Below are positions 1 to 49,344 of a stretch of 49,344 nucleotides of DNA, piece after piece. A model generated the notes under the pieces. The model did not search any database, was not told where the DNA came from, and worked only from the letters and a program-made list of their open reading frames with translations. Numbering within the stretch: the stretch's first letter is position 1; every line of letters starts with the position of its first letter. The stretch lies in the NCBI GenBank assembly GCA_023135905.1, contig JAGLSE010000003.1, positions 1 through 49,344 on the forward strand, written 5' to 3'. The position numbers were made by a program, and so were the translations under genes. The stretch comes from Candidatus Omnitrophota bacterium. Its GTDB lineage: Bacteria > Omnitrophota > Gorgyraeia > Duberdicusellales > 4484-171.

Positions 1-330
1 CAAAAATTAAAAATATTATTGTTATGACCTGCTGAATCTAAACGAATCACTTTTATTCTTTTCTTTACCTTTTCACATATTTGAAACATCTTTTTGATCT
101 GTTTTAAAATACCGTCTTGCGGTGAAATATTTCCTGGTCATAAATCCAGTGTCGTATATAAATTTAATTCGGTTCTTTTTTAATTAATGTGATATTGATG
201 GCTAACTTTGTAATATCAACCGTAAAGTATTGATGCGTTTGCCTAACTCATTGATCTGCTTTAGTTTAACTTCTTTGAGGGTTCTTTTTAAGCAATCACA
301 CAGTAATTTTGACGCTTAAGCAATGATTAA
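1..330 (-). pseudogene. Degenerate IS1380-like transposase fragment, running off the left edge
   Basis: Reverse strand of ~1-137 reads GNISPQDGILKQIKKMFQICEKVKKRIKVIRLDSAGHNNNIFNF, resembling the IS1380-family 'GNxSPxxGILxQ...RxDSAxxxxxxxNY' region. An in-frame TGA (138-140) and frameshifts lie upstream. Further coding-like pieces (LKQINELGKRINTLRLILQS; DITKLAINITLIKKE) continue to ~330. Confidence 0.6.
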
Positions 331-415
331 AACCCATTTTCACGTTACTAACTGCGTTACTTAAGGTTATAGAAAAAGTTCCACATTTAGCAAGAAAGAA
401 CTATTTTTATTATAT

Positions 416-1057
416 TTAAGGTATCTTGAAGAGGTATTTTTCTGCTACTTTTATCCCATGATTTTCTTTATTATATGCAAATATTTTTTTAGCCTTGATA
501 AGATTTTTTTCTGCCTTGTTGTATTGTTTTAACTGAAAGTAAGATATTCCCAAACAAAGATATGTAAAAGGGTAGTTAGGGTTTATTCTTTTAGCTTTTA
601 AGAAATAGAATATAGCTTTTTCATAGTTGTTGTTTTCTATGTAATAGAATCCTTTGGATAAATATGAAGCGTGGCTAGGGGCTATAATCCTACTTTTCAT
701 GTCTTTTATCATGTTTAAGGTGACTTGAAGTTCAGAATTGGTATTGTATAATACCAAGCCATTTTTAAGTTCTTTTTCCGCTTTGCTATATTGTTTTTTA
801 TAAGCATATTGGGAAGATTTTTGTATGTATGGTCTATAAGCTATTTCTTCTTCTGGATTGCTGTCTTGTTCAGAAGATTCTTTTTTTTTATTTAAAAGAG
901 GGGTAGACATAATAATATAAGACGTGGTAACTTTTTTAGATAAAAAAGTAGTTATATCAATATTATTTATATGTGAATTTGTTCTTCCAAAGGTTAGAGG
1001 AATAAAAGAAAATATAAGTATATTCACAAAAAATAAAGACATGACATTTTTCAACAT
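416..1057 (-). CDS. Signal-peptide-bearing TPR repeat protein
   Basis: 213-aa ORF. Hydrophobic N-terminus MSLFFVNILIFSFIPLTFG. TPR-like repeats YYIENNNYEKAIFYFLKAKRINPNYPFTYLCLGISYFQLKQYNKAEKNLIKAKKI. Confidence 0.8.
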   Translation of the reverse strand: MLKNVMSLFFVNILIFSFIPLTFGRTNSHINNIDITTFLSKKVTTSYIIMSTPLLNKKKESSEQDSNPEEEIAYRPYIQKSSQYAYKKQYSKAEKELKNGLVLYNTNSELQVTLNMIKDMKSRIIAPSHASYLSKGFYYIENNNYEKAIFYFLKAKRINPNYPFTYLCLGISYFQLKQYNKAEKNLIKAKKIFAYNKENHGIKVAEKYLFKIP

Positions 1058-1063
1058 GATGTT

Positions 1064-1092
1064 ATTATAATATTATTAAAAATTCAAGTCAA
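1064..1092 (-). promoter_or_regulatory. Sigma70-like promoter for the minus-strand TPR gene
   Basis: Minus strand reads TTGACT (1087-1092), 17-nt spacer, TATAAT (1064-1069), immediately upstream of the TPR start codon. Confidence 0.6.
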
Positions 1093-1190
1093 GGGATATG
1101 ACGTTTTTAAAAATTTGGAAAGTACGTTAATATATTAAGAATATAAACTTTGGTAAAACTAATTGGAGATGAGTAGTTTAAGAATAAAAG

Positions 1191-2225
1191 TTGTTTTTTT
1201 ATGAGTATTTTTGGTTTTCACAAATGAATAATGTCCGTAATATTTATAATTTAGGTATAAGAGTACTTGTAAATAAGGTTTTGAGGGTTAAAACATTACC
1301 TATAGCTTTAAATTGGGCTATTACTTATAGATGTAATCAGGATTGCCTTTATTGTAATCTCAAGTCCTTTCCCCAGAAAGAATTATCTACTATAGAAATA
1401 CTTTCGGCTTTGGATAGGCTGAAAACCCTAAAAATTTCTACACTTTTTTTTACCGGAGGGGAACCTTTGATAAGAGAAGATATTGAAGAAATAATATACC
1501 ACGCCAAAAAAATCAATCATTGTGTATATTTAAATACTAATGGAAGTATAACCCCTTCTCTCTCTTCAGAGATCTTTAGTGTTGATAAAATATTTTTAAG
1601 TTATGAAGGGTCGGAAAATATTCACGATTCTATAAGGGGTGTTGGTAGTTATAAAAAACTTTTAATTTTTTTAAATAAGGCTATTCAGAAAAACAAAAAA
1701 GTACTTCTTCTTTCAACAATTAATAAGGCTAATGTTGATTTTATGGAAGATATTTTAAAGTTTGGTGAGTTTTATAAGATCCCAATAAGATTTCAGCCGC
1801 TTTCCTTGACTAGTTTGGGTGCAAAACAGATTAACCCTTTGCTTCCGGATATTGAAAAATATAGAAAAGCTCTGAATTACTTGATAGATGTAAAGAAAAA
1901 AAAAATATGTACCATTTATAATTCATTAGATACATTGGAATATTATCAAAGCTGGCCTAATCAAAAAAAAATTCTTTGTACAGCCGGAAACTTATTTTTT
2001 CGTGTAGAGCCCGATGGAAAAATTCTTTGTTGCCCTAAAGATAGGAATTTTACGGGAACTTATCTAAGTTCTCCTGATTTAAAAGAAGTATTTAAAAAAT
2101 CGTCATCACAGAAATGTAATGAATGCTGGTGCGCTTCTATTACAGAGCTTAATTGGGTAATGAAATTAAGATGGAAATCTATTTGGAATTTATTTGTGCT
2201 GGAAGGATTTAGAAAATATGGGTAA
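1191..2225 (+). CDS. Radical SAM protein with C-terminal SPASM-like Cys region
   Basis: TYRCNQDCLYCNL (CxxxCxxC), TGGEPLIREDI, C-terminal CTAGNLFFRVEPDGKILCC...KCNECWC. Internal ATG at 1224 is a possible alternative start. Confidence 0.88.
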   Translation: MFFYEYFWFSQMNNVRNIYNLGIRVLVNKVLRVKTLPIALNWAITYRCNQDCLYCNLKSFPQKELSTIEILSALDRLKTLKISTLFFTGGEPLIREDIEEIIYHAKKINHCVYLNTNGSITPSLSSEIFSVDKIFLSYEGSENIHDSIRGVGSYKKLLIFLNKAIQKNKKVLLLSTINKANVDFMEDILKFGEFYKIPIRFQPLSLTSLGAKQINPLLPDIEKYRKALNYLIDVKKKKICTIYNSLDTLEYYQSWPNQKKILCTAGNLFFRVEPDGKILCCPKDRNFTGTYLSSPDLKEVFKKSSSQKCNECWCASITELNWVMKLRWKSIWNLFVLEGFRKYG

Positions 2226-2534
2226 TAAACTTATTCATATAAGCTAAAAAGTAATAGTTTGATGATTAAATTTGGGTTGGTTTATTATTTTTTCCCAATG
2301 GTGACGTAATTATAAAGTAACGCGAATTTAAATGAGTACATATAAAAGCTTTTTAATATAAAAAATTTTTATTTTCATTTCTCTGTAATAAAACTTATAT
2401 ATAAGGTTTCTTAATTATGGCTTTTGCCTTCCAGATAAAAAATATTTTTTAAATAGCAAATTTTCAGATAAAGTGTGTATTGAAAAGTTTATAGATCTAA
2501 AATGTATAAGTATTAATAGAATTGGTTAAAAAGA

Positions 2535-3620
2535 ATGTGTAAAAATACCACTCCTCCTAATTTGGAAACTTGGCTAATGCCAATAGATATGTTAAAAAGT
2601 GAAAGATTAATTCAATCCATAGATATTGAACTTTCTAGAGAATGTAACAACTTTTGCATGTATTGTTTTACCAATGCTGGTAAGGCAGTAGATAATGAAT
2701 TGTCAATATCAGAGATCAAAAAAGTTATAAGAGAAGGAAAGGATATTGGCATCAAGCAAGTAGTAATTGTAGGCGGTGGCGAGCCCTTATTGTATAAGGG
2801 ATTGGAAGAAATCATTGATTTTATTAAGAATAATGATTTGGAAATTATAATTTTAACTAATGGTCTGTTACTCGACACAAAAAAATTAGATTATTTTTAT
2901 AAAAATAAGGTACATATTATAATAAAACTCAATGCTATAAATGATGGCCAAATACATGACTATCTAGTTGGAAAGAATGGTTCTTTTAAAAAGGTTCAAA
3001 AAGTAATATCCAGCGTATTAAAAAAAGGGTATGGCTTGTTGAATAATCCTAAAGTTGCTATAGAAAGCATTATTTGCAAAACAAATATTCAAGAAATATC
3101 TGTGATTTGGCGATGGGCTAGGAATAATAATATTCTTCCGATTATGGAATTGATAACTCCTCAAGGCAGGGCATCTAAGATGAAGGATTTATTTTTGTCT
3201 AAAGAAGAAGCTAACAAGTTGTTTTTTCAACTAAGTGAAATAGATAAGAATGAGTATAATTATGAATGGATACCTGTACCACCTATAGCCGGATTTTTTT
3301 GTAGAAGAAATGATTATAGCTGTTATATTACATCTTGTGGTGATGTTTTTCCTTGTTCTGGGATAGATATTAGTATAGGTAACGTAAGGAACGAATCGTT
3401 GTTGCAAATCCTGGAAGATTCTACTTTAATAAAAAAATTAAGAAAAAGTGATGAGTATTTAGAAGGGGAATGTGGGCGGTGCATTTTAAAGGGTAAATGT
3501 TATGGATGCAGAGGTAAAGCTTATCAAGTATATGGCAATCTGTTTGCTGAAGACCCATTGTGTTGGTTTAAAGGTAAGAACAGGGCAAGTTTAGAAAGAA
3601 TTGTAAGGGAAATTAGCTAA
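2535..3620 (+). CDS. Radical SAM/SPASM domain protein
   Basis: IELSRECNNFCMYCF (CxxxCxxC), VGGGEPLLY, SPASM-like YITSCGDVFPCSGIDISIGNVR...CGRCILKGKCYGCRG. Confidence 0.9.
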   Translation: MCKNTTPPNLETWLMPIDMLKSERLIQSIDIELSRECNNFCMYCFTNAGKAVDNELSISEIKKVIREGKDIGIKQVVIVGGGEPLLYKGLEEIIDFIKNNDLEIIILTNGLLLDTKKLDYFYKNKVHIIIKLNAINDGQIHDYLVGKNGSFKKVQKVISSVLKKGYGLLNNPKVAIESIICKTNIQEISVIWRWARNNNILPIMELITPQGRASKMKDLFLSKEEANKLFFQLSEIDKNEYNYEWIPVPPIAGFFCRRNDYSCYITSCGDVFPCSGIDISIGNVRNESLLQILEDSTLIKKLRKSDEYLEGECGRCILKGKCYGCRGKAYQVYGNLFAEDPLCWFKGKNRASLERIVREIS

Positions 3621-3686
3621 ATTACTGATTAGTTTCGGATTGATATCATTTAATGCTAATTTTTTTTAAAATTATGTAAGAGATTT

Positions 3687-5048
3687 ATGAAGAGTCCTTC
3701 TTTAAAAAAGTATATTAAATTTAATCATCAACCTTTTGATTTTATTCGAAAAAAACAATTTTTAAAAATAAAAGAAACTGTTAGTTATGCTTATAATAAC
3801 TCTAAATTCTACAGAAGATTGTATGATAATGCTAAATTGTCCCCTGATAAAATTAAAGAATTTAGTGATTTTGAAAAACTGCCGTTAGTAAGAAGAAAAG
3901 ACCTGCATAAATATAATTGGGATATCCCAGCCGTAAGTAAGGATAAATGGATAGATATTTCCACTACTTCTGGAACTACAGCTAGACCGATTTATTTGCC
4001 TTGGACAAAAAAAGATTTTTTACGATTAGCTCAAATAACTTATATTCTTCATGGTTTGGCCGGCATAAGGAAAAAAGATTTAGTTCAAATTACTTATCCT
4101 TTAGGTATGGGCATGTGGATTGCCGGTTTGCATAATTGGTTGGGGCTGTATAAAAAAGAATCTTGCAGTTTAAGGTTTGGACCTGGGTTCACTGAATCTC
4201 AGTTGCATAATATGGAGAAACTTAGGCCAGATGTTTTATTAGGTTCACCGTCATTTTTATTTAAGCTGGGTGCTTATGCTAAAGATAGAAAAATGCAAAA
4301 AAAAATTAAACCAAGGCTTATTTGTGTTTCAGGAGAGAATATAGTCAATCATGATTTTAAATTTAATGATTTAGGGGTGAAATTAGAAAAAGTATGGGAA
4401 GGAAGCGATATTAGACCGGTTTATGGAGCTAGTGAAGGACCCATTTGCGGTGTGGTTTGCAATAAAGGTCAAGGGTACCATATACCTGCACAATTTTTTT
4501 ATTTAGAAGTTTTAGATATTAAGACTCATAATATTGTAAAACCTGGAAATAGAGGAGTTTTAGCTATTACTGTATTTGATGCTCAAGCTTTCCCTTTGAT
4601 AAGATATGTGTTAGGGGACATCACTTCTAGTTTTGAAGGTCCTTGTCAGTGTGGGTGGAATTCTTTACGGTTAGGACCTATTTTAGGCAGAGTTGACAGA
4701 TTATTAAAAGTGAAGGGAGTATTGATAAATTTGGAAGATATAAGGTCTTTAGTTTTAAAAAATAAAGATGTAGAAATTGCTTATCTGGAAATCATAAAGG
4801 ACGATAATCTTATTGATCAGGTAGTGGTTTATATCAGTTTTAATAATAAATTTGATAATTTTAATAGAAAAAGAGTGAAAGATGATATTAAATTTAAAAT
4901 AAAATCGAAATTTAGGATTAATACAAAAATTTTTGTAAAGTCAAATGAAAAATTACTTAAAAAAGTTTGGTTTACTGAAAAGAATGAGAGACGGCGAAAA
5001 CCGGTTTATATATTTGATGATAGAGGGGCGGGATGGCAAAACAAATAG
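3687..5048 (+). CDS. PaaK/CapK-like AMP-binding (adenylate-forming) protein
   Basis: N-terminal KFYRRLYDNAKLSPDKIKEFSDFEKLPLVRRKDL and ISTTSGTTARPIYLPWT (P-loop), YGASEGP, YVLGDITS, GRVDRLLKVKGVLINLEDI; phenylacetate-CoA ligase-like layout. Confidence 0.85.
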   Translation: MKSPSLKKYIKFNHQPFDFIRKKQFLKIKETVSYAYNNSKFYRRLYDNAKLSPDKIKEFSDFEKLPLVRRKDLHKYNWDIPAVSKDKWIDISTTSGTTARPIYLPWTKKDFLRLAQITYILHGLAGIRKKDLVQITYPLGMGMWIAGLHNWLGLYKKESCSLRFGPGFTESQLHNMEKLRPDVLLGSPSFLFKLGAYAKDRKMQKKIKPRLICVSGENIVNHDFKFNDLGVKLEKVWEGSDIRPVYGASEGPICGVVCNKGQGYHIPAQFFYLEVLDIKTHNIVKPGNRGVLAITVFDAQAFPLIRYVLGDITSSFEGPCQCGWNSLRLGPILGRVDRLLKVKGVLINLEDIRSLVLKNKDVEIAYLEIIKDDNLIDQVVVYISFNNKFDNFNRKRVKDDIKFKIKSKFRINTKIFVKSNEKLLKKVWFTEKNERRRKPVYIFDDRGAGWQNK

Positions 5049-6508
5049 ATGTTGCTTTAATTGGGACATCCCTTGTTAATTTAGGGATTAGGAGTCTTAA
5101 AGCTAGTTTAAAAGAAATAGGCATTAGTCCTCAGTTATATATTCTCAATACACGCAATCTGACTTACACAGATTCTGAAATAAAACATGTTATTACTGCT
5201 TTAAAAGACCAAGACCCTAAGATTATAGGCCTGTCTTGCATTGAGTATTCAGCTATTAAGGCTAAACAACTAATAAAATCAATAAAATCGAGTGATTTAT
5301 TAAGGAATAAAATTTTGATTGTAGGTGGGGTTCATCCCAGTATTTGTCCTGAAGAATACATTGATTTGGTTGATATTGTTTTAATAGGAGAAGGGGAAAG
5401 AGTTTTTATAGAATTGACTGAAAGTATTTTAAACAATAAAGACTACAGTAGTATAAGTAATTTATGGGTTAGAAATGGCGAAAAAATAATTAAAAATAAA
5501 AAGGGGCCTCTTATAGAAGATTTAGATATTTTGCCTTTGCCGGATTATTCTTCGGGTGTAAATATGTTAGTTTCCGGCAGGTTGGTAAAGTCAAAGAAAG
5601 AGGATTTGAGTGGAAGATATACTCATCTTAAGAAGAAAGCTGTTTTTTTGTTTGGAGTAAGAGGTTGCCCGAAACGCTGTTCTTATTGTATTAATAGCCG
5701 GTATGATAGCTATCAATGGAAAATAAGAAAAGTAAGTATAAATAAAATTGTAGAATATTTGCAAATTTTAAAAAGAAATTTGAAAGAGTTAGACTTTATT
5801 TTTTTTATTGAAGATGACTTTTTTCGGAGGAATCAAGATGAAATTGAAGAATTTTCATTAATGTATAAAAGAAAAATAAATTTACCTTTTTTTATGAACT
5901 GTTCTCCTGAAACAGTCAGTGATATTAAATTAAATATTTTAGTCAAAGCAGGCCTTAAAATATTGAATATGGGAATTCAGAGCGGGAGTGAAAGCGTAAA
6001 TAAAATAATTTTTAATAGGAATATTGATTCCGCTGAAATCATAAGGGCAGGAGGCATAATACATGAATACTCATCTAAAGTCTATCCTATGTATGATGTT
6101 ATAGTAAGCAATCCTTACGAGAGACATGAAGATCTTTTAGGGGGAATTAATTTAATTCAGAAAATACCTAAACCATTCATGCTGCATATCCATTATTTGG
6201 TGTTTTATAAGGGGACGGTACTTTATGATAAAGCTGTCAAAGATGGGCTTATTGATGAAAATTATTTGGAAAGTGGTTACGATTTGCATGTATTAAAACA
6301 GCATTTAAAGAAAAATGAAAATTATTATTTAAACTCATTGATTTCTTGGATGGAAGGTCGTCACACAGCATGGAGACGAGGTTATATCCCAGCTTTTTTT
6401 TTAAAAGTATTAATTATGAAAAAATGTTGTGTTTTTTTTAAAATGTTTCCGAATTTAGTTTTTTTTATAAATATTGTTTTAGATAGAGTGTGTAAAAGGA
6501 AGTCATAG
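5033..6508 (+). CDS. B12-binding domain radical SAM protein
   Basis: VGGVHPSICPEEYIDLVDIVLIGEGERVFIEL, GVRGCPKRCSYCINSR (CxxxCxxC), GIQSGSE. Starts 16 nt inside the preceding ORF. Confidence 0.88.
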   Translation: MAKQIDVALIGTSLVNLGIRSLKASLKEIGISPQLYILNTRNLTYTDSEIKHVITALKDQDPKIIGLSCIEYSAIKAKQLIKSIKSSDLLRNKILIVGGVHPSICPEEYIDLVDIVLIGEGERVFIELTESILNNKDYSSISNLWVRNGEKIIKNKKGPLIEDLDILPLPDYSSGVNMLVSGRLVKSKKEDLSGRYTHLKKKAVFLFGVRGCPKRCSYCINSRYDSYQWKIRKVSINKIVEYLQILKRNLKELDFIFFIEDDFFRRNQDEIEEFSLMYKRKINLPFFMNCSPETVSDIKLNILVKAGLKILNMGIQSGSESVNKIIFNRNIDSAEIIRAGGIIHEYSSKVYPMYDVIVSNPYERHEDLLGGINLIQKIPKPFMLHIHYLVFYKGTVLYDKAVKDGLIDENYLESGYDLHVLKQHLKKNENYYLNSLISWMEGRHTAWRRGYIPAFFLKVLIMKKCCVFFKMFPNLVFFINIVLDRVCKRKS

Positions 6509-6564
6509 TAGAAAAGTACATATAAAAAATATTTGAGTGTTGGATTGAAAAAAAGAAAGAATTA

Positions 6565-7752
6565 ATGCAATTAATTGTGCCTACAAATTGGGATGACAGT
6601 CTGATAAAAGATTTAGAGGGCTTAAAGGTAAAGGAAGTTTTTGGTAAGCTTCAGTCAGATTGTTTTGGTGGAGGCAGACCCTCAATTTCTTTGCCTTACT
6701 TAACCAAAAAAGCTATGATTCGTCATATAAAGATAATTCATGAGCAGGGATATAAATTTAATTATTTATTGAATTCGGCTTGTATGGGCAATGTGGAGTT
6801 TACTCGTAAAGGACAGAAAAAAATGAGAAAGTTTGTTGATTTTCTAGCCAAAAGCGGAACGGATAGTGTGACAGTTGCCATTCCTTATCTTGCTAATTGG
6901 ATTAATAGAAATTATCCTAATATAAAAGTTAGAGCTTCTGTGGTAGCCAATATTGATTCTATTGAAAAAGCTAAGATGTGGGATAATTTTGGTGTGGATA
7001 GTATAGTTTTGAATATAGACAACAACCGTTCTTTTAGTTTTCTGCGCTTAATGAAAAAAGCTGTAAAATGTAAAATTGTTCTAATGGTTAATTCAGCCTG
7101 TTTATACAATTGTCCTTTATCCCAATATCATTACACATTAGTTTCTCATGGTTCACAGTCTATTCATAAATTAAAAGGATTTCATATTGATTATTGTCTT
7201 ATGTTTTGTTCATGGTATAGATTAACTGATTTATCACAGATTATTCGCTCTGGGTGGATTAGACCTGAAGATTTGGAATATTATGAGGGTTTGGGTATAA
7301 ATAATTTTAAGATAGTAGGTAGAGACCTGTCTAGAGAAAAAATCTATAGTATTGTTAGAGCTTATAGTGAAAGAAATTATCAAGGTAATTTGTTAGATAT
7401 ATTAAGCCCTTTTGCTGGATGGTCATCTTTTGATTTTAAGAAATTCATTAGATGCCTAAAATATATGCTTAGGCCTTCAAAAGTTAATATATTTAAGTTA
7501 TTGAAACTTAGAGATTTACCAAAGAAAAATTTCATATTTATAAACAATGAGAAATTAAAGGGGTTTATTGAAGGATTTCAAAATAGAAATTGTAAACAGT
7601 TAGATTGTAGTGATTGTTTTTATTGTAATGATATCGCAAAGAAAGTTATTGACGTGGATTATGATAGGCTTAATCAAGTAAAGCGAATGTATAAAAAAAT
7701 TTTGGAAGAGATAGAATCTGGAAGTATGTTCACGTTTAAAAAGGCTATTTAA
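6565..7752 (+). CDS. Peptidase U32-like family protein
   Basis: TIM-barrel-like protein: VRASVVANIDSIEKAKMWDNFGVDSIVLN, VNSACLYNCPLSQYHY, DYCLMFCSWYR, LGINNFKIVGRDLS. C-terminal NCKQLDCSDCFYC cysteine cluster. Confidence 0.75.
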   Translation: MQLIVPTNWDDSLIKDLEGLKVKEVFGKLQSDCFGGGRPSISLPYLTKKAMIRHIKIIHEQGYKFNYLLNSACMGNVEFTRKGQKKMRKFVDFLAKSGTDSVTVAIPYLANWINRNYPNIKVRASVVANIDSIEKAKMWDNFGVDSIVLNIDNNRSFSFLRLMKKAVKCKIVLMVNSACLYNCPLSQYHYTLVSHGSQSIHKLKGFHIDYCLMFCSWYRLTDLSQIIRSGWIRPEDLEYYEGLGINNFKIVGRDLSREKIYSIVRAYSERNYQGNLLDILSPFAGWSSFDFKKFIRCLKYMLRPSKVNIFKLLKLRDLPKKNFIFINNEKLKGFIEGFQNRNCKQLDCSDCFYCNDIAKKVIDVDYDRLNQVKRMYKKILEEIESGSMFTFKKAI

Positions 7753-7825
7753 TTTGTTGAATTCTGTGTGGTAATTATTATCGCATATAAATTTTAATTA
7801 TATATAAGTTAATCTTTAGAATATT

Positions 7826-8536
7826 GTGAAATTGATTGGTGCGTTGTATTTATCTATAGTGGTGCCTATTTTTAATGGCAATAGATATATAGAAAACTTG
7901 TATAGAGAATTAAAAAAGGAATTTAACGGATATGTTGGAAGATACGAAATAATTTTTATCGATGATGCTAGTACAGATGATACCGCTGCGTTATTAGAAG
8001 ATATTTATGCCAGGGATTCTTGTCTTAGAATCGTTAAATTTAAAAAGAATAGAGGACAACACAATGCTATATATACGGGGCTTAAAATAAGCGGAGGAAA
8101 CGTAATTATAGTATTGGATGATGATATGGCTTTTTCTGTAAAAAGCCTATCTTTGTTTGTTGGGGAAATAGAAAAAGGCAAGGATGTTGTTTTAGGCTGG
8201 CGTTTACAAAGAGGAAGTATGTCTATATTTAGAAAAGGAATGTCTTTTATTACAAATTTGATTATATCTTTTTTTGTGGGAGTGAGAATACATGATCCTG
8301 GTTGCGGGGTAAAGTGTTTTAGAAAGGAAATAATAGATATAGAGGGAAATCATTTAAGAGTAATAAAAAATTTATTCAAATATCAATGTAAGGAATTAAA
8401 GATTAAATGTAATAATTTTTCATATAGCAGATATAACTCGTTTAAACTAATTAAGCTTTTTTATGTAGTAATTATGAATATATTTGTTATGAATACTTTG
8501 GTTTATGATGAAGATAATATTATTTTTTTTAAATAA
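7826..8536 (+). CDS. Glycosyltransferase family 2 (GTG start)
   Basis: LSIVVPIFNGNRYIENLYREL, IIFIDDASTDDT, VIIVLDDDMAF, HDPGCGVKCFRKEII. Confidence 0.85.
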   Translation: MKLIGALYLSIVVPIFNGNRYIENLYRELKKEFNGYVGRYEIIFIDDASTDDTAALLEDIYARDSCLRIVKFKKNRGQHNAIYTGLKISGGNVIIVLDDDMAFSVKSLSLFVGEIEKGKDVVLGWRLQRGSMSIFRKGMSFITNLIISFFVGVRIHDPGCGVKCFRKEIIDIEGNHLRVIKNLFKYQCKELKIKCNNFSYSRYNSFKLIKLFYVVIMNIFVMNTLVYDEDNIIFFK

Positions 8537-8560
8537 TTTAACTAGTTTTAAATATTTAAA

Positions 8561-9559
8561 ATGAGAATAACCGTTAACAAATTTAATAGGAACAGAGATA
8601 ATACGTTGGAATTAAGAACTTTATTGTCTAAAGATTTATTTTATTTTTACCGGGATTATTCTCTGATTGATAGGAAAAAATATATAGATTATTTATTGCA
8701 GGATATTGAAAAAATAGAAAAAAATAATTTTTTAAATGTAATTTTTGTCGCACGAGATAAATATGAATTAGTTGGTGTAATTACCTTAGAGTTTAAGGAA
8801 TGGGATTCCTTATACTTTGATGTTTCAATGGCTAATATAGGGTGCTTTAAAGCAATAGGATCTGAATCAGATATGATTATTATAAAGAGGTCTCTTTTAA
8901 AATCACTCATAAAATATTGTTTAGGAAAAGAGCTTAAAAGATTAAGCCTAAGGATTGATTTAATGGATTTTACCAGTAAGTTTGTTTTAGAAGAATTAGG
9001 ATTTAATATTTTGACTGTTGAAGGAGTAAAAATTTTTGATAAAGTGGAAAAAATAGATAATAACGGGAACAACCTTAAACTGAAATTTCGGGATTTTAAA
9101 AAGGGAGATGCTATACAGTTAAAAAAAATAGCAAAAGATGTATCGGGTCTATTAAAAAGCCATTATTCTTTTGACAAATTGTTACAGATAAAAAAAACAA
9201 ACGATTATTATGTGGAGAATGTGATTAATTGCTGTAAAGGTAAAAATGCTAATAAAATAATTGTTGCTGAAGAAGGGGGTATTATGGCAGGGTTTTTAGC
9301 CTATAAAACATTACCTAATTTTGCAAAGGTAGTAGATATTTCTATGGCTCATGCAATACTTTTTGCTCTTTCTAAATCTTTTAGAGGTAAAGGTATATCT
9401 CATGAGTTTTTTTATGAAATAAATAGAAATGCCTTGAATAGTGTCAATTATCTTATTGGAAGGGTTTATTTGCATAATGCGGGAATGGTGAAATTACTTA
9501 GCAAGTTTAGCGGTAATCCTTTTTTTCGATATTTATACTTTTTTAATAAATGGTTATGA
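8561..9559 (+). CDS. GNAT-family acyltransferase (WecD-like layout)
   Basis: WDSLYFDVSMANIG; C-terminal acetyl-CoA-binding-like ALSKSFRGKGISHEFFYE; VYLHNAGMVKLLSKF. Confidence 0.7.
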   Translation: MRITVNKFNRNRDNTLELRTLLSKDLFYFYRDYSLIDRKKYIDYLLQDIEKIEKNNFLNVIFVARDKYELVGVITLEFKEWDSLYFDVSMANIGCFKAIGSESDMIIIKRSLLKSLIKYCLGKELKRLSLRIDLMDFTSKFVLEELGFNILTVEGVKIFDKVEKIDNNGNNLKLKFRDFKKGDAIQLKKIAKDVSGLLKSHYSFDKLLQIKKTNDYYVENVINCCKGKNANKIIVAEEGGIMAGFLAYKTLPNFAKVVDISMAHAILFALSKSFRGKGISHEFFYEINRNALNSVNYLIGRVYLHNAGMVKLLSKFSGNPFFRYLYFFNKWL

Positions 9560-10341
9560 AAATAATAGATGATGTTGATGAAATGAATGGAGAAGATTGG
9601 GATAAAGTAATTATGAAGGGAAAACATTATTTGAGGAATAATTTGTTTTGTAAAAAAAAAAATAAAGAGATAATTAGTCTTATTGATAAGTGGGATGAGC
9701 CAGGAAATAAAAAGGTTTTAGTTACGGATTTATTTGAAGATGCTTTGGTCCCCAAGGGCATTTTTGAATGGCTTCAAGGTAGATATCAAATGGTATTTGG
9801 AATTGATATTTCCAAAGAAACAATAAAAAGTTTTTATAGAGATAGAAATATAAATGCAAAAAGATGCTTAGTTTGCGATGTTCGTGAAATATCTTTTAAG
9901 AATAATTCTTTTGATTTAATAGTGTCTGATTCTACTTTAGATCATTTTAAAAATATAGAGTCAGCTTTAACGGAATTATATCGAGTATTAAGACCTGGAG
10001 GTAAATTAATATTAAATCTTAATAATAAGTTTCAATTTTTTTTTTCTTTGAAAATTTGGATAAAAAAAAGATTCAATATAAAAGATTATTCTTATGGATA
10101 TAGTTATTCTTTAAGTTATGCTTATGAATTATTAAAGAGGATAGGTTTTGATATTGATGAGTCTACTTATTTATATTTTTTCCCGCCTTTTTTGAAATTT
10201 TTTATACCTAAGAAGAATAATAAAATTTTGCAGTTTTATGAAAGATGGTTAGACAGATACAATTTATTTGTTAGTAAAAACAAATATCTTAATATATTTA
10301 CGGGTTCTAACTTTGCTATAAAAGCTTTTAAAAAAAAATGA
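9550..10341 (+). CDS. Class I SAM-dependent methyltransferase
   Basis: VFGIDISKETIK, CDVREISFKNNSFDLIVSDSTLDHFKNIESALTELYRVLRPGGKLILNLNN. Confidence 0.85.
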   Translation: MVMKIIDDVDEMNGEDWDKVIMKGKHYLRNNLFCKKKNKEIISLIDKWDEPGNKKVLVTDLFEDALVPKGIFEWLQGRYQMVFGIDISKETIKSFYRDRNINAKRCLVCDVREISFKNNSFDLIVSDSTLDHFKNIESALTELYRVLRPGGKLILNLNNKFQFFFSLKIWIKKRFNIKDYSYGYSYSLSYAYELLKRIGFDIDESTYLYFFPPFLKFFIPKKNNKILQFYERWLDRYNLFVSKNKYLNIFTGSNFAIKAFKKK

Positions 10342-11873
10342 AAATTTTATTAACAGAGCCAATTTCAAATTTTATTCCTGTTAGATTAGGGTTTTATTGT
10401 CCGCATAACGGTATTCTTTCAATTGCAAGTTTTCTTGAGAAATGGGGTTATGATGTGAAAGTCGTTGAACCTTGGATTTTTCGTTTTAATATGAATAAAC
10501 TAGTCAATTATATAAAATGTGAAAGTCCGGATGTAGTAGGTATAACAAGTACGACCTGTACTGCTTATCATGCCATGGTTTTAGCTAAGCTTGTAAAGGA
10601 GATTTCTCCAAAAACAATTGTTATAGTTGGGGGACATCATTTCTCGTTTGCATATTTGGAGAGTTTGGAAATATGTGAAGATATTGATTATATAATAATA
10701 GGAGAAGGCGAACATTCTTTTTTAGATTTAGTAAATTCTTTGAAAAGTGGGAAAAGAAAAATAGACATGAAAGACATACCGGGCTTAGCTTTTAAATTAG
10801 AAAAAAAAATTATTAAAACTCCTCCGCGTCTGTGTATTGAGGATTTAGATGAAATGCCTTTACCTGCTTACCATTTTTTGTTTTTTAAAGATAAAGTTAA
10901 AGCTCCCTTGGCTAGGGGGGGAACAATCGGTTGTGTGTTTTCAAGAGGATGTTCTAATAAATGTACATTTTGTTCAGAATCCTTATTGTGGCAATATAAA
11001 AACAGGTGCAGGGGAGCAGAAAATATTTTAGAAGAAATAAGGCTCTTGGTTGGAAGATATAAAATTTTTGAATTTACGTTTGAAGACGCGGATTTCTTAT
11101 GTAATAGAGAAAGAAATTTAAGATTTTTAGAACTATTAGGCAAGGAACATTTTCGAATTAAATTTAGATTTGCGACGAGAGTAGATATATTGATAGAAAA
11201 TCGAGATATTCTTTACGATTTTCGAAAATTAGGGCTAATCTCCGTGGTTGTAGGCATAGAGAGTTTTTCTCAAAAATGTTTAGATAAATGGGATAAAAAG
11301 ACTCAAGTAGAGCAAATATTTTTAGCTGCCAAATATATCAAAAAGGCTAAAATTCCTGTGTTTGAGGGGTTGACTATTATTGGTTCTTATAATGAGAGTA
11401 AAGAAAATATAAATAAGATATTGATGAAAGCTGAGAAGGTAAAAGTCAATACTCTTTGGTCAACAATATTGACGCCATTTCCTGGAACGCCTTTATATAA
11501 AACAGGAATAAAAGAGAAGACTATTAAAATTTATGATTATCGTAAATATAATATGTATAACGCGGTAATGGAACTTTATAAAATATCTTTAAATAAAATT
11601 GAGATTTACAATATATTAATACATATGAAATGGTTTTATAACCCTGTGAGATGGGCAAAAAGTTTATTTAATCCGCAATGGCGAAAGTTTCAATTTTTTC
11701 AGCTATTTTTCGATTTTAAAATTATTGTGCGAATTTTGTTCTTTGTAGGAGATAAGGCTAATAAAAGAAGTGGTAGATACCAGAGTTTAATAAGATATTT
11801 CCACTATAGACACCTTAACTTTTTAAATAAGAGTAATAAGTCTTTTCGAAGTATTAAAGTTTGGAGAGATTAA
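10338..11873 (+). CDS. B12-binding domain radical SAM protein
   Basis: IIIGEGEHSFLDL, VFSRGCSNKCTFCSESLLW (CxxxCxxC), VVGIESFS, TPFPGTPLY. ATGA overlap with the preceding ORF. Confidence 0.9.
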   Translation: MKILLTEPISNFIPVRLGFYCPHNGILSIASFLEKWGYDVKVVEPWIFRFNMNKLVNYIKCESPDVVGITSTTCTAYHAMVLAKLVKEISPKTIVIVGGHHFSFAYLESLEICEDIDYIIIGEGEHSFLDLVNSLKSGKRKIDMKDIPGLAFKLEKKIIKTPPRLCIEDLDEMPLPAYHFLFFKDKVKAPLARGGTIGCVFSRGCSNKCTFCSESLLWQYKNRCRGAENILEEIRLLVGRYKIFEFTFEDADFLCNRERNLRFLELLGKEHFRIKFRFATRVDILIENRDILYDFRKLGLISVVVGIESFSQKCLDKWDKKTQVEQIFLAAKYIKKAKIPVFEGLTIIGSYNESKENINKILMKAEKVKVNTLWSTILTPFPGTPLYKTGIKEKTIKIYDYRKYNMYNAVMELYKISLNKIEIYNILIHMKWFYNPVRWAKSLFNPQWRKFQFFQLFFDFKIIVRILFFVGDKANKRSGRYQSLIRYFHYRHLNFLNKSNKSFRSIKVWRD

Positions 11874-11879
11874 TTTATA

Positions 11880-13439
11880 ATGATGAAAGTTGTTTTTGTA
11901 GAACCTCCAGCCAATTTTATTCCTGTTCGTCATGGTGTTTATTTTCCGAATAATGGAGTATTATCTCTCGCAGCATATTTAGAGAGTTTTAGATTTGATG
12001 TGAGTATCATTGATTCTTATGTAAACAGGTTTAATTATAAAGATGTGCTTAAAGAAATATCCAAACTAAAACCCAATATAGTGGCTATTAGCAATTCTTT
12101 TACTTTTAAGACATATTATTGCATGGCTATGGCAAAATTGATAAAAGAATATTTCCCTGAGATTATAATTATTGCTGGAGGTATACATTTTTCAGCTGTA
12201 CCGGAAGAAAGTCTTAGGATATGTGATAGTATTGATTATATTATAATGGGAGAGGGAGAAAAGACTATTTTGGAGTTGGTGCAAAAGATATCGAATCGCG
12301 AAAATAAAAATGATTTTTCTGGAGTAAGGGGATTGGCATACATTCTTGATGGTAAATTTATTAAAACTATCCCTAGGCCATTAATTGAAGATATAGATTC
12401 TTTGCCAATTCCCGCATATCATCTTCTGCCTTTGAAGGCTAAAAGAATTCCTTTTTCTTGGCAAAATAGTATAGGGTGTACTTTTTCCCGAGGATGTTTT
12501 TATAAGTGTAAATTTTGTTCTTCAACAACACATTGGAGATATACTTTAAGACGGAGAGGACTTGATAAAATGTTTGAGGAGTTAGAGTTGTTGAATCAAT
12601 GTTACGGTAAAAATTCATTTGTTTTTGGAGATGATGATTTTTTGTACGATAAAGAAAGGAATTCGAATTTTTTAAATGAGATAGAAAAGAGAAAATTGAA
12701 AATAAAATATTCTGTGAGAACAAGAGTTGATGAAATAATAGAGAATAGACAGTTATTGAAAAAGTTTAGAGATACTGGGCTAATTTCGGTTTCTCTGGGG
12801 ATTGAGCGATTTTCAGATAACAATATGAAATTATTATCCAAAAGTTATGATCGTAATTGTGTAGGTGAAGCATTAGAAATGATTAAGCGCGTAAAAATAC
12901 CTATAACCGAGATTTATTTGATTTTTGGTCTACCGAATGATAATCGTTCTGTTTGGATGAATATGATAAGGGAAATAAATAATATGAAACAATTTGTATT
13001 TTTTGTTTCATATCTAACACCGTTACCAGGTACTGTTTTGTCTAAAGAGTTATTTTCTAAAATAAATGTTTGGGATTATAGAAAATATGATTTTATGCAT
13101 CCTATAATAGCAAACAATTACTCATCTTTGGATGAAATGAAAAAATACATTTGGAAGACATCATTCTTTTGGTGGTTTAATCCAAAGATCTTATTATGGA
13201 GTATACAGAACCTATATAATTTTAAATTCTACTTATTTAGACTACTAATGCATTTTAGAGCTGTGAACAATTTTTTTAAATTTTTAATTAAAAGTATTTT
13301 TTTTAAAAAAATAAATGCTTATAGCTCAAATATAGAATTGATTTATAAGAGGCATACGAAATATATTGGACAATCCCATCATATCCAGGTGAATAAGCGG
13401 GGCGGTTTATTGGGTACAAGTTGGGGTTTTATGAAATAA
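11880..13439 (+). CDS. B12-binding domain radical SAM protein, paralog of preceding gene
   Basis: IIMGEGEKTILEL, TFSRGCFYKCKFCSSTTHW, SLGIERFS, TPLPGTVL. Confidence 0.9.
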   Translation: MMKVVFVEPPANFIPVRHGVYFPNNGVLSLAAYLESFRFDVSIIDSYVNRFNYKDVLKEISKLKPNIVAISNSFTFKTYYCMAMAKLIKEYFPEIIIIAGGIHFSAVPEESLRICDSIDYIIMGEGEKTILELVQKISNRENKNDFSGVRGLAYILDGKFIKTIPRPLIEDIDSLPIPAYHLLPLKAKRIPFSWQNSIGCTFSRGCFYKCKFCSSTTHWRYTLRRRGLDKMFEELELLNQCYGKNSFVFGDDDFLYDKERNSNFLNEIEKRKLKIKYSVRTRVDEIIENRQLLKKFRDTGLISVSLGIERFSDNNMKLLSKSYDRNCVGEALEMIKRVKIPITEIYLIFGLPNDNRSVWMNMIREINNMKQFVFFVSYLTPLPGTVLSKELFSKINVWDYRKYDFMHPIIANNYSSLDEMKKYIWKTSFFWWFNPKILLWSIQNLYNFKFYLFRLLMHFRAVNNFFKFLIKSIFFKKINAYSSNIELIYKRHTKYIGQSHHIQVNKRGGLLGTSWGFMK

Positions 13440-13453
13440 TATTTTTATAAAAA

Positions 13454-15028
13454 ATGGAAGAAGATAAATCAAAAAAAAATTTAGTTCTTATTTTTTTTAT
13501 AGGCGTTATTTTAAGACTATATAAATTAGGCGAACATAACCTTTGGCATGATGAAGCGTTTATGGTCTTTTTATGCCAGTATCCGTTTAAAGTGGTATCT
13601 AATATAATCCTGCAAGGGCCGCTACATATGCTGATGGTAAAGTATTTTATTCATATGACTAATGCAAATGAGTTTTTTTTAAGGCTACCTGCTATGTTTT
13701 TTGGCTGTATCTCTATCCCTTTATTATATTTTTTTGTTAAATTATTGTTTAACAAAAAAATTGCTATTATAGCGTCGTTTCTTTTGGCTGTTTCTCCTTT
13801 TCATATTTGGTATTCTCAAGAATTAGCTCGATATTCTCAGGCTATGTTTTTTGGGCTTTGGGCGAATTATCTTTTTGTAAGATTTTTAAAAGATGATAAA
13901 CGATGGATATGGTTGTTACTAATTATTGTTCAAACTTTATCGTTTTATACGAGTTATATTTTATTTTTAGCTTTAGCACCCCAATTAATCATAGTATTGA
14001 TGCCAGCATATAGAAAAAAAATAAAAATTTGGATGTTATCTACAGTTATAGCTTTGTTTTTATTTTGCCCCCTTGCGAAAATTTTTTATACTCATTTTAA
14101 TAGCGTAAATGATAAGTTTTGGATACCTAATATCAGTTTTTTTGATATATATATATTATTCTGTAATTTTAATCTTGGTTATACAGTTAGTCCGAATGTT
14201 TTTTTAATATGTATAGTTTTATTATTAGGTCTTATAGTTTCGGGTTTGAAATCCAGCATTATTAATTATAAAAGAGCAATTCTTATTGTTGGTATTTTTT
14301 TTATCATACCTTTGGGCGCGCTTTTGATAATCTCATTATCTACTCCTATATTTATATCACGGATTGCTATACCTTTTTATCCTTATTATTTGGTTTTTTT
14401 AAGCTTAGGTATTGAAAGTTATAGGAGAATAAATTTACAAAAGGGCATTATTTTTTTTTTAATTTTACTTAATACCTTTTCCTTAGTAAATTATTTTAAT
14501 TATAAGATTCCGTCTGAAAAAGAATATCATATAGGTGTTTTTGAAAGAATACCTATTCAACCGGTTGTAGATTATTTGAAAAATAGGGTTCAAGATGACG
14601 ACATAATAGCTTTTTCTAATAGCTCTTATGATTTCCCCTTTTATTATTATTGGGGTGAAGGGTATAAAAGTTTTTATTTTATATTTCCTGAGGTTCAAGA
14701 TATTTATTATAGGGGAATATTCTATAAAAACAAAAAGGTTAGAAAATCTTATAGGACTGATTTGTTGAGTTTGAGTAATTATAAAAAAGACCCCGTATTT
14801 TATGATAATTATGGGTATAGAGGTTCTTATTATATTGATTTAACGGGGAAGAGATTTTTAAAATTTAATAGAATCTGGCTTGTTTCGGGTGGATGGGAAA
14901 AAAATTATAAATTGGATCATAATTCACAAGCCGTTATTGATTGGATGAGAGCTAATTATTTGCTTGTTTCTGAAAAGTGGATAAATGGGGTTTTAGTTGG
15001 CCATTATTCTAAGCCCGAGATAAAGTAA
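13454..15028 (+). CDS. GT39/ArnT-like integral membrane glycosyltransferase
   Basis: Multi-TM protein with N-terminal GEHNLWHDEAFMVFL (acidic loop motif of PMT_2-type GTs) and AVSPFHIWYSQELARYSQAMFFGLWANYLF. Confidence 0.8.
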   Translation: MEEDKSKKNLVLIFFIGVILRLYKLGEHNLWHDEAFMVFLCQYPFKVVSNIILQGPLHMLMVKYFIHMTNANEFFLRLPAMFFGCISIPLLYFFVKLLFNKKIAIIASFLLAVSPFHIWYSQELARYSQAMFFGLWANYLFVRFLKDDKRWIWLLLIIVQTLSFYTSYILFLALAPQLIIVLMPAYRKKIKIWMLSTVIALFLFCPLAKIFYTHFNSVNDKFWIPNISFFDIYILFCNFNLGYTVSPNVFLICIVLLLGLIVSGLKSSIINYKRAILIVGIFFIIPLGALLIISLSTPIFISRIAIPFYPYYLVFLSLGIESYRRINLQKGIIFFLILLNTFSLVNYFNYKIPSEKEYHIGVFERIPIQPVVDYLKNRVQDDDIIAFSNSSYDFPFYYYWGEGYKSFYFIFPEVQDIYYRGIFYKNKKVRKSYRTDLLSLSNYKKDPVFYDNYGYRGSYYIDLTGKRFLKFNRIWLVSGGWEKNYKLDHNSQAVIDWMRANYLLVSEKWINGVLVGHYSKPEIK

Positions 15029-15329
15029 CTGAATTAATAAACGCAGGGTTTTTCCCAACTTTGACACTTTATTGTGAAAATCTATTGAAAACAAAAGAAA
15101 TTTAAAATTTCCCAGGCACTACATTTTTTAAATAATATATGGAGTTAATCTTTGCTTAATATTCATTAATCTGTAAATCTTTTTTACTTTTATTGTTATT
15201 CGTGAAGGTGAATTGTAACGTATTTTACGTTTTTTATCAAAAGGCACTGTTGCTAAATTAATTAAAAAGTAAGTCAAGAAAAAATATTTGTTATTTGATT
15301 GCGTATCCCGGTAACTTTTACCAGTGATT

Positions 15330-15590
15330 CCGTAGCTTGCCACGGGGTAATTGATCTATCATTTATTTTGTTAATTGTAAAATTCATGTTCAATTTACAC
15401 GCTCACGCGCTTACAAAAAAATGATAATGCTCATGTTGAACAGAAAAACTGGACTACTGTTCTGTCTTGCTATACAATATCTACAGAATGAAGAATATCT
15501 TAATCGTAAAATTTATTTTTACTGATTTTTCCTTCAGTAATACTGTTTGTGATTTAATGAAACACCCTCTTGGTAAAATTTATTTATGAT
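15330..15590 (+). pseudogene. Decayed integrase-type (DDE, rve-like) transposase remnant
   Basis: 15391-15462 translates QFTRSRAYKKNDNAHVEQKNWTTV, matching the 'FTRSRPYKKNDNxxVEQKNW' signature of integrase-type transposases. Flanked by frame-shifted pieces (LIYHLFC; LQNEEYLNRKIYFY). Confidence 0.65.
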
Positions 15591-15675
15591 TCAATTGGAC
15601 AATAGGGGTAAATAGTAATTATATTTTACTAAAAATCAAAATTATATTAATCAGATTTTAATATTAGATTTACTT

Positions 15676-16410
15676 ATGGAATCGTCAAAAGAATATAAAT
15701 TATCAATAATTATTCCAGTATTTAATGAGGAAGAGTGTATAGACAGTCTTTTGGCAGAACTGAAAGTTATTTTAACCAAATATAAAATACTTTATGAGAT
15801 AGTTATTGTAAACGATGATTCTACCGATTCTACATTGCTGATAGTTAAAAAGCATGTTGATCAAGATAGTAAAATATTTCTGATTAATAATCCTGAGAGG
15901 CGTGGTTTGGGTCGATGTTTGAGATTTGGATTTGAGAATAGTATCGGTGATATCATTGTTGTTGTAATGGGTGATCATGCTGATAATATTAATGATATAC
16001 CAGCAATGCTTAATAAGATAATTCATGATGGTTTTGATTTTGTTTGTGCTTCTCGATATATGAAAGATGGAGAAGCACAACAGAATAATTTTTTAAAGGG
16101 TAGGATTTCTAAATTATTGGGTAGGATAACTAATTTTATATTGAAAGTACCTACTTTAGATTCAACGAATGCTTATAAAATGTTTCGACGCGAATTATTA
16201 AATAACATTGGACCTTTAAAATCTAAATATTATACCCTTGGATTCGAATTAGTAATTAAATCTTATTTAAAGGGTTTTAAAATAACAGAAATCGCTACTA
16301 TTTGGAAGGAAAGGACTTTAGGTAATTCTCATTTTAAATGTTTGAGAGAAGGAATGGAATATTTGCAGTGGTTTTTAATTCTCATGTCGAAGTATAAAAA
16401 TAAAAAATAG
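15676..16410 (+). CDS. Glycosyltransferase family 2 (DPM1-like)
   Basis: LSIIIPVFNEEECIDSLL, EIVIVNDDSTDST, RGLGRCLRFGFENSIGDIIVVVMGDHADN. Confidence 0.88.
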   Translation: MESSKEYKLSIIIPVFNEEECIDSLLAELKVILTKYKILYEIVIVNDDSTDSTLLIVKKHVDQDSKIFLINNPERRGLGRCLRFGFENSIGDIIVVVMGDHADNINDIPAMLNKIIHDGFDFVCASRYMKDGEAQQNNFLKGRISKLLGRITNFILKVPTLDSTNAYKMFRRELLNNIGPLKSKYYTLGFELVIKSYLKGFKITEIATIWKERTLGNSHFKCLREGMEYLQWFLILMSKYKNKK

Positions 16411-16750
16411 TTATAAGTATTTAAAAATAGTCTTTTTTGATTTATATTTAATTTAATGTTAAAGGGAAATAAAATTTATAATATTAATTGATTTTGGAGC
16501 AGGTATTTTTCCGATAAAGGAGGGGGGTGAAATGAACATGATGGCTTTAACCTAAGGGTTTAAAACTTTTTCATTTGAGAAAGTATTGATATGAAGTGAT
16601 GAAAAGATAAATTTTTTTTTAGATAAACTTTAAATTCCTTGTTAGTTAAGTTCCAAAAAGGGGTTTTTTATAAGAATTGGTCATTTAGGAATTCAAAAAA
16701 GTTTAATAAAATAAGGCTTTTTATAAGGGCGTCTTTGGCAATTTGATTTA

Positions 16751-16779
16751 TTGACACTAAACAATTTAAAGGATATATT
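16751..16779 (+). promoter_or_regulatory. Strong sigma70-like promoter upstream of the FAD oxidoreductase gene
   Basis: TTGACA (16751-16756), 17-nt spacer, TATATT (16774-16779), in a 418-bp intergenic region. Confidence 0.55.
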
Positions 16780-16837
16780 AATAATTTAAAATCAATATAT
16801 TGAAATAAATAATTTTTTTTAGTAAAAATTGGCTATT

Positions 16838-18151
16838 ATGAATAATAAATCTATTGTTATTGTTGGAGCAGGCATTAGTGGCCTAACTATAGGTTATGAG
16901 TTAGTTAAGAAAGGGTTTAAAGTAGTTGTTGTTGAGAAAGAAAATACGGTAGGCGGTCTTGCAAAAAGCTTTAAGTATGATAGTTGTACTTTTGATATTG
17001 GCCCTCATCGTTTTTTTACCAGTGTATCTTGGATTACAAGATTTATTAAAAGAATTTTAAGAGATGATATAGTTACTATCCCTCGTGATAGTAAAGTGTA
17101 CTTCAAAGGAAAATATCATCAATGGCCGTTACGTCCGAATATTTTTTTCAATCTTCCTTTAAGTTTTCAGGTTAAAACCGTGCGTGATTTGATTTTCAAA
17201 ATTTTTAAAAAAAATAAAAATGCCAGTAATTTTCAAGAGGGCGTATTAAATAATTACGGTCCTACAATATATAAATCTTTTTTTAGAGAGTATACTAAGA
17301 AATTTATGGGAATTTCCCCAAATATGCTGGACGTTGATTGGGCTAATACAGGTATGGCTATGGCAATTATTGATAAACAGCTTCCTCATACCCATCTTTG
17401 GGATTTATTTAGGCTTAGTATTAAGCCTCAATTAAGTCCAACATTATTCTTGTATCCTAAAGGGGGCATTGGTTCGTTTTGTGATAATCTGATGGAAGGT
17501 ATCCGTAAAGAAGGAGGAATTATTCTAACAGGTGAAAACATTAAAAACATTACTTGTAAAAATGAAAAAATACAATCACTTAGTACAAATAATGAAACTT
17601 TAGAGTGTGATAAACTGATATGGACCGGCTCAATTAATGATATTGCCCGGCTACTGAACTTTTCGGAAACCAATTTAAAATATCTTTCTTTGATTTCTTA
17701 TAATATTGTATTAAACAACAGGACTAGAGATTTTTTTCAGTGGTGTTATTTTGGAGAAAAAGATATTATATTTAATAGGGTTACTAATCCCGTCATGTTT
17801 GATGAAAGTTTAGTGCCTAAAAATAAATCTGGTTTATGTGTGGAAGTTACTTGTAAGGAGAATGATGAAGTTTGGAATCATCCCGATAAATTAGTTGACA
17901 GGATAAAACAGGATCTTATAAAAGTTGGTTTGATTGGTAAGCGTGAGGATATTGATTTTACAAATATTGAACGTGTTTTAAATGCTTACCCAATATACGA
18001 TTTAGGATATAGTCATAGACTTCGAAAAGTTAAGAATGATCTTGGTATATATAAAAATCTTATTTTAGCTGGGAGAACCGGGTTGTTTTGGTATAAAAAT
18101 ATGGATGAGTGTATTTCTAACAGTTTTAATATCATAAGGAAATGCTTATAA
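16838..18151 (+). CDS. FAD/NAD(P)-dependent amine-oxidase/UGM-like oxidoreductase
   Basis: Rossmann IVIVGAGISGLTIGYELVKKGFKVVVVEKENTVGGLAKSF and DIGPHRFF. The ORF track starts at TTG 16829; ATG at 16838 is preferred. Confidence 0.85.
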   Translation: MNNKSIVIVGAGISGLTIGYELVKKGFKVVVVEKENTVGGLAKSFKYDSCTFDIGPHRFFTSVSWITRFIKRILRDDIVTIPRDSKVYFKGKYHQWPLRPNIFFNLPLSFQVKTVRDLIFKIFKKNKNASNFQEGVLNNYGPTIYKSFFREYTKKFMGISPNMLDVDWANTGMAMAIIDKQLPHTHLWDLFRLSIKPQLSPTLFLYPKGGIGSFCDNLMEGIRKEGGIILTGENIKNITCKNEKIQSLSTNNETLECDKLIWTGSINDIARLLNFSETNLKYLSLISYNIVLNNRTRDFFQWCYFGEKDIIFNRVTNPVMFDESLVPKNKSGLCVEVTCKENDEVWNHPDKLVDRIKQDLIKVGLIGKREDIDFTNIERVLNAYPIYDLGYSHRLRKVKNDLGIYKNLILAGRTGLFWYKNMDECISNSFNIIRKCL

Positions 18152-18189
18152 AAAGTTAAATTTTTATAGCATAAAATTTTTAAAATAGT

Positions 18190-19419
18190 ATGTATATTGT
18201 CCCACGATTTAAACCGAATTTTTCATTTAAAAAAATAGCTAAAGTGTTGATAAAGAGTTTTAGTAATACTTTAAACCCTTATGAAAATCAAAAAAACCGG
18301 CAACTATTGGAAGGAAAATTTGCTGAATATCTTGGTGTAAAAAATGCAATTTGTGTGCCTTCAGCAAGAATGGGATTATTTTTGATTTTGAAGAATTTGG
18401 GCTTATCCAGAAGTAGTGAAGTCATATTGCCAGCATTTACTTATTGGGCTGTCCCCGAAATCGTTAAATTTTTAAAGTATAATCCGATATTTGTAGATAT
18501 TAATTCTCAGAGTTGGGATTTAGATGTTTCGTCTATTGAGGCAAGAGTAACCTCTAAAACCAAGGCTATTATTCCGACCCATTTATATGGTCTGCCTTGT
18601 AATATGGATGAAGTTGTTAGAATAGCTAAAAAATATAATTTAGTTATTATCGGCGATTGTGTGCAAGCTTACGGTTCTGAGTATAAAGGGCAAAAATCCG
18701 CTATTTTAGGAGATGCGGCATATTTTAGTTTTGGAGTTACAAAGAATGTATTCCTTTTAGGCGGTGGGCTGGTAGTTACTGATAAAAATGATCTAGCAGC
18801 AAAGATTCGAAATGAAGTCAATGAATATGATTTTTTAAATAAATCGCAGATATTTAAAAGGGTGTTTGAATCCTTAATTATGAAAACGGTTACTCATCCA
18901 TTTATTTTTCCTTATGGTTTGTTTCCTATTATTTGTTTATTTAATCTGGGGGATTTAGATATTATAGATAAAGTTTATGATGCAAAAAAAAAGTTGGATA
19001 ATAAATTACCAAAAGAGTATTATCGTTTAGTCCCGTATTATTTGCAAATCGAAGCCGGTTTTGAAGAGCTAAAAAAAATAGATTTATTAAATAATAAACG
19101 GATACAACATGCTTCGTATTTTATAGATAATTTAAAAGGAGTCAAAGGGTTAACCCTTCCGTATTTTCCACAAGGAAATATAAAAAATATTTTTACCAGT
19201 TTCCCCCTACAAACTGAAAACAGGAGTTTTTTGAAGAATAAGTTATTAAAAAAAGGGATAGATGTGTCTTATGGCTATATGAAGGCTCATGATGTGAATT
19301 GTCCTAATGCAGTTCGTTTGGAAAAGAATATTTTACATTTACCGGTATACCCGGGGTTAGATAAAAAAGAGGTTAAATATATTTGTGACTCTATTAAGAA
19401 AATATTAAATAATGCTTAG
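18190..19419 (+). CDS. DegT/DnrJ/EryC1/StrS-family PLP aminotransferase
   Basis: VILPAFTYWAVPEIVKFLKYNPIFVDI, IIPTHLYGLPCNMDEV, IGDCVQAYGSEYKGQ, AYFSFGVTKNVFLLGGGLVVT (conserved Lys). Confidence 0.88.
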   Translation: MYIVPRFKPNFSFKKIAKVLIKSFSNTLNPYENQKNRQLLEGKFAEYLGVKNAICVPSARMGLFLILKNLGLSRSSEVILPAFTYWAVPEIVKFLKYNPIFVDINSQSWDLDVSSIEARVTSKTKAIIPTHLYGLPCNMDEVVRIAKKYNLVIIGDCVQAYGSEYKGQKSAILGDAAYFSFGVTKNVFLLGGGLVVTDKNDLAAKIRNEVNEYDFLNKSQIFKRVFESLIMKTVTHPFIFPYGLFPIICLFNLGDLDIIDKVYDAKKKLDNKLPKEYYRLVPYYLQIEAGFEELKKIDLLNNKRIQHASYFIDNLKGVKGLTLPYFPQGNIKNIFTSFPLQTENRSFLKNKLLKKGIDVSYGYMKAHDVNCPNAVRLEKNILHLPVYPGLDKKEVKYICDSIKKILNNA

Positions 19420-20431
19420 AATGAGGTTAAAGAATTTATTTAAAATGGGATTAGGTGCGGTAGAAGGTAATGTTTTGCGACAGCGCATACCTTTAAACGT
19501 TATGCTTTCTGTTACGAATAGGTGCATATCAAAATGCAATTATTGTAATATACCTAATCGTAAACAGAAAGAATTGTCTACTAAAGAAATTTTCAATTTA
19601 ATTGACGAAATAACTAAAATGGGAGCACAAAGAATTGGTTTATGGGGTGGGGAACCGCTGATTAGAGAGGATATTGGTGATATTATTGATTATGCGAAAG
19701 GTAAAGGCTTATTTGTTACTTTAGATTCAAATGGATATTTGCTTGAATCTAAAATGTTTAGACTAAACCAATTAGATCATTTGATTTTAAGTTTAGATGG
19801 CCCAGAGAAGATGCATGATAGTAATCGAGGTGAGGGTGGTTTTGTAAATGTGATGAATGCTATTAAATTTATAAAAGGAAAGATTAATTTTTGGACAGTC
19901 ACAGTACTTACAAAAAATAATTTAGAAGGAATAAATTTTGTTTTGGAAACAGCTAGTAAATATGGGTTTTTGGCATCTTTTCAAATTCTTCATCACAATG
20001 AAATAATGGGTAGAAATTTAGATTCTTTAAAACCTCAAGATGAATTATACAAAAAGACGATAAAAAAGCTTATTTTTAAAAAGAAAAATGGGGCACCGAT
20101 ATCTTCTTCATTTAGTTATTTATATCATCTTTTGAATTGGCAGGATTATGGAAAAACAACGCTCGATTGTAAAGTAGATAACCTTAAATGTTGGGCGGGA
20201 GATTTGTTTTGTAATGTAGACACTGATGGTTCTGTTTATCCGTGCTCACTTATGGTTGGCAAAAGTAAAGCTTTGAATTATTTGGATGTAGGATTTAAAA
20301 AGGCCTTTAACCATTGCACAAAAGATTCATGTCAAGCTTGTGTAGCCGCATGTTTTACGGAATACAATTATTTATATTCATTTAATATTAAGACTATAAA
20401 GGAATGGATAAAAGCTATGTATTGGAGTTAA
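19412..20431 (+). CDS. Radical SAM protein with SPASM-like C-terminus
   Basis: SVTNRCISKCNYCN (CxxxCxxC), GGEPLIREDI, CWAGDLFCNVDTDGSVYPCSLM...CQACVAAC. Similar to the 1191 product. Confidence 0.9.
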   Translation: MLRMRLKNLFKMGLGAVEGNVLRQRIPLNVMLSVTNRCISKCNYCNIPNRKQKELSTKEIFNLIDEITKMGAQRIGLWGGEPLIREDIGDIIDYAKGKGLFVTLDSNGYLLESKMFRLNQLDHLILSLDGPEKMHDSNRGEGGFVNVMNAIKFIKGKINFWTVTVLTKNNLEGINFVLETASKYGFLASFQILHHNEIMGRNLDSLKPQDELYKKTIKKLIFKKKNGAPISSSFSYLYHLLNWQDYGKTTLDCKVDNLKCWAGDLFCNVDTDGSVYPCSLMVGKSKALNYLDVGFKKAFNHCTKDSCQACVAACFTEYNYLYSFNIKTIKEWIKAMYWS

Positions 20432-20479
20432 TTTAATTTTTGGGAATACATAGTCTATCATTTATCTTTGATAACAGTT

Positions 20480-21550
20480 ATGATAAAAGTGCTTGCGCCG
20501 ATTAATAGGCCGGAAGAAGTTGAACAAATAATTAAGGCAGGAGCGGATGAACTTTATTGTGGAGTTCTTCCCGAAAATTGGAAACAAAGATATTCCAATA
20601 TAGCTTCTCCTAACAGGAGAGAGTGGACATCAGCCAATCTTTCTAATTTTGGGCAATTACGAGAAATTGTTAAAACAGCTCATTCATATGGTGTGCCGGT
20701 TTATTTCGCGGTAAATGCGTTTTTTACAGAGCAGCAATATCCTTTAATTATGAGTCATATCACAGAGGCTAAAGCTGCGGGAGTTGATGCTTTGATTGTC
20801 GCGGATATAGGGTTGATGCTGAATATAAAAGAAGCAAATCTTGACATTAATATCCATATAAGTAATTGCGGGACTGCGTTTAATTCTGAGACTGTAGAAT
20901 TTTATCGGGACTTAGGAGCAAGTAGAATTGTTTTGCCGAGACAATTGATGATTGATGAGATTGATGATATAGCTTTTTTTGCACATGATATTGAGTTAGA
21001 AGTTTTTATTTTGAACAGTGGATGCAAAAATATTGATGGTTTCTGCACGTTTCATCATGGTGTCAATGAAGTATATCATCCTTTTTTTTGGAATTTATTT
21101 AAAAAACTAAATTTTGATCGTTATTTCTTAAAGTTTTTGAGAAAACTTCCAGGCAGTATATCTTCAAAAATAAAAGCTAACATTGTTGGGGTAGATAGTG
21201 CTTGTTTATTAAATTATAAAATTTTTAATATTTCAGAAGGTGTCGGCGGTAAGGTTTCAGATTTGTCAGATAAAGTATGTCGTGAAGGATTCAATTTGCT
21301 TTCAGGGGCGGATACTTGCGGGGCATGTGATTTATATAGACTCAATAAAATAGACGTTAAGAGTGTGAAAATTGTAGGCAGAAATTATTCTACTTCCAAA
21401 AAAGTTAGTGATGTTGAATTTGTGAAAAAATCATTGTTATTATTAGTTCAAGATCAACTAATGTCCAAGGACGACTATAAAATGAAAGTTGTTCAAATGT
21501 ATAAAGAAATATACGGTATGGCTTGCAATAATTATTGTTATCGTTTTTAG
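20480..21550 (+). CDS. Peptidase U32 family protein (UbiU-like arrangement)
   Basis: VLAPINRPEEVEQIIKAGADELYCGVLPENW, DALIVADIGLML, HISNCGTAFNSETVEFYRDLGASRIVLPRQL, ILNSGCKNIDGFCTF (C-x6-C). The ORF track starts at TTG 20468; ATG at 20480 is preferred. Confidence 0.87.
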   Translation: MIKVLAPINRPEEVEQIIKAGADELYCGVLPENWKQRYSNIASPNRREWTSANLSNFGQLREIVKTAHSYGVPVYFAVNAFFTEQQYPLIMSHITEAKAAGVDALIVADIGLMLNIKEANLDINIHISNCGTAFNSETVEFYRDLGASRIVLPRQLMIDEIDDIAFFAHDIELEVFILNSGCKNIDGFCTFHHGVNEVYHPFFWNLFKKLNFDRYFLKFLRKLPGSISSKIKANIVGVDSACLLNYKIFNISEGVGGKVSDLSDKVCREGFNLLSGADTCGACDLYRLNKIDVKSVKIVGRNYSTSKKVSDVEFVKKSLLLLVQDQLMSKDDYKMKVVQMYKEIYGMACNNYCYRF

Positions 21551-21562
21551 TATAAGAGGTTT

Positions 21563-22354
21563 ATGGAACAGGCAATTTTTATTTCTAAAATAAATAATTT
21601 AAAATATGTAAACGGAGATTTTTCACGACTTTACTTTGGTATCGAGTTTTGTCAAAATCTTATACCATCGATAGAAGATGTTACGGTTATATTGAAATTT
21701 ATTTTTGAAAGAAAAATCGAATTAACATTCGTTACTCCTTATCTTACAAATAAAGGTATGGGAAAAATTAAACCGCTACTAAATTATTTAATTGATAAAA
21801 AATCTGAAACAGAGATTGTTGTAAATGATTGGGGTCTTTTAAAATGGATAGCTTATGAACACCCGGAGTCTAATCTAATTTTAGGAAGGTTGCTGAATAA
21901 ACAAAAGAGGGGGCCTCGCATATTAAATTTAGCTGGGAGAGTTCCCGAGAGTATGTATTCTCATTTTCAAATGTCTAATGTAGACAGCAGTATATTTAGT
22001 AATTTTTTAAAAAATAAAAATATAAAGAGAGTTGAGTTGGATAATCTTATACAAGGAATAGATAGACCAAAAAAATCATTAAAAGGCTCTTTATATTTTC
22101 CTTTTGGCTATGTTACTACAACAAGATTTTGCTTGAGCAACTTTTCTATTAGGGATGACATTAAAGTTTTAAGGGGTGTTTATGAGTGCAATAAAAACTG
22201 TCAGAATACTATGGTTAAGCTTAAACACAAAGATATGCCGATAGATTTGTATCTTAAAGGTAACACACAGTTTTTCAAGAATGATAATGTTTCTAAAAAA
22301 TTAAATCATTTAAATATTGATAGATTAGTCTTTCAACCGGAAATCCCACTGTAA
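21563..22354 (+). CDS. Possible U32-related partner protein (UbiV-like?)
   Basis: RLYFGIEFCQNLIPSIEDVTVILKFIFERKIELTFVTPYLTNKG, EIVVNDWGLLKW, Cys pattern FC-x19-C-x3-C. Directly downstream of the U32 gene. Confidence 0.5.
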   Translation: MEQAIFISKINNLKYVNGDFSRLYFGIEFCQNLIPSIEDVTVILKFIFERKIELTFVTPYLTNKGMGKIKPLLNYLIDKKSETEIVVNDWGLLKWIAYEHPESNLILGRLLNKQKRGPRILNLAGRVPESMYSHFQMSNVDSSIFSNFLKNKNIKRVELDNLIQGIDRPKKSLKGSLYFPFGYVTTTRFCLSNFSIRDDIKVLRGVYECNKNCQNTMVKLKHKDMPIDLYLKGNTQFFKNDNVSKKLNHLNIDRLVFQPEIPL

Positions 22355-22356
22355 TA

Positions 22357-23874
22357 ATGAAAATTATCCTTATTTCTTTGTATGGAATAGAAAGTATTGG
22401 GGTGCGGATTCTTTTTTCATTTTTAAAAGCTTATGGTTTTGATGTTACCATCATTTTTTTGAAAAAATGGGTAAATAACAATATTTGTGTACCTAGTATT
22501 GTTGAAGAGGCTTGTCTTGTTAAATTGTTAAAAAATATAAGTCCTGCTTTAGTTGGTTTAAGTTTTGGAACTTCTTATTTTAATATAGCAAAAAAAATAA
22601 CATTTAGTATAAAAAGTAATCTTGACAGTATGGTTGTTTGGGGAGGAGTTCATGCTACTATCGTTCCTGAGGAGTGTATTGATTTTGCCGATATAGTTTG
22701 TGTCGGTGAGGGTGAGTATCCTCTTTTGGAATTAGCGAAACAGCTTGCTATGAGGGAGGAAATATCCAACATTCAGAATTTATGGATAAGAAATGATAAT
22801 CATGTGGAGAAAAACGGTTTAAGAAAATTGGTTAATAATTTAGATGAATTGCCTTTCCCTAATTTAGAGAATGATAATAAATTTTATATAGAAAATAATA
22901 GAGTTTATGAAGGAGACCCTCTTTATAAAAGTGCTGAGTACAGGATAATTGCATCTAGAGGGTGTCTTTTTAATTGCAGTTATTGTTATAACAGTACTCT
23001 TAGAAAAATATATAAGGAGAAGGGTAATTATTTTAGACAAAGAAGTCCGGAAAACGTTGTTGCAGAATTGGAATATGCGATAAAAACTATACCGCGTTTG
23101 AGGAAAATTAAATTTGATGATGATACTTTTATATTTCCTAATGAATGGATTGATAAGTTTTGCAGTTTATATAAAAAAAGAATAAATATTCCTTTTGATA
23201 TATTGTTAAATCCCTTGGTAATAGATGAGTCGGTTTTATTGAAACTAAAGGATGCAGGTTTAAGGGGGGTGCAAATAGGAATCCAAACCAGCGCTGAAGG
23301 ACATCTAAAAGAAGTATATCAAAGATCAGCCTCAAATGAAAAGATTGTGAAGTTTTCTCAAATAAATAGGAAATTAAAACTAGATGTAGTTTATGATATA
23401 ATTTTAGATGATCCTACAGCCACAGTAGAGGAGAAAAAAGAACTTTTTGTTTTTTTAATGAGTTTGTCTCGCCCATTTAAATTGTTTTTGTATTCATTAA
23501 CTTTTTTTCCTAAAACGGATATAAGTAATAGGTTTTTAGAGATGGGTATAATTGATAAAAATGATATTGAGGGGGCAGCAACAAAAACTTTTAATCAGTA
23601 CAGATTAAGTATGGCATATCCTAGGTCTAAAGAAGATATATTTTTTATTAGTCTTATAGTCCTTATAACAAAAAATTTTATTCCTAAAGCTTTTATTTAT
23701 AGAATATATCGTAATAAGTTTTTAAGGAAACATCCTTATTTTTTAAAAATTTTTAGTCAATTGTGTAATTTTATTAAAATAGTGAGTATTGCTTTTAAAA
23801 TGTTTGTTAGAGGAGAATTAACATTTTTAAAGATAAAAGAATATTTGAATGTCAGAAAGTTATTAACGCAATAA
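22357..23874 (+). CDS. B12-binding domain radical SAM protein
   Basis: VWGGVHATIVPEECIDFADIVCVGEGEYPLLEL, ASRGCLFNCSYCYNSTLRKIYKEKG, KFDDDTFIF. Confidence 0.9.
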   Translation: MKIILISLYGIESIGVRILFSFLKAYGFDVTIIFLKKWVNNNICVPSIVEEACLVKLLKNISPALVGLSFGTSYFNIAKKITFSIKSNLDSMVVWGGVHATIVPEECIDFADIVCVGEGEYPLLELAKQLAMREEISNIQNLWIRNDNHVEKNGLRKLVNNLDELPFPNLENDNKFYIENNRVYEGDPLYKSAEYRIIASRGCLFNCSYCYNSTLRKIYKEKGNYFRQRSPENVVAELEYAIKTIPRLRKIKFDDDTFIFPNEWIDKFCSLYKKRINIPFDILLNPLVIDESVLLKLKDAGLRGVQIGIQTSAEGHLKEVYQRSASNEKIVKFSQINRKLKLDVVYDIILDDPTATVEEKKELFVFLMSLSRPFKLFLYSLTFFPKTDISNRFLEMGIIDKNDIEGAATKTFNQYRLSMAYPRSKEDIFFISLIVLITKNFIPKAFIYRIYRNKFLRKHPYFLKIFSQLCNFIKIVSIAFKMFVRGELTFLKIKEYLNVRKLLTQ

Positions 23875-23880
23875 AGAATT

Positions 23881-25290
23881 ATGAAAGTGCTTTTAATTAA
23901 TCCTCCGAATAATACAATAATAAATTCCGAATTACCTAAATGGTTGAACCAGACAGTAGGAGTTTTCCCGCCGTTAGGTTTAATGTATATTGCTTCTTAT
24001 ATGAAGGTAAATACTAACTATGAGGTCCGAATTTTGGATGCATTTGTTGAGAGTATGTCATGGGAAGGAATAAAGGATTATATAAAGAAGTTTTGTCCAG
24101 GAGTTATTGGGATTACGGCTTACACTCATAGTTTGATTGATGTTATTTCCCTTGTGGAGAATATTAAAAAAGTATTTCCGCGGGTACATATTTGTTTAGG
24201 AGGTATACATGTTAAGGTTTTCCCTAAACAGGCGATAGGTATACCCGGAGTGGATTCTGTAATCTTGGGAGAAGGAGAGGTGTCTTTTACTGAATTAGTA
24301 TCTGCTTTAGAAAAAGGAAAGTCTTTGAATAAGATAAAAGGTTTAGTTTTTAAATCAAATAAGAAAATTATATTTACAAAATCTAAAATTAATTATCTTA
24401 ATCTTGATGATTTACCATTTCCTGATAGAAAGTTGATTAATTTGAAAAAGTATTATCATGTGGCCGGTAAAAAATTAGGTTTAGCTACAATACTAAGTAG
24501 TAGAGGGTGTCCCTATCGGTGTTCTTTTTGTTGTGTCCCTGATGGTACCTATAGAATGCGTTCTTCTAAAAATGTTGTTGATGAGATGGAGGAATGTGTT
24601 TGTTTGGGGCTAAAAGAAATTCATTTTTTGGATGATGTTTTTAACGCGGTCTCCGAACGGGTTTTAGAAATTTGTGAGGAAATAACTCGGAGAAATCTTA
24701 AGGTGCAATGGAGTTTTAGAGGAAGAATAGATAGCTTAAATGAGACGGTTATTTTTAATTTAAAAAAAACTGGATGTATAAGGATAAATTTAGGTGTAGA
24801 AGCTGCGACAGATGAAGGATTGAAAATGTTGTCAAAGGGAATAACCGTGGAACAAATAAAAAAAGTGTTTAAATTAACTAGGGCTGCTGGTATAGAAACT
24901 GTTGCTTATTTTATGCTTGGATGTCCTCATGAAAGGAATAAGTTTGACGTAAAAAAGACAATTGAATTTTCTTGTGATATTGATCCAGATTTTGCTTTAT
25001 TCAATATATTGACTTTGTATCCTGCTACTCAGTTGTATAGATGTGCGGTAGAAAAAGGTTTTATAGAGGATGATTGTTGGAATAATTTTGTTATGAATCC
25101 TAAAAAGACATTTAATCCCCCTATATGGGATGAATATCTTTCCAGAGAAGAATTAATAAAGTTAATCAAGTTTGCTTATAGGCGGTTTTATCTTCGTCCT
25201 TGTGTTATTCTTCGGAATTTATTTAAACCATTTACTTTGGAAGGATTTAAAAGGAAATTTAAAGTAATGATTAATATTATCAAGGGTTAA
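23881..25290 (+). CDS. B12-binding domain radical SAM protein
   Basis: MKVLLINPPNNT, FPPLGLMYIASYMK, LGEGEVSFTEL, SSRGCPYRCSFCCVP, NLGVEAATDE, MLGCPHE. Confidence 0.9.
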   Translation: MKVLLINPPNNTIINSELPKWLNQTVGVFPPLGLMYIASYMKVNTNYEVRILDAFVESMSWEGIKDYIKKFCPGVIGITAYTHSLIDVISLVENIKKVFPRVHICLGGIHVKVFPKQAIGIPGVDSVILGEGEVSFTELVSALEKGKSLNKIKGLVFKSNKKIIFTKSKINYLNLDDLPFPDRKLINLKKYYHVAGKKLGLATILSSRGCPYRCSFCCVPDGTYRMRSSKNVVDEMEECVCLGLKEIHFLDDVFNAVSERVLEICEEITRRNLKVQWSFRGRIDSLNETVIFNLKKTGCIRINLGVEAATDEGLKMLSKGITVEQIKKVFKLTRAAGIETVAYFMLGCPHERNKFDVKKTIEFSCDIDPDFALFNILTLYPATQLYRCAVEKGFIEDDCWNNFVMNPKKTFNPPIWDEYLSREELIKLIKFAYRRFYLRPCVILRNLFKPFTLEGFKRKFKVMINIIKG

Positions 25291-25353
25291 AAAATTTTAT
25301 CAAGAGATGCAATTAAAAACTGAAATTAGAGATATAAAATAATTTATATAATT

Positions 25354-26898
25354 ATGGTATTAAAGAGTAAAAAAAAGACAGGATGTGTGGCGTTAATTTC
25401 TTTATATGATACTGAAAATAGCGCGGTTCGGAGTTTATCAGCTGTGCTTAGAAAGAATGATTATAGAACACTTGAAATATATTTTAAAGATTGGGTAAAT
25501 AATAAGTTGATTTGGCCAACAGAAAAAGAAATAGATAATTTAATTAAAATTTTGAAAGAAGAAGAAGTTACTGTTATAGGCGTAAGCTTACGGGCTTCAG
25601 CGTATTTTAAAGTTGCTAAATTTATCATAACAAAGGTAAAAAGTGTATTAGATGTAATTGTTGTTATAGGTGGAACTCATCCAACTGTTAAACCCAGGGA
25701 CTGTTTGGAAATAGCGGATATTGTTTGTGTCGGTGAGGGTGAGTTGGTTATGCTTGAATTAGTTGAGAAGATATCTCAAGGGGAAGATTTCAAAAATATT
25801 TCAAATTTATGGGTTAAGCGAGGTGAGATAATACATAAAAATGAGGTTAGCCCCCTTATTGGTAATTTAAACAATATACCTTCTCCTTACTTTATACATA
25901 AAGATAAATATTTTATTGATGGAAACAGGATGTACGAAAAAGATCCTATTTTAAATGATCCCATTGTTTCATTCTCGGCTTCAAGGGGATGTTTTTTTAG
26001 TTGCAGTTTTTGTTATAACAGTGCTTTAAAAAGAATTTATAAAGATAAAGGTGAAATCCTTCGGTATAAGACAGTTGATAAAGTTATAGCAGAGTTAGAA
26101 AAAATAAAAAGTAGTTTTAATAATCTAAAAAAGATTCGCTTTGATGATGAAGTGTTTATTTTTAATACGGAGTGGATGGAAGAATTTTGTGAAAAATATA
26201 AGAGGAATATTGATCTTCCTTTTGAATGTTTTATTTATCCTGGGCAATATGAGGAAAATGTGTGGATAAATTTACATAAAGCAGGTCTTGCTGCAGTGAA
26301 CATCGGAGTAGAAGGATCGCCTAATATCAACAAAAAATTGTATAACCGAATATTTTTGGATAAAAATATTACAAATATAGCTGAAATATTTCATAAATTA
26401 AAAATAGAGGTGCATTATCAAATTGTTGTTGATGATTTTTTTTCTGATAATAGGGATATGAGCTACCTATTTAATTTTTTAATTAATCTTCCCCGGCCTT
26501 TAGAGATATATTTGTTTTCTTTGACAGTTTTTCCGGGGACTGATTTGGCAAAAAAATTATTGGTAGAAGGGTATATAAAAGATTCGGATATCGAGGGGGT
26601 TGCGACAAAAACGTTCAAACAACTTAGAGTTGATTTGAGTTATCCGCGGTCTAAAGAAGAGTTGTTTTGGGTAAGTCTGCTAATTCTTATATCAAAGGAA
26701 TTTATTCCAAAAATATTAATTAAAAATTTTGAAAAGAGTCTTTTTTTTAAGGAAAATCCAAAGATTTTAGCAGCGATAGCTCAGATATCTAATGTAATAA
26801 AAATGATAGGTGTAGCCTTTTTGTTGCTGGTTAGAGGAGAAATTAACTATAGATTGATGAAAAGATGGATAAATCTTAAATCGATGATAACTCAATAA
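25354..26898 (+). CDS. B12-binding domain radical SAM protein, paralog of the 22357 product
   Basis: VIGGTHPTVKPRDCLEIADIVCVGEGELVMLEL, ASRGCFFSCSFCYNSALKRIYKDKG, RFDDEVFIF; C-terminus colinear with the 22357 product. Confidence 0.9.
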   Translation: MVLKSKKKTGCVALISLYDTENSAVRSLSAVLRKNDYRTLEIYFKDWVNNKLIWPTEKEIDNLIKILKEEEVTVIGVSLRASAYFKVAKFIITKVKSVLDVIVVIGGTHPTVKPRDCLEIADIVCVGEGELVMLELVEKISQGEDFKNISNLWVKRGEIIHKNEVSPLIGNLNNIPSPYFIHKDKYFIDGNRMYEKDPILNDPIVSFSASRGCFFSCSFCYNSALKRIYKDKGEILRYKTVDKVIAELEKIKSSFNNLKKIRFDDEVFIFNTEWMEEFCEKYKRNIDLPFECFIYPGQYEENVWINLHKAGLAAVNIGVEGSPNINKKLYNRIFLDKNITNIAEIFHKLKIEVHYQIVVDDFFSDNRDMSYLFNFLINLPRPLEIYLFSLTVFPGTDLAKKLLVEGYIKDSDIEGVATKTFKQLRVDLSYPRSKEELFWVSLLILISKEFIPKILIKNFEKSLFFKENPKILAAIAQISNVIKMIGVAFLLLVRGEINYRLMKRWINLKSMITQ

Positions 26899-26914
26899 AA
26901 AGTTATATAAAAAC

Positions 26915-28357
26915 ATGAAAGTTTTATTAATTAATCCGCCGATAGAAGAAAGTATTTTAAAACCTGTATTAAAGAATTTGTTTTATAATTCTCCGCCACT
27001 AGGATTGTGTTATATCGCGGCTGTATTAAAGAAAAATAAGGTGGTTGTGAAAATAATAGATGCGGCGGTTGAGCGTCTTTCTATATTAAAAATTATTAAG
27101 AGAGTGGAAAAAATAAATCCGGATGTTGTAGGATTGACTTCAACTACATATTCATTTCCATTTGCTCTAATTTTAGCTAAAGAAATAAAAAAGTATTTTA
27201 AGGATATTGTAATTATTATGGGAGGGTCTCATATTACGGCTAACCCCGATGTGTTATTAAGGTTTAATTGTTTTGATTTCGGAGTTCTTGGAGAGGGTGA
27301 AGTAACTATGACTGAATTAATAGAATGTTTAAAGTATAATGGAAATTTTGAGGATGTTCCAGGATTAGCTTTTGAGAGGAAAGAAAAATTATTTTTTAGT
27401 CCAAAACGTCAGTTTATTGAAGATTTAGATTGTCTTCCATTTCCGGATAGAGATTTGGTACCTTTAGATTTATATCGACCACAACCGAATGATTGGAATG
27501 TTTTGCCTAAGTTGAGCATGATAACTACTAGGGGTTGCAGCTATGGATGTATTTTTTGCGATAAGGGTGTTTTTGGTATGAAATATCGGTCTTTTAGTCC
27601 GAAATATATTGTTGCTGAAATGAAAATGTTGATTGATAAATATGGTGCAAAGGATATTGCATTTTTAGATTCGACTTTTACAACTAGTATCGAAAGAGTA
27701 AAAGATGTGATTTTAGAAATAAAACGGTCTAAAGTTGATGTGAATTGGACATGTACGGTAAGAGCTAATGTTGTGACTTATGATCTTCTTAAAGAAATGA
27801 AAAATGCGGGATGTTGGCGAATAAGGATAGGAGTTGAAAGTGCCAACAATAATGTGTTAAAATTTATAAAAAAAGGAATAACAATTGAGGATGTTAGGAA
27901 AGTTTCAAAGTGGGCTGATAGTTTGGGTTTACAGCCAAAAGGGTTTTTTTCCATAGGACATCTAATAGATACCAAAGAAACAATAAATGAAACTATAGAG
28001 TTTGCTAAAAAAGCATATTTTAAAGATATTACTGTTCAAATCAATACACCACTTAAAGGAACACCCCAATATAAGATTTGTGAAAAATATGGAGTTTTGA
28101 GTAATAAAAATAACGTAGATTATTCTTTTTGGCAGCCTTTTTTTGTTCCAAATGGTATGACTAAGGAAGAGTTAACAAGATTGCATAATAAGTTTTATAG
28201 GACATTTTATTGTCGTTTTGTAATTATCAGGAGGCATATTAAAGCTATTAAGGGTATTGGAGATATAAAAAAATATATTTTGTCCATAGATTTAATAACA
28301 TATTTGTTTTTTAATAGACTTTATGATAACAAGTGTAAACAAAAGGCAAATCGGTGA
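26915..28357 (+). CDS. B12-binding domain radical SAM protein, paralog of the 23881 product
   Basis: MKVLLINPPIEE, PPLGLCYIAAVLK, LGEGEVTMTEL, TTRGCSYGCIFCDKG, RIGVESANNNVLKFIKKGIT. Confidence 0.9.
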   Translation: MKVLLINPPIEESILKPVLKNLFYNSPPLGLCYIAAVLKKNKVVVKIIDAAVERLSILKIIKRVEKINPDVVGLTSTTYSFPFALILAKEIKKYFKDIVIIMGGSHITANPDVLLRFNCFDFGVLGEGEVTMTELIECLKYNGNFEDVPGLAFERKEKLFFSPKRQFIEDLDCLPFPDRDLVPLDLYRPQPNDWNVLPKLSMITTRGCSYGCIFCDKGVFGMKYRSFSPKYIVAEMKMLIDKYGAKDIAFLDSTFTTSIERVKDVILEIKRSKVDVNWTCTVRANVVTYDLLKEMKNAGCWRIRIGVESANNNVLKFIKKGITIEDVRKVSKWADSLGLQPKGFFSIGHLIDTKETINETIEFAKKAYFKDITVQINTPLKGTPQYKICEKYGVLSNKNNVDYSFWQPFFVPNGMTKEELTRLHNKFYRTFYCRFVIIRRHIKAIKGIGDIKKYILSIDLITYLFFNRLYDNKCKQKANR

Positions 28358-28935
28358 TACGTCAGGCTAAAGAAAGTGATATAACGCGAATTAGTGAATT
28401 GTATTGTTTGTATATTGAGGATTCTTTTTTCGTTCATTTTGGGAAAGGTTTTCTGAAAGAATTATTTAAAAATATAATTATTTCTAAACACGCATTATGT
28501 TTTGTATATGAAATAGATGGTAAAGTTCAGGGATTTATAACAGGGGCATTTCAGTTATCTAAATTATTTAGAGAAATGTTTTTTAGAAAGTGTCATGTTT
28601 GGGCGATAAAGGTAATGCCTCAAATAATAAGGTATCCTTCGAGTATAAAATATATTATTGAAAGCTTTTTATATTCAGTTAAGGCGCATATTGAAAATAT
28701 TAATTCTGAACTCTTGTTTATAGCTATTGAACCCGAATTTAGGAAGAAGGGGGTCGCGAGTCTCTTGGTGGATAGAATTATCAAAGATTTTCGCAATAAG
28801 GGGGTTAGTAAAGTAAAAGTTGCAACAGTAAAAAATAATAAAGGTGTTAATAAATTTCTTGAAAGTTATGGGGCTTATTTTGAGAGGGAATTTAAATTTT
28901 ATGGGAAAAATATGATTTTATATATTATCAAATGA
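28354..28935 (+). CDS. GNAT-family N-acetyltransferase (GTG start)
   Basis: MIRQAKESDITRISELY, LLFIAIEPEFRKKGVASLLVDRIIKDFRNKGVSKVKVATVKNNKGVNKFLESYGA. Confidence 0.85.
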   Translation: MIRQAKESDITRISELYCLYIEDSFFVHFGKGFLKELFKNIIISKHALCFVYEIDGKVQGFITGAFQLSKLFREMFFRKCHVWAIKVMPQIIRYPSSIKYIIESFLYSVKAHIENINSELLFIAIEPEFRKKGVASLLVDRIIKDFRNKGVSKVKVATVKNNKGVNKFLESYGAYFEREFKFYGKNMILYIIK

Positions 28936-29957
28936 GAATTGAACATTATTTTCGGTTAGCAAAAAATTTAATAGGTAGAAAAAGGCCTATCTATGTTCAT
29001 TTTGCGGTCACACACAGGTGCAGTTTGCGGTGCCGCATGTGTGGTATCTGGTCTACAGGAAATGAGGCTGAGGAAATTTCTTTATTGGATATTAATAGAA
29101 TAGCGGAGTATTTATATTCTTTAGGTGTTGTATCTATAAGTTTAGGCGGGGGAGAACCGTTAGAAAGAAAAGATTTAGTTGATATTGTCCGCATATTTAA
29201 AAAAAATAAATTTAATGTTAGGTTGCTTACTAATGGCATAATTGAGGATTCTTCTAAAATAAAAGATTTAATTAATGCAGGGTTAGATGAGGTATCAATA
29301 TCTTTGGATATTTTGGATCCAACCAAACAAGATTATATATGCAGTGGTGAAGGAGTTTGGGATAAAGTTGTAGGTACTATGAAAATATTTGCCCAAAATA
29401 TTAAAGGAAGGGATGGTGCTTTGTTGGTGAATACGGTAGTATCTAAACATAATATTAAAGAGTTAATTGAGTTGGCTCAGTTTGTTAAAGAATATAAATT
29501 TTATATTTCTTTTATACCTTTAGAAAATAATAGTCTAACTGATGATGGTTTCAAAATTTTAAAAGAAGATTATGGTGAGGTCGATAAAATTTATAGCCTG
29601 TTAATAAAAGAAAAAAATAAAAGAGGAAATAATATTTTTAATTCAACAAAATTTCTGGAAATGTCTAGAAATTATTTTTTAGGCAGAAAAATAAATAATG
29701 ATTGCGATGCGGGAGAATTATATCTTTCTATTTCCCCGGAAGGGTTTATATCTTTTTGTCATAAATTTACGAAAAATATGGCATTATCATTAGAAGATTT
29801 TGATAAATTTATAAAGTCTCAAGATTATAGAAGACAATGTAGAGAATTTAGGGAAAAATGTGGTGGATGTATGAGGCCTTGCTGGCGAGAAATTAGTTTT
29901 TTATCTCACGATTTTAAAAGCTTTTTCGAAATTACTAGGCTGAAACTAAAATTTTGA
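28932..29957 (+). CDS. Radical SAM protein, SPASM-like C-terminus
   Basis: VTHRCSLRCRMCGIW (CxxxCxxC), LGGGEPLERKDL, CHKFTKNM...CREFREKCGGCMRPCW. ATGA overlap with the preceding gene. Confidence 0.9.
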   Translation: MRIEHYFRLAKNLIGRKRPIYVHFAVTHRCSLRCRMCGIWSTGNEAEEISLLDINRIAEYLYSLGVVSISLGGGEPLERKDLVDIVRIFKKNKFNVRLLTNGIIEDSSKIKDLINAGLDEVSISLDILDPTKQDYICSGEGVWDKVVGTMKIFAQNIKGRDGALLVNTVVSKHNIKELIELAQFVKEYKFYISFIPLENNSLTDDGFKILKEDYGEVDKIYSLLIKEKNKRGNNIFNSTKFLEMSRNYFLGRKINNDCDAGELYLSISPEGFISFCHKFTKNMALSLEDFDKFIKSQDYRRQCREFREKCGGCMRPCWREISFLSHDFKSFFEITRLKLKF

Positions 29958-30083
29958 GGAATAATATTTGTTTTTAAATTCTTTAAATAAGATTAAAAAT
30001 TTGTAAGCCTTGTTTTTTAGATAACAAAGAAAAGGTGAATAATATTTATGATTTATCTTAAGTTTTAGCATAATGTTGTATAG

Positions 30084-30112
30084 TTGAGGTTTTAATTGGA
30101 GTATGTTATACT
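30084..30112 (+). promoter_or_regulatory. Sigma70-like promoter with extended -10
   Basis: TTGAGG (30084-30089), 17-nt spacer, TGT-TATACT (-10 at 30107-30112), upstream of the gene at 30231. Confidence 0.4.
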
Positions 30113-30230
30113 AAAAATTAAAAATGGTATAAACGCTGTTTTAATAGTTTTAAGAGTTGTTTAGGAATTGATATTTTCGTAATATTTCTATATGAATAAG
30201 AGATAGAATATTTATAGATAGTCTAATTTT

Positions 30231-31547
30231 ATGATAAATAGTTGTAAGAAAAAAATAGTTATATTAGGTGGGGGGCTTTCAGGAATAAGCTTGGGTTATT
30301 TTTTAAATAAATTAGGCATAGAAAGTGTAATATATGAGAAGGAACCAACTATCGGAGGATTATGCCGTTCAAAAATAAAAAATGGATTTATTTTTGATAT
30401 TTGCGGACATTTATTGCATTTTAAACATAAAACATCTCTCCCTCTTATTAAAGATTTATTAAAAGATAATTTAGTTTATCATAAAAGAAGTTCTTGGATT
30501 TATTCTTTTAATAAATTTACAAAGTACCCTTTTCAGGCGAATCTTTATGGACTTCCTAATTCCGTTATAAAAAATAGTATTGTTGATTTTATTAAGGCTA
30601 AAATTGATACCGAAAAGAATAGTTTGTCTAATAATTTTTTAGAGTGGAGTTATGTGAATTTTGGTAAGTCTATAACAGATTATTTCATGGCTCCATATAA
30701 TCGGAAGTTTTGGACAGTCCCCCTAGAAGATCTTTCTTATAAATGGATTGACGGAATTGTTGTTACACCAACACTTAAACAGATTGTAGATGGAACAATT
30801 GAAGAGAATAACCGCAATGTTGGGTATAATTCTTTTTTTTGGTATCCAAAGGAGGGAGGAATAGATAATTTGATTAAGGCTTTTAGTCAGCCGTTAAAAA
30901 GTATTTTTACCGGTTATGATGTTGAAGGAATTGATCATATAAAAAAAAAGATAACTTTCAAAAATGGAAAGAAATGTAAGTATGATATTTTAATATCGAC
31001 TATACCTTTGCCGGAATTACCGAATATTATTAAAAATGTTCCTTTAAAAATTAATAAAGTTTTTAAAAAACTACAATGGGTATCTATATTTAATCTAAAT
31101 TTAGGGCTGACTGAAAATCATAGGCCTAAAAAACATTGGATATATTTTCCGGAAAATAATTTAAAATTTTTTAGAGTAGGATTTTTCAACAATTTTTCTA
31201 ATTACAATACGCCTATAGGCAGTAGTTCTATATATAGTGAAGTATCATATTCAAATGGCAGATGTATAGATAACAAAAAGATTGTGTCTGAAATATTTAA
31301 AGGTTTAAAAACTGTAGGTATTTTAAATGGAAAGAGTCAAGAGTTGGCAAGAGTTATCAATGATATAAAATATGCTTATCCTATATATAATCATGATTAT
31401 AAAGATTCCCTTGATATTATTAAAAAATATTTAAGTGACTGTAACCTTAATTCGATTGGTAGATTTGGCGGTTGGAAGTATATGTCGATGGAAGATGTAA
31501 TTTTAGAAAGTGAAAGGTTGAGTTCTTTTCTATTAAAAAATGTTTAA
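30231..31547 (+). CDS. FAD-dependent UDP-galactopyranose mutase/amine-oxidase-like protein
   Basis: IVILGGGLSGISLGYFLNKLGIESVIYEKEPTIGGLCRSK, FDICGHLLHF, GRFGGWKYMSMEDVI. Confidence 0.85.
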   Translation: MINSCKKKIVILGGGLSGISLGYFLNKLGIESVIYEKEPTIGGLCRSKIKNGFIFDICGHLLHFKHKTSLPLIKDLLKDNLVYHKRSSWIYSFNKFTKYPFQANLYGLPNSVIKNSIVDFIKAKIDTEKNSLSNNFLEWSYVNFGKSITDYFMAPYNRKFWTVPLEDLSYKWIDGIVVTPTLKQIVDGTIEENNRNVGYNSFFWYPKEGGIDNLIKAFSQPLKSIFTGYDVEGIDHIKKKITFKNGKKCKYDILISTIPLPELPNIIKNVPLKINKVFKKLQWVSIFNLNLGLTENHRPKKHWIYFPENNLKFFRVGFFNNFSNYNTPIGSSSIYSEVSYSNGRCIDNKKIVSEIFKGLKTVGILNGKSQELARVINDIKYAYPIYNHDYKDSLDIIKKYLSDCNLNSIGRFGGWKYMSMEDVILESERLSSFLLKNV

Positions 31548-32319
31548 AGATAGGATTAAAAAAATATATTTATATAGACATGTTTTAATCAGTATGTCTA
31601 TCTCCCAGTTTAAGGCTAAATATGCGGGGTCTAAACTTGGAATATGGTGGGCTGTAATTATTCCTTTGTTATTAGCAGGGAGTATCAATCTTGTATTTAC
31701 ACGGGCTTTCAATGTAAATGTTAAGCATTATACTCTTTTTGTTTTGTCTGGGATTATCCCTTGGCTATTTTTTTCTAATGCCTTGATGGAAGCGGTTAAT
31801 TCATTTACTGGTAATGCTTCATTGATAAAACAAAGTATATTTCCTCGCGAATTTATACCTATAGCTTCTATTGCCGGCAATCTTTTAAATTTTTTAGTAG
31901 GTTTTATTTTTTTGCTGCCACTTTTTATAATTGTTAATTATAAAGTTTTATTTATGGCGGGATTTTTAATAATACTTATTATATGTTATTTTTTATTTAT
32001 TGTTGGTATAGGATTTTTATTTTCAACTATAAATGTTTTTTTTAGAGATCTTGGTCATTTCCTTTCGGTTGGGTTTATGGTTTGGTTTTGGATTACACCC
32101 ATTTTCTATTCTTTAGATATGTTATCATTCCCGATTCGCTGGATTTGTTTAATCAATCCGATGAGTCTTTATGTAATAGCTTATAGAAAACTTTTGTTTG
32201 ATGCCAGTGGCCTTTCATTATTTATGATAGGGGGGTTGATTTTAGTTTCGTTGGGATCTTTATTTATTGGATATATGATTTTTATTAGGAATGAAAATAA
32301 TTTATTAAAACAAATATGA
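31540..32319 (+). CDS. ABC-2 type polysaccharide exporter permease (Wzm/TagG-like)
   Basis: SQFKAKYAGSKLGIWWAVIIPLLLAGSINLVFTRAF; six-TM profile; FFRDLGHFLSVGFMVWFWITPIFYSL; LINPMSLYVIAYRKLLF. Confidence 0.92.
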   Translation: MFKDRIKKIYLYRHVLISMSISQFKAKYAGSKLGIWWAVIIPLLLAGSINLVFTRAFNVNVKHYTLFVLSGIIPWLFFSNALMEAVNSFTGNASLIKQSIFPREFIPIASIAGNLLNFLVGFIFLLPLFIIVNYKVLFMAGFLIILIICYFLFIVGIGFLFSTINVFFRDLGHFLSVGFMVWFWITPIFYSLDMLSFPIRWICLINPMSLYVIAYRKLLFDASGLSLFMIGGLILVSLGSLFIGYMIFIRNENNLLKQI

Positions 32320-35300
32320 ATATAATAGAGTTTAATAATGTTTGGGAAATGTACCGTATTAAATTTATTAGGAATAAAAAAGTATTCTGGGAAGAATTTT
32401 GGGCTTTAGAAGATATAAGTTTTAAGATTTGTAAAGGGGAGACTTTAGGTATAGTTGGTGAGAATGGAGCAGGTAAGACCACTTTGTTGAAATTAATTGC
32501 TGGTATGCTTGTGGCAGATAGAGGGGAAGTTAATGTTAAGGGTAAAGTCTCATGTTTAATGGAATTAGGGGCTGGATTTAATCCGGAATTTACCGGAAGA
32601 GAAAATATAATTCTTAACTCGAGAGTATATGGTTTAGAGGAAAATGAAATAGAACAGAAACTTGAAAGTATTATTGAATTTGCGGATATAGGTAAATTTA
32701 TCGATGCTCCGGTACGATGTTATTCTCAAGGTATGTATATGAGATTAGCGTTTGCTTTAGCGATATTTGTAGAACCGGACATACTTTTAATTGATGATAT
32801 TTTGGCTGTAGGTGATGAAGAGGCCCAGCAAAAGTGTGTAAAAAAAATATTTGAATTAAGAGAATTGGGTAAAACTATAATTTTGGTTAGCCATGATACA
32901 AATATGGTAGAAAAATTATGTGATCGAGCATTAATTTTGGAGAAAGGTAAAATTAGATATACCGGGTTACCTAAAGAAGTTGTCCCAAGATATCTTGAAA
33001 CAGTGGGAGACAAGATAGGGATTTCAACTTTAGATGGTGACAAGCTGAGAGTAGTTAACAATAATGGTCAAATAAACATTAATTACGATAATAGTACTAT
33101 TACTAAAGGTCCAGGAGGATGTGTTTCTGCATTTAGACAGACACTTAATAATAGAATGTCTTCTTTGAATTTGAGGTGGAAAGTCTTAAGTACTTCTTTA
33201 AATGAAATTATTGCTGAGGGCTATTATATGGATGGAACTGTTTCTCAGCGATGGATATTGAAGGTATATGAAAATGAATTAGAATGGCAGATAGAAAATA
33301 AAGATGCGCAAATAAAGGAATTATCTGTAGATGTCTCTTTAATAACCGGGTATGAAAGATGGATTACTTCAAATAATGAAGGTGATTTTGGCTTTTTTTC
33401 ACATAAAGTGGATTGGGAAGAAGTTGCTACTTTAAGTTATTACAATAATGTTGTGGGGTTGAAACATAATTTTAAAAAAAAGATATTACCTTTTATAGGA
33501 ATAGAGACTAACAGGGGTAAAAACAGATATTTAAGACTTTTTAATACAGGTTATAACCAGGCTGAAAGAGTGATTAAATTGTCTAGTATAGGCGATGATG
33601 TAATTTCTGTAAGATTTAAATTTTTTTCATGTCAGGAAACATTTGATAAGTATATAAATGTGGCAGTAGAGAAGTTCTTGCAGGATGAAAAAAAAGAAAA
33701 GCAAAGGCATTTGCAGGAGATAGCTAAAGAAAAAGCTAGTTTGATTGAGTCTAGAACTATTTATTCAGAGGATTTAAGTGTTTTTGCCGATGAGGATAAT
33801 AAGCAAATAAAAATTTATTATAAAAATATGGAAGTTACAAAATCGTCAGGTTTGAAATGTGATTTTAAGTGTAATAACATTACATATAATATTTATGATA
33901 GTAATTGGAGTATAGAACAGAAGGGTAAAACTATACTGATACTTCATCTTAATTGGGAACAAATAAAGTTAGGTCAGAAGTGGATAATATCTATCAAAGA
34001 TAATGGGATTTGTTGTCAGGTATGGTTGGATAATGAACGGTCGTTTAACTTTGAATTTTTCAGAGCGGGATTTTTATTTACTGCTGAATATAAGACTTTT
34101 TTTTGCGGCTGTCAAGAAACAGCTTTTCCTGTAGAATTTGATGTTTTGGAAGATATGTTTTTAGAGAACAATAATTCGGATTTTTTTGGTTTAAGAAAAC
34201 AATCTTTATTTCCGGCAGTAGTTCTGGAAAGTGAAGACGAGTTTTCTTGTTTTATTCAGAATAATGATGTAGATAATTCTTGCCGTATTTTTCAATTAAA
34301 TATCCCTGGAATAATTTTTAAAAAAGGAAGTAAAACTTTTTCAGTTAATATTAAGTTCCTTGAAGATGAAAAAATGATTGAGAATTATATCAGAGAAGAA
34401 AAGCAAAGGTATTTGCAGGAGATAGCTAAAAAAAAAGCTAGTTTGATTGAGTCTAGAACTATTTCTTCAGGGGATTTACGTGTTTTTGTTGATATTGAAA
34501 ATAAGAAAATAAAAATTTATTATAAAGATGAGGAAATTACAGCCGGGGATGGGATATATTCCATTTTTTATACGTCTGAAAAAGGTTATAATTTTAACCA
34601 TTGTAAATGGGATATGAATAAAATTTCCAATAATAAGATTGTTTTAAATTTGTATTATGAGTCTATTTCTCTCTTACATGTTTGGGAATTGATGTGTGAA
34701 GAAGGGAACTCTTTAAAAATTAAAGTTGAAGTTGAAGTAAAGGAACCTATAAATTTTGTTAATCAAGATGTAAAAATAGAACTGAATGACATATTCAAAA
34801 GTTGGGCAACTGCCTATGAACGAGGTAATTTTGATGTGAATGATTATATTAATGATTTAGGACCTATTAAATTAAAAGATAATAAAATTTCGAAAATAGT
34901 ATTGGAATCCCAAGATAAAACAGATGGTATTAAATTGTTTTTTGGTATTTTTTTGAATTTAGAAAAGAAAATTATAGATGTATATAAAAGAAGAGGTAAA
35001 AATAAAGATTATACTTGTATTAATTCTTCGTTAATATTTCCTTATAATGATAGCTTATTTAAGCCGGGTAAATATTTCTATTTTGATGGAAATATAGTTT
35101 TAGGTAATGAGTTTGTATTAGAAGAAAATATAAAATCAAGCGGGTTTGCTGAAATGGCAAATAAAGATTTTAAATTTATTTTTGAGCGGGGTAGAGGAAA
35201 GATATTTTGGAAAGGGGAAGAATTGACTACTGGTTTGGGTGTTTATAGTTCAATACGTTCTAATGGCGTATGGTTTGATTCTTATCATGCAATTTGGCGA

Positions 35301-35786
35301 GTTGAGCAGAAAGAGGAGAATAAAATAATATTAATTGGAGATTGGGCTCATATTCCTGTTTCTCAAATATGGAAATTAGAATTAATTGATGAAAATATAA
35401 TTTCTTTGGATATAGATATGAGGATTTATGGTTCAATAAAACTTGAATTAGAACAAACTAATATTATGCTTGTATCCCAGTATAAAAAATGGGTTGCATC
35501 AAACTTAGCCCAAGGAGCATTCCTTGATGATTACACTAAGGATTATGATATTTTACCTTTTAGGTTTTGGTACGGTAAGGCTAAGGATATTGGAGCATAT
35601 GGGGCAACGTTACCAAAAATAATTTTTAAAAGTAATATGGGGCAAGATACCAGGGGCATTGTGGAGAATACAGATACCTTATATGAGGCAAGATTACTTC
35701 AATACCAGAGAATAAACTCTCATGATGTAATTAAGGATAATCGTCAGTATTTTAAGGGAATTATAGAAATTTGTAATAATGAATAA
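32316..35786 (+). CDS. Wzt/TagH-like ABC transporter ATPase with ~920-aa modular C-terminal extension
   Basis: Walker A GENGAGKTTLLKL, signature YSQGMYMRLAFALA, Walker B DILLIDDILAVGDEEAQ, then a repetitive C-terminal region. 1156 aa in total. Confidence 0.92.
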   Translation: MNIIEFNNVWEMYRIKFIRNKKVFWEEFWALEDISFKICKGETLGIVGENGAGKTTLLKLIAGMLVADRGEVNVKGKVSCLMELGAGFNPEFTGRENIILNSRVYGLEENEIEQKLESIIEFADIGKFIDAPVRCYSQGMYMRLAFALAIFVEPDILLIDDILAVGDEEAQQKCVKKIFELRELGKTIILVSHDTNMVEKLCDRALILEKGKIRYTGLPKEVVPRYLETVGDKIGISTLDGDKLRVVNNNGQININYDNSTITKGPGGCVSAFRQTLNNRMSSLNLRWKVLSTSLNEIIAEGYYMDGTVSQRWILKVYENELEWQIENKDAQIKELSVDVSLITGYERWITSNNEGDFGFFSHKVDWEEVATLSYYNNVVGLKHNFKKKILPFIGIETNRGKNRYLRLFNTGYNQAERVIKLSSIGDDVISVRFKFFSCQETFDKYINVAVEKFLQDEKKEKQRHLQEIAKEKASLIESRTIYSEDLSVFADEDNKQIKIYYKNMEVTKSSGLKCDFKCNNITYNIYDSNWSIEQKGKTILILHLNWEQIKLGQKWIISIKDNGICCQVWLDNERSFNFEFFRAGFLFTAEYKTFFCGCQETAFPVEFDVLEDMFLENNNSDFFGLRKQSLFPAVVLESEDEFSCFIQNNDVDNSCRIFQLNIPGIIFKKGSKTFSVNIKFLEDEKMIENYIREEKQRYLQEIAKKKASLIESRTISSGDLRVFVDIENKKIKIYYKDEEITAGDGIYSIFYTSEKGYNFNHCKWDMNKISNNKIVLNLYYESISLLHVWELMCEEGNSLKIKVEVEVKEPINFVNQDVKIELNDIFKSWATAYERGNFDVNDYINDLGPIKLKDNKISKIVLESQDKTDGIKLFFGIFLNLEKKIIDVYKRRGKNKDYTCINSSLIFPYNDSLFKPGKYFYFDGNIVLGNEFVLEENIKSSGFAEMANKDFKFIFERGRGKIFWKGEELTTGLGVYSSIRSNGVWFDSYHAIWRVEQKEENKIILIGDWAHIPVSQIWKLELIDENIISLDIDMRIYGSIKLELEQTNIMLVSQYKKWVASNLAQGAFLDDYTKDYDILPFRFWYGKAKDIGAYGATLPKIIFKSNMGQDTRGIVENTDTLYEARLLQYQRINSHDVIKDNRQYFKGIIEICNNE
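33039..35783 (+). repeat. About four tandem ~230-aa modules within the Wzt C-terminal extension
   Basis: Recurring starts at ~33039 (KLRVVNNNGQININYDNSTITKGPG), 33771 (DLSVFADEDNKQIKIYYKNMEVTKSSG), 34473 (DLRVFVDIENKKIKIYYKDEEITAGDG), 35166 (DFKFIFERGRGKIFWKGEELTTGLG); spacing ~690-730 nt. Confidence 0.75.
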
Positions 35787-36636
35787 CTATAAAAAATTCA
35801 CTAAACATTTAAAGACAAATAATTTATTTTATGCAATTTGGCGAGGGATAAAATATTTTATATTTGTGATTAAATGGAAAGGAAAATATTTTGAATCTTT
35901 ATCTGAAAACATGATTGTCAAAGGTAATATAAAAATGTATTGTTCAAATGGGGGAATAAATATTTTTTGGAAGGATAAAAAAATAACTAGTGACCCGGGA
36001 CTGAATGTAGCAGTTAATACCTTAGGTCTATGGACTGATTCCTCTAAAGCCGAATGGCAGATATTAAAGCGTGACGATGATTTTTTAAATGTTAAAATTG
36101 TTTTCAAAGAATTGCCGATGGAGCAAATTTGGTTCTTAAAGATAAATAGTGACAATGAAATTGATTGGAGAGTTCAGGCTAATGTCGAGGAGTGGACACA
36201 TATAGATGAGTTCCGTGTGTTAACTATGGTTAATTCATATTACAAAATTTGGCTTAGTGATTATGATTACGCTGATTTTCCGCGGTTAGATGATTATTGG
36301 TATGATATATATCTTAATAATAAACCGGTTTCCTTAGTGGGCGTGCGATTTTCCAAAGGAGATAACTTTTTACCGCCATTGGTTATAGGGAGTCAGGAGG
36401 AGAATTTGTTGCCTCTTATACAAAATCCTCCCTTAATTAACAATGCCCATATTGTGGGAGTTAGAATTAATAAGCTTAATGATACAAATAATTTTGAGCC
36501 CGGTAATTATGAGGTTTTTAGTGGTAAAATAGTTTTGTTTGAAGAGGAGAGTCAGTTAGATAAAAAGATTGAGAATATTCGTCAGGGGTATTTAAAAACT
36601 GTTACAAGTAAAAGTAAGTTAGGAGAGGTGTCATGA
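35779..36636 (+). CDS. Stand-alone copy of the Wzt C-terminal module
   Basis: GGINIFWKDKKITSDPGLNVAVNTLGLWTDSSKAEWQI...MEQIWFLKI...YYKIWLSDYDYADFP parallels KIFWKGEELTTGLGVYSSIRSNGVWFDSYHAIWRV...VSQIWKLEL...YKKWVASN in the preceding protein. Confidence 0.7.
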   Translation: MNNYKKFTKHLKTNNLFYAIWRGIKYFIFVIKWKGKYFESLSENMIVKGNIKMYCSNGGINIFWKDKKITSDPGLNVAVNTLGLWTDSSKAEWQILKRDDDFLNVKIVFKELPMEQIWFLKINSDNEIDWRVQANVEEWTHIDEFRVLTMVNSYYKIWLSDYDYADFPRLDDYWYDIYLNNKPVSLVGVRFSKGDNFLPPLVIGSQEENLLPLIQNPPLINNAHIVGVRINKLNDTNNFEPGNYEVFSGKIVLFEEESQLDKKIENIRQGYLKTVTSKSKLGEVS

Positions 36637-38132
36637 AAATCAAAGTATTACTATTAAATTTGCCTTGGCAAAGAAATAGTAGTTGGGGTGTTCGTGCAGG
36701 GTCGCGTTGGCCGCATATAAGAGATATTAATGAGGGGGAATATCTGCCTTTCCCATTTTTTTTAGCTTATGCGGCTTCTTTATTACAAAAAAATAATATA
36801 AATTCCTTCATTATTGATGCTATTGCGGATAAGGTTGAAGAAAATAAACTTTTTGAAAAAATAAAATCAATTAATCCTGAGCATATAATTATAGAAACTT
36901 CAGTACCCTCATTTCATAATGATTTAAGAATTACAAAGATAATCTCAGAAATGGGATTTTCGATAATACTGTGTGGCCCGAATTTTGAAATTTATAAACC
37001 TGAATTTTTAAAAAAACACGAATTTATTAATTATGTTTTGTATGGAGAATATGAATGTTCTTTGTTGGAATTGTTGAATTTTCTTGAAAAAGGTAAAAAT
37101 TTGTCGAATGTTAAAGGTTTGATTTATAGAGATAGGGAAAGTGTAGTTAAGAATTTAAAGAGAGAGCCTTTTGATATAAATATTCTTCCTTGGCCGCATA
37201 GAGAGACCTTACCTATGAATAAATATTTAGATGCTCCGGGGGAGATGTTGACCCCATGCGCTCAAATAATAGCTTCTCGGGGATGTCCTTTTAAATGTCA
37301 ATTTTGTCTTTGGCCTCAAGTTGTTTATCAAGGTAATCATTATAGGGCTCGCGAGATTAAAGATGTTGTGGATGAGATGGAGTATTTAGTAAAAGAAAAA
37401 GGTTTTAAATCTGTATATTTTGATGATGATACCTTTAATATTGGTAAAAAAAGAATGTTAGATTTTTGTGGGGAGATTAAAAATAGAGGTTTGAATAAGA
37501 TTCAGTGGGCTATAATGGCTCGGCCTGATTTGATGGATGAGGAGATATTAACAGCTATGAAAGAATCCGGTCTTTGGGCAATAAAGTATGGTGTGGAATC
37601 TTCAGATCAGGGTTTAGTTGATAATATTGAAAAAGGCATGAATTTACAAAAAGCAAAGAAGATGATACAATTTACCAAAATGCTGGGTATAAAAACTCAT
37701 CTAACTTTTACTTTTGGAATACCCGGAGAAACAAAGCAAACAATTCAGAAGACTATTGATTTTGTACGGAAAATCGATCCATTTTCTGTTCAATTTTCTA
37801 TTATGACTCCTTTTCCCGGAACCAAATCATACGATATTTTTGATGAAAAAGGGTTGTTTGTTATAAAAGATTTTTCCGCTTATGATGGTCATTTTAAAAG
37901 TGTAATTAGTACGGTAAATTTGACGGCAACAGATTTAGAAAACGCTAAGATCAAAGCCGGTAGAATTTGGTTGGACCACTTAAGAAAACGAAGAGGTTTC
38001 TTTGGTAATTTAAGAAGATTCCAGGAGTATATGTCTATGTATAGTTTGAGTTCTGCCTTTCGGAAGACATTAAGCTATTTGAAATATGTAGTTATAGAAA
38101 GAAAAAAGTATGTTGACACGGAGGATATATAA
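36633..38132 (+). CDS. B12-binding domain radical SAM protein
   Basis: ASRGCPFKCQFCLWPQVVYQG, YFDDDTFNI, KYGVESSDQG, FGIPGETKQT, TPFPGTKSYD. SD AGGAGAGG. Confidence 0.9.
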   Translation: MKIKVLLLNLPWQRNSSWGVRAGSRWPHIRDINEGEYLPFPFFLAYAASLLQKNNINSFIIDAIADKVEENKLFEKIKSINPEHIIIETSVPSFHNDLRITKIISEMGFSIILCGPNFEIYKPEFLKKHEFINYVLYGEYECSLLELLNFLEKGKNLSNVKGLIYRDRESVVKNLKREPFDINILPWPHRETLPMNKYLDAPGEMLTPCAQIIASRGCPFKCQFCLWPQVVYQGNHYRAREIKDVVDEMEYLVKEKGFKSVYFDDDTFNIGKKRMLDFCGEIKNRGLNKIQWAIMARPDLMDEEILTAMKESGLWAIKYGVESSDQGLVDNIEKGMNLQKAKKMIQFTKMLGIKTHLTFTFGIPGETKQTIQKTIDFVRKIDPFSVQFSIMTPFPGTKSYDIFDEKGLFVIKDFSAYDGHFKSVISTVNLTATDLENAKIKAGRIWLDHLRKRRGFFGNLRRFQEYMSMYSLSSAFRKTLSYLKYVVIERKKYVDTEDI

Positions 38133-38157
38133 CAAAAAATGTTTTAATGAATAGAAT

Positions 38158-39612
38158 ATGAAGATTATCAAGAAAGTTTTAGACATAATAAAAAAAAGAA
38201 AAATTTTTAAAAATAAAGAGGTGACGGATATCATACTTATCCAATGTCCTCCTTGGGATGTTTCTATACCTCCGTTAGGGATAGCTTATCTGTCGGATTA
38301 TTTAAAAAAGCATGATTATTATGTTTATCCTTTTGATTTAAATATTGAATTATATCATTCTGCTAAAGCGGCAGACAAATATTTATGGGAGCAAAAAAGT
38401 TATGACCATTGGGTTAAAGATGAGTTATATGAAAAAACATGGCATAGTCTTAGAAAGATTTCCGGGAAGATTTTAGAGCAAGCCTTTAAGAAATATAATA
38501 CAGAATATGTGGGGTTATCTGTTAATTTTGCAAGCATAAAAATTGCTGGTGAAATAATTAAAGTAATAAAGAGTTTAAATCCCAGGACCAAAATAATTTT
38601 GGGTGGATGGGGATGTGTTAATGGGCATATGAGAAGTTTATTCCCTAAAGAATTAGTTGATGTTTTTGTTATAGGTGAAGGAGAAGAGACATTGTTGGAG
38701 GTTCTGGATAAGTTGAAGGGTAAAATAGATAAAACTAGGATCCCGGGAGCTATTTTTAATAAATTAGGACAGGATACTTATGAGTCCAGAGAATCGATAA
38801 TAGACCTAGACAGTATTCCTTGGCCTAAATATAGTGAATTTAATTTGAATCTTTATATTAAAAAAGCAATGCCTTTATTCGCCAGTAGAGGGTGTATCGG
38901 TCATTGTACTTTTTGTAATGATTGGCCCCTTTCAAAACCCTATCGGTTTCGCAGCGCGCATAATATTTTTGAAGAAATTCAATATCATGTAAAAACTTAT
39001 CATATAAATTATTTTAGTTTTAAAGATTTGTTATGCAATGGAAACATAGAGGAACTAAATTTATTGTGTGATTTGATTATTGATTCAGGTTTACAGATTC
39101 ATTGGGATTCTCAAGCTATTACCCGCAAAGAAATGACTAGGGAGTTGTTGCGTAAACTTAAAAGGTCAGGATGTGGAACGTTGATATATGGGGTTGAGAA
39201 TTTTTCTAATAATGTTTTAAGAAGAATGAAGAAAATGTTTACTAAAGAGATTGCGGAAAAGGTATTAAAAAATACCTATGAAATAGGGATTAATGCTTGT
39301 ATTAATATTATAGTAGGTTTTCCAGGGGAGACTGAGATGGATTTTGAAGAAAATCTTGAATCCATAAAAAGGAATTACAAATATATTACACAGATTGGAG
39401 CGGTTAGTGTATGTTTAGTAAATAACGATAGTGATTTGGAAATTAACTCCAAGGAATATGGTTTGGTTTTGCCTGATGATTCACGGACGCGTGCTAAAAA
39501 ATGGTATACTTCTGATGGCCAAAATACTTATGAAATAAGAAAAATGAGGGCAGATAAAATGCTTAAATTGATTAAAGATTTAAAGTTGTCTTATGCGACA
39601 ATAACGGTATGA
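38158..39612 (+). CDS. B12-binding domain radical SAM protein
   Basis: IQCPPWDVSIPPLGIAYLSDYLKK, VIGEGEETLLEV, ASRGCIGHCTFCNDWPLS, IYGVENFSNNVLRRMKK, VGFPGETEMD. Confidence 0.9.
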   Translation: MKIIKKVLDIIKKRKIFKNKEVTDIILIQCPPWDVSIPPLGIAYLSDYLKKHDYYVYPFDLNIELYHSAKAADKYLWEQKSYDHWVKDELYEKTWHSLRKISGKILEQAFKKYNTEYVGLSVNFASIKIAGEIIKVIKSLNPRTKIILGGWGCVNGHMRSLFPKELVDVFVIGEGEETLLEVLDKLKGKIDKTRIPGAIFNKLGQDTYESRESIIDLDSIPWPKYSEFNLNLYIKKAMPLFASRGCIGHCTFCNDWPLSKPYRFRSAHNIFEEIQYHVKTYHINYFSFKDLLCNGNIEELNLLCDLIIDSGLQIHWDSQAITRKEMTRELLRKLKRSGCGTLIYGVENFSNNVLRRMKKMFTKEIAEKVLKNTYEIGINACINIIVGFPGETEMDFEENLESIKRNYKYITQIGAVSVCLVNNDSDLEINSKEYGLVLPDDSRTRAKKWYTSDGQNTYEIRKMRADKMLKLIKDLKLSYATITV

Positions 39613-40802
39613 ATTTAGAAATTAAAGATCTTGTTTTGAAGGGCCTTTTAGACGGCGCAAAGGCTTTTGTCGGACCGGAAACTGTTCAGTTTGATATAAC
39701 CAACAGATGCAATAATAATTGTTTATGCTGCTGGAGAAATTCTCCCCTTTTAGGTGAATCCAGCGAAGAGGATAAAAGGGAAAAAGAATTTGAGCTTCCT
39801 TTTTCGGTAATAAAGAAAACAATAGATGAGCTTAAGATAATGGGAACAAAAAAAATATTTTTTGCCGGAGGAGGGGATCCCTTTGTTCATCCGAAAATTA
39901 TGAAAATATTGAGATACGCTAAAAAATGCAAAATGAAGATTTATATCAATACCAATTTTACATTAGTTGATAAAAAAAGAGCGAGAGAGTTAGTAAAACT
40001 TAAAGTAGATCATATACATGTGAGTGTTTTAGCCGGAAATTCAAAGACCTATTCTTTAGTTCATCCGAATAAGTCAGAGGAAATGTTTTGTAAAATAAAA
40101 AAAGTTTTAAAATACATCGCAGTCTTAAAAAAAAATAGGAGACAGCATCTTTATAATCCGTTACCCCATATTAACCTTTATTATGTTATTTTTAATAAGA
40201 ATTATAAAGATATTAATGAAATGGTTGATTTAGCCATATATGTAAAAAGCGATACTATGGAATTTACACCGATAGATGTTGTTGCTGGTAAGACCGATTC
40301 TTTACTGTTAGACGCCGAACAAATAAATTCGGTCACTAATGATGTGAAAAACAATATTGGACGGTTGAGAAAGTGCAATAAATCTCAGTCAGTTAAGATT
40401 AATATTGAACAGTCTGAAAATTTTTTAAAAAGGATCAACTCTTCTTTGGCTTTAGAAGGTAAATATGAATCAAAAACTGTGATTAATCAACCCTGTTATG
40501 TGGGTTGGGCTTTTGCCAGGATAACGGCTGATGGAGAAGTGAATCCTTGTTTAAAAGCACACCGGATATCAATAGGTAATATTTATAAAAACTCATTTGA
40601 GGAAATATGGAATAGTCCGGAAGAACAGGAGTTTAGAAGAAAATCATTTAATTTAAATTTAAATGATATATATTTAAAAGATATCGGGAATGACCCAAAT
40701 TTAACCTTTGGCTGTTTACAAAGTTGCGACAATCTTCAAATAAGCTTAGATATGAATAAAAAGTATATAGATATATTGAGAGGATATGGGAAAGTTAAAT
40801 AA
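39609..40802 (+). CDS. Radical SAM/SPASM protein, tandem copy 1
   Basis: DITNRCNNNCLCCWRNSPLL, AGGGDPFVHPKI, CYVGWAFARITADGEVNPCLKAHRISIGN...GCLQSCDN. Confidence 0.9.
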   Translation: MNLEIKDLVLKGLLDGAKAFVGPETVQFDITNRCNNNCLCCWRNSPLLGESSEEDKREKEFELPFSVIKKTIDELKIMGTKKIFFAGGGDPFVHPKIMKILRYAKKCKMKIYINTNFTLVDKKRARELVKLKVDHIHVSVLAGNSKTYSLVHPNKSEEMFCKIKKVLKYIAVLKKNRRQHLYNPLPHINLYYVIFNKNYKDINEMVDLAIYVKSDTMEFTPIDVVAGKTDSLLLDAEQINSVTNDVKNNIGRLRKCNKSQSVKINIEQSENFLKRINSSLALEGKYESKTVINQPCYVGWAFARITADGEVNPCLKAHRISIGNIYKNSFEEIWNSPEEQEFRRKSFNLNLNDIYLKDIGNDPNLTFGCLQSCDNLQISLDMNKKYIDILRGYGKVK

Positions 40803-42036
40803 AATAATTAAAGATAAAAACCAGTTGTTACTGATGATGGGGGTTTTACATTCATCCAAGGCTTTTGTTTCCCCGGAAGTTTTGCATTTAGATTTAACAA
40901 ATATGTGTAATTTTGATTGTATTGCTTGTTGGTGCAGATCTCCTTTGTTAAGGGATAAAGCTATGCCGGCTTGGGAAAGGAAATTGACTCTTCCTTTACC
41001 CTTATTAAAAAGTGTTTTTGATGATTTGTTTGAAATGGGAGGATTAAAACAGGTGAAATTGGTTGGAGGTGGAGAACCTTTTATGCACCCTGACATATTG
41101 GAGATTGTGGAATATATTAAAAACAATGATAAAAAAGTTCAGATAGATATAAATACTAATTTTAGTCTTGTTGATGAACTGATAGCTGAGAGATTAATAG
41201 CGTTAGGGGTTGATTCCTTAACGGTAAGTGTTTGGGCGGGAACTCCTGAGGTTTATTCCTCAGTTCATCCGAATCAAACTGAGGCGACTTTTGATAGAAT
41301 AAAGGAGGTTTTAATATTTCTTCATCAACTAAAAAAGAAACTTCAAGTCAACCATCCCAGGATAACAATACATAATGTTATTTTAAAATTAAACTATAGA
41401 GATATCTCCGAGATGATACAATTCGCGTTAGATACAGGTACTCATGATATACAATTTGTTCCTGTCGACCCTGTTAAAAGTAAAACAGAAGCTTTATTAT
41501 TGAGTGATAATGAAAAAGGAGAACTGCTTGATTTATTATATGAGATTAGAAAACGTTACGATTCAACATCTTTTCAATATACCGCGGAAGATAAGAGAAG
41601 AGTTGTTCTCAGTGATTTTGATGGATTTATAAGTCGAACTGAAAGATTAAATACCAAGAGTGGAGCCTATGATGAAGATATTATTGAGGAAATACCTTGT
41701 TATGTCGGCTGGCTATTCGCGAGAATAATGACTACAGGTAATGTAGTCCCCTGCTGTAAGGGGCACAGAATGCCTATGGGCAATATAAATAAAAATAGGT
41801 TTAAAGATATTTGGAATTCAGATACTTATAATAATTTTAGACACAAAGGCATTAATTATCCTAAAAGTCATGGTTATTTTTCCAGGATGGGGAATAAGGC
41901 AGTCTCAAAGACAGGTTGCTATAATTGCGATAATCTTTGGCAAAATATTCCTATGCAGAATAAAATTAATTTGTTAAGAAAGGAACATCCTAAGCTATTT
42001 AAGCTTAGTAAATTTTTTCTTAAAAAAATTATTTGA
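40786..42036 (+). CDS. Radical SAM/SPASM protein, tandem copy 2
   Basis: DLTNMCNFDCIACWCRSPLL, VGGGEPFMHPDI, CYVGWLFARIMTTGNVVPCCKGHRMPMGN...GCYNCDN. 17-nt overlap with the preceding ORF. Confidence 0.9.
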   Translation: MGKLNKIIKDKNQLLLMMGVLHSSKAFVSPEVLHLDLTNMCNFDCIACWCRSPLLRDKAMPAWERKLTLPLPLLKSVFDDLFEMGGLKQVKLVGGGEPFMHPDILEIVEYIKNNDKKVQIDINTNFSLVDELIAERLIALGVDSLTVSVWAGTPEVYSSVHPNQTEATFDRIKEVLIFLHQLKKKLQVNHPRITIHNVILKLNYRDISEMIQFALDTGTHDIQFVPVDPVKSKTEALLLSDNEKGELLDLLYEIRKRYDSTSFQYTAEDKRRVVLSDFDGFISRTERLNTKSGAYDEDIIEEIPCYVGWLFARIMTTGNVVPCCKGHRMPMGNINKNRFKDIWNSDTYNNFRHKGINYPKSHGYFSRMGNKAVSKTGCYNCDNLWQNIPMQNKINLLRKEHPKLFKLSKFFLKKII

Positions 42037-42039
42037 TAT

Positions 42040-43194
42040 ATGATTTTTAAAGTTATTAGAAAAGCATTCTTAAAGGAGAATAAAAGAAGATATTTAAATT
42101 TAAAGGGCATTGTTTCAAAACATTATGCCTATAAAGGTCCGGATGTAGTTCAAATAGATTTGACTGATAAATGCAATAGTCATTGTCTTGTATGTTGGGA
42201 ACACTCCCTTATTAAAGAAAAAGAGAGAGAGACCGATTTTTGCAGTCTTGATTTTTACAAGGTTAAAGATTTTATAAGAGATATTGCTAAACTAGGGGCT
42301 AGGGAAGTAATCTTTTCTGGAGGGGGGGAACCTTTTTGTTACCCTAATATTTGGAAAGTATTAGAATGGACCCAGCTACAGGGGTTAAATTTTCATATAA
42401 ACACGAATTTTACTTTATTAGGGAAAGAAGAGATCCGTGAACTTTTGAGTTTCAATAAATTATCTTCTTTGACAATTAGCCTTTGGGGTGGAACATTTGA
42501 ATTGTATTCAAAACTTCATGGCAGAGAAGAAGACGTATTTTATAAGCTTAGAGATAATATTAAATTTTTGAATCAGGTTAAACCTCGAAGTCTTTATGTA
42601 AAGACAGTGGCTATCGTTAATAAAATCAATTATTTGAATTTGCAAGATTTATTAGATTTTATCGCAGAAATCGGATGTATTAATATAGAATTTGGAGTCT
42701 GTGATGTCATCCCCGGTGAAACCGATTCATTTTTATTGAATAAATATCAACTTAGTTTATTGAGGGCGAATTTTATTGGATTAGTTAAAAATATAAAAAA
42801 AAAGAGGTATAAGATTAAAATAGTTAATAAAGAAAGATTTTTGAAAAGAATTTCAAATCCAAGTGCTTGCTATGGCGAATATGATAGTTATGTCAAAGGA
42901 ACACTTTGTTATTCCGGCTGGCTTTTTTTAAGATTAAGGGCTAATGGGGATTTCAATTCATGTCTAAAGTCTCACCGTATTCCAATAGGGAATTTATACA
43001 ACGAGGGCATTTTTTCAGTATGGAATAATTTATTGCAGCAAAAATTTCGAAGGGAATCTTTGTGTATCCCTAAGAATGAGGAGTATTTTAAGTTTATAGG
43101 TAATGGTAATGGTGATAATGTTGGCTGTAAACGCATATGTGATAATATTTCTGTAAATGAATATGTTGATAAGGTTGCAAGATACTTTTTATGA
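42040..43194 (+). CDS. Radical SAM/SPASM protein, tandem copy 3
   Basis: DLTDKCNSHCLVCWEHS, SGGGEPFCYPNI, CYSGWLFLRLRANGDFNSCLKSHRIPIGN...GCKRICDN. Confidence 0.9.
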   Translation: MIFKVIRKAFLKENKRRYLNLKGIVSKHYAYKGPDVVQIDLTDKCNSHCLVCWEHSLIKEKERETDFCSLDFYKVKDFIRDIAKLGAREVIFSGGGEPFCYPNIWKVLEWTQLQGLNFHINTNFTLLGKEEIRELLSFNKLSSLTISLWGGTFELYSKLHGREEDVFYKLRDNIKFLNQVKPRSLYVKTVAIVNKINYLNLQDLLDFIAEIGCINIEFGVCDVIPGETDSFLLNKYQLSLLRANFIGLVKNIKKKRYKIKIVNKERFLKRISNPSACYGEYDSYVKGTLCYSGWLFLRLRANGDFNSCLKSHRIPIGNLYNEGIFSVWNNLLQQKFRRESLCIPKNEEYFKFIGNGNGDNVGCKRICDNISVNEYVDKVARYFL

Positions 43195-43227
43195 TTTTAA
43201 GTATGTATTTTAAATAAGGCAAGCGAA

Positions 43228-43347
43228 ATGCGAAAAAAGAAAAAGTTTTTTCTTATATTTTTTTTATTTATTATAGCATTAGTCATGGATATAATTTTTT
43301 TTATATTAAAAAAAATTAGGAATACAACTTTTTTCCCCGGAGCTTAA
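43228..43347 (+). CDS. Putative 39-aa membrane microprotein (not in ORF track)
   Basis: ATG 43228 to TAA 43345-43347: MRKKKKFFLIFFLFIIALVMDIIFFILKKIRNTTFFPGA; positively charged N-terminus plus one TM helix; exactly fills the gap before the ATG at 43349. Confidence 0.4.
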   Translation: MRKKKKFFLIFFLFIIALVMDIIFFILKKIRNTTFFPGA

Positions 43348-43348
43348 T

Positions 43349-44524
43349 ATGAATATATTGATGATACATCCTCACGATATTTATTCTCAATCTGAGCCGT
43401 GGACTATACGTATAAAAAGAATTGCCGCTGAGTTTATAAAAAAAGGGCATTCGGTTAAATTAGTTTATTTCCCTGAGGATAAAAAAAACGCATACAAAAG
43501 AGATGTGGAGAATAATATCGAAATATTTTCTATGAATAGAATTGTTAGTAGTTTTGTGTTTTTTCGTAATATTATAAATATAGTTAAGTTGGCTCAGGAA
43601 TGCGATATTATTCATTTTCAAAAGTGTCATTACACTGCGTCTCTCCCGGCATTAATTGCGGCATTTATTTGTGATAAACCTATTCACTATGATTGGGATG
43701 ATTGGGAGACAAAAATATTTTATTATTCAAATCCTCATCAGAAATTTGTTGGAGAATTTATTAATATGTTTGAAAAATTAATCCCTCAAGTAGTGGATAC
43801 AGTGTCTGTGTCAAGTAGTTATATCAATGATCTTTGTGTGAAAAGGGGAGTAAACCCCGAAAATATTTTTTTCGCGCCAGTGGGGGCAGATGTAAGAAAA
43901 AGTGAAAATAACAGTCATAATAATGAAAAGATTAGGGAGAAATATGGTGTTTTTAATAAACTTGTGTTGTACGTAGGCCAGCTTCATGGAGGCCAATATG
44001 CCGAGTTATTCGTTAAAGCCGCGCATATAGTTGTTGAGAGCGGATTTGACGCGACCTTTATGATATTAGGTGACGGCTATAGGCTTAGTGAGTTAAAACG
44101 GTTAGCTGTAAAGCTTAATATTGAAAGCCGTTGTATTTTTCCCGGGGCGGTTAAGCATAAGATTGTATCGGAATATATTTTAGCAGCGGATGTATGTGCC
44201 GCTTGTTTTGAGGACAATGAGATAACCCGATGTAAGAGCCCTCTAAAGATTGTGGAGTATTTAGCTTGCGGTAAGCCCATTGTTGCCAGCAATGTCGGAG
44301 AGGTTAGAAATATGGTGGGGGGGGTTGGAGTTCTTGTAGAACCGGGCAGTTCAAAATTATTGGCGCATGGTATAATGAATTTGTTGAAAAATGATACATT
44401 AAGGGAAAATTTAAGCGAATGGGGCAAAGAAAGGATTTCTCGAAAATATAATTGGGAAGCGACAGCTAATAGTATATTTAAAGCTTATGAACGAGGTCTT
44501 AAAAAAAATAAAGTTAAATTATAA
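43349..44524 (+). CDS. Glycosyltransferase family 4 (GT-B)
   Basis: LMIHPHDIYSQSEPWTIRIKRIAAEFIKKGHSVKLVYFP, KLVLYVGQLHGGQYAELFVKAA, RCKSPLKIVEYLACGKPIVASNVGEVRNMV. Confidence 0.92.
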   Translation: MNILMIHPHDIYSQSEPWTIRIKRIAAEFIKKGHSVKLVYFPEDKKNAYKRDVENNIEIFSMNRIVSSFVFFRNIINIVKLAQECDIIHFQKCHYTASLPALIAAFICDKPIHYDWDDWETKIFYYSNPHQKFVGEFINMFEKLIPQVVDTVSVSSSYINDLCVKRGVNPENIFFAPVGADVRKSENNSHNNEKIREKYGVFNKLVLYVGQLHGGQYAELFVKAAHIVVESGFDATFMILGDGYRLSELKRLAVKLNIESRCIFPGAVKHKIVSEYILAADVCAACFEDNEITRCKSPLKIVEYLACGKPIVASNVGEVRNMVGGVGVLVEPGSSKLLAHGIMNLLKNDTLRENLSEWGKERISRKYNWEATANSIFKAYERGLKKNKVKL

Positions 44525-44541
44525 TTAAAGGAGGGTATCCA

Positions 44542-44814
44542 ATGAGTGCACAAGATGATTTTAAGTCTATGACCGGAAAAGTGAATTCAGTTAGTGAACA
44601 TGAGGATGCTCCTTATACAATAGAAATTGAAACCAAATCTTTTTTATCTAGGAAAAATGATGCGGTTACTGTGGATCCTCGGTGCACTTTTTATAAATCA
44701 GATAAAAACCTTAAGGATATTGATATCATTGCTCGGGGCGATAACATTAAAATAACATATTTTATCCATGAAGGTATAAAAATAGCGATGAATGTTATTG
44801 TTATGCCTAAATAA
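44542..44814 (+). CDS. Small conserved-looking cytoplasmic protein, paralog of the 45138 product
   Basis: 90 aa with strong SD AAAGGAGGG (44527-44535); DPRCTFYKSDKNLKDI and GIKIAMNVIVMPK shared with the 45138 product. Confidence 0.75.
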   Translation: MSAQDDFKSMTGKVNSVSEHEDAPYTIEIETKSFLSRKNDAVTVDPRCTFYKSDKNLKDIDIIARGDNIKITYFIHEGIKIAMNVIVMPK

Positions 44815-45137
44815 TTTTTTTTGTCTTAGGATAATTAGTTGTACTAGGAATGAATTATATTAGAAAGTTATATGAAGTGAGGCGTTTAAGAGTGTTAAAT
44901 TAAAGAAAAAGTTTGTATAATATGAATTATCAAAAGAAGAAATTAGATGAAAGGAATAATTTCTTAAGTTATATGCCGGGTGTATCTTGTATAAAGAAAA
45001 CAAAATTGAAAAATTGTAGATATTTTTAATTACGTATCTAATTGGATATTATGAAAAATTATAAGAGGAGGTGTAAGAAGTAAGGTGATGGAGAGTTTTT
45101 TAGTTAGAGAGAAAAGAAATAAAAAAGGAGGTTAAGA

Positions 45138-45494
45138 ATGAAAAGATGGATGTTTAGCGGTTTGATGATAATTTTATGTTTGGGTTTTAGTTTAAGAGTA
45201 TTTAGTCAAGAATTAGATTTTAAAATTTTGGGTGCGGAGGTTCTTGAAGTAAGATTGAAAGATAACCCACATACAATGAGAGTCGTCACTCAGCTGAAAT
45301 ATAAGAGGGGAAAAGCAGTTGAAGAAGATTTAACCATAGACCCTCAATGTACTTTTTATAAAGGAGATGAAAAACCTAAAACAATAGCAATACTAAAACC
45401 TGAAGATATGGTGGAAATTACTTATACAGTAAGTAAAGGTATTAAAATAGCTTTTAATATAATAGTTTTACCTGAAGAAGAGGTTGTAGAATAA
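45138..45494 (+). CDS. Small exported protein, paralog of the 44542 product
   Basis: Signal peptide MKRWMFSGLMIILCLGFSLRVFSQ; strong SD AAAGGAGGT (45124-45132); DPQCTFYKGDEKPKTI and GIKIAFNIIVLPE. Confidence 0.8.
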   Translation: MKRWMFSGLMIILCLGFSLRVFSQELDFKILGAEVLEVRLKDNPHTMRVVTQLKYKRGKAVEEDLTIDPQCTFYKGDEKPKTIAILKPEDMVEITYTVSKGIKIAFNIIVLPEEEVVE

Positions 45495-45999
45495 AAAATT
45501 TTTTAAAAACAGGGCAAGGAAAATTGATAACTTTTAGTTTGCAGATTTTAAATAAATATTCATATAAAAGACTTAATTGGTAATGAGTTTCGTGAAATAG
45601 CATTTTGCAATTTGAGGTTTATATTTTAAGTAAATACAGACTGCTCTATGGGTTTGAATAGGTAGAGTAATATGTGGTCAATTCCCCCCCCTAACAATTA
45701 TATTTTTAAATTTTATAAGCTGTTTGAATATGATTGTTTAATAGATAGTGGTTATATTTAGATTGTAAATTAATATATTAATTTAAATAAGTTGATACTC
45801 AATTTTAGAAGGTATTCCTTGATATAAAAAAAATATTGGATCTCTAGGATGATTTATCATTTTAATTAAATAAATAAACACGATTTTATTGAAAGGAGTA
45901 TAAGGGGTAGAATAATCGGTAGATTTTATTTTAACAGGTAAAATATTCTAAAGGACAGTTAAGTTGATGAATATTTATGGTTTAATTTAAGGATTTAAA

Positions 46000-47739
46000 A
46001 TGATATATAATTTGTTTGGGATGTTAACTAAAAATTTAGGCAAGATAATTACTGTTCTTAAAAGAAAAACTCATTTTATTTTTATATTTTTTTTATGGTT
46101 TTTGACAGCCATATCCCAATTAATATTTCTTAGGTTAGATAGGCTTCCCCCTTTGGGGGATGGCATTCGATTTATATTAAGGGGAATGGAGCTTTTTATG
46201 ATTAATTCGCAAATAGGACTCTGGGAGTTTATAAAAGAAGTTTTTAAAGTAGTGGATTCGGGGCCACCTTTTGTGGATATTACTTATTTTCTTTATTATA
46301 AATTGTTTGGGTTTTCTACGGAAATGGAGTTAATTGTTAATTCGCTATACTTGGGAGCAGGTATTATAGGGGTATATGGAATAGGTAAATATTTTTTCAA
46401 TAGAAATACGGGAGTATTGGCAGTTTTGATTTTTACTACCTTACCCGGAGTTTTAATATTTAATAATTTGGGTTATCGAGAATTCCATATAATGTGTATA
46501 GTTGCTTTAACCTTATATTTTTTGTTCTATTCAGATAATTTTGCTAATGGAAAATTTTCTATTTTGTTTGGGGCATCTTTAGGTTTGTTATTTATGATTA
46601 AATATCAAGGACTTATTTTTGTAGCTGTACCGATTTTTAAAACATTAGCAGATGTTATTTATAAAAGATTTTTTTTAAAGAAGGAATCTAAGGGTTTATT
46701 TTTTAATATAACAATAAGTCTGACCCTTTTTTTTATTATTGGATTGTTCTGGTATGTTGTGAATTGGAGAAGCTTTTTTAATATTATGAAGAATAGAATT
46801 AATAATCTTCCGTCCGGAGATTTTATTTTTACAATAAAAAATTTATTTTTTTACTCAAAAGGCTTATTTGATGGAATGTTGTATCGAGTTTATTCTTTTT
46901 TGTTTATTGGGATAGGACTATGTAATATGTTTATTTGCATAAGGAAAAAAAATATAATTAATCATTCTAAGAATATTTTAATTATTTATTTTTATTTTAT
47001 GATACCATTTTTATTTTTTACGTTTTTAGGATTAAAAGAATACTCACATATGTTGCCTTTGTTGCCATTTATTAGCGTAGTTATAGCTGGAGGTTACAAT
47101 TTAATAATAAATAAATATTTCAAGAAGGGTTTTTTTATAATTATAATTTTTATGCATATAATACCTATTTATATATCACCTATATTAAAAATTTTTTGTC
47201 GAACAAACGGTTGTTTTGCGGCCGATACAATGAGTCCGATAGATAAATTTATTTATAGGTTTACTTATGAAGACCCTATTAAAAGACCATATTCTATTAA
47301 TATTGAAGAATGGGATTCTAAAATTAAAGGTATACTCCAATTCATTAAGAATGATTATTTAATTGGTTCAACTAGTAGCAACGATAGTAATAATAAACCT
47401 AGAGTTTTGTTATTAGCAAATAGTTTAGTCTTTAGATTTTTTCAACTTGAATATTACAATAATTTAGAAGGAAAACCAGTAAACTTGATTTCAATAATTT
47501 TTCCAATAGGTCCTGAGCCGAAGGATCCGGAAAAACATATTTTTGGGAATAATTATGATTACCTTTTGATGGAAACCGCGGAAGATTTCATCCATGGCCA
47601 AGAAGATAAAATATTAAAAGATACATTAGCTTTTATTCGGGATAATATCGATAGAGTGAATAAAAAATACATTTTGATTGGTGAATTTGTATTGCCTGGA
47701 GAATCCACAAAGGCATTAGTATATAAAAGAATCAACTGA
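46000..47739 (+). CDS. GT39/ArnT-like integral membrane glycosyltransferase
   Basis: Multi-TM, 579 aa: LRLDRLPPLGDGIRFILRGMELF, NRNTGVLAVLIFTTLPGVLIFNNLGYREFHIMCIVALTLYFLF, SLGLLFMIKYQGLIFV. Confidence 0.7.
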   Translation: MIYNLFGMLTKNLGKIITVLKRKTHFIFIFFLWFLTAISQLIFLRLDRLPPLGDGIRFILRGMELFMINSQIGLWEFIKEVFKVVDSGPPFVDITYFLYYKLFGFSTEMELIVNSLYLGAGIIGVYGIGKYFFNRNTGVLAVLIFTTLPGVLIFNNLGYREFHIMCIVALTLYFLFYSDNFANGKFSILFGASLGLLFMIKYQGLIFVAVPIFKTLADVIYKRFFLKKESKGLFFNITISLTLFFIIGLFWYVVNWRSFFNIMKNRINNLPSGDFIFTIKNLFFYSKGLFDGMLYRVYSFLFIGIGLCNMFICIRKKNIINHSKNILIIYFYFMIPFLFFTFLGLKEYSHMLPLLPFISVVIAGGYNLIINKYFKKGFFIIIIFMHIIPIYISPILKIFCRTNGCFAADTMSPIDKFIYRFTYEDPIKRPYSINIEEWDSKIKGILQFIKNDYLIGSTSSNDSNNKPRVLLLANSLVFRFFQLEYYNNLEGKPVNLISIIFPIGPEPKDPEKHIFGNNYDYLLMETAEDFIHGQEDKILKDTLAFIRDNIDRVNKKYILIGEFVLPGESTKALVYKRIN

Positions 47740-47885
47740 GCACACATATTTTTTTAAGATAATAAATAGAGGCGTCTTTCAATTTAATAGTTTAATAATA
47801 AATTATTAAAATTGAATATTAAGTAGCAAAATAACATTTTAGCTTTTTAGAATTAGGCATCGGACAATTTATAATAAAAAAAGAT

Positions 47886-49289
47886 ATGAGAATACTTCTA
47901 TTATATAATAATTTTTTACCGGAAATTCATTGGAATTGTTTAAAGGCCCAGGAAAAAAATATGGGAGCAATACCGCCTTTGAATTTATGTTATGTTGCTG
48001 CAATGGTCCGTGATTTGGGTCACGAGGTGAAATTGATCGATTTACAAGTAGAAAAATTATCTTTTGAAGAAGTAATTTCTAATATTAAAGAATATCAGCC
48101 TGACATCTTGGGGTATACGATAACTACCTATCTTTTTCAAGGAGTTCTTGAATGGATAAAAGCTATAAAAAAACGGGTAAATATTCCAGTTTTGGTAGGA
48201 GGGTTTCATATGAGTCTTTATCCCGTTGAAACAATGAAACATTCAGAAATTGACTATGCGATAGTAGGATATGGACAAGAATCTCTTAGGGACTTTTTTG
48301 TTAATTTCGGGAATATAGAGGTATATAAAAAAATAGACGGTCTGTGTTATAGAAAGGGAGATATAGTATACATTAATCCCCTTAAACAAGGATCTTCAGT
48401 AAATCTTAATATTATGCCTTTTCCGGCCAGGGATTTATTGAAAAATGATTTATATGGAAATTTTATTTGTAAAAAGAAAAATTTTACAGTTATGTTAACC
48501 GGAATAGGTTGTCCGTTTAAATGTAAATATTGCGCTTCAACTTTGTCCAGATGTGTTATGAGAAGTGCTGACAATGTTGTAGATGAGATTGAGGAGTGTT
48601 ACCATAAATATAATATTCGCGAGATCGATTTTTATGATCAAAGTTTTACTTTAGATAAAAAAAGGACCTTAGATATTTGTCGAGGTATTGGGGAAAGAAA
48701 ACTAAAGATTATTTGGACAATTAGAACTAGAGCGGACTTAATAGATAATGAATTGTTAGAAATAATGAAGGGTGCCGGTTTATATAGGGTGATGTATGGC
48801 ATTGAAAGCGGAGAACAGAAAATTCTTGATCGTTTGAATAAAAAAGAAAAAATCTCAAAAATAGAGGAAGTTGTTAAATTAACGCATAAATATGGAATTT
48901 CTGTTTTTGGTTTTTTTATGCTGGGCTGTCCCGGTGAAACTAAAGACACTATAAAAAAAACTATTAAGTTCGCACTTTCTTTGCCTTTCGATGAAATACA
49001 AGTAACTCGCTTTACCCTTTTCCCCGGGACAAAATTTTATCAAGAGTATCGCAATAAAACAGGGCAGGAAGATTATTGGCGTAATTATGTTTTAGATAGG
49101 GGTAATGTCAAAAAGTTACCTTTATTAGATACTCCATTTACTCCTATTGAAATGGAGAAGTATGTTAAAAAGATGTTTTTAATATTTTATTTACGGCCTT
49201 CAATTATTTTAAAAAAAATAAGTGAAGGTGGTTTAATATTAAATTTTAGAAAATATTTCAGAGCGCTTTTAGATATGCTGTTTAATTAA
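47886..49289 (+). CDS. B12-binding domain radical SAM protein
   Basis: IPPLNLCYVAAMVRDLGHEVKLIDLQ, VGGFHMSLYP, TGIGCPFKCKYCASTLSR, MYGIESGEQKILDRLNK, MLGCPGETKDT. Confidence 0.9.
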   Translation: MRILLLYNNFLPEIHWNCLKAQEKNMGAIPPLNLCYVAAMVRDLGHEVKLIDLQVEKLSFEEVISNIKEYQPDILGYTITTYLFQGVLEWIKAIKKRVNIPVLVGGFHMSLYPVETMKHSEIDYAIVGYGQESLRDFFVNFGNIEVYKKIDGLCYRKGDIVYINPLKQGSSVNLNIMPFPARDLLKNDLYGNFICKKKNFTVMLTGIGCPFKCKYCASTLSRCVMRSADNVVDEIEECYHKYNIREIDFYDQSFTLDKKRTLDICRGIGERKLKIIWTIRTRADLIDNELLEIMKGAGLYRVMYGIESGEQKILDRLNKKEKISKIEEVVKLTHKYGISVFGFFMLGCPGETKDTIKKTIKFALSLPFDEIQVTRFTLFPGTKFYQEYRNKTGQEDYWRNYVLDRGNVKKLPLLDTPFTPIEMEKYVKKMFLIFYLRPSIILKKISEGGLILNFRKYFRALLDMLFN

Positions 49290-49327
49290 TTCCTGCCGAC
49301 TGATTGAGGAAAGGACAGGGAGATAAA

Positions 49328-49344
49328 ATGTTTCTTTTTAAAAA
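49328..49344 (+). CDS. Possible start of the next CDS, truncated by the window edge
   Basis: ATGTTTCTTTTTAAAA preceded by purine-rich AGGACAGGGAG; only 5 codons visible. Confidence 0.25.

Follow-up and report, generated by a model that had tools for sequence, protein, structure and literature searches.

Radical SAM genes in the window

The stretch of DNA analysed (hereafter the window; 49,344 nt of a Candidatus Omnitrophota metagenome-assembled genome, MAG) contains 17 ORFs, all on the + strand, in which a CxxxCxxC motif lies within a PF04055 domain scoring above the Pfam cut-off. A preliminary description of this DNA had reported 17 co-oriented radical SAM ORFs, ten of them of the cobalamin-binding (B12) type, and had suggested profile searches with PF04055, PF02310 and PF13186; these confirmed both counts, with radical SAM domains found in all 17. 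An N-terminal B12-type domain was present in ten of the 17, nine of which passed the PF02310 cut-off. The tenth, B8, fell below it in the window; its class derives from an end-to-end match to HpnJ (244 bits) and from its homologues in relatives, some of which do match PF02310. Genome-wide, 58 PF04055 matches were found, and other radical-SAM-dense contigs exist in the same MAG. Assuming 1,450–1,800 genes in the genome and about 36 at the locus, the probability of finding 17 or more radical SAM genes among 36 is ∼1e-16; the clustering is far above chance.

The neighbouring genes named in the preliminary description were also present: GT2, GT4 and GT39/PMT_2 enzymes, a DegT protein, amino-oxidase/UGM-like FAD proteins, GNAT proteins, a methyltransferase, a PaaK/FlxY-like ligase, and ABC2_membrane plus ABC ATPase genes. 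It had overlooked two Peptidase_U32 proteins (6565–7752 and 20468–21550), a small conserved partner (21563–22354), and five copies of a new domain encoded at 32316–35786 and 35779–36636. Most B12-type enzymes of the window matched BchE/HpnJ-type families, and several matched RiPP methyltransferase models, in both cases below the cut-off. Since no radical SAM enzyme in the window reached an NCBIfam cut-off, the assignment of a named family to each was rejected. A search of the genome detected neither CobS nor the B12 domain of MetH, so that the B12-type enzymes are no more than putative users of cobalamin; one FecCD permease is present. A promoter scan returned no more sites than were found in shuffled sequence.

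A conserved core flanked by variable genes

The locus is a mosaic composed of a conserved core (30231–44814) and variable parts; all the genes described below lie on the + strand. The first core gene, FADb (30231–31547), encodes a UGM-like flavoprotein and adjoins the Wzm gene in most relatives. Its nearest solved protein is the UDP-galactopyranose mutase 4dsg (E 2e-51); it scored 47 bits against the NCBIfam UGM model TIGR00031 (cut-off 303.75). It is followed by a Wzm-type ABC permease (31540–32319; PF01061 above cut-off and a weak match to galactan export Wzm/RfbD), a Wzt-type ATPase with four beta-modules (32316–35786), and a small separate ORF carrying the fifth module copy at residues 46–254 (35779–36636). 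Two B12-type enzymes, B8 (36633–38132; PF04055) and B9 (38158–39612; PF04055 and PF02310), precede three radical SAM/SPASM enzymes that match both PF04055 and PF13186, namely rS5 (39609–40802; a 66% match in UBA1562), rS6 (40786–42036) and rS7 (42040–43194). The core ends with a GT4 glycosyltransferase (43349–44524; PF00534/PF13692; 46–61% matches at the equivalent position in relatives) and a 90-aa ORF (44542–44814), a paralogue of 45138–45494 with a 58% match at the equivalent position in relative L016.

The variable upstream part begins with rS1 (1191–2225; PF04055), the SPASM enzyme rS2 (2535–3620; PF04055, PF13186) and the PaaK/FlxY-like adenylating enzyme (3687–5048), which scored 275 of the 520 bits required by NCBIfam FlxY. 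It also contains seven B12-type enzymes matching PF04055 and PF02310: B1 (5033–6508), B2 (10338–11873; 38% to B3), B3 (11880–13439), B4 (22357–23874), B5 (23881–25290), B6 (25354–26898; 40% to B4) and B7 (26915–28357). An eighth, B10 (47886–49289), with the same two domains, lies downstream of the core. The radical SAM enzyme rS3 (19412–20431; PF04055) and rS4 (28932–29957), which has a MoaA/PqqE-like core, complete the set; enzymes of the rS4 type form tandem arrays beside the exporter in relatives. The U32-family protein U32a (6565–7752; PF01136) has a 40% homologue close to the exporter in L033. The other U32 protein (20468–21550; PF01136) is UbiU-like and is followed, at the position of UbiV, by its small partner (21563–22354), a pair also found close to the core in L017. 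With 101.1 bits against UbiU (NF047963; cut-off 440), the former falls outside that family. Identification of the partner as UbiV, to which its position and the conserved pairing point, was not adopted, a profile comparison with the UbiU-like protein having given nothing.

No orthologue of B3 was found in 38 relatives at E 1e-60, and B4 had clear homologues in two of the 38, a sampled genome of the same genus being without one. At least these two of the twelve non-core radical SAM genes are thus lineage-specific. The core holds only five radical SAM enzymes (B8, B9 and rS5–7) and B3 and B4 are missing from nearly all relatives, so the locus does not encode one fixed pathway of 17 enzymes. In the proposed reading, the other twelve belong to the same island as variable genes for tailoring or for sugars.

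Conservation of the core in Omnitrophota

The module was found in 68, B8 in 64, and both in 61 of 384 Omnitrophota genomes (Fisher 7e-59); only about one Omnitrophota genome in six has the system. The order of the core genes is kept in distant Omnitrophota, across families. Fusions were counted in 54 genomes picked largely by their matches to the module, B8 or Wzt, and the counts are therefore not those of a random sample. The ATPase was joined to the module in 38 of the 54, the module to a B12-type radical SAM enzyme in a single ORF in 34, and the module to a SPASM enzyme in 19. In three of the 54 the exporter ATPase and a radical SAM enzyme form one ORF (two of them Pfam-confirmed), although in G344 the radical SAM part joined to the ATPase has lost its CxxxCxxC motif. 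The ATPase-radical SAM proteins of L027 and L086 are 1,902 and 1,856 aa long. GT2-radical SAM fusions adjoining the exporter were seen in five genomes and GT39-module fusions in two. B9 is fused behind B8 in L016 and L068, the homologues of rS5–7 make up a single triple-domain protein of ∼1,420 aa in several relatives, and up to four radical SAM domains occur within one 1,900-aa protein. In the 54-genome set, 157 radical SAM ORFs lie on the same strand as the exporter and one on the opposite strand.

For the core, this synteny search, which had been suggested together with the adverse outcome that the enzymes would prove to be unlinked single genes, found the contrary. Such comparative data are much stronger evidence for a pathway than gene density alone. 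They also bear on the idea that a glycan gene island has gathered unrelated radical SAM genes by horizontal shuffling, with no common pathway: the constant gene order across families and the repeated domain fusions contradict this for the core, and as a general explanation it is quite unlikely. The distribution of B3 and B4 and the further radical-SAM-dense contigs of the genome do fit it, and some of the twelve non-core enzymes may have been gathered in this way.

A scan of named genomes for occurrences outside the phylum gave UBA1562 only. The best plasmid matches to the fused protein cover its radical SAM part and not the module. The literature searched contained nothing on radical SAM enzymes with such Omnitrophota loci or with Wzt fusions, and the accessible part of an Omnitrophota survey (PMC10066038) mentions cobalamin once and describes no such loci.

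The exporter ATPase and its repeated module

Within the Wzt-type protein, the ATPase occupies residues 1–238, and a local HMM placed the module copies at 239–443, 482–682, 716–930 and 947–1153. The nearest solved relatives of the NBD are O-antigen Wzt proteins (6amx/8dku, E ∼1e-64), the match stopping at residue 231; together with its ABC-2 permease partner, the protein forms an exporter of the Wzm/Wzt type. The C-terminal region matched no Pfam family, and the carbohydrate-binding domain known from the C-terminus of Wzt was found neither there nor among the 50 best fold matches of the module.

The module, ∼210 aa long, had no Pfam or PDB sequence match. The AlphaFold model of the 35779–36636 product (pLDDT 82, pTM 0.76) resembled beta-supersandwiches of the GH/mutarotase type at the level of fold only (TM ∼0.5, ∼8% identity), and its matches also included proteins that do not handle sugars (YidC and a viral capsid protein). 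The model thus points to an undescribed domain with a glycosidase/mutarotase-type supersandwich fold. The equivalent of this ORF forms the N-terminus of B8 in the loci of at least 14 relatives; an assembly artefact was rejected as the origin of this fusion, the fused state recurring in many genomes. The module may bind glycan. It is highly unlikely to be catalytic, i.e. to cleave or mutarotate glycans rather than to bind or dock: its fold does resemble that of glycoside hydrolase domains, but conservation is strongest at aromatic and structural positions (W, Y, F, G) and reveals no acid pair that is obviously invariant, and the matched hydrolase parts are mostly accessory sandwich domains rather than catalytic barrels.

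Proposed role of the core

B8, 50–65% identical across its class, has AprD4 as its nearest solved relative by both sequence and fold, a sugar deoxygenase whose structure contains a bound sugar substrate. It is a member of neither reference family, scoring 114.2 bits against AprD4 (NF033070; cut-off 500) and 244.1 bits against HpnJ (TIGR03471; cut-off 577.6). Methylation, named in the preliminary description together with ring remodelling as typical of B12-type radical SAM enzymes, is not indicated for B8, which is closest to AprD4 and to HpnJ, the latter a sugar-rearranging family. HpnJ makes a cyclitol ether from glucosaminyl-BHT (PMC12583986).

That the best curated family of B8 is a hopanoid-lipid enzyme, and that most B12-type enzymes of the window lean towards BchE/HpnJ-type families, might suggest that the substrate of the radical SAM enzymes is a membrane lipid or glycolipid, either hopanoid-like or an ether lipid, and that the exporter flips this lipid and not a sugar polymer; radical SAM enzymes are indeed known from lipid pathways (PMC11868695). 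This is improbable given that the ATPase is nearest to O-antigen and teichoic-acid exporters, that the core is surrounded by GT2, GT4, GT39 and UGM-like enzymes, with GT2-radical SAM fusions in relatives, and that HpnJ itself acts on the sugar moiety of its lipid. That the substrate is instead a RiPP-like peptide or a surface protein, which the ABC system would export or anchor, seems very unlikely. Peptides are common substrates of SPASM radical SAM enzymes, and RiPP methyltransferase models were matched below cut-off; yet the curated RiPP cut-offs were reached by none, the exporter is of the polysaccharide type and lacks a peptidase domain, repeated genes resembling a precursor were not seen (short ORFs not being covered systematically), and the GT2 fusions indicate sugar.

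In all, the core probably encodes a system, coupled to the exporter, in which a lipid-linked glycan is tailored by radical chemistry. The sharing of the module and the fusions to B12-type and SPASM enzymes, to the ATPase and to GT2 make it most likely that the core enzymes tailor a lipid-linked glycan recognised by the exporter. Glycosyltransferases would assemble the chain; the two B12-type and three SPASM enzymes of the core may then act on it in several C-H-level steps, whether by deoxygenation, epimerisation, oxidation or C-methylation, perhaps at the exporter, before the Wzm/Wzt-type ABC exporter carries the product out. Present on both the ATPase and radical enzymes, the module would be a glycan-handling part that keeps the two on the same chain, much as, in O-antigen Wzt, an unrelated carbohydrate-binding domain holds a methyl-capped chain. 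Against glycan tailoring stand the fold-level nature of the module matches, the motif loss in G344, the restriction of the system to a minority of genomes, and the frequent action of SPASM enzymes on peptides. The earlier proposal of an undescribed pathway modifying an exported glycan or glycolipid thus gains from the linkage, the shared modules and the ATPase and GT2 fusions, while one fixed pathway of all 17 enzymes and methylation as the chemistry are not supported.

A more far-reaching arrangement is conceivable, though doubtful: a glycan 'assembly line' in which radical SAM, glycosyltransferase and exporter modules are joined by the repeated supersandwich as a docking or binding domain, multi-step radical remodelling of the lipid-linked glycan taking place on the exporter itself and domain order varying between lineages, as in modular megasynthases. 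Should exporter-coupled tailoring prove correct, it would provide a case of a polysaccharide export ATPase linked covalently to radical enzymes, and would connect unusual C-H chemistry directly with the export of surface glycans in a widespread phylum whose members are largely uncultured. It would also establish a new family of protein domains, present in about a sixth of Omnitrophota genomes, and offer a testable way into the function of the very large sets of radical SAM enzymes encoded by these small genomes.

Comparison with known systems

A close parallel is the Wzm/Wzt O-antigen exporter of Aquifex aeolicus (PDB 8dku; PMC9445017), which shares the ATPase and permease type, an extra C-terminal ATPase domain and the notion that the exporter reads a modified chain; the canonical Wzt reads the chemically modified chain end via its binding domain (PMC9445017). 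Here, however, its place is taken by a repeated supersandwich of another kind that matches no solved structure in sequence, and the modification enzymes are radical SAM proteins fused to the module or the ATPase. AprD4 (PDB 6fd2), a radical SAM 1,2-diol dehydratase, is the nearest solved relative of B8 and has a sugar-type substrate, but B8 is only ∼22% identical to it, and AprD4 comes from an aminoglycoside pathway with no exporter cassette. HpnJ, the best curated family for B8, likewise acts on a lipid-bound sugar; B8 lies far below its cut-off, and no other hopanoid genes were seen in the window. The UbiU/UbiV O2-independent hydroxylases share with the window the presence of U32 proteins that may have a role in anaerobic oxidation, but the UbiU-like protein, at 101 of 440 bits, is far below the family cut-off. 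Finally, antibiotic and RiPP cassettes also bring together several radical SAM enzymes per cluster, whereas here there are up to 17 per locus and up to four radical SAM domains per protein, linked to a glycan exporter.

Radical SAM genes of the window and genome

All 17 radical SAM ORFs of the window lie on the + strand and exceeded the PF04055 cut-off in a Pfam profile search; ten carry an N-terminal B12-type domain, nine of these above the PF02310 cut-off. The preliminary description had reported 17 co-oriented genes, ten of B12 type, and both counts hold. None of the 17 proteins reached a curated NCBIfam cut-off. PF04055 matches numbered 58 genome-wide (1.66 Mb, 92.5% complete); for 17 among the ∼36 window genes P is ∼1e-16, a value resting on an assumed gene number for the genome. 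This crowding is not due to chance. Sampled relatives are also rich in radical SAM genes (from 10 to at least 50 per genome). Further contigs of the window's own genome are dense in them (loci L001-L003 on contig C93, L004-L005 on C92), with proteins like U32a (U32 family; window 6565-7752) at their ends; CxxxCxxC is missing from one B12-type protein there (L001:1962-3371).

A conserved cassette and a variable upstream half

Blast comparison of 20-kb loci from relatives with the window defined a conserved cassette (30231-44814), encoding the UGM-like flavoprotein FADb (30231-31547), the permease Wzm (31540-32319), the ATPase Wzt (32316-35786), a small ORF (35779-36636), the B12-type radical SAM enzymes B8 (36633-38132) and B9 (38158-39612), the SPASM radical SAM enzymes rS5-7 (39609-43194) and a GT4. 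Its genes from 30231 to 43194 overlap or almost touch. Among named relatives that carry a B8 homologue, Candidatus Omnitrophica bacterium UBA1562 is the nearest. Two small paralogous proteins are encoded at 44542-44814 and 45138-45494, the second with a signal-like N-terminus.

The content of the upstream half varies from genome to genome. At E 1e-60, the B12-type enzyme B3 (11880-13439) had no homologue in 38 relatives, a sampled same-genus genome included; B4 (22357-23874) had homologues in two of the 38. Blast against the window also located a UbiU-like pair (20468-21550 and 21563-22354 in the window) near the exporter in locus L017, and a U32a homologue near it in L033.

A new domain shared by exporter and enzymes

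The C-terminal part of Wzt contains four copies of a ∼210-aa module, and ORF 35779-36636 is a fifth. A Pfam search with the module found no family at a threshold as loose as E 10, and no PDB sequence gave a meaningful match. Its AlphaFold model is a beta-sandwich (pLDDT 82, pTM 0.76). Most of the Foldseek matches to it, at TM ∼0.5, are sandwich domains from glycoside hydrolases or phosphorylases; OpgG, YidC and a viral capsid protein matched as well, and none of the 50 best matches was the canonical Wzt binding domain. The likeness is at the level of fold, and no proof of sugar binding. In a tree, module copies that occupy the same place in their proteins grouped together (13 changes versus 98 with shuffled labels), which indicates that the copies are old and specialised.

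Among 384 genomes of the phylum, 68 have the module and 64 a B8 orthologue, with both in 61. Fusions were surveyed by running local profiles of window proteins on ORFs of fetched loci from 54 genomes, picked for having hits, and the counts should be read accordingly. The module was joined to the ATPase in 38 of the 54, to a B12-type radical SAM domain in a single ORF in 34, and to a SPASM radical SAM domain in 19. Three had exporter ATPase and radical SAM domain in one ORF: those of L027 (1,902 aa) and L086 (1,856 aa) were confirmed by Pfam, while L105:8470-12039, an ATPase-module-SPASM-like fusion, has lost CxxxCxxC and may be a pseudo-enzyme. Other fused forms include a B12-type radical SAM-module-SPASM-module architecture (six genomes), GT39-module proteins (two genomes), triple SPASM proteins of ∼1,420 aa and one 1,917-aa protein with four radical SAM domains. 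GT2-radical SAM proteins, some with SPASM, adjoin the exporter in five genomes (L067:14186-16078, L033:4908-6875, L101:15714-17630, L103:14505-16418 and L104:4860-6764; confirmed by Pfam). In loci with an ATPase-module gene, 157 radical SAM ORFs share its strand and one is opposite.

Three genomes encode proteins of ∼1,920 aa that combine three SPASM radical SAM domains with a single B12-type one (L087:7918-13671, L088:3652-9411, L089:2870-8656). Eight successive ∼340-aa radical SAM ORFs adjoin the exporter in L094:1-8124, with similar arrays in L082-L084, L099, L100 and L106.

The preliminary description, which proposed a pathway for a heavily C-modified, exported sugar, lipid or glycolipid, identified a real feature and the right field, but the evidence better supports a narrower, stronger claim: in a conserved cassette of Omnitrophota, radical SAM enzymes and a glycan exporter are tied together by a common new domain and by direct fusions. 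No published description of such a system was found in the literature searched, whose coverage stops short of subscription journals.

Comparison with known systems

Across the class, B8 sequences share 50-65% identity, and over 100 alignment columns are invariant. Among solved structures, AprD4 with bound paromamine is closest to B8 both by sequence (9e-29; profile 8e-34) and by fold (TM 0.72). As AprD4 illustrates, a B12-like fold need not mean B12 chemistry. Use of B12 by the B12-type enzymes is uncertain: neither CobS nor the MetH B12 domain is present in the genome, which encodes one FecCD permease. A radical SAM protein on Eleftheria terrae plasmid NZ_CP106952.1 (102223-103473) is 34% identical to the B8 portion of a fused protein.

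The best curated family for B8 is HpnJ, which forms a cyclitol ether from glucosaminyl-BHT (PMC12583986). Since AprD4 and HpnJ both act on sugars, a sugar is the best guess for the putative B8 substrate. By inference, the cassette's radical SAM enzymes would act on the exported glycan, and would do so at the exporter. The window ATPase is nearest to O-antigen Wzt, an exporter component with which a chemically modified chain end is read (PMC9445017).
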